DNA from: a virus
DNA: 30,575 nt
IMG/VR virus record: IMGVR_UViG_3300049216_000581
Span: 1-30,575 of that record
Direction: 5' to 3' (one strand)
Shown: piece after piece, positions 1 through 30,575 of the stretch
How positions within the stretch are numbered: the stretch's first letter is position 1
Layout of the letters: every line of letters starts with the position of its first letter
The notes under the pieces: generated by a model
The model's input: the letters and a program-made list of their open reading frames with translations, nothing else
What the model was told of the DNA's origin: nothing
Database searches by the model: none
Made by a program: the position numbers and the translations under genes

Positions 1-636
1 TCATCGGGCCACCGTCACTTTCAAGTCGAAGCTCAGGTCGCCCTGGTAAGGCCCGGAAAACTCATGCACCGCGACGAAATCAGCCAGCGACATCCAGTCC
101 GTCTCGCTGCCGGTCAAGTAACCCCAGCTATAGAAACCATTGGTCGCGCATACCCCTGGCGATGAAGAAAAGGGCGGACTCGCAACCGCACCGGACGCGA
201 ACATGAACTGGCAGCTCCCGTCCTCCGCTTGCTGCATCGACAAAACAAAATTCGCAGCGATCGCCATGGTGGCTGTGCAGTATGGGCACGTGTCCGTGTT
301 CGTACCGTCGAGGACGACGGCGGGTGCGATCAGAAAGCCCGCAGCATCGTTGTAGAACGTCAGCTGCGGGCAGCCGGCCGGACCGCAACACGCACCCTGC
401 GCCCAGAACGTGCCCGGCGCCGGTACCGGATAGGGATTGTCCTCAGTCGGCAGGATCGCCTTCGCCCGCGTCCAGGTGTAGCTCCCGCCGCCGCTCGACG
501 TGCAATCTTCGTAGGATCCGCCCAGCGTAATTTCCAGCGTCACCGACGTGAAACCCGGATCGATATCGGCCGCATTCTGGCACGGGCCCGGCGGCGTCAT
601 CACGCCCACGTTGGGATTGAGACGCAGCCGGCTCAC
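1..636 (-). CDS. Cysteine-rich tail-distal protein, function unknown
   Basis: 211-residue protein of unrecognised family. It starts with GTG, which overlaps the stop of the preceding minus-strand gene as GTGA, so the two are translationally coupled. It is unusually rich in Cys (a CC pair near residue 83 and a CPYC motif near residue 117), Gly, Ser, Thr and aromatic residues. No signal peptide or membrane segment is visible. It is the last of three genes after the tape measure, the usual place for distal tail, baseplate-hub or adhesin-type proteins. The role is inferred only from position. The stop codon is the first three bases of the window, so further tail genes may lie beyond. Confidence 0.75.
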   Translation of the reverse strand: MSRLRLNPNVGVMTPPGPCQNAADIDPGFTSVTLEITLGGSYEDCTSSGGGSYTWTRAKAILPTEDNPYPVPAPGTFWAQGACCGPAGCPQLTFYNDAAGFLIAPAVVLDGTNTDTCPYCTATMAIAANFVLSMQQAEDGSCQFMFASGAVASPPFSSSPGVCATNGFYSWGYLTGSETDWMSLADFVAVHEFSGPYQGDLSFDLKVTVAR

Positions 637-1256
637 ACGCTGTTCAGGTAGACGTTAGGCGCGCATTGCGAGTACCAGAGGTTCCCGCTGATGAAATCGT
701 TGAGGCACTGCACCGAGGCCTTCCCGCCCGTCACCGTCGCGACCAGCGTCGACAAACCGACGTAGTCCGTCCCGCCGGTACCCGTCACGACGGATCCATT
801 GACCGAGGCGGGGATCGAGCCGCCCGTGTTGATCAACACCGTCGTCGGCACGTTCGACGAGCTGTAGGTCACCTCGAACCAGCAATAGGTCGTGCCCGTT
901 CCGACCTCGAGCGTCGGCCACGCCAGGGGCGAGCCGATCTGCACGTTGATCGCGTTCCCGCCCAGCGTCGGGATGATCGTCCCGTTGAACGCCCCCGGCG
1001 TCACGCTGATCCTCGGCGTCGCGCCGCTCGAGGCGTCATAGACCCACAACGCACCCTGCGTGGCCGGCTGAATTGCCAGCGGCCATTGCCAGCGCGGGCG
1101 ATGGATCGGCCGCCTTGTCGATCCGCCGGCGCCGACGGTTGAATAAGTGCCCGGCGCGGATCGCGGCGCCGTCGATTTGAGGTACCGGAGGATACCGGCT
1201 GTGTCAGAAGCGCGAACGGGCTGCCCGCGCAGCGGCTCACCCGGCAGACCAATCAT
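633..1256 (-). CDS. Probable minor tail protein, unknown family
   Basis: 207-residue protein, ATG start overlapping the upstream stop as ATGA. The first 60 residues are Arg- and Pro-rich. The rest is Gly/Thr/Ser/Val-rich with alternating hydrophobic residues, the look of a beta-structured virion protein. No known domain was recognised. Its place between the 317-residue post-tape-measure protein and the Cys-rich protein suggests a tail tip or fibre-associated role, by position only. Confidence 0.7.
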   Translation of the reverse strand: MIGLPGEPLRGQPVRASDTAGILRYLKSTAPRSAPGTYSTVGAGGSTRRPIHRPRWQWPLAIQPATQGALWVYDASSGATPRISVTPGAFNGTIIPTLGGNAINVQIGSPLAWPTLEVGTGTTYCWFEVTYSSSNVPTTVLINTGGSIPASVNGSVVTGTGGTDYVGLSTLVATVTGGKASVQCLNDFISGNLWYSQCAPNVYLNSV

Positions 1257-2206
1257 AACGGGCCCGACCCCGCGCTAAGATCGATCGGGCCAAAGAGGGT
1301 TGGATCCGCCGCCACGCTGGACGGATCGCCTCCATAAATATCGGCATCGATGCGCTCAGCCCCCTGCCATTCCAGCTGCAGGCGATATTTGCCATAAGGC
1401 CCCGTGCGAGTGATGCGCTGCGCGCTCCGCTGCCACGTATAGCCCGATGGCGGATTGGCCGCGTGCGGCGGCTGCTCGATGAGGCCGCAAGGGTTGGCCG
1501 TCGGCGCCGTGTCAGTCTCGCTGGTTTGCCGGATCACCGGAGCATAGAGCCGGTAAGACTCTTCGCCCTTTAGCCGCTTCGTCGCGTAATCCTGGGCATT
1601 CGCGCTGAGCTCATAGAGCACATAACTGACGCCCGCGATGAGGGTCGGGCTCGTGACCGATTGGCCGGCGATCGTAGTGGTCGTCGGGCTGTTGGGATCA
1701 GCCCCGATTGGCACTGCGCTGCCGAGGCCGGTATTGTTGGTCGGATCGTAAACTACCTTGAAAACGAAGATCTGCTTCAGTAGGTAATTTTCTTCGGCCT
1801 CCCATTTCTCGATCATCGCCTTGTCGAGCAGCGTCAACGGCTTCGCCCCGGCCGGGGTGAGGTCGGGTGTCGAGCCATCCCAGTAGCGCGGATTGAGAAT
1901 AAGCGCTTTATCCACCTCCACCCATTCTGTTTCAAAAGTGGTCTCGGCCGCCGTCTCCATAATGACCGTGAGACGCCCCTTGTCTCCGGGCATTTTTTCG
2001 AGATCATAATCGGCGACGGTAACTGTGCCAGGGAGATCGCTGAACGCCTGTCCGAGCGTCGGCACGCCCGATTGCGCCTGCGCAAAAGTCCCCTCGTAAA
2101 TACGCGTGATCGAGGACTTGGTTAGGTCGCTATGGACTCTTGGCGAATTGGGCGTTTCAGTCAGTCCGAAGAGGCCGATCACCTGGGGAAAGTTGGGTGC
2201 GCTCAT
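1253..2206 (-). CDS. Post-tape-measure tail protein, unknown family
   Basis: 317-residue protein directly downstream of the tape measure gene (4 bases between). In siphovirus-like transposable phages this position holds distal-tail or hub proteins. The sequence is mixed alpha/beta with many Trp, Tyr and Pro residues and no signal peptide or membrane helix. ATG start without a purine-rich ribosome site, like most structural genes here. I do not recognise a domain, and the tail assignment rests on order alone. Confidence 0.75.
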   Translation of the reverse strand: MSAPNFPQVIGLFGLTETPNSPRVHSDLTKSSITRIYEGTFAQAQSGVPTLGQAFSDLPGTVTVADYDLEKMPGDKGRLTVIMETAAETTFETEWVEVDKALILNPRYWDGSTPDLTPAGAKPLTLLDKAMIEKWEAEENYLLKQIFVFKVVYDPTNNTGLGSAVPIGADPNSPTTTTIAGQSVTSPTLIAGVSYVLYELSANAQDYATKRLKGEESYRLYAPVIRQTSETDTAPTANPCGLIEQPPHAANPPSGYTWQRSAQRITRTGPYGKYRLQLEWQGAERIDADIYGGDPSSVAADPTLFGPIDLSAGSGPL

Positions 2207-2210
2207 AAAA

Positions 2211-4664
2211 TCAGGCGTAGGTGGCCACGGGCGGCCGCGTTTGGCTGAGGTTCATCATCCGCCACAGATATTTGGCCGTGTCCTCCGTCGCCTTGGCCGT
2301 GCGCTTTAGCTCGCTCAATCCCGCGGCCGCCGGCGACCCGCCCACAAAGAGACCTATCTTCGCCAGTCGATCCGCATCGGGCATCTTGTAGTTGAGCGAG
2401 TTCGCCGCCGGCGCGAGATTGTTGCCCTTTGGTTGAGGTGTTGACGGTGCGGATGACGGAGGGATTAGGCTCTGTATTCTGGCCCGTAACTGACCTTCAA
2501 CATTTTGAAGCGCGCCCGTGAAGAATCCGGAGTTCTTGATTAAATCGATGCCTTTTTGCATGCCCTCCTGCCAGGCATCCGAGGTTGGCTTTGCCTTGAG
2601 CTCGGCATTCCTGGCATCGAGCTCGGCCGATTGCCCCAGCTGCCCTGAGGTCTGATTGTACCAGGTAGCCTGCGAGGGATGCGCCGCGATCCAGTCGCTC
2701 ATCGACATGTTGCTGGCGTCGGTATATTTGTTGGCTTCATCGCGCGCGACGGCACCCTGATTTCTCGCTATTGCCGCATTCTGTAAATGCTGGTTGGCCT
2801 CGTTGCGCCAATCGTCGGCTATTTTTTTATTTGGCTCTCTCGAAGCGGCTTCGTTCAGCGCCTTAGCGCGGCCCTCTTCTGTTTTCGCCGTGGCATATTG
2901 TTGAGCGGCGTTCGACTGCGCGGACGTGGCATTATCAGCCGACTGTTTTCTCGCAAGCAGGTAATCCATCGACCCTTGAATCTGCGAGATGATCGGGCCA
3001 ATGGCCGTAAGCAGGGTCGCGCCGAAAGCCTCGGCCAGGGACTTGAAACCCGAGCCGAGCGCGGACCAGAAATCTTTGTTGAAAACCGTCTGGAACGCGG
3101 CCGCCAATCCTCCGACCGTTCCGGCGAGCAGCTCGGTGAAATGCTCGACGACTTTGATCACGCCGGCGTCGAGGCTGAGAAAGAGGATCTCGCCGAGCTT
3201 ACCCTCGGCGAAGCCTTCCGAAAGTGTATAGATGACATCTCCGACCGACTTAGCCCACCCGGAAAAATCGACCTCATTGACCAGGTCGAGCAGCTTTTGC
3301 ACGGCCGGGACCAGGCCGACCGCGATCCTGGCAAAGACCAAGTTGACCTGCTCGCCGAAGAGATAAAACTTCCGCTCGATCTCCTCAAAAGCGCCCGCAT
3401 TCTGACCCATGATGCGGGAGTACTCCTCGCCCTCCTTCAGCGCCTGGGCAAAGTCGGCCGGATCAGCGTTAAGGATTGCCTGCACTTCCAGCGCCCCTCG
3501 ACCGAAGATCTGCATCGCCGCTGCGGACCGGGTTGCCTGGTCGGGCAGCTTCTGCAGCCCCGCCGCCATCGCCGCAAACTGATGCGCTGCGTCCATCTTC
3601 TTAAGCTCTGTGATCGAAAGGCCGAGGCGGCCGAAAACGGCGCCGGTGGCATTGCCCTCCTCGCTCACGCCGCCCAGGGCGCGCTGCAGCATAAAGATCG
3701 TGTGGCCAACCTCATCGGCCGGCACGTCGAAATATTCAAAGGTGCGCCTCATCAGCGCGATCGACTCGGCCGTCTCGCCGGTCTGCCGCGAGAGGGCGTT
3801 AAGCTCGTCGCCATATTCAAATTGCGAGCGCATTTTTTCAACCGCCGCGCCGACGGATCCGACAACGGTGACGAAAGCCGCCAGCTCGGGCACCGCTAGC
3901 AAAGCCGATTTGACGGCGTCTCCCGCGGTCCGGGCCGCGGCGCCGGCCACGGTCAGCGCCTCGGTCAGCTGCTTGGCCGCAGCCGCTGCCGTACGGCCGC
4001 TGTTGGCCACGGCGTTTTCTGACTTGGCCATCTCCACTCCCTCCGTCGCCGCTTTCTGTTGTGCCGGCACCAGGCGATTGACCGCACCGACCAGCTTGTC
4101 GAGATCGGCCGTCTCCTCCTTCAGCTCGCGTTCTTCACCCGAAGTACCCTTGGCCACGGCCGAGGCTTCCCGCGAATAGGCCGCGCCGCTGGTAAAGCGG
4201 CCATGCTCGTCGCGCGCTGGTCCGCCCGATCCGGGCGCGGAGGCCTCATCCAGCGCGCCCCCGGCGCCGATGGCGCTGGAAGCCACCTGGCCGATCGAGG
4301 ACGCCGCGGAATTGGCTTCCGCGGTAATCCGGGCCAATCGGCTCGCCAACGTCGCCATGGCCGTCTGGGGCGCATTTCCAGCCACCCCTGAAAGCGCCTG
4401 GGCAGTCTTCGATAGCGCTGTTGCGGCCGGAGCGTTGGCGGCGGTGAGTTGCCCGGTGGTCTTGTGCAGCTGCTCCATGAAGCGCTGCGTTTGCTGCGTC
4501 TGGACCGTCAGCGGACGCAGCGTCTTGAGCAGGTTCTGGAATGCGACGTCCTGCTTTTTGACGACGAGCTCGATCTGCTGGGCGACCAGCTTGGCTTTGT
4601 CGTTGGTCTGCAGGTACTGCGACGCATCGAGCGTCATCTTGGCTTCGAAAACGGGTGCGCTCAT
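2211..4664 (-). CDS. Tail length tape measure protein
   Basis: 817 residues, the longest gene in the window, placed right after the tail-chaperone genes as in almost all long-tailed phages. The N-terminal third is Ala/Gln/Glu-rich and helical. The middle holds a TMP-like block (region containing LNALSRQTGETAES and FGRGALEVQAIL), followed by hydrophobic stretches of the kind expected to reach the host membrane, then a charged Ala/Gln/Asn-rich helical stretch. At roughly 1.5 angstrom per residue the tail would be about 120 nm (family rule of thumb, not measured). The ATG lies 7 bases after the stop of the frameshift extension, with no Shine-Dalgarno site. Confidence 0.9.
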   Translation of the reverse strand: MSAPVFEAKMTLDASQYLQTNDKAKLVAQQIELVVKKQDVAFQNLLKTLRPLTVQTQQTQRFMEQLHKTTGQLTAANAPAATALSKTAQALSGVAGNAPQTAMATLASRLARITAEANSAASSIGQVASSAIGAGGALDEASAPGSGGPARDEHGRFTSGAAYSREASAVAKGTSGEERELKEETADLDKLVGAVNRLVPAQQKAATEGVEMAKSENAVANSGRTAAAAAKQLTEALTVAGAAARTAGDAVKSALLAVPELAAFVTVVGSVGAAVEKMRSQFEYGDELNALSRQTGETAESIALMRRTFEYFDVPADEVGHTIFMLQRALGGVSEEGNATGAVFGRLGLSITELKKMDAAHQFAAMAAGLQKLPDQATRSAAAMQIFGRGALEVQAILNADPADFAQALKEGEEYSRIMGQNAGAFEEIERKFYLFGEQVNLVFARIAVGLVPAVQKLLDLVNEVDFSGWAKSVGDVIYTLSEGFAEGKLGEILFLSLDAGVIKVVEHFTELLAGTVGGLAAAFQTVFNKDFWSALGSGFKSLAEAFGATLLTAIGPIISQIQGSMDYLLARKQSADNATSAQSNAAQQYATAKTEEGRAKALNEAASREPNKKIADDWRNEANQHLQNAAIARNQGAVARDEANKYTDASNMSMSDWIAAHPSQATWYNQTSGQLGQSAELDARNAELKAKPTSDAWQEGMQKGIDLIKNSGFFTGALQNVEGQLRARIQSLIPPSSAPSTPQPKGNNLAPAANSLNYKMPDADRLAKIGLFVGGSPAAAGLSELKRTAKATEDTAKYLWRMMNLSQTRPPVATYA

Positions 4665-4671
4665 GGTCGTT

Positions 4672-4866
4672 TTAGAGGGCGTCTCGTTCGATGTAGTTGG
4701 GCTCGGCCCAGGTGTAACCGTGGCGCAGGGCGATCACTGTCCGGAGGGCCAGCGCCTCGGCCATCGGCACGCGCCGCACCTCAGCTCGCGTCCAGCCATA
4801 CTCTGAACAAAAGGTATCGATCAACGTCAGGACCCAGCCGGCTCCGTTGCCGAAGAGGTCTCGTCC
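4672..4866 (-). CDS. Tail chaperone extension made by -1 frameshift
   Basis: 64-residue extension in the -1 frame relative to the chaperone gene. It has no good start of its own: in the overlapping part its frame is only a shadow. After the slip site it becomes protein-like, with a Trp-containing helical domain that includes the sequence SEYGWTRAEV. The fusion would be 167 residues of zero frame plus 64 residues, 231 in total. It ends at TAA just before the tape measure ATG. This matches the conserved G/GT-type arrangement known for dsDNA phage tail genes. The exact fusion point is inferred. Confidence 0.75.
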   Translation of the reverse strand, partial: GRDLFGNGAGWVLTLIDTFCSEYGWTRAEVRRVPMAEALALRTVIALRHGYTWAEPNYIERDAL

Positions 4867-5366
4867 AAAGGGGAACCACCGCCTTCCTGGTTGGGCGGAT
4901 TCAGCTTGGCCGCGGCGGCGAAGGGCCGCGTGACCGCTTCGGTGATGGTCTTGGTCGCAGCGATGAACTCGGTCATGTCCAGGGAGGAGGCGAACTTGGC
5001 GCAAGCCTCGCGGAAGATCCGCGGGTCACCCGCGAGCAGCTTCTCGATCTCTTCGTCGGGCGTGATCAGGGCGAAGAGGACCTGGATGACATCGCGGAAG
5101 GTCGGCGTCGCGCCCTTGCCGTTGACGAAAGGCGAGTCGAGCTCGAGCAGATTGAGGTGCGTCTGGACCGTGTAGGTGTGAAGCACGAGCTCCGCGAGCT
5201 TGATCGTCTTCGGCGAGAGCGCCTCGCGCACGACCGCCGGCGTCGTGCTGGCCGCCTCGGTGAGCTCTTTTTCCAGCTCAGCGAGCTTGGCGAGATCGGT
5301 GCCCTGTTTCAGCGGCGCCGTCTCGGGAGACGGCGCTTCCAGCTTGGTTGGTTCCTGGGGAGTCAT
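4827..5366 (-). CDS. Tail assembly chaperone, zero-frame product
   Basis: 179-residue acidic protein between the tail tube and tape measure genes, the place of the lambda G or Mu gp41-type tail assembly chaperone. The N-terminus is Pro/Glu/Lys-rich. The middle is helical, and the last 20 residues are Gly/Ser/Glu-rich linker-like sequence. A -1 slippery heptamer near the 3' end (4866-4872) would let some ribosomes enter the overlapping frame and add a second domain. The short form is expected to be the more abundant, as known for this class. The assignment rests on position, composition and the frameshift arrangement. Confidence 0.85.
   Translation of the reverse strand: MTPQEPTKLEAPSPETAPLKQGTDLAKLAELEKELTEAASTTPAVVREALSPKTIKLAELVLHTYTVQTHLNLLELDSPFVNGKGATPTFRDVIQVLFALITPDEEIEKLLAGDPRIFREACAKFASSLDMTEFIAATKTITEAVTRPFAAAAKLNPPNQEGGGSPLDETSSATEPAGS
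4866..4872 (-). promoter_or_regulatory. Slippery heptamer C CCT TTG for -1 frameshift
   Basis: On the minus strand the zero-frame codons CCT TTG are preceded by C, giving the X XXY YYZ form. Re-pairing gives CCC and TTT. The -1 frame is open from here to a TAA next to the tape measure start. A modest hairpin (CGGC, 6-base loop, GCCG at 4839-4852) begins 13 bases downstream, rather far for a stimulator. Confidence 0.7.
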
Positions 5367-5372
5367 CGCGTT

Positions 5373-5732
5373 TTACGAGGTGACCAGATTGACGTAGTTG
5401 GAGCAGGTGAAGGACCACTTGGCGGTGTTGCGCCATTCCCATTCCTTCTTGATCGTCTTGACGATGAAGGTGGCCACGCCCGCGAAGGTGACGATCGTGC
5501 CGCGGGTGGGGATGGTGTCGGTCGTCTGCATGATCATCTCCGCGCTCCCCTCGTCCTTGTCGTCGAAAAGAATGTCGCCGATCGTGAAACCGTTCCCGTC
5601 GTAGATGAAGACTTCTTCACCGTTACGCTCGATCGACATGCGGGTGCAGATGCCGGTATAAGCGACACCGGCAATGCCCCAGGTGACGTTGGCGATTCCT
5701 GTTCCGAGGAGTTGAGCAGTTTGAGCGGACAT
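5373..5732 (-). CDS. Probable tail tube protein
   Basis: 119-residue protein with a beta-rich composition and many Gly, Thr, Ile and Val residues. Its size and place (directly before the tail chaperone and tape measure) match phage tail tube subunits; Mu gp40, for example, is about this size. No longer sheath-like gene precedes it, so the tube is probably that of a non-contractile tail. The start ATG follows the stop of the preceding gene by 3 bases and has no purine-rich ribosome site. Family assignment is by position and size. Confidence 0.65.
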   Translation of the reverse strand: MSAQTAQLLGTGIANVTWGIAGVAYTGICTRMSIERNGEEVFIYDGNGFTIGDILFDDKDEGSAEMIMQTTDTIPTRGTIVTFAGVATFIVKTIKKEWEWRNTAKWSFTCSNYVNLVTS

Positions 5733-5735
5733 AGT

Positions 5736-6233
5736 TTAGAGTTGGGTTGGTTGTTGGGGTTGGGCCGGCAAAGCGCGCAGGCCGAAAGTGAGCTTGTAGG
5801 CGGCGAGCGGAAAACCTTCGGGCGTGACCAGTGTCTCGGCGCCATCGTATTCGAGGATCCCGCCGGTCGGTTCGCTGGGAAATTGCAGGCCGAGAACGGT
5901 TGCGCGGACCGCGTCAACCTGGGAGAGAATCGGCGGCCGCGCGCCGACGGCTTGGATCAGCGCAAGGTCGGGCTTGGCGGTGAGACCGAGATTGCTGCCA
6001 AAAATGATTTCGATCTTGTGGCGAATCAGGGGGACGTAAGCATCGGCGACATTGGAGTCGCCCGCCCAATGGAGGATCAAGCGATAACCGACCGGGTTGG
6101 CGGCAAGCAGCTCGAAAACATTGAACGGATCCATGGCGATCGAGACCGTTCCGCCGCCGAGGCCCTGGGCGAACGCCTCAAGCGCGGCTTTAATCTGGGT
6201 CAGGATATGATCAATGGTCAGCGCGGGGTTCAT
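5736..6233 (-). CDS. Probable tail terminator / gp37-like protein
   Basis: 165-residue protein. The start ATG overlaps the stop of the gp36-like gene as ATGA. It lies between the head-tail connector and the tail tube, where Mu-type phages carry a gp37/DUF1834-like protein and lambda-type phages a tail terminator. The N-terminus (about residues 5-30) is helical, and the remainder is mixed alpha/beta with no membrane segment. I cannot confirm the family from motifs, so the name is a positional inference. Confidence 0.55.
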   Translation of the reverse strand: MNPALTIDHILTQIKAALEAFAQGLGGGTVSIAMDPFNVFELLAANPVGYRLILHWAGDSNVADAYVPLIRHKIEIIFGSNLGLTAKPDLALIQAVGARPPILSQVDAVRATVLGLQFPSEPTGGILEYDGAETLVTPEGFPLAAYKLTFGLRALPAQPQQPTQL

Positions 6234-6670
6234 ATGACGGTCGCGCCTCCCCCGCGGGGAACCGACCGGATCGGCTCCGTGACGACCGAAGCGCTCGGAT
6301 CCTGGCGCTGCAGGGTGGGATTGAGCGGCAGCTTGCCCTCGGCGATGAGATCGAGCTGGGCCCGCACGGCGTCGGCCTGTTTGGCCCAGGGATTTTTCCC
6401 ATCGGCGATCTGGCGCCGGGCGAAAAGCTTCTCCGCGGCAAGGGTGCGCGCGGCGTGGGCGATCACGGCCGGATAGTTGCCGTTGCCGTCGGGCTGGATC
6501 GGCACCGAGTAACGCACGCCGATCTTGGCGTCGATCGCGTCGCTTACCTGCTGGGCGATGGTCGCCCAGAGATCCATGTCCGCGTTGCCCGTATTGTCGT
6601 CATCGAGGGCCTGCGTAATGAACGCCGGCGGGAGGTCGGCGGGCAGGTCGCTGAATTGGACATAGGGCAT
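6230..6670 (-). CDS. Head-tail connector, gp36-like (DUF1320)
   Basis: 146-residue protein resembling the DUF1320/Mu gp36 family. It has an N-terminal segment with helices, a central motif with DAKIGVRYSVP followed by a cluster around AHAARTLAAEKLFARR, and a short basic, Gly-rich tail. Family members act at the head-tail junction. Its position directly after the major capsid gene agrees. The 28-base gap from the capsid stop shows no clear ribosome site. Confidence 0.75.
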   Translation of the reverse strand: MPYVQFSDLPADLPPAFITQALDDDNTGNADMDLWATIAQQVSDAIDAKIGVRYSVPIQPDGNGNYPAVIAHAARTLAAEKLFARRQIADGKNPWAKQADAVRAQLDLIAEGKLPLNPTLQRQDPSASVVTEPIRSVPRGGGATVI

Positions 6671-6698
6671 GGGATCAAGGTGGTGTCGCGCCGTCGGC

Positions 6699-7676
6699 TT
6701 ACGGGTTGTAGCTCGTCATGGCCGTGCCAGTGCCCTTGCTGCCGAAGGCGAGATCGGAGAACAGGTAACCTGCGTTGAAGCGGCCGTAAGCCTGGTAAAG
6801 GAACTCGTGCTTCTTGAACACGTGATCGCTGTCGGGCTGGGTCAGCGCGGTGAGGACCGGCGCCTTGTTCATCTGCCAGGCAATCGGCTTCAACATCAAG
6901 CCGGTTTCCAGGAGGAACCAGGCGTAAGGCGTCGAACTCGCGTCGATGAGCGCGGAGGTCATGATCTGCGCGGTGCCCTTGTCGATGTTCGTCACCGCGG
7001 CCAGGGCGTCGTTGGACGGGTTGGCCTGGATGACGGTGTCGGCCACGAGGATTGCGCGGGCGATCGGCTCGAGCGCGGCGCCGCAGACCAGGACGAGCTT
7101 GCGGCCCAGGTTCATCGGGCGGCCGGCGGCGTTGACGCGGCTCATCAGGTTGGCGCGGGCAGCGCGGTAGCTGAACGTGTTGAGCGGAGCATGGGCCTGA
7201 AAATCGCCCGTGGTGCTCAGAATGTTGGAGAAGCCGGCATCACCGGGAGTCCGAATTTTCCCGGTCGCGAAGAAGCTCGAGCCAGTGTAATCCGGGGTGG
7301 AAAAGCCACTCAAAAGGCACTGGAAGACCAGGATGTCCTGCTCAAAGCGGGCAGCCTGGCCGAGAGAAGCGAAGAAAGGATTATAGATGCCGTAGCGATC
7401 ATTCTCGATGTCGCGCTGGCGGACGGCGACGGTGTCCTCGAACTCTTCGTTTTCGATGACCCAGTCGGACGCCGCAAGGTTTTTGATCTGGACTTCATCC
7501 ACCAGCTTGCGCATGCCGGGGACCGCGCCAAGCCAGACGTATTTTTCCTCGTTGTTGTTCGAGGGAACATTCATCACGAGATCGTCCGAGACGGGGCTGG
7601 CGCCCTGCAGCGCCTCGTCGAAGAGGACGCGATAGCCGCGGTAAAGATCGGTGAGATTGGCTTGATTGATTTGCAT
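6699..7676 (-). CDS. T: Major capsid protein, Mu gpT-like
   Basis: 325 residues, close to Mu gpT (about 305). The N-terminus begins with a short helix followed by the family-typical aromatic segment with EEKYVWLGAVPGMRK. Then come the DWVIENEEFEDTVAV block and a C-terminal beta-rich half ending in an aromatic, Gly-rich stretch, all as in gpT (HK97-type fold). It forms the icosahedral shell. Neighbours are the expected protease and decoration genes upstream and the gp36-like gene downstream. The region just before the ATG is C-rich (CCACCTCC) rather than purine-rich, odd for what should be the most strongly translated phage gene. Confidence 0.93.
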   Translation of the reverse strand: MQINQANLTDLYRGYRVLFDEALQGASPVSDDLVMNVPSNNNEEKYVWLGAVPGMRKLVDEVQIKNLAASDWVIENEEFEDTVAVRQRDIENDRYGIYNPFFASLGQAARFEQDILVFQCLLSGFSTPDYTGSSFFATGKIRTPGDAGFSNILSTTGDFQAHAPLNTFSYRAARANLMSRVNAAGRPMNLGRKLVLVCGAALEPIARAILVADTVIQANPSNDALAAVTNIDKGTAQIMTSALIDASSTPYAWFLLETGLMLKPIAWQMNKAPVLTALTQPDSDHVFKKHEFLYQAYGRFNAGYLFSDLAFGSKGTGTAMTSYNP

Positions 7677-7691
7677 GGTGGTAGGAGGTGG

Positions 7692-7949
7692 TTACTTTTT
7701 CTTCGAGTCAGATTTCTTAGCGTCCGGCTCGTGTTCCGGGAGCGGACAAAGTTCGGCAAGTTGGATGGGATCGATATTGTGGCCTTTCAACCAATCCTCG
7801 AGCTCGGCCCCGACATCGACTTGCTTGACCTTCATCGCTTCGATCAGTTCGTCGGCTATGACATCGATGTCCGCCTGCGTGATCAGCTTGTTCGGCGCGA
7901 TCGTCCGGTGAAGGACAACGGCAAGCTTTTGAGCGGCGGGGCGGGTCAT
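7692..7949 (-). CDS. Small capsid-region protein, unknown
   Basis: 85 residues. Two helices are likely in the first 60 residues, followed by a Lys/Ser/Asp-rich tail that ends in KKSDSKKK. It sits between the decoration-like protein and the major capsid gene, so a head-completion or capsid-assembly role is plausible. No family recognised. The ATG follows the preceding stop by 6 bases. Confidence 0.65.
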   Translation of the reverse strand: MTRPAAQKLAVVLHRTIAPNKLITQADIDVIADELIEAMKVKQVDVGAELEDWLKGHNIDPIQLAELCPLPEHEPDAKKSDSKKK

Positions 7950-7955
7950 GATCGT

Positions 7956-8600
7956 TTAGAGCAGGGCTTTGAGGGCGGCGATATCGGCCTTGACCTTGTT
8001 GAGCTCGGCGATCAGGGCGGCGATGGCGTTGGCGGCCGTGGGCGAGCTGGTGACCGCGGCGATGGTGAGAACGCCGGCCACCGGGGAAGGAGCCGTGCCG
8101 CCGGAATCGTCGGTGATCGCATCCTGGGTGGGCGTGAAAGCCTCGGACTCGGCGCCCTCATAGAGAGCGACCCGGGTATCGACCCAGGGACGGCCATCGG
8201 TATCGAGGCCAAGGAATATACCCGCGACGACCATGTGCGAGCTGCCGCTGGCGATCTGGACCGTCTGCTCGTCTTCCACATAGCAGAGCTGACCGATGTT
8301 GGTCGCGGCCAGCGCATACGCGGCGGACGAGCGGCTCGAGTTCTGCAATTTGAAGATGCCGCGGCGAACCTTGACGCTCAGCGCGCCACCGGTGCCGTCA
8401 GCGGAATTGTCCACGTCGTATTCGGCGCGACCCACAACCTGAAGACCGGCCACATCACCCGCGTAAATCGCAAAGCCGGTGGACGGGTTGATGGCGATGA
8501 GAGTTCCGGCAAAGAGCTTCGTCGAAGCGGCGATAGGGAGATAAAGATATTCTCCCGCGCGTGCGGGAGAGTCGATGGAGGCGAGGACGTTTTGGCTCAT
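7956..8600 (-). CDS. Probable capsid decoration / head fibre protein
   Basis: 214 residues. The first 150 residues are beta-rich, with Gly, Ala, Val and Ser. They resemble the capsid cement proteins (DUF2190-like or gpD-like) that lie between protease and capsid in Mu-related siphoviruses. The last 30 residues form a short heptad-like helix (IAALIAELNKVKADIAALKA), possibly a trimeric coiled coil like that of head fibres. Function is inferred from position and composition. Start ATG with no purine-rich ribosome site. Confidence 0.65.
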   Translation of the reverse strand: MSQNVLASIDSPARAGEYLYLPIAASTKLFAGTLIAINPSTGFAIYAGDVAGLQVVGRAEYDVDNSADGTGGALSVKVRRGIFKLQNSSRSSAAYALAATNIGQLCYVEDEQTVQIASGSSHMVVAGIFLGLDTDGRPWVDTRVALYEGAESEAFTPTQDAITDDSGGTAPSPVAGVLTIAAVTSSPTAANAIAALIAELNKVKADIAALKALL

Positions 8601-8631
8601 AAGACGGGATCAGTGATGGGTGGCGGAGTGG

Positions 8632-9123
8632 TTAGATGGCGACGACAGCGGACTTGGCCTCGACCTCAGCGGCGAGGCTCTTAAGATATTTTTCCTCGGA
8701 AAGGCCCAGGTTTTTGCAGATCACTTTCTGCTCAGCCGAAAGTGCGGTGAGCTTCGATTTATCGGTGTTGAATTTCACGCCGCGTTCCGCCAGGGGAACG
8801 GTGACGGGAAGCTTCTCCACCAGGGAGGCCAGCGTGGCGAGCGGCATCGTCTTGATTTCCTCGTCGGTCAGCGGAATGACCTTGCCGGCCGCGGTCGCCT
8901 TGGTGACGACCGCCACGCGATCGCCTTCTTCGAAACGGGAGGCCAGCGGCTTGAGGGCCTCGGCGATCTTCGCCTCGACCTCGGAGGAGCTCAGGCCCTC
9001 GCCTCCCTGGTCGTCGGCCTTGTAGGCGGTGACCGCGTCGCCGATCTCGGCGTCGCTGGGATTGTCAGGCAGGGTGACGCCGAGCGTCTTGAGCAGGGTG
9101 ATAACGGCAGTGCGGTAGTCCAT
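8632..9123 (-). CDS. Possible internal scaffold start within protease gene
   Basis: An in-frame ATG at 9121-9123 lies exactly at the boundary between the protease and scaffold halves and would give a 163-residue Glu/Lys-rich scaffold. In Mu the scaffold gene Z is such an in-frame internal product of I. There is no purine-rich ribosome site here (the upstream bases are C-rich), so the case rests on analogy and domain boundary only. Confidence 0.35.
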   Translation of the reverse strand: MDYRTAVITLLKTLGVTLPDNPSDAEIGDAVTAYKADDQGGEGLSSSEVEAKIAEALKPLASRFEEGDRVAVVTKATAAGKVIPLTDEEIKTMPLATLASLVEKLPVTVPLAERGVKFNTDKSKLTALSAEQKVICKNLGLSEEKYLKSLAAEVEAKSAVVAI

Positions 9124-9648
9124 AGGTTTGTTGGAGGAGGAGTGGGAACGAAGTGAGGAGGGGTTGGAAAAATCGGCGGAGTAAAAACTCAGGCCCTCGG
9201 TACAGCCCTGCCGGCATAGCGCGACCGAATGAATGAAGATGACTTCCCCGTTTTCATCGAGCTGCACGACGGGCGAGAGATCGACATAGTTCGGCGCATG
9301 CTCCTTGCCGCTGGGCGTCCAGTGATCGATCGGCATGTAAACGCCGTCGCCATCGATCACCTCGAGAGAACCGTAAGCCGCGACCTGGACCGGATCCTTC
9401 TGGTAGGTCGGCGAGCCGGGAAGCGTCTGGTGATTGTAGTCGAGAGCGATCTGCTCAAAGGCGAGTTTCTTCTGGTTTGAGGCCAGGCATTCGAGCGTTT
9501 TCTTGCCAACGCGAACCGGACCCTTGATCGTCGTATTCTCGCCCCAGCTGAGAATCTTAAGACGACTGGGAAGGTCCTTGGCGTTGGCGGCGCCATTGGA
9601 AATGGCGAATGAGATCAGCTTGCCGTTGATGCCTGCGGGTCGTTTCAC
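8632..9648 (-). CDS. I: Phage prohead protease / scaffold, Mu gpI-like
   Basis: 338 residues. The N-terminal half (1-165) is the Mu gpI-type maturation protease. Family blocks seen are LDYNHQTLPGSP near residue 70, a conserved YVDLSPVV near 120, and FIHSVALCRQG near 140. The C-terminal half is Glu/Lys/Ala-rich and helical, as expected for the scaffold that the protease removes. Start GTG (9646-9648); no better ATG lies upstream in frame. It lies between the gpG-like gene and the decoration and capsid genes, the Mu order. The 323-base gap before it may hold its own promoter. Confidence 0.88.
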   Translation of the reverse strand: MKRPAGINGKLISFAISNGAANAKDLPSRLKILSWGENTTIKGPVRVGKKTLECLASNQKKLAFEQIALDYNHQTLPGSPTYQKDPVQVAAYGSLEVIDGDGVYMPIDHWTPSGKEHAPNYVDLSPVVQLDENGEVIFIHSVALCRQGCTEGLSFYSADFSNPSSLRSHSSSNKPMDYRTAVITLLKTLGVTLPDNPSDAEIGDAVTAYKADDQGGEGLSSSEVEAKIAEALKPLASRFEEGDRVAVVTKATAAGKVIPLTDEEIKTMPLATLASLVEKLPVTVPLAERGVKFNTDKSKLTALSAEQKVICKNLGLSEEKYLKSLAAEVEAKSAVVAI

Positions 9649-9971
9649 TGCCGCGGACTGTGCGTGATTTCAAAAAATGCCGCAAATCAGGCAGGACAAG
9701 AATACGCCTCTCAAGTCAACGTGGAACGCCACACGGCCATTTTCAAAATCGAATATGAGGATAGCGCAGCCAACTCGAATCGCCCGTTGTAGGTCATCCT
9801 GCGAGCCCGCGTTTTCCAGAGGCGGCGAACGCTTTCACCCTGCAAAACATGAAATGCCTGTCCTGGGGCATCGTGGAGTCCTGCGTTGGCATTGTGGAAA
9901 CAGGAGGGGCAACGTCGGGTCGTTTTCTACAATGGCCGCGCAATGGCCCAAATAAGTTTGATGGCACAAAA
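9649..9971. other. 323-base gap between gpG-like and protease genes
   Basis: No convincing gene. It holds an imperfect tandem repeat of TCCTG...GTGGA units (9861-9878 and 9879-9898) and a doubled CAATGGCC (9930-9937 and 9941-9948). On the minus strand a weak hairpin TGCC/GGCA (9678-9693) is followed by six T (9672-9677), which could be a poor terminator just before the protease start. A plus-strand frame of 92 codons crosses the gap but has no ribosome site and an unlikely composition. Confidence 0.5.
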
Positions 9972-10427
9972 TCAGCCGAGAAGGAGGCTGGTCTTCTCCG
10001 CGGCTGCGGCGCCGATCCTGGCTTGCGCCAGCGGCGTTAGCTTGCCGTTGATGATGGGAAAATAAGGGCGAGCCGGAATGGTAGCTGCGTGATTTCGTCC
10101 GGCCTGTCCCCCGAGTTGGTGAATCGCGGCATAGGGACGATCGGTGCCTTCGCTCACGCTGTCGTTGGTTAGCGCCGTCTGGTGGATCGATCGCATCAAA
10201 AGCGCGAGGGGGCCGCGCAGCATTCCGCCGCGGCCTTTCTTCCGCTTGAGCGTTTCCGGCTTGAGCGGCGGCCACGTGGACGGTCTCACCGATTCATTCA
10301 TGAAGGCTTCTTTGGTGAGGACCTTGAGCTCATGACCCATCGCCTCGAGGATTGGCCGCCGGTCCGCCAACCGCGCCGCCTGGCGCTCGATCTCGGGCGT
10401 GATTCCGTTGCGGACCTGGATGCTCAC
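9972..10427 (-). CDS. G: Virion morphogenesis protein, Mu gpG-like
   Basis: 151 residues. The sequence has the gpG/phage virion morphogenesis pattern: an N-terminal helix, a basic WPPLKPETLKRKKGRGG block near residue 52, then LMRSIHQTAL, a YAAIHQLGG block near 100, and a C-terminal RPYFPI motif. This family acts in tail completion or head-tail joining. GTG start overlapping the upstream stop as GTGA. It follows MuF with one small gene between them, close to the Mu order of F then G. Confidence 0.88.
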   Translation of the reverse strand: MSIQVRNGITPEIERQAARLADRRPILEAMGHELKVLTKEAFMNESVRPSTWPPLKPETLKRKKGRGGMLRGPLALLMRSIHQTALTNDSVSEGTDRPYAAIHQLGGQAGRNHAATIPARPYFPIINGKLTPLAQARIGAAAAEKTSLLLG

Positions 10428-10675
10428 GCCGTTAACTCTTTCTCCGCCTGCGCCGCCTGGGCGGCCGTCACGCCCGCAGCCTCCGCCACTTCCTCGGGCG
10501 AGAGGTGCGGCAGCTTCGCGCGGAAATGCTTGTAGGCAGCGATCGCCGCTGCGTCATCCGCGCCTGGCACGCCAGCAAGAATCTTCTCGTGGATCGCCGC
10601 GTCGGCTCTCTTGCCGCCAGCGTCGGTATAGAACATCTCGTTACTTGCGGCCGATGTATTTGGCGAATTGCTCAT
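10424..10675 (-). CDS. Small acidic helical protein, unknown
   Basis: 83 residues, Ala/Glu-rich. The C-terminal half (SPEEVAEAAGVTAAQAAQAE) looks like a small helix-turn-helix or helical hairpin. It overlaps the end of the MuF gene by 35 bases and the start of gpG by 4, so it is part of the same coupled operon. No family recognised. It may be a small accessory of head assembly. Confidence 0.6.
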   Translation of the reverse strand: MSNSPNTSAASNEMFYTDAGGKRADAAIHEKILAGVPGADDAAAIAAYKHFRAKLPHLSPEEVAEAAGVTAAQAAQAEKELTA

Positions 10676-12386
10676 ATTGGTCCTGATTGTTTAAATCTAG
10701 CATGCCGTTCCACCAGCTGCCGAGGAAAACTGCCTTGCCCAGGGGAATATATTCTGAGCCCGTATCCTTGTCCGGATGCAGCGGGTCGTGCACCGTCGAT
10801 CTCATCCCGGCCAGCTTGACGAAATCCTCAGGATCGTGAGATCGCGAGCATGCCTCGAGGACGGCGCGCATCGCCGGCGAGAGCACGGCGCCGAGCCGGA
10901 CCATCGAGTCGTGGACGATCTTTTGGATCTGCGGAATCAGCACCGGCCGGAAGCCGTAGCGTAGCCAGGCGTAACCGCCGACGTCGATGTTGGCCGTCAC
11001 GGTGATTTTCTTGATGCCCCAGTGGTCATAGAGATCGGCGAAATTCGAAAGTACCTTCTTGCCGGCCGACGTGCCTGTCTCCTTGACCTGGAAATAGGCG
11101 TGGTAAACCGACTTCGCCGCGAAATCGATTTCGCGGCAGAGCGTGAAGGTTGCCTCGCCCCCGGCATCGAGCGGCCCATCGACGGCGATGTTCAACCGCT
11201 GGGCCGCGATATCGAACTGCAGAATGGGCCGCGTGTCCTGCGGCAACGTCAGGCCCTTGAGCATGTGATGCCGGAAATCGACCGGGTCCAGATTCACATG
11301 CCGATTATAGAAACTGAGGATCTCCTGCGGCGTTCCGCCCGCGGCCACGTCAAGGCCGGCCGACCTCAGTGCATCGATATGATTGACCGTCGCTCCGCCT
11401 AGGTAACCGGCCGGCGCCCGCTGCTTCTGCAAATCAGGTGGCACCGCCGGAGGAGTAACCGATCGGCGCGAGACCGCCGGCGGCTCGATGCGCCTCTCGT
11501 CTGTCTTCTTTCCATTCAGCCAATCCCAGACTGTCGTGTCGGCATAGCTTTCGCCGAGAGGTGTCTTCTCCGCCCAGCCCTGAAAGTCGGACCAGGTCTT
11601 TCCATCGTATCGATCTTTCAGCTGCTCGAGCGGCAACTGAAAGCTGCCCGGGTCCCAGCGATAGCCCGACCCGCCTTCTTTGTCGGTCGGTGGCCTCACG
11701 TCGTAGGTCCGACCATCGCGGACCAGCGTCCCATCGCGCAAGTGCTCCGCGACGGTGCCCTCGAGGACAAGCTTGTTGTCGGGTGCCCGGTCCTTGTCGG
11801 CTGCTGCCAGTTCATCGCGAGCTGCGGCCGATTTTGAGATCACCTGGCAGCGGCAGCCCCAGTCCCAGGGCGGATAATGCGCTTCCCAGAAGGGATCGTC
11901 CGCCGGCAGCACGATCTGATCCAGCGCCGCGTGCTCCGGCCGCACGTGGTCGTCCTCCATGGTCACATATTGCCAGTAGGGGAACACATCCTTCTGGCGC
12001 TGCATGACGCGCCATTGCGAGGCGGAATAAGCCTGGGTGCAGTGCGTCCGCAACAGCAGCTCCGCTCGCCGCTCCGCGGCGTCCTGCTGCGCCTTCTGCA
12101 TTTCCGCGTCGGCGGCGGGATCGACAAAAAACGGCGACAGCTTCGGGAGGATGTCCTTCTTGGCCTCGTCCCAATCCGCGCCCTCCGGCACCTCCGCGAT
12201 GCGGTCGCGGACCTCCTGCATGATGTTCGCGACCTCCACGCCGGATATGGTGAAGACTCGCGGCTTCAGCTCCGGCAACAGCCCGTCGAGTACCTCGCGA
12301 GAAACAACGGGCTTGCTCCTGATGAAGTCGATCGCCTCGTGGTGCGGCGATGGACCAAAGAGAAATTCAGCGTCAGAGTCAGGCAT
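10641..12386 (-). CDS. F: MuF head morphogenesis protein with C-terminal extension
   Basis: 581 residues. The Mu F-like domain is at about 75-185, with the hallmark run of HVRPEH (147-152), PADDPFW (161-167) and YPPWDWGCRC (171-180). A linker rich in Pro, Lys and Asp follows (190-330). The last 250 residues are not typical F sequence. Residues about 385-485 resemble a GNAT acyltransferase core: TFTLCREIDF strand, then GTSAGKKVLSNFADLYDHWG, then a strand and GYAWLRYGFRPV. MuF proteins are injected or internal head proteins, and many carry variable C-terminal effector domains, so this may be a delivered enzyme. The gene is not beside its portal gene, which is on the other arm. Confidence 0.85.
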   Translation of the reverse strand: MPDSDAEFLFGPSPHHEAIDFIRSKPVVSREVLDGLLPELKPRVFTISGVEVANIMQEVRDRIAEVPEGADWDEAKKDILPKLSPFFVDPAADAEMQKAQQDAAERRAELLLRTHCTQAYSASQWRVMQRQKDVFPYWQYVTMEDDHVRPEHAALDQIVLPADDPFWEAHYPPWDWGCRCQVISKSAAARDELAAADKDRAPDNKLVLEGTVAEHLRDGTLVRDGRTYDVRPPTDKEGGSGYRWDPGSFQLPLEQLKDRYDGKTWSDFQGWAEKTPLGESYADTTVWDWLNGKKTDERRIEPPAVSRRSVTPPAVPPDLQKQRAPAGYLGGATVNHIDALRSAGLDVAAGGTPQEILSFYNRHVNLDPVDFRHHMLKGLTLPQDTRPILQFDIAAQRLNIAVDGPLDAGGEATFTLCREIDFAAKSVYHAYFQVKETGTSAGKKVLSNFADLYDHWGIKKITVTANIDVGGYAWLRYGFRPVLIPQIQKIVHDSMVRLGAVLSPAMRAVLEACSRSHDPEDFVKLAGMRSTVHDPLHPDKDTGSEYIPLGKAVFLGSWWNGMLDLNNQDQYEQFAKYIGRK

Positions 12387-12772
12387 TTGTGTTTTGTAGG
12401 AAGAGACCGTTTCTATATTTCACGACGTCGTCGGGCCCGGAAAACATCATAACCCGGCTGGCAACCGCCTTCAGCGCTGCAGGCACACCGGCGCCGCGGG
12501 CGGCAGGATGAGGCGATGTCATGATGATTCCATCGACGCTGCCGGCCAGTAGTACAGCCAGCTCACTGTTGGCTTTACCAAAGAGAATCACCACATCGAC
12601 CGGCTTCTCCTCCTGGATGCGCCGGCGCATGTGCTCGATATCGGGTTTGAAGAAGGAGCTGCTCGGGGATCTGCTCGAGCTCACCGCCTTTGCCCGGGCC
12701 GGTGAAATGCCGGAAGCTCTCACCCTGGGTCGCGACCATGTTCATCATGCAGTTGCTCCCGAGCTGTTTCAT
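12379..12772 (-). CDS. Two-frame gene broken or recoded near 12663
   Basis: Coding character switches frame within this gene. Frame one starts at ATG 12770-12772 (ATGA overlap with the preceding small gene) and reads well, with strongly G/C third positions, up to about 12660. It then loses that pattern and stops at 12575. The +1 frame becomes good at about 12663 and continues to a stop at 12379. The joined product would be about 130 residues, with a central hydrophobic strand around VDVVILFGKANSEL and a SPHPAARG motif. No family is sure; a faint likeness to uracil-DNA-glycosylase motif B is too weak to name. The cause could be a real indel, an assembly error or a programmed +1 shift. Confidence 0.55.
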
Positions 12773-12939
12773 GAAGAACGGAACGGCCGAATGAACTTGA
12801 AGAAGGCCATCTGGCGCGGTTTTTGGGCCTGGGACTTCCCGCGGGAAGCCTTCTCGCGGCGCTTCGCGGGTATCAAGGACCGATTTTTGGCCCCGAACTG
12901 GGTCAGGACAGCGGCCTGCGGTTTTTCGATGACGTTCAT
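12769..12939 (-). CDS. Small basic protein, unknown
   Basis: 56 residues, starting at ATG 12937-12939 (ATGA overlap with the gene before) and ending at TGA 12769-12771 (ATGA overlap with the next). Very basic middle (AKRREKASRGKSQAQKPR) and aromatic C-terminus (AFFKFIRPF). Codon third positions are G/C-rich as in its neighbours, and overlap at both ends supports it. Possibly nucleic-acid binding, by charge only. Confidence 0.6.
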   Translation of the reverse strand: MNVIEKPQAAVLTQFGAKNRSLIPAKRREKASRGKSQAQKPRQMAFFKFIRPFRSS

Positions 12940-13355
12940 GACATCGGTTTCCGGTATTGATCCCGGACCTTCGGGTCATTCCAAAAGTCGAGGTTTTCCG
13001 CGCAACGCTTAAGGTGAGAGAAATAACTGCTGAGGTTCAGCGTGTAGACGAAGGGAGCCACCCGGGCCCCGTCCACGAAGCCGCTCTGGATCAGCCGGCG
13101 CAGCGTGAGGGTGGACCGGCCGAGGCCGAGCTGCAGGGAAAGTTGCGGCGTTAAGCGCACGAGCTTTTCCCAGGACCGCGGCACCAGCCGGCACGTGCCG
13201 TCACCGCTCGCCACCACGTCACAAAAGACAACCTCGGCCGGCGGTTCACTTATCGCCAGGTCCTGTTGCACCCATCGGTTGGGGGCGGCCTCCGTCATCT
13301 TCACCGGCTTCGGGGTTTTCTTCGGCGTGGTAGTTCTCTTGATTGGTCGGATCAT
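12936..13355 (-). CDS. Possible HTH-containing early protein, unknown
   Basis: 139 residues. The N-terminus is basic and Pro/Thr/Lys-rich. Residues about 88-110 (LTPQLSLQLGLGRSTLTLRR) could form a helix-turn-helix, followed by an aromatic C-terminus. Coupled by ATGA overlaps to the winged-helix gene before and the small basic gene after. Role unknown; a DNA-binding middle-gene function is a guess. Confidence 0.65.
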   Translation of the reverse strand: MIRPIKRTTTPKKTPKPVKMTEAAPNRWVQQDLAISEPPAEVVFCDVVASGDGTCRLVPRSWEKLVRLTPQLSLQLGLGRSTLTLRRLIQSGFVDGARVAPFVYTLNLSSYFSHLKRCAENLDFWNDPKVRDQYRKPMS

Positions 13356-13672
13356 AAAAGATTCAGTTGGGTCTGCTTGGCTTCACGTTTCTTGCGATCG
13401 AAATTGTCCCGCGCCACGAACCAGGACACGGCCTGGTAAACGCCCTCGCCGCCGCCGGGCTCGGGATTGGCCAGCTCCGCGAGGCCGAGCTGGTAGAGCT
13501 CCGTCACGCGCGGACGCAGCGAGAGAATGTCGATGCCGCTGCGCTGGGCCAGCTCCCGGGTCGTGCAGGGACCATGCTTCTCGAGGGCACGGTAGACCTG
13601 CTGTCGCAGCCCCTCGGCGAAGCGCTCCTGGACGTCGCGCCAGGTCTCATTGCGGAAGTCGATCGGCTTCAT
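13352..13672 (-). CDS. Winged-helix transcription regulator
   Basis: 106 residues. A winged helix-turn-helix is visible: helix about 22-33 (LRQQVYRALEKHG), helices 36-45 and 48-62 (TTRELAQRSGID, then LRPRVTELYQLG), followed by a wing. Such small regulators often control middle or late genes in phages. It lies between the early genes and MuF, where Mu has Mor and C. It is not similar to them by eye, so an equivalent role is only a suggestion. ATGA overlaps on both sides. Confidence 0.7.
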   Translation of the reverse strand: MKPIDFRNETWRDVQERFAEGLRQQVYRALEKHGPCTTRELAQRSGIDILSLRPRVTELYQLGLAELANPEPGGGEGVYQAVSWFVARDNFDRKKREAKQTQLNLL

Positions 13673-13998
13673 GGCAGACGCCTCCAGAGATCGTCCATCA
13701 GGTGGTCCGTCTGAAACTTGATCATCCCCACTTCAATGGCGCGGCGCTGCCGCTGCGTTACCTCGATCTGGCGAGCCAGCTTGGCGTACTCCTTTTTGAG
13801 CGGCTCCAGGTCAGCAAGGCCGTCGAGCTTCATGAAATTGTCTTCCAGATCATCAGTGACCTCTTGAAGCGTTTTCATGGCCGCGACAAACGCGGCCGCA
13901 CCAGCCCGGCATCCGTGAATGGCATCGGCCCAGATCGCCAATTTCTCTTCCGTCGTCGGCGGGGCCAACTGCTGAACGAGAGTCTTAGGCTTTTTCAT
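13669..13998 (-). CDS. Coiled-coil early protein, unknown
   Basis: 109 residues from ATG 13996-13998, which overlaps the stop of the preceding gene as TAATG. A longer reading frame upstream is only a shadow. Mostly helical, with a coiled-coil-like second half (LADLEPLKKEYAKLARQIEV). No known domain. Part of the leftward early/middle operon. Confidence 0.65.
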   Translation of the reverse strand: MKKPKTLVQQLAPPTTEEKLAIWADAIHGCRAGAAAFVAAMKTLQEVTDDLEDNFMKLDGLADLEPLKKEYAKLARQIEVTQRQRRAIEVGMIKFQTDHLMDDLWRRLP

Positions 13999-14579
13999 TA
14001 GAAAGGCCCTCCGCTGTAGCGCCGGGTCCGCGCTTTCTTCTCCACCTTCGGCTTCTCGCCCAGGACGCGGCTCATCACGTCGCCGGCGCTCTCGCCGCCC
14101 TTTTTCTCGCGGCGCAGCTTCTGCGCCTTGCGCCGGATCGCGAAGGTCGCCCGCCAGATCAGGTTTCGCGGCGCATCGTCGATCGAGCCGCCGCTGATGT
14201 TCCGGATCATCCCCGCGGCGTAGTCCATCGCCCGCGGCATCACGTCCTCGGCCGCCTTGGCCTCCTTGCGCAACGCGTGCAGCGCCCGGGCCCGTGGCTC
14301 GTCGATCGACTTGAACGCCGCCTTGAAGGACGCCTCGGAATGCCCGCAGATGTCCAGGAAATGGGCCTTGAGCGGCAGGAAGTGCTGGTCCTGGCATTCC
14401 TTCAGCCTGCCCCGGCCGGTCACCTTGCGGACCTCGTCGTGGCGCCAATCGTCGCAATCCTGGTCCGGGCCGATCTCGACCCAGGCGAACTTCGCGATGC
14501 AGCCCAGGTATTGCAGCTGGGAGGGCGTCAGGGGCGCGAGCGAGGCCCGTTCTTCGCGGGCGCGAAGGCAATAGCTCAT
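13998..14579 (-). CDS. Possible GemA/gp16-like early protein
   Basis: 193 residues, helical and rich in charged residues. A segment with CDDWRHDEVRKVTGRGRLKE resembles the D-x-YR-x-x-(L)-x-x-x-TG(K/R) block of the GemA/gp16 (DUF1018) family, and its place after Gam and before the middle regulators fits. The match is weak. The C-terminal 40 residues are very basic. GemA-type proteins modulate host functions early in infection. Coupled to neighbours by ATGA and TAATG overlaps. Confidence 0.5.
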   Translation of the reverse strand: MSYCLRAREERASLAPLTPSQLQYLGCIAKFAWVEIGPDQDCDDWRHDEVRKVTGRGRLKECQDQHFLPLKAHFLDICGHSEASFKAAFKSIDEPRARALHALRKEAKAAEDVMPRAMDYAAGMIRNISGGSIDDAPRNLIWRATFAIRRKAQKLRREKKGGESAGDVMSRVLGEKPKVEKKARTRRYSGGPF

Positions 14580-15052
14580 GCGGTCCTCCCGGCCATGCGT
14601 TTGGCCTTCAGGACCTCACGTGCCGCGGCAAGCTGTTGCAGCGCCCTGGCGCGAAATTCCGGATTCTTGAACCGGGCGCCCGATGCCGTCCCGACATTGC
14701 GCCGCCACGTCCTGCGATTCTTGGTGCGCTGGCTATTCGGCTTTCTCTTCGGAAGCCAGCGGCCGCGGCGACGAGGATGCGACTTCTCCCAGTTCGCCCG
14801 GGCCTCTGCTGTCCGGCGGCCGGCGGCGAGTCGGTCCAGGATGATCTTGCGCTTCTCGGGATCGGCCATGTCGCGCCGGCGGGCCGCACTGCTCGCCCGG
14901 GCCATCGGCGTCTCGCCGCGGCCGACCAGGTAAAGCTGGTCCTGGACCTCCGGCCGAGTCACGGCATGGGAAAGCGCCGCCAACCGGATCAGCGCCCCGC
15001 CGCTGTCAGGCCGAACGCGATGACGCCCATGGAGCTCGACCGAATACCTCAT
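14576..15052 (-). CDS. Highly basic DNA-binding-like protein
   Basis: 158 residues from ATG 15050-15052, chosen because a GGAG site lies 8 bases upstream; a longer frame begins at 15100. Arg/Ala/Lys-rich throughout, with repeated units of the form RRRD...ILDRLAAGRRTAEA and FRARALQQLAAAREVLKAKR. These look like the short modular DNA-binding repeats found in phage nuclease-associated proteins (NUMOD-like). No catalytic motif is seen. Function unknown; nucleic-acid binding is inferred from composition. Confidence 0.6.
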   Translation of the reverse strand: MRYSVELHGRHRVRPDSGGALIRLAALSHAVTRPEVQDQLYLVGRGETPMARASSAARRRDMADPEKRKIILDRLAAGRRTAEARANWEKSHPRRRGRWLPKRKPNSQRTKNRRTWRRNVGTASGARFKNPEFRARALQQLAAAREVLKAKRMAGRTA

Positions 15053-15144
15053 TTCACCAGCTCCGGTATCCGGACGAGGATAAACCAAGCCCATGGCCAC
15101 ACGGCCATCACCACCAGGAGCGCGAGCATGAAGAAGCGGATCAC
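15049..15144 (-). CDS. Hidden 31-residue membrane peptide
   Basis: A 32-codon frame (including stop) starts with GTG (15142-15144), which overlaps the Gam-like stop as GTGA. It ends with TGA (15049-15051), which overlaps the next gene's ATG as ATGA. The product is one hydrophobic helix (IRFFMLALLVVMAVWPWAW) with a short basic-flanked tail. The perfect double overlap and single transmembrane helix support a real gene too short for usual prediction. It may be a toxin-like, holin-like or signalling peptide. Confidence 0.6.
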   Translation of the reverse strand: MIRFFMLALLVVMAVWPWAWFILVRIPELVK

Positions 15145-15401
15145 GCCGCCTCCGTCTTCTGCACCCGCGTCACGGGCGCTTCCGCCCAGGCCCGGGCCAC
15201 GGCCGACTTGCCCTCGATGTCCGCGGCGATCCCGCCCAGGGTCGCATCGTAATCCATCCGGATTTCGTTAATGCGCTGGTTCATTTCCGCAGTGAGCTTC
15301 TGCTCGCGCGTCTTCAGCGCGGTGATCTCACCGACCAGCGCCTCCATCTCCTCGCGGGTGTGAATGGCGTTGGCGGCGATTTTAATGCGTGACTTGGTCA
15401 T
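15141..15401 (-). CDS. gam: Short Gam-like protein, N-terminal half only
   Basis: 86 residues matching the N-terminal half of Mu Gam (about 174 residues), which binds double-stranded DNA ends and shields them from host RecBCD. A basic start is followed by a long helix (EEMEALVGEITALKTREQK, then AEMNQRINEIRMDYDATL), then IEGKSAVARAWAEA, like the Gam coiled-coil region. The C-terminal beta domain is missing, and no continuing frame was seen. It lies in the early operon, as in Mu. Function retained or altered is unknown. Confidence 0.7.
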   Translation of the reverse strand: MTKSRIKIAANAIHTREEMEALVGEITALKTREQKLTAEMNQRINEIRMDYDATLGGIAADIEGKSAVARAWAEAPVTRVQKTEAA

Positions 15402-15574
15402 GGTTGTTTTTCTTTCTGGCCCGCGTCACCAGGTACGGGCGGATGGTCGGGTGTCTCCGGGCTGGTGTCCGGAGAGTCCTCCACGTCGGGAGGCAAAATC
15501 GGTAAATGGTCCGCGTCCGGCGCGTAGTCGCGATCGTGCGGAAAGGGCGAGCAGCTGCGGGCGCGGCGCTTCAT
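15398..15574 (-). CDS. Small Pro/Asp-rich protein, unknown
   Basis: 58 residues from ATG 15572-15574 (ATGA overlap with the Lar-like stop); a longer frame upstream is a shadow. A basic N-terminus is followed by a Pro/Asp/Glu-rich, probably disordered tail that ends in a Lys-rich segment. The stop overlaps the Gam-like ATG. No family. Confidence 0.5.
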   Translation of the reverse strand: MKRRARSCSPFPHDRDYAPDADHLPILPPDVEDSPDTSPETPDHPPVPGDAGQKEKQP

Positions 15575-15786
15575 GCGGCCTCCTGGGGATTGCGGCTTAG
15601 CCCGTTCCAGAGATTCTTCGCCAAGGCGACCAGATCGACCATGTGAGGCGGGAGATCGCTGCGCGCCTCGACGTGCGTGTCCTCGAGGCATTTTTCGCAG
15701 CAAATGATAACCGTATCGATATAGGGAAAACGGAACGACGGCTTGCAGCCGCAAACCGGGCAGTCGTCGAGATAGACTTTGGTCAT
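15571..15786 (-). CDS. Lar-like restriction-alleviation zinc ribbon
   Basis: 71 residues. Two Cys pairs form a zinc ribbon: C9-x2-C12 and C29/C30-x2-C33. A C-terminal Ala-x-x-x-W-N segment (LVALAKNLWNGL, W60 N61) is typical of the Lar family (restriction alleviation protein), which reduces host type I restriction. The family is loosely defined; other zinc-ribbon proteins are possible. Coupled to neighbours by ATGA overlaps in the early operon. Confidence 0.65.
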   Translation of the reverse strand: MTKVYLDDCPVCGCKPSFRFPYIDTVIICCEKCLEDTHVEARSDLPPHMVDLVALAKNLWNGLSRNPQEAA

Positions 15787-16001
15787 GATTTCTCCTTCAT
15801 CGGCAGCGGGGGAGGGAATTTGACCTGGCGCCGGCAGAACTCCCGCCAGACCATCGTCGGCAAGCTGATCGAATGACCGCCTCCGATGCCGCCCATCGCG
15901 TCAACGTGAATCTCGGTGCGCGCGCCGCGGACTACGACGCTGATCATCGACTCCACCACGGCCGTCTTCTTCGCGATGTCCTCCTGGGTCAGGTTCTTCA
16001 T
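15783..16001 (-). CDS. Small early protein, unknown
   Basis: 72 residues. Helical first third, then a beta-like segment with VRGARTEIHVDAMGGIGGGH and a basic, Pro-rich tail. ATGA overlaps on both sides. No family recognised. Confidence 0.6.
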   Translation of the reverse strand: MKNLTQEDIAKKTAVVESMISVVVRGARTEIHVDAMGGIGGGHSISLPTMVWREFCRRQVKFPPPLPMKEKS

Positions 16002-16234
16002 GCCATCGCTCCTTTCAACGCGAGCTCGTGATTGGCCCGAGTTTCGACGGCGCGGCGGAAAGCCTCTTTCCGCCCGAGGCGCGCGATGTTGAATCTCCTC
16101 ACCCGCCCGGCGTTGACCGTGAAATAGGACACGGGCTTGCCGTCGCGAATGAACGCCGAATAACCGACGCCGACCACGCCGGTCCGCGATCGCCCCGTCG
16201 GTCGCTTGTAGAAATAGGGCGCCCTGGTTCTCAT
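15998..16234 (-). CDS. AP2-like DNA-binding protein
   Basis: 78 residues from ATG 16232-16234, which overlaps the MuB-like stop as ATGA; a longer frame is a shadow. The pattern RTGVVGVGYSAFI (residues 17-29), a further strand, then RRFNIARLGRKEAFRRAVE (46-64) fits an AP2-type fold: three strands followed by a helix, as in many small phage AP2 proteins. Basic overall (Arg-rich). Probably binds DNA; target unknown. Confidence 0.6.
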   Translation of the reverse strand: MRTRAPYFYKRPTGRSRTGVVGVGYSAFIRDGKPVSYFTVNAGRVRRFNIARLGRKEAFRRAVETRANHELALKGAMA

Positions 16235-17232
16235 CGGCACCCTCTCACATGCGTCATGGCCCGGCTGAAGGTTTCGAACGTCACAGCCTCCCCGTCGGCA
16301 ATCCAGATCGTCCGCGCGCACACCTGGCGCAGAAACCCGAAGTACCCAAGGGCCGGCGCATGACGCATCGCTTCCTCAACCGCCTTCTTCATATCGGCGC
16401 CGCTGAGATCGAGTTTGCCCTTGAGGTAGATCTTCACGTCCTCCTCGATGAACCGCAGCCGGATGCGCTCCGCCAGGCGGTTGCGGGTCAGCTGCCGCGC
16501 CTCCTCGTAGGCCGTCCGTTCCAGGCGCGCCCAGAGCGGCGGCATGGCGAAGATCACCACTTCACCCGGGCTTTCGTTGATGATCGTCTTGAGCGTGTTG
16601 AGGCAGCTGGGCCCGAGATGATGCCCCTCCTCGATCAGGAGCGCCTTGCGCAACTCGTTGAATTTCTCGAGCCCCTTCTCCTCCTTCTCGTAGGCCGACA
16701 GCGGAATATCAATGCGCCCTTGCGCCTTGAGGATCGAGGTCCACATCGCCGACGGCCGGTCGTTCCAGGAAACCGAAGCCTTGATCTCGAGGCAGCGCAT
16801 CCCGTACATCTCGAGCAGCGCCTTTTTGCAAAACGTCTTGCCCATGCCCGTGTCGCCCAGGACCGGGATGAAACGCGCGATCGAGTTGGTGTTGCTCGTC
16901 TCGAGGAAAACCCGCTTCAACTCGAGCGGCCCTTCCATGTCGGTATAGATTTTCTCGCCGGCGTCCTCCTGGCCCATGGCTTCCAGGAACTTGATCGCGC
17001 ACGTGTATTCCGTGAGCCACTTGTCGAGCTTGAGTTCCTTGAACTTCTCGCTCTGGTCGGGATCCTCCGCCGCGGCCAGGATGTTTTTGTAGGTCTTCGT
17101 CGAGCCCAGGGCCGAGCAGCGGCGCAGCAGCTCGCCGTCGGACCATTTCCGGGCCAGCTGGATCTCCCGCACCCGCCGGACGATATCCTTCAGCTCCTCC
17201 GCCTCGATTGAGTTGTACAGTTCAGGAGCCAT
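16231..17232 (-). CDS. B: MuB-like AAA ATPase, transposition target protein
   Basis: 333 residues from ATG 17230-17232; the upstream 46 codons of the frame are non-coding in character. MuB-type proteins bind target DNA and bring the transposase to new sites. Seen: an N-terminal helical DNA-binding-like region (1-80), Walker A GDTGMGKT (126-133), Walker B ALLIEE followed by GHHLG (197-207), then a sensor-like strand (VVIFAMPPLW) and a C-terminal helical lid region. Length and order (after transposase) fit MuB (312 residues). Overlaps the small gene before it by 11 bases. Confidence 0.88.
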   Translation of the reverse strand: MAPELYNSIEAEELKDIVRRVREIQLARKWSDGELLRRCSALGSTKTYKNILAAAEDPDQSEKFKELKLDKWLTEYTCAIKFLEAMGQEDAGEKIYTDMEGPLELKRVFLETSNTNSIARFIPVLGDTGMGKTFCKKALLEMYGMRCLEIKASVSWNDRPSAMWTSILKAQGRIDIPLSAYEKEEKGLEKFNELRKALLIEEGHHLGPSCLNTLKTIINESPGEVVIFAMPPLWARLERTAYEEARQLTRNRLAERIRLRFIEEDVKIYLKGKLDLSGADMKKAVEEAMRHAPALGYFGFLRQVCARTIWIADGEAVTFETFSRAMTHVRGCR

Positions 17233-17416
17233 GGCCGTCTTCCTCCTCGCTGTCTTCGTTACCGAAAGCGGCCGCCATCTGGCGATCCTCGTCCGGGTCA
17301 GGCCGGTAAACATCGAGCACGCGGCCCTGGCGCACGTACCGCGGATCCTTCTCCTTGCGCAGCGGACCACCCAGCACGGGCGAAAGACAGGCGATGGTGA
17401 GGGCGAAGTTAGCCAC
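17222..17416 (-). CDS. Small acidic protein between A and B, unknown
   Basis: 64 residues, GTG start (17414-17416), overlapping the gene before by 8 bases and the MuB-like gene by 11. A mixed N-terminal half is followed by a strongly acidic tail (EDSEEEDGHG). No family recognised. Position between transposase and MuB suggests an accessory of transposition or its control. Confidence 0.5.
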   Translation of the reverse strand: MANFALTIACLSPVLGGPLRKEKDPRYVRQGRVLDVYRPDPDEDRQMAAAFGNEDSEEEDGHGS

Positions 17417-17708
17417 GGCGCACCTCCCGGGACGGTACGATGATGACGGGCGCCTGGTCGATGCCGGCCGCCTCGGCCAGCTTCGCGATGTGCAGCCCGT
17501 CGATGACCAGCACCTTGTCGCTCTGGCGGCTCACAATGGTGAGCCCGAGGCCCTCCACCGACGCCACGGTATATTTCTTGCCGCCTTTGCCGACAAGGTT
17601 GAACAACACGTGGGCGCGCGCGCCACGCGCCTTCATTTCACGCGATAAGTCCGTCGCGGTGGTCACCGCGCCGATCTCCTCGATTCTGATTTCTTCGGGT
17701 CCTGGCAT
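17409..17708 (-). CDS. Small protein after transposase, unknown
   Basis: 99 residues from ATG 17706-17708, chosen because a GGAG site lies 7 bases upstream (in the end of the transposase gene). Mixed alpha/beta with several Val/Ile strands (SVEGLGLTIVSRQSDKVLVI). It overlaps the next gene by 8 bases. No family recognised. Confidence 0.65.
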   Translation of the reverse strand: MPGPEEIRIEEIGAVTTATDLSREMKARGARAHVLFNLVGKGGKKYTVASVEGLGLTIVSRQSDKVLVIDGLHIAKLAEAAGIDQAPVIIVPSREVRRG

Positions 17709-17718
17709 GTTTTGTCTC

Positions 17719-19587
17719 CTATGGGCTGTCGCCGGGATTGGCTTCAGCAAACTCACGTTCCAGCCGGGCCATGTAGGCCGGGTCGGATGAAAGGGGTTGG
17801 GCAGTCCTGGCGGGAGTTGTGGCCCCCAGGTTCCGGCGCTGCCCGCGCCGATGAGTAATGGACGAACTTATGTCGTTCTCGGTTGTGCTTCTGGGTCCTG
17901 GCCCTCCTTGGTTGCTTGAAAAATCCTCCACGGTCGCCGAGCCGCCTGCGCCATCGCGCGCCTGCGTCACCCGCGCGATACGCCTGGCGCCGATGCCGAG
18001 GGCACGGTATTCGCTACGCACGGCCTTCTCACAGGCCTTGCGCCATTCGAGTTCATCCACCATCGCCTGGGAGGCTCGGCCGCCCTCGGGATCGAGCCCG
18101 ATCGCGAAGGTCGGGATACCCTCGGTCAGGTCGGCCGAATAAATCGGTAATTGTTCCTCGTGGAACTTTCGTTCCCGCATCGGCACCATCGTCGCGCCGA
18201 GGCCCGCATTCTCGCGGTCGAAGTAAACCGCCATGCGGTTGCCCTCCTCGCGCAAAAAGCCGGGATGCCTAAATACCCACGCCCCGCGGGTGCGGTCCGG
18301 TCGCACGTAACGGACGAAGGCTTCGCCCTTCGCAATCGTCGCCTGGGCCCGGTCGCGCGAGAAAAGATAAGTCTCCTCGGGCGTCAACCGGCGCAGCTGG
18401 TCCCCGCGCTCCTTCAGGCCGCGCTCGTAGATCTCCGCCGGCACGCCGTTGTAGATCGTCCCGCGCACTTCCCGGTGCGCCAGGGCGACCAGGCGCTTCT
18501 CGCCCTCGTCGCACAGGGCCGCATAGGAAAGGAAGTGATTGCGCGGATCGCGCCGGCCCTGCTGGCACTCCATCCAGAGCTTCGTCTCGCGCTCCATCTC
18601 GCCCCGCTTCGCGCCGATCTGCCCGGGGATGTTCGTGCACAGGCGCTGGAAAAGCCGGAACCGGTTCTCGATGATCTTGCTCGCCGGCGTCTGCGCTTCG
18701 AAGATCCGCAGGCCCAGCGCCGACATGCCGCCGAACCGCTCCGCATTGGACGTGTGCCCGGCTGCGATCGGCGTCCCGCGCAGCAGGTTGCTTTTCCAGA
18801 TACCGCGCTCCCAGCGCTCGCCCAGGGCCGGCTTGAAAATGTCGCGATATGATTGGCCCACCCATTGCCAGATATCGTCCGCGCGATACGAGTCGCGGTT
18901 GCGGACCACAAAGCAGAATGACTGCGGGAAAAGCGATCGCACATCGATCTGCACCAGGAACTGGCCGCGGAATGGCCGCACACCAAAACGATCACTGCAG
19001 GGATCGCCGCCCTGGGGCCAGTCGATCCAGCCGACGTAGTTGTTGGACATGTCGTCCCGTTCGGAAAGATCGCCGACCAGGAGCGGTTGCTCGTGCCCGA
19101 GCGCATCGAGGTAAGTTAGGGTCCGATGCGTGGTGACAAATTTCCGCGCAGCTTTCGGACCCTTGTGGAGTGCCTTCGCGGCCTCCGACACATCGAGCTG
19201 ATCCATCAGCGATCGCGGCATCGAGTCCGACCGGCGCCGCTTGTTGATGAAATCGGCCACCTCCTGCCGGCACCCGGGCAGCGCTGCGAGCATTTCGAGG
19301 GACAATTTCTTCGAGCTGGTCTGCACGTAAAAGCCGCGCGCCTTGGTCAGCTCCCACTCGTTGAGCGCCGGGATCGCCGGCGGCCGGCCGCACGCCGTGT
19401 AATCGACCCGTAGCCCTTCAAGGCCTCCCGCGGCGTAGTAGCCGCGCCACCGATAGACATTCGACTCTTTTTCACCAACAATCACGCACGCTTGGCGAAG
19501 GGTCGATCCCTTCTCCATTAAAGCGGCAATCCGAGCAAGAATCGCCTCGCGCTCGAGCGCACGCGTCATCGCATCGATCGGAGGCAT
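17719..19587 (-). CDS. A: MuA-like DDE transposase
   Basis: 622 residues (MuA has 663). It integrates and replicates the phage by transposition. The N-terminal HTH region (10-55) is MuA Ibeta/Igamma-like. The RNase H-like core starts with VGD (D173, aligned by eye with MuA D269). The third acidic residue is E307 in SKIIENRFRLFQ. The middle residue is normally Asp in a DN motif; here WERGIW places Glu260. A C-terminal beta-barrel lies at 430-480, then a variable Ser/Arg-rich tail. The start ATG has GGGAGGG 8 bases upstream. The variant middle residue is a by-eye alignment. Confidence 0.9.
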   Translation of the reverse strand: MPPIDAMTRALEREAILARIAALMEKGSTLRQACVIVGEKESNVYRWRGYYAAGGLEGLRVDYTACGRPPAIPALNEWELTKARGFYVQTSSKKLSLEMLAALPGCRQEVADFINKRRRSDSMPRSLMDQLDVSEAAKALHKGPKAARKFVTTHRTLTYLDALGHEQPLLVGDLSERDDMSNNYVGWIDWPQGGDPCSDRFGVRPFRGQFLVQIDVRSLFPQSFCFVVRNRDSYRADDIWQWVGQSYRDIFKPALGERWERGIWKSNLLRGTPIAAGHTSNAERFGGMSALGLRIFEAQTPASKIIENRFRLFQRLCTNIPGQIGAKRGEMERETKLWMECQQGRRDPRNHFLSYAALCDEGEKRLVALAHREVRGTIYNGVPAEIYERGLKERGDQLRRLTPEETYLFSRDRAQATIAKGEAFVRYVRPDRTRGAWVFRHPGFLREEGNRMAVYFDRENAGLGATMVPMRERKFHEEQLPIYSADLTEGIPTFAIGLDPEGGRASQAMVDELEWRKACEKAVRSEYRALGIGARRIARVTQARDGAGGSATVEDFSSNQGGPGPRSTTENDISSSITHRRGQRRNLGATTPARTAQPLSSDPAYMARLEREFAEANPGDSP

Positions 19588-19627
19588 TACGATTGCCCTC
19601 CCTGGCCTACACGCTTAATCTTCCGAG

Positions 19628-19918
19628 ATGAGCGATGAGATTGAGAACTTGAGGGACGAGGTGAAGCGATTGCGCGATTTGATTTCCTCAAAAGAGGCCC
19701 AGGCGCAGCCGCGCGAATACGACCTTGAGAGATCGATCGGTCGCCTCGAGGGCTTCCAAGAATCGACGCTGGTCCGACTTGCCCGGATAGAAACCCTTCT
19801 CGATGGCCTAACGCTCTCACGGTCGCCTGAAGCGCAAGGGCCACTCGATTCCAAGATTCCCCTTCCGCGGCAAAAAGAGCGCTCTTCAGGTGCCCCTCCG
19901 CATGGCGCAGGTGCGTAA
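19628..19918 (+). CDS. Coiled-coil protein antisense to early operon
   Basis: 96 residues on the plus strand, inside the otherwise leftward early operon. The first 70 residues have clear coiled-coil character (ENLRDEVKRLRDLISSKEA, then RLEGFQE and LARIETLLDGL) and protein-like codon third positions; the last 25 look less coding. It starts 40 bases from the transposase start, facing away. A competing minus-strand frame (about 19800-19958) also looks partly protein-like, so only one, or neither, may be expressed. No ribosome site is seen. Confidence 0.45.
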   Translation: MSDEIENLRDEVKRLRDLISSKEAQAQPREYDLERSIGRLEGFQESTLVRLARIETLLDGLTLSRSPEAQGPLDSKIPLPRQKERSSGAPPHGAGA

Positions 19919-19926
19919 GTAGTGGA

Positions 19927-20355
19927 TCAACCACGGCCCACCGACTTCCCGCCGACAAATGCGGTTCCGGTTTCAGTGCCGGGGCCGGTCAACCTGGTTT
20001 CACTCAGAAACCCTTCTACTGGAAACTCAGTATCCGTGATCTCGCAGCAGTATTCCCAGGCTTCTTGGACAAACATAAACTGGCTAACGACGGAATCGCC
20101 GGGCCCTATCACTTTCCATGGGAGGTCGGCGCCTCGAGATGGTATTGGCCCGCTTAGCGTGCTCCCTGTTAGGAGGCGGATTTCCTCGTCTGTGGCATCT
20201 TCGCCGAACTCGAGAAGCAAAACTGCTCTCTGATGCGCAGTTGCCTTGTCGTCACAATTAAAGAGGCAGTTTGGAACCTTAAAGTGAGGTGCGTCACATT
20301 CCCGGGCAAACCACGCCCGTACCGCACCATCCTCCTGGCGAATTTCGTAACTCAC
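19927..20355 (-). CDS. Early-operon protein, unknown
   Basis: 142 residues from GTG 20353-20355, chosen because it overlaps the ParB-like stop as GTGA and has GGAGAGAGG just upstream; an in-frame ATG at 20365-20367 would add four residues. Acidic protein with a Cys-containing middle (CDAPHFKVPNCLFNCDD) and an aromatic segment (FVQEAWEYCCEI). No family recognised. Lies between the ParB-like and transposase genes. Confidence 0.6.
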   Translation of the reverse strand: MSYEIRQEDGAVRAWFARECDAPHFKVPNCLFNCDDKATAHQRAVLLLEFGEDATDEEIRLLTGSTLSGPIPSRGADLPWKVIGPGDSVVSQFMFVQEAWEYCCEITDTEFPVEGFLSETRLTGPGTETGTAFVGGKSVGRG

Positions 20356-21176
20356 GCCTCTCTCCATTTCTTCTTCGCGATCCGCTGCAGTTCGAGGGGT
20401 GCTTCATCGAGAATTGCCGCCCATTCGTGTTCAATGGCGACCTTTGCAGCGGAATCGAACTCACCCTTTGCCCATCGGCTAAAGCCTTCCCGGATGGAGG
20501 AAAATGCGCGGGGCAAAATTCCAACGAGCGTTCCCTGAATCATTCCGGCGTAGATCACGGCGCCGCGCCGCGACCCGGCTTTCAAACCAGTCTTGAAGCC
20601 TGGGTAAAGGCGGGATATAGGAACCCCGTCGTTGCAAATGGCAAGTTCGATCCTCTTCCACTCATCAGCCGTTGCCTCCCGCCGCATCTCAGCTAATTGA
20701 TCGAAGTATTCGCGCGGAACCTTGTATCGCTCAGCAAGTTGCCTGAAACTGTTGACAATATCGCCCGAAATTGGAGAACCATTCTCCAATTTCTTTGGAC
20801 GTCCCGCCCTACCGCCGCCGCTCATGGCCAGGTCGGGATGCAGCTCGAGGATAAAAAGTACTTTGCGCGATCGGGTCATGTTCGGAGCAGTTACGCGGTT
20901 CTCAAAAGCAAACGCCCTGACCTCGGCATCCGTCTTCATGTTGACGACGCTTACCGGCACGTCATCCAGCTCAAGAGCCCGCGCGATTTCGAGTCGTTCG
21001 CGCCCATCGATCACTTTGTTCTCTTCGGTGATGATCAAAGGGATCTGAATGCCATTCCTCTCGACCGAGGCGGTCAGGACAATCCTTTCGGCCTCGGTCA
21101 GGCGCGGGAAATCTTTGAGTGCTGGGTGAAAATCGAGCGCGGTAACATCTTCAGTTTCGTTTGTAGTGGTTTTCAT
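20352..21176 (-). CDS. ParB-like nuclease-domain protein
   Basis: 274 residues. The N-terminal domain matches ParB/sulfiredoxin-like folds: L-x-x-SVERNGIQIPLII (36-49), then VIDGRERLEIARAL (55-68; normally DGxxR), and a strand with DDVPVSVV. A central helical part (RKVLFILELHPDL) and an HTH-like block (FRQLAERYKVPREYFDQLA) follow, then a basic C-terminus. ParB-like genes sit next to transposases in several Mu-like phages. Here it follows the Ner-like gene and may act in control, segregation or DNA cutting. ATGA overlap with the Ner-like gene. Confidence 0.75.
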   Translation of the reverse strand: MKTTTNETEDVTALDFHPALKDFPRLTEAERIVLTASVERNGIQIPLIITEENKVIDGRERLEIARALELDDVPVSVVNMKTDAEVRAFAFENRVTAPNMTRSRKVLFILELHPDLAMSGGGRAGRPKKLENGSPISGDIVNSFRQLAERYKVPREYFDQLAEMRREATADEWKRIELAICNDGVPISRLYPGFKTGLKAGSRRGAVIYAGMIQGTLVGILPRAFSSIREGFSRWAKGEFDSAAKVAIEHEWAAILDEAPLELQRIAKKKWREA

Positions 21177-21397
21177 TTGGAAAATGGAAGAGGAAGGCCT
21201 AATGCGCGGCAGATGCGCTTGACGACCTTGGGCATTTTCTCGGAATGGATTGCCCGGCTGACCGTATTCCGGTGGTAGCCAAGATCGCGAGCGAGGTCCG
21301 AGACGGTTGTTAGGCGTGGGTGAAGGCGAAGTGCCTTTTTAACTTCAGAAGCAAATTTACCTTGTATCGTCGTCGTCATGCTGTTACCGATGCACAT
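21173..21397 (-). CDS. Ner/Cro-like HTH regulator
   Basis: 74 residues. A helix-turn-helix lies at about 31-51 (TVSDLARDLGYHRNTVSRAI), followed by a helical C-terminus. First gene of the leftward operon and divergent from the repressor, the place of Mu Ner. Start ATG at 21395-21397, with a weak purine run (AGAGAG) upstream; an in-frame ATG at 21377-21379 is an alternative. Probably shuts off repressor and early transcription. Confidence 0.75.
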   Translation of the reverse strand: MCIGNSMTTTIQGKFASEVKKALRLHPRLTTVSDLARDLGYHRNTVSRAIHSEKMPKVVKRICRALGLPLPFSK

Positions 21398-21401
21398 AAA
21401 G

Positions 21402-21417
21402 TGCTCTCTGGTGAGCA
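21402..21417. promoter_or_regulatory. Operator-like palindrome TGCTC-N6-GAGCA
   Basis: Perfect 5-base inverted repeat TGCTC TCTGGT GAGCA covering the predicted leftward start point and the early leader. An additional GAGCA lies 23 bases away at 21436-21440. A short GCAC-N5-GTGC palindrome (21392-21404) overlaps the start codon. Likely repressor or Ner site. Confidence 0.65.
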
Positions 21418-21420
21418 GAA

Positions 21421-21449
21421 TAAATACGGATCAGCGAGCAATGCGTCAA
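21421..21449 (-). promoter_or_regulatory. Leftward early (lytic) promoter
   Basis: On the minus strand: -35 TTGACG (21444-21449), a 17-base spacer and -10 TATTTA (21421-21426), close to sigma70 consensus. The predicted start is near 21414, about 17 bases before the Ner-like ATG. A TGCTC half-site lies in the spacer (21436-21440) and a full palindrome covers the start point. Confidence 0.7.
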
Positions 21450-21457
21450 CAACAAAA

Positions 21458-22114
21458 ATGAGCAAAGAGATAACAATAAGCGAGCGAATTAAGAAACTCC
21501 GTGCTCGTTTCGGGCTCACTCAGGAGGAGTTAGCGCAAAACATGAGGTTCACGAGGAGCTATATTTCACAGTTGGAAGCGGGAGTGAAGGAACCGGGCCC
21601 GCGTTTTATTAAAAAACTGCTCGCTTGTGAGCAATCTCCGGAACCGATTAAATGGCAAATGACGGAAGGAGAAGGAGCTGAGCTGACGGAGACGTCCTCT
21701 TCTGAATACAATTTACCGACCGTAAAGGCGGTCCCTCTAATCTCCTGGGCACAGGCTGGTCTCGCGACCGAGTTCGAGGAAATACCGGAGGATTGGCGAG
21801 AGTGGATCTCTATCCCTATAAGTGATCCAAAGGCCTTTGCCATTGTGCTGCGTGGCGATTCGATGGAACCACGTTTTCAGGAGGGAGATATTGCGGTTCT
21901 CTTGCCATCCATCACTCCCCGAAATGGTGACTTGGTCGTTGCCAACATCAGGGATGAAGGCTTCGCCTTTAAAATTCTCAACCTTATCGGCGGCGACCCT
22001 AATCAGATCAAGCTTACCTCTTATAATCCGGTTTATTCACCAATGGAGTACCCAAAGGAAAAATTCTTTTGGATTTACCCCGTGGATAGCGTAACTAAAC
22101 GAATCAGGAGATAA
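21458..22114 (+). CDS. LexA/CI-type phage repressor
   Basis: 218 residues from ATG 21458-21460; upstream codons of the frame are intergenic. XRE-type HTH at 10-45 (FGLTQEELAQ, FTRSYISQLEAGVK). S24 peptidase domain at 88-218, with an Ala100-Gly101 cleavage site in SWAQAG, Ser135 in GDSMEP and Lys172 in FAFKIL, so all parts for RecA-stimulated self-cleavage are present. It should maintain lysogeny and be SOS-inducible, unlike Mu c. No Shine-Dalgarno site is seen. Local GC is visibly lower than in structural genes. Confidence 0.92.
   Translation: MSKEITISERIKKLRARFGLTQEELAQNMRFTRSYISQLEAGVKEPGPRFIKKLLACEQSPEPIKWQMTEGEGAELTETSSSEYNLPTVKAVPLISWAQAGLATEFEEIPEDWREWISIPISDPKAFAIVLRGDSMEPRFQEGDIAVLLPSITPRNGDLVVANIRDEGFAFKILNLIGGDPNQIKLTSYNPVYSPMEYPKEKFFWIYPVDSVTKRIRR
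21618..21633. promoter_or_regulatory. Second TGCTC-N6-GAGCA site inside repressor gene
   Basis: TGCTC GCTTGT GAGCA, the same five-base arms and the same six-base spacing as the intergenic site, about 216 bases away and within the repressor coding region. It may be an auxiliary operator for looping or autoregulation. Confidence 0.5.
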
Positions 22115-22116
22115 TC

Positions 22117-22638
22117 ATGCCAAAAATTCTCATAGCCGTTCTGTTCTCAGCTTTTGTCGCAACAGCAAATGCTGATGGCCCGTCGCCATCTTTAGCCCAA
22201 ACCACCTCATCAAATTCAGATGAGCAAGCCTTCGAGGCGGCCGCTGGTAAATATGTATGGATAGACGGAAGGGTCGTGCCCAAGCAAATTGCTGGGACGG
22301 CTCAATTCAAGGTCACGTTGATCGGTGAAGCTGATGTTACCGATAGCCATGGTAATCCGCTTGGGCATGGAAGTTACTGTAAAAAGGATAATGGTGCGGC
22401 ATTTGGAATGGAGCAGGTGTTTTTGGTAGGTGTTAAAATTCCACCTGGGGACACTCCTACTATCGTCCATGCTATTTATGTGAAGGACGGCACGGCGATT
22501 TCTACTGTCGAATCCGAGGGCCAAGCGCAATCAGTATATCATCAAAATCTTCTTCTTACCCAGGATGGAGTGGCCGTTTGCAGGGTGGCTCAGCCAATCA
22601 CAATTGATCAGTGGCGTAAGGCAGGCTCACCACAATAG
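22117..22638 (+). CDS. Secreted protein co-transcribed with repressor
   Basis: 173 residues with a signal peptide (hydrophobic residues 3-17, ATANA before the likely cut at 19-20). The mature part is beta-rich with three Cys, a Lys/Asp-rich loop and no known domain. It starts 2 bases after the repressor stop and has AGGAG 6 bases upstream. The region is AT-richer than the rest. This looks like a lysogeny-expressed cargo gene (moron), perhaps altering the host envelope. Function unknown. Confidence 0.75.
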   Translation: MPKILIAVLFSAFVATANADGPSPSLAQTTSSNSDEQAFEAAAGKYVWIDGRVVPKQIAGTAQFKVTLIGEADVTDSHGNPLGHGSYCKKDNGAAFGMEQVFLVGVKIPPGDTPTIVHAIYVKDGTAISTVESEGQAQSVYHQNLLLTQDGVAVCRVAQPITIDQWRKAGSPQ

Positions 22639-22662
22639 CTGACCACTACGCCCGCTCCTTGT

Positions 22663-22683
22663 CCTGCCTGATTCGACGGCAGG
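22663..22683 (+). terminator. Weak hairpin after repressor operon
   Basis: Perfect 6-base stem CCTGCC/GGCAGG with a 9-base loop, 24 bases after the secreted-protein stop, but with no T-run behind it. Could be a Rho-type or partial terminator separating lysogenic from lysis genes. Confidence 0.3.
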
Positions 22684-22708
22684 CGCACGCTCATCTTATG
22701 GTGCGGGC

Positions 22709-23032
22709 ATGCCCCCCGCTCCTGTTCTTGGCTCGAATGAGCAGGCAGTCTTTTTCTTTCTCCTCATCGGCTCCCTCGCCTTTCTCCTTTGGTGCGCCGT
22801 CAGCATCGTTGCCATCTACACGTCGCTGCGCCGCAAGCCCAGCATCGAGGCCGAGTTCGCCACCAAGGCCGACCTCGCCTCCCTCCGCGCCGAATGTTAC
22901 CGCGAGATCGGCAAGATGGAAAAAACCAGCGAGATGATTTTCATCAAGCTCGATCAGGCCGTGAACTCGTTCAACAAGTCCCTGGGCGATATCCAGCGCG
23001 ACATCGGCCGCCTCGAGGGTCACGGTAAATGA
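22709..23032 (+). CDS. Membrane-anchored coiled-coil protein
   Basis: 107 residues. One transmembrane helix at about 14-39 (VFFFLLIGSLAFLLWCAVS), then a basic stretch and a long helical coiled-coil (50-105, ending in QRDIGRLEGHGK). First gene of the rightward lysis block. The shape resembles inner-membrane spanins or holin partners, but no family is clear. Confidence 0.7.
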   Translation: MPPAPVLGSNEQAVFFFLLIGSLAFLLWCAVSIVAIYTSLRRKPSIEAEFATKADLASLRAECYREIGKMEKTSEMIFIKLDQAVNSFNKSLGDIQRDIGRLEGHGK

Positions 23033-23328
23033 GCGCGCCCACCCAAGCCCAGCGCGCGGAGCAAATCCGCCAGGCCATCCTCGACTTCCTCGCCGAGCGC
23101 CAGCACGTCGCCTTCATGCCTGAGGTCATCCTCGAGCGCATCGGTCGTTCCCACTTCCTCGACTTCCGCCCGGAGCCCGACGAGTTCACCGCCGCCATCA
23201 CCTTCCTCGAAAACTTTTCGCCCGACCCGCTCATCAAGCATTCCACCGCGGTCCTCGGCAGCACCCGCTTTTACCAGGCCACCAGTGCCGGCGTCCTGGC
23301 TTTTGAACGAGGCACCCTCAATCCCTGA
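23029..23328 (+). CDS. Possible winged-helix protein, unknown
   Basis: 99 residues, starting at an ATGA overlap. Helical N-terminus (AEQIRQAILDFLAERQ), then a helix-turn-helix-like part and a beta hairpin near the end (STRFYQATSAGVLAFERG), which together resemble a small winged helix. Ends just before the holin-like gene. Role unknown. Confidence 0.6.
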   Translation: MSAPTQAQRAEQIRQAILDFLAERQHVAFMPEVILERIGRSHFLDFRPEPDEFTAAITFLENFSPDPLIKHSTAVLGSTRFYQATSAGVLAFERGTLNP

Positions 23329-23335
23329 AATCACC

Positions 23336-24004
23336 ATGGACAACGCCAAACCCTTCTACCTCTCGCTCACCATCGTGGGCGCCCTCATCCATCTTTTCAT
23401 TACCCTCGCCGCGCTCTTCGGCGTGGACCTGGGCGACCAGGCCGGCGCGATCTCCAAGACCATCGAGCAATGCACGCTCGCCGGCGCCAGCCTGCTCGCC
23501 ACCTTTTCGACGATTGTCGGCCGCATCCGCGCCAGCAAGTCGATCACCCTGAGGCCCCCGCCGACGTCGGTCAATATGCTACTGGTCCTGGCAGCCGTGT
23601 TGTCGGTGGGGGTACTCTCGGCCTGCGCGCGGACAAATACGAGCTCGAATCCTCCGCCCGCGGCCGCGACTGTTACCAATTCATCCCCGGCGTCGTCCTC
23701 GGTCACGTCGTCGCAACTGGCCAACGTTGGTTGGACCGTTGCGAATTATCTCCAAACCCTAAACAACGGCACGACCATTCCTACCGTCGATCAGGCGCTC
23801 GCCGCGACCCATAACTCGGGCGATATCGCCACGGTCAACCTCGTCGCTGCGTTGGTTGGTCAGGTCGCCTCGGCGGTAGTCGCTGCGCACAACGCCGGCG
23901 CCAGCACCACCCAGACGCAGGCCGTCGTCAACACCGTTCTCGCCCCTGCAGCTGTCGCGCAGGTCGCCTCCAACGTCGCCGCCACCACGCCCAGCTCCAA
24001 TTAA
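23336..24004 (+). CDS. Holin-like protein fused to lipoprotein-like domain
   Basis: 222 residues from ATG 23336-23338. The N-terminus has a strong transmembrane helix (8-28) and a second hydrophobic segment (about 46-62) with a basic end, as in small holins. Residues 81-97 then look like a lipoprotein signal with lipobox L94-S-A-C97, followed by a Ser/Thr/Asn-rich spacer and an Ala/Val-rich helical domain. An in-frame ATG at 23576-23578 starts just before the second part, so a 142-residue lipoprotein may be made separately. Its own ribosome site is not obvious. Confidence 0.65.
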   Translation: MDNAKPFYLSLTIVGALIHLFITLAALFGVDLGDQAGAISKTIEQCTLAGASLLATFSTIVGRIRASKSITLRPPPTSVNMLLVLAAVLSVGVLSACARTNTSSNPPPAAATVTNSSPASSSVTSSQLANVGWTVANYLQTLNNGTTIPTVDQALAATHNSGDIATVNLVAALVGQVASAVVAAHNAGASTTQTQAVVNTVLAPAAVAQVASNVAATTPSSN

Positions 24005-24025
24005 GGAAAGTCACCAAGGACCACC

Positions 24026-24235
24026 ATGACCGTCGCCATTCTCGGGCTCATCGGTTCCGCTCTCACGGCGGCCGCCGGCGTCTGGAAGCTTTTTAGCGCA
24101 GACCAGGCGGCCGCCAACACGCCCGAGATGCAGCAGGCCGCGAAGGCTCAGCAGCAGGTCGATTTCGAAGCGAAGGCCACCGCAGCTCACGCCAAGGGAG
24201 ATCTCACCACCATCCGTGATCTGGAGTCGGAATGA
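24026..24235 (+). CDS. Small helical lysis-region protein
   Basis: 69 residues. Hydrophobic N-terminal helix (VAILGLIGSALTAAAGVWKLF), then a charged Ala/Gln helix. The ATG follows AAGGA by a few bases. Resembles small membrane-associated lysis proteins. The stop overlaps the following lipoprotein gene as ATGA. Confidence 0.6.
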   Translation: MTVAILGLIGSALTAAAGVWKLFSADQAAANTPEMQQAAKAQQQVDFEAKATAAHAKGDLTTIRDLESE

Positions 24236-24636
24236 AGAAACACATTCTCAGATTTCTGGATGTCTTTGCCATAGCAGGTGGCATTTCCATGTACGCGTGG
24301 AGCGTGCTTTCCCTCTCGGGTTGCGCCACGCAGATCTCACCACTTACGGAAAGCAGCTCCCCGAGCTATGACGGCAACGACCTCAACTCCGGCGTCATCG
24401 CCCTTGTGCCCGGCGGCCAACTCGTCACCCCGCATTGGCGCGATCGCTACAATGGCATGATCGCCGCCTACGGCTCGCGCTTCACCCCGGCCCTGCAGGT
24501 CGACGACGGCATTGTCCCGGCCACCGCCCCCAACGCGCCCGTCGAGTACTTCATCGACGACGAGCACGCCGTCAAATTCGACCAGATGAACGAATGGCGC
24601 AAGGCCGACGCCAAGACCACCACCGTCGCGAAATGA
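24232..24636 (+). CDS. Lipoprotein, possible outer-membrane spanin
   Basis: 134 residues. A basic start and a hydrophobic signal end in lipobox L28-S-G-C31. The mature part is Ser/Pro-rich, then folded (VDDGIVPATAPNAPVEYFID). Located in the lysis cassette, it could be the outer-membrane partner of a spanin pair, though longer than usual o-spanins. ATGA overlaps on both sides. Confidence 0.6.
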   Translation: MKKHILRFLDVFAIAGGISMYAWSVLSLSGCATQISPLTESSSPSYDGNDLNSGVIALVPGGQLVTPHWRDRYNGMIAAYGSRFTPALQVDDGIVPATAPNAPVEYFIDDEHAVKFDQMNEWRKADAKTTTVAK

Positions 24637-24983
24637 AACTCCTCTCCTTCTTTCTCTTTCTCTTTTTTGTCCTCGCGGCCGACCAGGCCCGCGCGCTCCT
24701 GGTCACCGCCACGAGCTATTCCTGGCGAGAGCCTCAGCATCGCCACTTCGGCCGGCTCAACGCCGAGGGCGGAGTACTCGACGACACCCAGGTCGCCGCC
24801 GACTGGCGCTATTACCACCCCGGCACCGTCATGTGGATCCAGGGCCTCGGCTTTCGCACCGTCACCGACCGCGGCAGCGCCATCTGTGGGCCCCGCCATA
24901 TCGATGTCCATTTTTGTTCCCTGGCGGCGATGCGCGCCTGGGGCACCCGAACCGTTCGCATCCGCATCCTGAGTCGCGCATGA
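24633..24983 (+). CDS. Secreted 3D-domain cell-wall enzyme-like protein
   Basis: 116 residues from ATG 24633-24635 (ATGA overlap); an earlier in-frame start is a shadow. A signal peptide is followed by a mature part with the 3D (three-Asp) pattern: AADWRYYHPGT (D57), VTDRGSAICG (D79) and RHIDVHF (D91), as in MltA/YocH-type double-psi barrel enzymes that cut peptidoglycan glycan strands. A lysis role alongside the M15 endopeptidase is likely. Confidence 0.75.
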   Translation: MKLLSFFLFLFFVLAADQARALLVTATSYSWREPQHRHFGRLNAEGGVLDDTQVAADWRYYHPGTVMWIQGLGFRTVTDRGSAICGPRHIDVHFCSLAAMRAWGTRTVRIRILSRA

Positions 24984-25735
24984 AATACGCCAACGAACCA
25001 CCCCCGCTTCTTGCCGCCGAGGCCCTCCGCCTCGAAGCCGTCACCACCTGCGTCGGCTTCGACGACGTCCTCGATGTCACTCTCGCCCTCAACCATCCGC
25101 ACCTGGACACGATGATCGTCGTCACCAGCCACGCCGATCGCGCCACCCAGCTCGTCGCCAAAAAGCACGGCGCCATCCTCGTCGTCAGCGATCTCTTCGC
25201 CAAGAACGGACGCAACTTCAACAAGGGCGCTGCGATCAACGATGGCATGGCCCGTTTCCAGTATCACGGCTGGCGCCTGCATCTCGACTCCGACATCATC
25301 CTGCCCGACAACTTCCGCAGGCTCCTTTTCAATCACACCCATCTCGAGCCCTCCTGCATCTATGGCGCGGATCGCATCGATGTCGTCGGCCGGGCCGAAC
25401 TGAAGACCCTCCGCGAGCGCCTCGCGATCAGCCCGCAGGCCGCCTGGGGCTTCCTCGTCGATCCCTCCCACAACCGGCCGATCGGTTGCCGGTACGTCGA
25501 CATGCTTCGCGGCTATGTGCCGATTGGCTATTTCCAGCTCTGGAATGCGGGCGCCCAAAAGGATTATCCATTTTCCCTCGGCACCGCCGCGCATGACGAC
25601 GTCCTCTTCGCCTGCCAGTGGCCCCGCGGCCAGCGTCGAGTACTCCCCACCGCTGTCTGCTATCACCTCTGCCAGCAGCCGCCGAAAATGGGCGAGAACT
25701 GGGACGGCAACCGCAAACACCCGAGGTTCAAATGA
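24980..25735 (+). CDS. Glycosyltransferase-like (GT-A) protein
   Basis: 251 residues from ATG 24980-24982 (ATGA overlap with the 3D-domain gene). An N-terminal Rossmann-like nucleotide-binding half leads to WRLHLDSDIILP, where D103-S-D105 is a DxD-type metal/UDP-sugar site. A later HDD segment and an aromatic C-terminal part fit a GT-2/GT-A fold. No membrane helix is visible. A sugar transferase inside a lysis cassette is unusual; it may modify envelope polymer, phage DNA or a virion protein. Substrate unknown. Confidence 0.65.
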   Translation: MKYANEPPPLLAAEALRLEAVTTCVGFDDVLDVTLALNHPHLDTMIVVTSHADRATQLVAKKHGAILVVSDLFAKNGRNFNKGAAINDGMARFQYHGWRLHLDSDIILPDNFRRLLFNHTHLEPSCIYGADRIDVVGRAELKTLRERLAISPQAAWGFLVDPSHNRPIGCRYVDMLRGYVPIGYFQLWNAGAQKDYPFSLGTAAHDDVLFACQWPRGQRRVLPTAVCYHLCQQPPKMGENWDGNRKHPRFK

Positions 25736-25929
25736 ACCCGGGCGCTGCGGCCGTACTTTTCGTCTATCTGCTCTGCGGCTGGATCGTCACCTGCTGGGTG
25801 CTCGCTCACGCTTACCTGAATGACGAATTTTACGACGACGAAATCGATTGGATGGGGCGAGTTTTCATCACGTTGCTCATGTTCATTCTCTGGCCGGCTG
25901 TCTTTTTCATTCCCAAGGAGGAACGATGA
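25732..25929 (+). CDS. Small two-helix membrane protein
   Basis: 65 residues from ATG 25732-25734 (ATGA overlap). Two hydrophobic segments (AAVLFVYLLCGWIVTCWVL, then VFITLLMFILWPAVFFI) separated by an acidic loop (NDEFYDDEIDW). Possible holin or antiholin. The stop overlaps the next gene. Confidence 0.65.
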   Translation: MNPGAAAVLFVYLLCGWIVTCWVLAHAYLNDEFYDDEIDWMGRVFITLLMFILWPAVFFIPKEER

Positions 25930-26048
25930 AAGACCGCTATATCCTCTACGTCTGCTTCACCGCCATCGCGATCACCCTGATCGTCGAGGGCTCCAAGTTC
26001 GTCGCCCTTTTTATCCTCCTCCACGCGGGCGGCGTGCCCGCGCAATAA
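25926..26048 (+). CDS. 40-residue single-helix membrane protein
   Basis: From ATG 25926-25928 (ATGA overlap) to TAA 26046-26048. One hydrophobic helix (ILYVCFTAIAITLIV plus ALFILLH). Directly before the endopeptidase gene. Likely a lysis accessory. Confidence 0.6.
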   Translation: MKDRYILYVCFTAIAITLIVEGSKFVALFILLHAGGVPAQ

Positions 26049-26049
26049 T

Positions 26050-26553
26050 ATGGACCAGCGTTCCCTCACCAACATCGCCGGCCTCATCCCGGCCGCCCAG
26101 GAAAAGGCCAAGGCCTTTTACGATGCGATCTATGCGTCCAACCGCCTTCCCCGCGGCTGGTATATCTCCATCATCTCCGGTCTGCGCAGTTACGAGGAGC
26201 AGGAGGTTCTTTACCAGGAGGGCCGCACGACCCCGGGCAAGATCGTCACCGATGCGCCGCCCGGCTATTCCAATCACAATTTCGGCACCGCTTTCGATAT
26301 CGGCATCTTCAACCTCGACGGCCAGTATATCGACGATCTCCCCGATCGCGGCCTCATGACGGAAGCCCAGGTCTCCTCCTATTACCGGATGCTGGCCCCG
26401 ATCGGAAAATCCCTCGGCCTCGAGTGGGGCGGCGACTGGGAATCGATCGACGACGAGCCCCATTATGAGCTCATCCTCTGGCCCGAGCTCACCGAGGACC
26501 AGCGCCTGGCCAAGCTTCGCGGCCTCCACGACCAGGGACAACCGATCGCCTAA
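26050..26553 (+). CDS. M15-family peptidoglycan endopeptidase (endolysin)
   Basis: 167 residues, no signal peptide. VanY/M15-type zinc peptidase motifs: SGLRSYEEQEVLY (R46), SNHNFGTAFDIGIF with H76 and D83, and a later GLEWGGDW...PHYEL with H138, typical of L-alanyl-D-glutamate or related peptidases. Its place after small membrane proteins is that of the endolysin, released by a holin. ATG one base after the previous stop. Confidence 0.88.
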   Translation: MDQRSLTNIAGLIPAAQEKAKAFYDAIYASNRLPRGWYISIISGLRSYEEQEVLYQEGRTTPGKIVTDAPPGYSNHNFGTAFDIGIFNLDGQYIDDLPDRGLMTEAQVSSYYRMLAPIGKSLGLEWGGDWESIDDEPHYELILWPELTEDQRLAKLRGLHDQGQPIA

Positions 26554-26565
26554 CATGGCCCCACC

Positions 26566-27201
26566 ATGCCTGACCAGCGCGCACGCCAAGGAAAAATTGC
26601 CCGGCTACCGGTTGCCATTCGCAACGAGGTAAATCGTCGCCTTTTCGAGAATGAGCCCGGAGCCAAGATCGTCGCGTGGCTCAACACTCAGGACGACGTC
26701 CTCAAAATCCTCGATGAATTTTTTTGTTCAATCCCGGTCAGTCCGCAGAACTTGAGCGAGTGGCGCCAGGGCGGCTACCAGGATTGGCTCCGCCGCCAGG
26801 AGCGCGTTGAGAACCTCAAGGACCTATCCCAGCTCGCCCTCAAGCTGGCCGAGGCCTCTGGTGGCGGAAACATCTCGGACGGCAGCGCCGCCGTGGCCGG
26901 CGGCCGCATCATGGAGATCCTCGAGAACGCCGCCGACAAGGACCTCGACGGCATCATCAAAAACCTCACTCTTCTCCGGCTCGGCGATGCGGAAAAGGAG
27001 AAGATCGAGATCCGCCGGCAGACCCTGAAGCAGCGCGGCGAAGTCATCGATCTCATGCGCAAAAAATTCCAACGCCAGACCGCCGAGCTCTTTCTCAAAT
27101 GGTACGACGACAAGAAGGTCAAGGAGACCGTCGAGTCCCGCGGCAGCAACGCCGAGAAGATCGAGGAGCTCGGCAAGCACATCTTCGGGGAGGACTGGTA
27201 A
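26566..27201 (+). CDS. Small terminase subunit, Mu gp27-like (DUF3486)
   Basis: 211 residues. Family block near the start: KIARLPVAIRNEVNRRLFE (10-28), then helices and a C-terminal segment ending in GKHIFGEDW, as in gp27/DUF3486. It recognises phage DNA for packaging. TAA overlaps the next ATG (TAATG). Confidence 0.88.
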   Translation: MPDQRARQGKIARLPVAIRNEVNRRLFENEPGAKIVAWLNTQDDVLKILDEFFCSIPVSPQNLSEWRQGGYQDWLRRQERVENLKDLSQLALKLAEASGGGNISDGSAAVAGGRIMEILENAADKDLDGIIKNLTLLRLGDAEKEKIEIRRQTLKQRGEVIDLMRKKFQRQTAELFLKWYDDKKVKETVESRGSNAEKIEELGKHIFGEDW

Positions 27202-27371
27202 TGATTTACATCACTATGGGTTCAGATCCGAAAACGGGCGTTAAAGGCTATCAGATCGGAATGGACGAGGCGGCCTTCAAGGAACTCGCTAAATCAGGCA
27301 AGCAAGCCGGCACCTGCAACTGCATCCATTCGGATTGTCGAAAAGAACGGGAAGGCGGTGCCTCGTGCTGA
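27201..27371 (+). CDS. Small Cys-containing protein between terminase genes
   Basis: 56 residues. N-terminal beta-like segment, then a helix and a Cys cluster (CNCIHSDC plus a C-terminal Cys) that may bind zinc. TAATG overlap with TerS, and its stop overlaps the TerL start region. Unknown family; terminase accessory by position. Confidence 0.55.
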   Translation: MIYITMGSDPKTGVKGYQIGMDEAAFKELAKSGKQAGTCNCIHSDCRKEREGGASC

Positions 27372-28957
27372 GGCCCCTCGCTTACGAACGCGAGCCGATC
27401 CGCCAGGATGACGCCGGCCGCATGTTCCTGTTGTGGCGGCGCCAGGGTCACAAGACCACCACCCTCGCCAAAAAGGCCCTCCGCTTCATGATGAAAAAGC
27501 GCGGCGGCCTGGTCACCTTCGCGTCCGCGTCACTCCTCGTCGGCAGCGAACTGATCGTCCGCGAAGGCCAGGTCATCGAGTCGGCCCGCGAGAAGGTCAT
27601 CAAGGACGCCGCCGTGCTCAAGGCCACCTTCGACGAGGTCCGCAAGGAAGCCGCCACGGCGCAGATGGATTTCAAGAGCAACGGCGATGGCCTCAAGGCG
27701 GAGGATTTCACCGATCTCTTCGAGCAGCAAAAGCTCGAGGCCCGGATCTGGCATTCGAAGACCGTTTTCTCCCGCACCATCATCATCGCGCCCAACCCGG
27801 CCACCGCCCGCAGCTGGTCCGGCTGCGTCTTCATCGACGAGGCCGGCCACGTCGCCAAGCTCGCCGATCTCCTCGAGGCCATGGAGCCCATCATGTCGAG
27901 CGATCCCGGGTTCCGCCTCCTCATGGCCGGCACCCCGCCGAACGACGAGGCCCATTTCAGCTACGAGTTGACGCTTCCCCCGGAGGGCACGACGTTTTCG
28001 CCCGACCCGAAGGGTCACTGGTATACCAGCCAGGCCGGACTCCTCGTCCACCGCGTTGACTCCTGGGACGCGGCCGCCGCAGGCCTCAAGACCTTCGACC
28101 TCGACACCCGCGAGGAAGTCACCCCCGAGCAGCACCGCGCCAAGGCCTTCGACCGCGATGCCTGGGACCGCAACTACGGGCTTATCTTCAAGCATGGCGG
28201 CACCAACGCCATCTCCCTCATGCTGGTCAACCACGCCATGGTCTCCGGCCGGGATGAGTGCGTCTTCTGCGAGGACGATCTCAATCTCGACTGGCGCAAG
28301 AATCTCGGCAACGGCCGCATCGCCGTTGGCTACGATATCGCCACCACCGAAAAGAAGACGAGCAACCCCGGCTCGCTCGCCGTCGTCGAGCAGCTCGGCA
28401 ACCGCTTTTTCGCCCGGCTCATCCTCGTCTTCAAGACTGCCGATCCCGAGAAGGCCCGGTCCTTCATCAAGGAGGTCCTCGATCTCCGAGGCAACCGCCG
28501 CGCGCGCCGGCTCTGCATCGATGCCACCAACGAGCGCTTCTTTGCCACGGAGATCAAAAAGGAGCTCATCGGCCAGGTCATTTGCGAGCTCGTCATCGCC
28601 AGCGAAAAAACCGTCTACGGCGGCGAGGAGCTGCTCTACAAGACCTACCTCGGCCAGCTGCTCGTCAACCAGATGGAGGACGGATTACTCGCGTTGCCTG
28701 AGGCGCGGTACGTGAAAGATGACTTCCGCCTGGTCCGCAAGGAAAAGGGCGGCTTCGAAACCGACATCGACAACCAGGGCCGTCACGGCGACACCTTCGA
28801 TTCCGTCAAGCTCGCCCTCCATGGCCTCATGTCCCGCGGTGGTCCGGTCGCGGCCGAGGCCGTATCCGTTGGCGGGATCGGCGCGCCCGTGGCCCGGGGA
28901 AAATGGAAAAACCCATTTCTGAAAATGATCGATCGGAGGCCCAAGCTCTATGTCTAA
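27365..28957 (+). CDS. Large terminase, Mu gp28-like
   Basis: 530 residues from GTG 27365-27367; an upstream ATT in frame is less likely. ATPase: Walker A RRQGHKTTT (25-33), Walker B CVFIDEA (154-160), coupling motif LLMAGTPP (186-192). Nuclease: D324 in VGYDIATT, D386 in RLCIDATNE, and D476/D479 in RHGDTFDS. It packages DNA into the head. The stop overlaps the portal ATG. Confidence 0.93.
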   Translation: MLRPLAYEREPIRQDDAGRMFLLWRRQGHKTTTLAKKALRFMMKKRGGLVTFASASLLVGSELIVREGQVIESAREKVIKDAAVLKATFDEVRKEAATAQMDFKSNGDGLKAEDFTDLFEQQKLEARIWHSKTVFSRTIIIAPNPATARSWSGCVFIDEAGHVAKLADLLEAMEPIMSSDPGFRLLMAGTPPNDEAHFSYELTLPPEGTTFSPDPKGHWYTSQAGLLVHRVDSWDAAAAGLKTFDLDTREEVTPEQHRAKAFDRDAWDRNYGLIFKHGGTNAISLMLVNHAMVSGRDECVFCEDDLNLDWRKNLGNGRIAVGYDIATTEKKTSNPGSLAVVEQLGNRFFARLILVFKTADPEKARSFIKEVLDLRGNRRARRLCIDATNERFFATEIKKELIGQVICELVIASEKTVYGGEELLYKTYLGQLLVNQMEDGLLALPEARYVKDDFRLVRKEKGGFETDIDNQGRHGDTFDSVKLALHGLMSRGGPVAAEAVSVGGIGAPVARGKWKNPFLKMIDRRPKLYV

Positions 28958-30575
28958 ACCATCTCAACCCATTCGCGACGCTCTTTCCAAATTCGCCCAG
29001 TGGCTCATTCCCACCACCAGCCGCAAAGCCTTTTACAACTGGCGTGCCAGCGAGCCCAGCTTCGAAACCTCCTACCTCGACGTCGATCGGCTGCGCAATT
29101 TGCTTCTCAGCGCCGAGACCGGCAACGTCCGCGATCTCTTCGGCGTCTACCGCGACGTCCTCATTGTCGATAGCCATATCCAGGCCGAGTTCAACAAGCG
29201 GAAGCTCGCCCTCCTGGGCGACACGCTCTCCATCCAGCCGTTCCAAAAAGGGAACAACGATGACCTCAAGGCCGCCGATTTCATCAAGAGCCAGTTCCTC
29301 GATTTCGACGGCCGACTCACCGCCTGCAATCATCTCCTGGATAGCATTCTCTGGCCCCTCTCGCTCGTGGAGAAGGTCTACAAGCCCAGCTCGACCAAGG
29401 GCGTACGGTATGATCTCGCCGCGCTCAATACCGTCCAGGCCAACGATCTCGATTTCACCACCGGCTGGCTTCGTCTTCGCCGCCTCGACCAGCATGGCGG
29501 CTACCTCACCGGTGACCTCGAGGACCCGGATCCCAACCGTTACATCATCCACCGCGGCCATCTTCTCAACCACGCTGATTTCTGGGGCGGTCCTTTTCGT
29601 TGCATCCTCTATTGGTGGCTGCTCCGCACCATGAGCCGCGACTGGTGGGCCCGCTTCCTCGAGCGTTACGGCTCGCCCTTCATCGTCGGCAAATACGATC
29701 AGTCCGATGATGAGTCCCGCGCCATTCTGAGCAACGCTTTCTCGGCCGCCTCCAAAATCTTTGGTCTGGTCATCAGCCGTGAGACCGAGGTCGAGCTCAT
29801 CGAATCCGCGGCCGCTCAGACCGGCGAGGCATTCCGCCTCTTCATGCACGAGGCGTGCAACGATGAGATCTCACGCTTCATCGTCGGCCAGACCGCCAGC
29901 TCCAACATGCATTCCACCGGCCTCGGTTCCGGCGTCAGCAAGCAGCACGAGAACGTGCGCCAGGACATCCGGCAGTTCGACTCCATGCTCCTCGGTAACA
30001 CGCTTCGCCAGCAGCTCTTCCGACCCCTTTTGCTCATCAACGGCTTTGCCGGCCGTCCGCCCAAGGCGATCTGGGGCGGTCTCTCACCCGACGACCAGGA
30101 ATCGATGGGCCAACTCCTGGCCAACCTCGCCCAGGCGAACCTCGAGCCGACCGACGAGGGCGTCGATGCTCTCTCCGAGCAATTCGGAATCCCGCTGCAA
30201 CGCAAGGCGCCCCCGGTGCCGGCCTTCGATCCAGGCGGTGGCCCGGGTTTTCAGGAGCCCGGGGGCCTGCCGCTGGCCGCCCGGGCGCTCCCGCCCCAGG
30301 TCGCGGCTTCCCTCCGGGCAATCGACCAGATCGCGGCAACGGCCGCCCCTGATCTCGCGCGGGCTTTCCGCGACGAGCTCGCGGAGATCCCGCGGATCGT
30401 CCGCGATAGTACCTCGCCGGCAGATTGCGAACGCCGGCTGGCCCATTTCTTCGCCACCTACCGGCCCGGCCGATCCGCCCAGGTCCTCGAGCCCAGCATC
30501 CTGAGCGCCGCCGCCAACGGTGCCGTCTCGCGGTCCGGTCAATCTCTCCAACCCCTTTCCTGTGCGGCGGCCTAG
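28950..30575 (+). CDS. Portal protein, Mu gp29-like (DUF935)
   Basis: 541 residues. DUF935 pattern: NVRDLFGVYRDVLIVDSHIQ near 50-70, LSLVEKVYKP near 131-140, DWWARFLERYGSPFIVGKY near 230-250, and a helical QLLANLAQANL segment. Forms the portal ring. The TAG stop is the last codon of the window. MuF would normally follow; here it is on the other arm. Confidence 0.92.
   Translation: MSKPSQPIRDALSKFAQWLIPTTSRKAFYNWRASEPSFETSYLDVDRLRNLLLSAETGNVRDLFGVYRDVLIVDSHIQAEFNKRKLALLGDTLSIQPFQKGNNDDLKAADFIKSQFLDFDGRLTACNHLLDSILWPLSLVEKVYKPSSTKGVRYDLAALNTVQANDLDFTTGWLRLRRLDQHGGYLTGDLEDPDPNRYIIHRGHLLNHADFWGGPFRCILYWWLLRTMSRDWWARFLERYGSPFIVGKYDQSDDESRAILSNAFSAASKIFGLVISRETEVELIESAAAQTGEAFRLFMHEACNDEISRFIVGQTASSNMHSTGLGSGVSKQHENVRQDIRQFDSMLLGNTLRQQLFRPLLLINGFAGRPPKAIWGGLSPDDQESMGQLLANLAQANLEPTDEGVDALSEQFGIPLQRKAPPVPAFDPGGGPGFQEPGGLPLAARALPPQVAASLRAIDQIAATAAPDLARAFRDELAEIPRIVRDSTSPADCERRLAHFFATYRPGRSAQVLEPSILSAAANGAVSRSGQSLQPLSCAAA

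Follow-up and report, generated by a model that had tools for sequence, protein, structure and literature searches.

The stretch of DNA analysed here (the window) is the entire IMG/VR record IMGVR_UViG_3300049216_000581, 30,575 nt in length. It holds two arms of genes that run outward from a central regulatory region, and an S24 repressor on the plus strand and a Cro-like HTH protein on the minus strand both lie mid-window (Table 1). Open reading frames and profile matches confirmed the genes, strands and order proposed in a sequence-only reading of this DNA, which had placed a packaging block on the plus strand, MuF, head and tail genes on the minus strand, and a repressor between outward arms. 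The head set of transposable phages (Mu-type portal, MuF, gpG, protease and gpT) is all present, and a MuB-like AAA activator adjoins the DDE transposase. The collinear TerS-TerL-portal-MuF-head block, a trait of Mu-like phages, is not present in the window. TerL is a single open reading frame here and is in two pieces in many relatives. Bases 1 and 30575 both fall in stop codons of genes and the flanks are absent, so both phage tips are missing from the window; as the sequence-only reading had held, the phage's own ends lie beyond the record.

Table 1. Features of the window in order of position, with the evidence for each.
Feature	Position	Strand	Evidence or remark
Gp36 adaptor and tail genes	1-6670	-	Distal tail end lies beyond the record
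Tape measure	2211-4664	-	phrog_9483 2.1e-06
Gp36 adaptor	6230-6670	-	PF07030 3.3e-12
gpT major capsid protein	6699-7676	-	PF10124 1.1e-57
Head maturation protease	8632-9648	-	Mu-like_Pro PF10123 4.8e-24
Putative late-promoter element, protease copy	9685-9700	-	Starts 52 bp 5' of protease start
gpG / neck protein	9972-10427	-	phrog_26 5.6e-22
MuF minor head protein	10641-12386	-	phrog_220 3.1e-42; TIGR01641 1.5e-14
Two adjoining conserved genes 5' of MuF: 12936-13355 and winged-helix-like 13352-13672	12936-13672	-	Kept across lineage
Gam-like end-protection protein	15141-15401	-	phrog_491 2.7e-07
MuB-like AAA ATPase	16231-17370	-	AAA_22 2e-09; phrog_296 DNA transposition protein 1.1e-4
DDE-type MuA-like transposase	17719-19587	-	Family profile vs KS10 transposase 97.4%, 1.5e-11
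Cro/Ner-like HTH, opens transposition/head arm	21173-21397	-	HTH_26 2.8e-05
CI-like repressor with S24 peptidase domain	21320-22114	+	PF00717 1.4e-18; HTH_3 8e-11; central
Putative late-promoter element, lysis/packaging copy	22658-22673	+	Starts 51 bp 5' of start codon 22709
Lysis-region genes, taken as start of lysis/packaging block	22709-25929	+	Several ORFs kept in G002, G003, G007; mostly without assigned function
Endolysin, M15 peptidase	26050-26553	+	Peptidase_M15_4 PF13539 1.1e-12; phrog_2649 2e-28
TerS (terminase small subunit)	26566-27201	+	Weak: Phage_Mu_Gp27 0.044, phrog_426 0.012; directly 5' of TerL in relatives
TerL (terminase large subunit)	27371-28957	+	phrog_2 6e-14 on ORF 27335-28957; Terminase_6C 0.0036
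Portal protein	28950-30575	+	Portal_Mu PF06074 7.7e-62; phrog_113 1.9e-52; final packaging-arm gene, stop is the record's last base

The transposase was identified with a 21-sequence family profile compared by hhalign. Beyond the KS10 match given in Table 1, this profile matched the transposases of D3112 (90.8%) and Mu (MuA, 73.3%) and gave no match to that of B3 (2.7%). A six-sequence comparison against MuA, B3 and KS10 yielded nothing useful. Pfam returned HTH matches only, all below cut-offs, and NCBIfam an N-terminal IS630 match far under threshold (27 of 100 bits). Residues D179, E260 and E307 are kept in 21/21 sequences, the middle residue being E and not D. The fold prediction was poor (mean pLDDT 51.6) and was left out of the evidence.

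The sequence-only reading had proposed searching related prophages for the same gene order, and we found it. Packaging genes and head genes occupy separate arms in 16 of the 19 lineage records that have a portal plus a mapped head gene, the window included. Partial records fall outside this count (for example G010, G014, G233, G246, G251, G303 and G374), as does G006, the arms of which sit on two contigs. Portal and transposase are on opposite strands in four further partial records and share one strand in the fragment G435; the collinear exceptions within the lineage are G001, G017 and G020. Our trees omit G004, a 100% match to G006 C28 across 29,031 bp, and G008, a 100% match to part of G009. 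In principle the split might stem from chimerism in the assembly or from an inversion confined to a single clone, and the record does stop exactly at gene ends, without flanks. We rule this explanation out, with next to no probability left to it, because the same order recurs across those 16 records, five of which are lysogens in bacterial contigs (G059, G114, G300, G442 and G454), and because the relative G007 is split as well, although its transposase is down to 35% identity with that of the window. The earlier suggestion of a distinct lineage of transposable phages is supported.

Outside the lineage, megablast of window positions 1-25000 against the phage collection gave no match, and neither did tblastn with the window's transposase and TerL. 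The portal matched 235 and gpT 213 records of that collection, all at <60% identity, and among the matches listed, which are a sample only, portal and gpT lie on the same strand in 13/13 accessions common to both sets. None of the titles and abstract openings listed described a Verrucomicrobiota phage lineage of this kind. A degraded prophage region of Verrucomicrobia that encodes a TerL and two Mu-like proteins is mentioned in one paper, in passages that give no gene order (PMC6920513).

The question of phage ends and target duplications, also raised in the sequence-only reading, was resolved in a relative and not on the window itself. G454 is a complete prophage of 36,336 bp inside an 81.8 kb bacterial contig. 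Its ends read TGTAACC...GTCACA with GTGA on either side, and after excision in silico the joined flanks form an open amine oxidase frame with an ungapped alignment across the junction. G454 therefore has TG...CA ends and a short target duplication, GTGA, of 4 bp, with 5 bp possible. Since its ends lie beyond the portal and beyond the tail, the window represents most of one phage with the tips absent. In G006 a target duplication, ACAC, is supported across two contigs, and the portal-side end GGTCTCA is common to G003, G006, G007, G009, G010 and G233. The ends of G011, G018 and G114 deviate from TG...CA, and CCCG (up to CCCGAC) is common to both of the less canonical ends of G114. No convincing matching target duplication was found at the motif-bearing ends of the virus records G007, G011 and G018, nor in G059 and G300, and a search for the portal-side end of G442 did not find it.

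Upstream of both arms of the window lies a short repeated element, its two copies being exactly the same 16-mer; 0/100 shuffles yielded two matches at <=3 mismatches. We looked for such elements in 15 of the 16 split records, G013 being excluded as it is without a protease. The 160 bp 5' of the protease has an element in common with the packaging arm in 10/15 records, and the same test on regions 5' of nine other genes found a packaging-arm element in 4/115. The match in G005 proved to be the coding sequence of a gpG paralogue and was removed, which leaves a phage-specific element on both arms in 9/15 records, namely the window and eight others. The sequence of the element varies from phage to phage. 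A third copy, at the distal tail, was found in five of seven phages searched, the other two records ending before that place; this copy is exact in G002, G007 and G442 and has 2 mismatches in G114 and 5 of 24 in G011. These five phages have lysis, protease and distal-tail copies, some with mismatches, and the window has the first two, its distal tail being missing from the record. Protease copies start 48-78 bp upstream in 6/7 phages and 119 bp upstream in G442, and lysis-arm copies start 51-142 bp 5' of the first mapped gene in the 5/7 phages where that gene was mapped. The protease element stands downstream of MuF and gpG, to which no late promoter is assigned in the window.

The element was not found in four split records, namely G012, G016, G300 and the most clearly delimited prophage, G454; a 15-mer in G454 is common to protease and tail only (2/40 shuffles). 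G018 is borderline, having passed one element test and failed the other. Applied to Mu, the test missed the known C-dependent sites (14/200 shuffles reach the score). It gave no signal on KS10, and D3112 (1/200 shuffles) and B3 (0/200) scored low.

The sequence-only reading took the two arms to imply separate late control, with different factors serving packaging and capsid genes. Their position on opposite strands around a central regulatory region fits that idea, as do the four split records in which the element was not found. We disfavour it without regarding it as disproved, and consider it quite unlikely, because the same cis element stands ahead of both arms in the window and eight other split records. 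The shared element suggests instead that the two late halves are switched on together.

The repeat could also be a cis site of another kind: an RNA leader, a site of recombination or inversion, or one for packaging or gyrase. The two arms carry their copies in mutually inverted orientation, and the collinear relative G006, in which the packaging block lies 3' of the tail, shows inversion of one segment. The breakpoints in G006, however, seem to fall at the L end and at the rep/lysis junction and not at two element copies. In addition, copies follow the direction of the downstream genes in seven phages, at limited distances, and are seldom found 5' of the nine other genes. We therefore judge a non-promoter role improbable, if somewhat less so than separate control. 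G006 itself has element copies 5' of the protease and 5' of the distal tail, and none upstream of its lysis genes even when 8 of 33 mismatches are allowed; not every packaging block, therefore, has a copy to itself.

Taken together, the explanation that we find probable as a whole is that the window covers most of a single temperate transposable phage, whose lineage occurs in Verrucomicrobiota genomes and in which a putative shared late-promoter element coordinates the packaging and capsid arms on a Mu-like plan. A central repressor/Cro switch divides the two arms. One runs from Cro through transposase, MuB, Gam and regulators to MuF, head and tail, and the other from lysis genes through TerS and TerL to the portal, stopping near the phage end. 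By homology, both arms would be off through the repressor in lysogeny. Upon induction the transposition arm would be read first, and a mid-arm regulator, perhaps encoded by one of the two conserved genes 5' of MuF, which are candidate late regulators, would then activate the late promoters. A single phage-specific set of putative promoters would precede the lysis genes, the protease and the distal tail genes. With its own promoter copy, the packaging block could occupy the opposite arm and strand while staying coordinated with the capsid genes.

The three places of the element appear to correspond to Plys, PI and PP of Mu, a phage in which one activator, C, serves the lys, I, P and mom late promoters (PMC4461284). 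A Mor/C late activator (PF08765) was found in 0/10 lineage records tested, some of them fragments. Comparison of the element among phages also raises a more specific idea, which we regard as possible but somewhat short of probable: the elements, near-identical within a phage and different between phages, may be recognised by an activator that is peculiar to the lineage, evolves fast and takes the place of Mor/C, and each late operon would need no more than a copy of its own or a location downstream of another. If this is true, operons could move and flip while remaining coordinated, which would account for the stability of the two-armed layout and also for G006, the collinear derivative, with its packaging block behind the distal-tail copy. 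The lineage also shows that split arms can be what most members of a varied group have, and that inversion of a large segment can occur among them. The order of genes is therefore, by itself, an unreliable indicator of late control in transposable phages.

The layout is not new. KS10 (2008; PMC2628397) and the TG1 prophages of Leptospira (2021; PMC8705779) already separate a terminase-portal block from other head or structural genes. KS10 (NC_011216) resembles the window in its central repressor/HTH pair, with lysis, TerS, TerL and portal together on one arm and one strand, and transposase, MuB, then protease, capsid and tail on the other. It differs in keeping MuF beside the portal on the packaging arm and in having a Mor gene and a sheathed tail. 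Inheritance of the split from a common ancestor with KS10 would account for the shared plan, and the KS10 transposase is the best profile match among the four tested. The break point differs, however, and the MuF tree places KS10 outside the window's lineage, in a cluster with Mu, D3112 and B3 (100/100); in the portal tree the placement of KS10 and B3, both on long branches, is uncertain. We think common ancestry of the split rather unlikely and independent origin more probable. The KS10 authors could offer no more than a guess, a repressor, as to what coordinates the two head modules (PMC2628397). The present lineage offers a testable answer to that puzzle, in the form of one putative late-promoter element on both arms.

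The Leptospira TG1 prophages, compared by text description only, also hold TerS-TerL-portal apart from other structural genes, but have other hosts and sheathed tails; Leptospira transposable prophages are likewise described as without Mor/C (PMC8705779). B3 (NC_006548) has a central repressor and diverging arms, and its repressor arm runs lysis-TerS-TerL-portal; unlike in the window, MuF, head and tail continue after the portal on the same arm. The outward, two-way organisation noted in the sequence-only reading stands, and taken on its own it is the plan of B3 too. Mu (NC_000929) and D3112 (NC_005178) share the transposase, B, Gam, portal, MuF, gpG, protease and gpT families with the window, and differ in having a left-end repressor, one collinear late block and annotated Mor-type late activators; Mu late promoters precede lys, I (protease) and P (PMC4461284). 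As that reading had stated, TerS-TerL-portal-MuF-head is collinear on one strand in Mu, B3 and D3112, with one opposite-strand gene between TerS and TerL in D3112. We conclude that this is a known kind of layout in a new lineage.

The window, 30,575 bp long, spans an entire IMG/VR record classed as linear. It looks as if trimmed at gene borders: it opens with the three bases of a tail-region gene's stop codon and closes with those of the portal stop. Profile searches placed an endolysin, TerS (a weak match), TerL and the portal on the plus strand, and the transposase, MuB, a Gam-like protein, MuF, gpG, protease, gpT, Gp36 and tape measure on the minus strand, with an S24 repressor and a Cro-like HTH protein between the two arms. 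These results agree with the genes, strands and order in the sequence-only reading. In the same searches no sheath family matched the left-arm proteins scanned, so the tail is likely non-contractile. Cro and the transposase are separated by a ParB-N-like gene, and many relatives have a homologue at the same place.

Relatives (G handles; C, contigs; L, loci) were gathered from virus records by scans with the portal and the transposase and by alignments of each. A bacterial-genome scan added more. So did searches of genomes from the phylum and from the order to which the Spartobacteria genome G006 belongs, a genome that title and taxonomy assign to Verrucomicrobiota; these hit 10 of 387 genomes (E 1e-30) and 4 of 213 (E 1e-60), each time including G006. 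Some 30 relatives were found in all. When the window proteins were mapped onto these records, 19 had a portal together with one or more head genes. Of these, 16, window counted, showed the split between packaging and head genes, each with the transposase located between the two groups; the other three, G001, G017 and G020, were collinear. Portal and transposase were also on opposite strands in four partial records; this was not so in the fragment G435. Five split cases lie within bacterial contigs (G059, G114, G300, G442, G454). With this recurrence in relatives, prophages included, we reject an artefact as the source of the layout. The observed order is right, and so is the proposed distinct lineage.

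Several relatives carry local peculiarities, located in the table. Of 29 records with TerL, counted without G008 and the second G006 element, 16 have the gene divided into separate N- and C-terminal ORFs, and in G007 a further 69-aa ORF stands between the two. The window, G002 and G003 each encode TerL in one ORF. In G246 the portal and a TerL fragment directly adjoin an oppositely oriented tail gene, suggestive of a prophage with an internal deletion.

Coordinates of features in the window and in related records
Feature	Record	Position	Strand
CTTGTCCTGCCTGATT, lysis/packaging copy	window	22658-22673	+
CTTGTCCTGCCTGATT, protease copy	window	9700-9685	-
Gene taken as first of lysis/packaging block	window	22709	
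Transposase	window	17719-19587	-
ParB-N-like gene	window	20352-21176	
Winged-helix-like gene	window	13352-13672	
Its neighbour	window	12936-13355	
Two-piece TerL	G006 C19 (L037)	1544-3607	
Two-piece TerL	G007 (L034)	2066-3900	
Two-piece TerL	G005		
Two-piece TerL	G454		
Second, distant element; rep, TerL, portal all on one strand	G006 C28 (L041)	94.6-102 kb	
GGTTACA end	G006 C28	33,264	
Duplicated gpG and protease segments	G002	25400-27729	
Additional gpG homologue inside packaging arm	G005	6993-7469	
Portal and TerL fragment beside tail gene	G246 C55 (L078)		
Protease, with 60-base match upstream of it	D3112 (L120)	19918	

The window's own ends lie outside the record, and the proposed check for phage ends and a target duplication was answered by its relatives. 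In G003, G006, G007, G009, G010 and G233 the portal-side end has the sequence GGTCTCA, lies about 60-225 bp beyond the portal stop and follows repeats, among them ACCCTTTTC and TTTCAA; in G003 the piece after it was read by eye as host uvrA. The exact motif was absent from the portal-side ends of G011, G018 and G114. An extra gene follows the portal in G013, G014, G059 and G246; by eye it resembles a D12-class adenine methyltransferase, a candidate that recalls the DNA-modification genes at the right end of Mu. On the other side, beyond the tail genes, the end is ...GGTTACA or a similar sequence. Both ends are present in G454 (TGTAACC...GTCACA, 36,336 bp), with GTGA on either side; this target duplication is 4 bp, though it may be 5 because the next host base is identical to the phage's first base. 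With the G454 flanks joined, the reading frame is unbroken, and its match to copper amine oxidases continues over the junction. We therefore conclude that the split plan belongs to an entire transposable prophage integrated into host DNA. If the window phage is as large as G454, about 6 kb is missing at its tips. In the virus records G007, G011 and G018 the DNA at the two ends was non-matching, which might reflect virion DNA of a replicating transposable phage.

G006 is a collinear exception. On its contig C28 the repressor lies near the GGTTACA end, followed on one strand by cro, transposase, MuF, head, tail and lysis genes up to the contig edge; C19 starts with TerS, TerL and portal and then reaches the GGTCTCA end. 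ACAC is common to both flanks, suggesting a single insertion spread over C28 and C19, with the join absent from the assembly. One inversion of everything from the tail-side end to the lysis genes converts the window order into that of G006. In the transposase tree G006 fell inside split-type relatives, with G000, G002 and G003 (90/93 and 99/99), and the portal tree put it next to split-type G009 (100/99), so the G006 order is probably the derived one. The transposase tree likewise groups G017, whose order is canonical collinear, with split types, as the sister of G114 (100/99). Drawn from the midpoint, the trees do not fix which way the order changed across the whole lineage.

The sequence-only reading held that the split implies separate late control of packaging and capsid genes. 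When non-coding stretches of the window were compared, CTTGTCCTGCCTGATT occurred exactly twice. One copy starts 51 bp before the presumed first lysis/packaging gene and the other 52 bp ahead of the protease gene, and both point along transcription; two matches with at most three mismatches arose in 0 of 100 shuffles. Exact stretches of 16-24 bp link protease upstream and packaging arm in 5 of 16 records (G000, G007, G009, G011, G114; 0 of 60 shuffles each). With mismatches allowed, 11 of 15 split records scored above 100 shuffles. In a controlled rerun 10 of 15 exceeded 40 shuffles, versus 4 of 115 control upstream regions (MuF, gpG, gpT, decoration protein, Gp36, MuB, transposase, winged-helix-like gene, tape measure). 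We discounted the G005 match as a coding gpG paralogue, leaving nine records. Copies are near identical inside one phage and unlike between phages. A third copy lies in the distal tail region of G002, G007, G011 (5/24 mismatches), G114 and G442; the window and G009 records end before this place. G006 has copies before the protease and in the distal tail, and none was detected before its lysis genes; downstream of the distal-tail copy come its lysis and packaging genes, which share a strand over the stretch that the contigs cover.

Late promoters of Mu that depend on C precede lys, I, P and mom, according to the part of PMC4461284 consulted, and gene I is the protease in the Mu record. The lineage's copies precede lysis, protease and distal tail, a match in placement with lys, I and P that suggests they are putative late promoters. 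One set of predicted promoters on both arms would then serve packaging and capsid genes. Separate control of the two arms is the less likely reading given the nine split records that share the element, although four others, including the best-defined prophage G454, showed none common to protease and packaging arm. The method also missed the known late sites of Mu and found nothing in KS10. In D3112 a 60-base ungapped match joins the protease upstream and the lysis region (1 of 200 shuffles reached the score) and may be that phage's late promoter. MuF and gpG lie before the protease element and need another promoter or read-through. Mor/C was detected in 0 of 10 records tested; the winged-helix-like gene and its neighbour, conserved directly upstream of MuF, are our guess for a candidate activator.

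The window transposase had no good match in profile libraries. A profile of 21 relatives matched the transposases of KS10 (97.4%, 1.5e-11) and D3112 (90.8%) and MuA (73.3%), with no match to B3 (2.7%). D179, E260 and E307 occur in 21 of 21 family members. In hhalign E260 stands about at a KS10 aspartate (WERG versus LDRG), here taken as the middle catalytic residue, so that the triad may be D-E-E in place of D-D-E.

The layout itself is not new but of a known kind. Titles and abstract starts, with few subscription papers covered, described no such lineage; passages of PMC6920513 refer to a Verrucomicrobia prophage, degraded, that carries Mu-like proteins. As far as this search reaches, the novel points are the lineage with its breadth, a portal-MuF break documented together with inserted ends, the shared element, and G006 as a collinear derivative. 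In Burkholderia phage KS10 (2008) MuF, portal, TerL, TerS and lysis genes already shared one arm, with protease, capsid and tail genes placed on the opposite arm; in the sections consulted its authors called the arrangement unique, its reason and coordination not known to them (PMC2628397). The Leptospira prophages (2021) are another earlier case: in their group TG1 the TerS-TerL-portal block lies away from the other structural genes (PMC8705779). KS10 resembles the window in separating packaging from capsid genes, but its MuF is on the packaging arm rather than the head arm, whereas B3 shares the central repressor and diverging arms and keeps its late block intact.

Follow-up and report, generated by a model that had tools for sequence, protein, structure and literature searches.

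The locus described here raises the question of whether a repeated palindrome, TGCTC-N6-GAGCA, beside a phage repressor gene is the operator of a lysogeny switch, and whether the second copy of this palindrome, inside the repressor gene itself, has a part in that switch. The locus is on the IMG/VR viral contig IMGVR_UViG_3300049216_000581; the window is the whole stretch of DNA analysed, positions 1 to 30,575 of this 30,575-bp record. The relatives of the contig lie in Verrucomicrobiota, and the contig belongs to a virus of these bacteria. Domain and PHROGs annotation finds MuB-like and Mu F-like proteins encoded on it (the Mu F-like gene lies outside the switch and the leftward operon), and the phage is putatively a Mu-like transposable phage.

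The first copy of the palindrome (site 1) is located between two divergent genes. The rightward gene (21458–22114, plus strand) encodes a repressor of 218 residues with an HTH_3 domain and a peptidase S24 domain, and the leftward gene (21173–21397, minus strand) encodes a Ner-like HTH protein. Downstream of the latter, also on the minus strand, are the genes for a ParB-like protein (20352–21176, domain and PHROGs annotation), a putative transposase of 622 residues (17719–19587), and a MuB-like AAA ATPase (16231–17370, with matches to AAA_22 and to phrog_296, a DNA transposition protein). The repressor, ParB-like protein, transposase, and ATPase are all present, in the same order, in the related loci L001 and L002. 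Directly after the repressor, the window encodes a short protein that appears to carry a signal peptide (22117–22638, plus strand), and L001, L002, L004, and L009 have one of similar size, also with a signal peptide, at the equivalent place; it could be a surface or exclusion factor expressed by the lysogen.

Apart from its N-terminal HTH, the putative transposase matches no family in Pfam or PHROGs. Its catalytic domain was not recognized by the domain search, and the predicted structure (pLDDT 49) is too poor for use. The protein has highly conserved core motifs in Verrucomicrobiota phages (ERDDMSNN, DSYRADDIWQWV, KIIENRF, and QIG..RGEME). Its relatives are in viral contigs and in a Spartobacteria genome, and a search of the annotated phage collection gave no match for the transposase of the window or for that of L009. 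Judged from these sequences, it may represent an undescribed transposase family.

The sequence-only reading had described two perfect copies of the palindrome within 232 bases and only near matches elsewhere, and a motif search bears this out. Site 1 (TGCTCTCTGGTGAGCA) is at 21402–21417 and site 2 (TGCTCGCTTGTGAGCA) at 21618–21633, with no other exact TGCTC-N6-GAGCA in the 30,575-bp record. The two sites are identical at 14 of 16 bases, and both fit TGCTCNCNNGNGAGCA. Of 200 dinucleotide shuffles, 11 contained the palindrome once and none contained it twice. Among palindromes with 5-bp arms and gaps of 0 to 20, TGCTC is the only same-arm pair within 300 bp at a gap of 6; at other gap lengths there are a few GC-rich same-arm pairs. 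The switch was found to contain no further repeated palindrome of comparable quality.

Single half-sites are also clustered here. There are seven exact GAGCA/TGCTC half-sites in the 250 bp from 21402, compared to a maximum of six (in 4 of the 200 shuffles). On the plus strand, GAGC starts at 21413, 21436, 21460, and 21482, giving spacings of 23, 24, and 22 bp, similar to the operator spacing in lambda OR. The first of these is in site 1, the second in GCGAGCA (21434–21440), the third in ATGAGCA on the start codon of the repressor (21458–21464), and the fourth in a degenerate GCGAGCG inside the repressor gene (21480–21486). Half-site scans find another, ACGAGCA, on the minus strand (21502–21508), likewise within the repressor gene, and the significance of the last two is uncertain. 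The outer halves of these secondary sites are poor; the promoter has one perfect palindrome together with half-sites.

The putative leftward promoter, TTGACG-N17-TATTTA, is present on the minus strand as had been described (21421–21449, with TTGACG at 21449–21444 and TATTTA at 21426–21421). Its predicted start point, near 21414, is within site 1, and GCGAGCA lies in its spacer, both in agreement with the earlier description. That it is a strong promoter, as was also proposed, is not supported by the sequence: TATTTA matches the −10 consensus at 3 of 6 positions, the overall match is 8 of 12 at N17 and reaches 9 of 12 only with N19, and a consensus promoter scan did not report it. Its −35 element is found at an identical offset in six loci (the window, L022, L028, L100, L024, and L104), as TTGACG, TTGACT, or TTGACA, and as TGGACA in L024. 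This conserved position supports a real leftward promoter. A search of the switch for a rightward promoter, for the repressor, gave nothing convincing.

When the repressor and the ParB-like and MuB-like proteins were used as queries, no close relatives were found in viral contigs. The relatives compared here share roughly 30–40% of the repressor sequence with the window, and their switch regions were aligned by the offset from the TQ codon of the repressor HTH. A half-site on the repressor start codon (RTGARCA, at −59) is shared by the window, L028, L102 (GTGAGCA), and L100 (ATGAACA). The half-site at −79 to −83, GCGAGCA in the window, has counterparts in L028, L102, L100, and L024, and that between −102 and −116 in L028, L102, and L022, where TGTTCACGAATGTGCA lies as far from the HTH codons as site 1 does in the window. 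Full 5-6-5 palindromes are present in L109 (TGCTAACAAATTAGCA) and L020 = L002 (TGTTCAAGCGCGAACA), and L024 has one with a single mismatch (TGCTCACTAGTGAACA); L021 = L001 carries the 5-6-5-like TGTTCTAGCTCGAATA. The motif was not found in the switch regions of L101, L104, L112, and L115.

In the 90-bp switch regions of eight relatives whose recognition helix is of the R[NS]Y type, TGAGCA, a motif derived from the window alone, occurs 8 times compared to 0.61 in shuffles (0/500), the signal coming mostly from L028 and L102 and the independent relatives being few. TGARCA occurs 12 times compared to 1.93 (0/500), a count weakened by the motif having been picked after the regions were viewed. The values for control tiles of the same loci are 0.09 and 0.12, respectively. 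Copies of GTGAGCA in the Ner-like genes of the relatives (about −235 to −260) encode V-S of the recognition helix and were excluded. Conservation in relatives had been named as the check on the palindromes; the intergenic array is retained at matching positions, and the intragenic copy has no clear counterpart.

An accident of sequence, or an RNA hairpin or terminator in place of an operator, could be considered for these palindromes, as there is a weak terminator-like call over site 1 on the minus strand. The stem would have only five pairs, however, with no proper T run after it and with the predicted start point of the promoter inside it. Moreover, neither the presence of two exact copies nor the half-site cluster falls within the range of the shuffles, and the half-sites recur at matching positions in relatives. 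We regard this explanation as highly improbable. The intergenic motif is very probably a conserved phage-switch operator array of the CI/Ner type at a divergent promoter.

The most probable ligand of this array is the repressor. Its two domains score above the cut-off (PF01381, 5.8e-11; PF00717, 9.1e-19), and among solved structures it is related to the 434 and lambda repressors, its HTH to that of 434 repressor. The sequence features of a CI/LexA-type S24 repressor are found, with an N-terminal HTH, a C-terminal peptidase S24 domain, the catalytic residues Ser135 and Lys172, and the Ala100-Gly101 cleavage site, the residues being invariant in relatives. In the repressors of L024, L026, L028, L101, L102, and L109, an extra segment of roughly 60–80 residues separates the DNA-binding domain from the S24 domain. 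In some relatives this segment resembles a second, degenerate HTH, and it is missing in the protein of the window.

The Ner-like protein matches PF13693 (HTH_35) with 6.6e-4 and 20.1 bits, below the cut-off of 25 (21.0 bits for its homolog in L028). Its structure model is a helical domain like that of lambda repressor, with weak E-values to solved structures. Its N-terminus aligns with those of relatives from the Met codon at 21379, which is probably the start codon rather than 21397. Its recognition helix has the strongly conserved sequence R[NS]xVS, which resembles R[NS]Y[IV]S of the repressor. The residues in the repressor and Ner-like helices are RN/RN in L028, L102, and L109 and RS/RS in L100 and L022; the window has RS/RN. 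The matched pairs are few and related to each other. Because the recognition helices of the two proteins match, they may read the same half-sites, as do lambda CI and Cro.

Another arrangement would have the Ner-like protein alone bind the array, with the S24 repressor binding elsewhere or through other contacts. The conserved R[NS]xVS helix is in keeping with this, as are the R[NS]Y repressors of L121–L131, which have no Ner-like neighbor and also no half-sites found upstream. Such an arrangement is nevertheless quite unlikely, as no other repeated palindrome as good as this one was found in the switch, the 5-6-5 geometry fits a dimeric lambda-type repressor, and L002 and L001, in which the helices of both proteins are different, have a different site that is still 5-6-5-like. 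Six of the loci without a Ner-like neighbor (L121, L122, L123, L126, L127, and L131) have the helix DRSYxSQ[VL] and a common upstream motif, approximately CGTGTAGTTTTGAG or CGTTTAGTTTTG. In L113, a perfect palindrome, TGTAGAAATCTTTCTACA, and additional TTTCTGTAG / CTACAGAAA repeats are located upstream of the S24 repressor, and the palindrome is probably a different operator.

The status of site 2 is another matter. The sequence-only reading had taken it for a looping site, and both sites could be real operators that act jointly, either by looping of the DNA or as a roadblock within the repressor gene. In favor of this, site 2 matches the palindrome perfectly, and within the initial 180 nt of the gene there are four half-sites compared to a synonymous expectation of about 1.1 (P 0.003 or 0.0006), although three of the four are the half-site on the start codon and the two arms of site 2. 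However, site 2 corresponds to the repressor codons L-L-A-C-E-Q, and a perfect site arises in this gene in 7.7% of synonymous-codon permutations, or 12.7% when the codon usage of the phage is sampled. The extended consensus is also fixed by the amino acids here, and E-Q or E-H is common at this position among related repressors. No palindrome was found at this position in the repressor genes of relatives beyond a two-mismatch match in L022. In addition, the two sites are 216 bp apart from center to center, and site 2 is poorly phased for looping because this distance corresponds to about 20.6 helical turns. Joint action of the two sites appears unlikely, and a role of site 2 in looping is unsupported; coding explains the copy about as well, and it may be an accident of coding. 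Of the repressor/Ner circuit proposed from the sequence, the analysis supports the operator array at a divergent repressor/Ner-like switch, retained in relatives, but not the looping or the strength of the promoter.

The switch shares features with two well-known systems. As in the lambdoid CI/Cro switches (434, lambda OR), sequence and gene context place a dyad over a promoter where two regulator genes diverge, between the gene for a Cro-like protein and that for an HTH_3 and S24 repressor related to those of 434 and lambda. In contrast to these, the switch of the window is on a transposition module, and its secondary sites are merely half-sites. To our knowledge, TGCTC-N6-GAGCA differs from the known lambdoid operators. 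As in the c/Ner region of phage Mu, the repressor is opposite a small Ner-like HTH gene that heads leftward genes for a putative transposase and a MuB-like ATPase. The repressor is HTH_3 and S24, however, not of the Mu c type, and the Ner-like protein is below the Pfam HTH_35 cut-off. In Mu, the sites of Ner and of the repressor differ. Homologous S24 repressors, with approximately 32% identity, are found in Vibrio phage vB_VpaM_MAR, Shewanella phage M16-3, and Pseudoalteromonas phage PY3, the comparison covering the repressors only. The LexA box of Verrucomicrobia is TGTTC-N4-GAACA. Its arms are the same as those of the L002 site and differ from TGCTC/GAGCA of the window, and the spacer is 6 rather than 4 bp in both the window and L002. 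On account of the 6-bp spacer, a LexA-box reading of the TGTTC sites in L002 and L001 was dropped. Literature searches on this switch found nothing.

Taken together, we consider it likely that the intergenic array is the operator of a lysogeny switch in which the repressor closes the leftward promoter and the Ner-like protein shares the half-sites. A dimer of the HTH_3/S24 repressor would bind site 1, at the predicted start point of the leftward early promoter, and would probably also occupy, with lower affinity, the half-sites that lie within the promoter spacer and a short way upstream of the −35 element. As a result, the Ner-like, ParB-like, transposase, and MuB-like genes would be off. Upon DNA damage, RecA-stimulated self-cleavage by the S24 domain would remove the repressor and open the promoter. 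The Ner-like protein, as the first product of this promoter, probably reads the same half-sites and would limit early transcription as Cro does. This model works without the intragenic palindrome.

The operator is new in sequence and known in kind, and the switch is of an ordinary type. A more unusual design is doubtful: a Mu-like transposition module in Verrucomicrobiota that is controlled by CI/Cro-style logic, with near-identical, co-evolved repressor and Ner helices, one shared half-site array at a spacing of about 23 bp, the repressor start codon (ATGAGCA/GTGAGCA) serving as a half-site, and a genuine intragenic operator. If the two proteins do share their half-sites, these loci would make up a limited group of naturally occurring repressor/Ner/operator triplets, with DNA specificity and both regulators having changed together. 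The array gives a concrete candidate operator for phages that infect Verrucomicrobiota; these bacteria are common in soil, and few studies have dealt with their phages.
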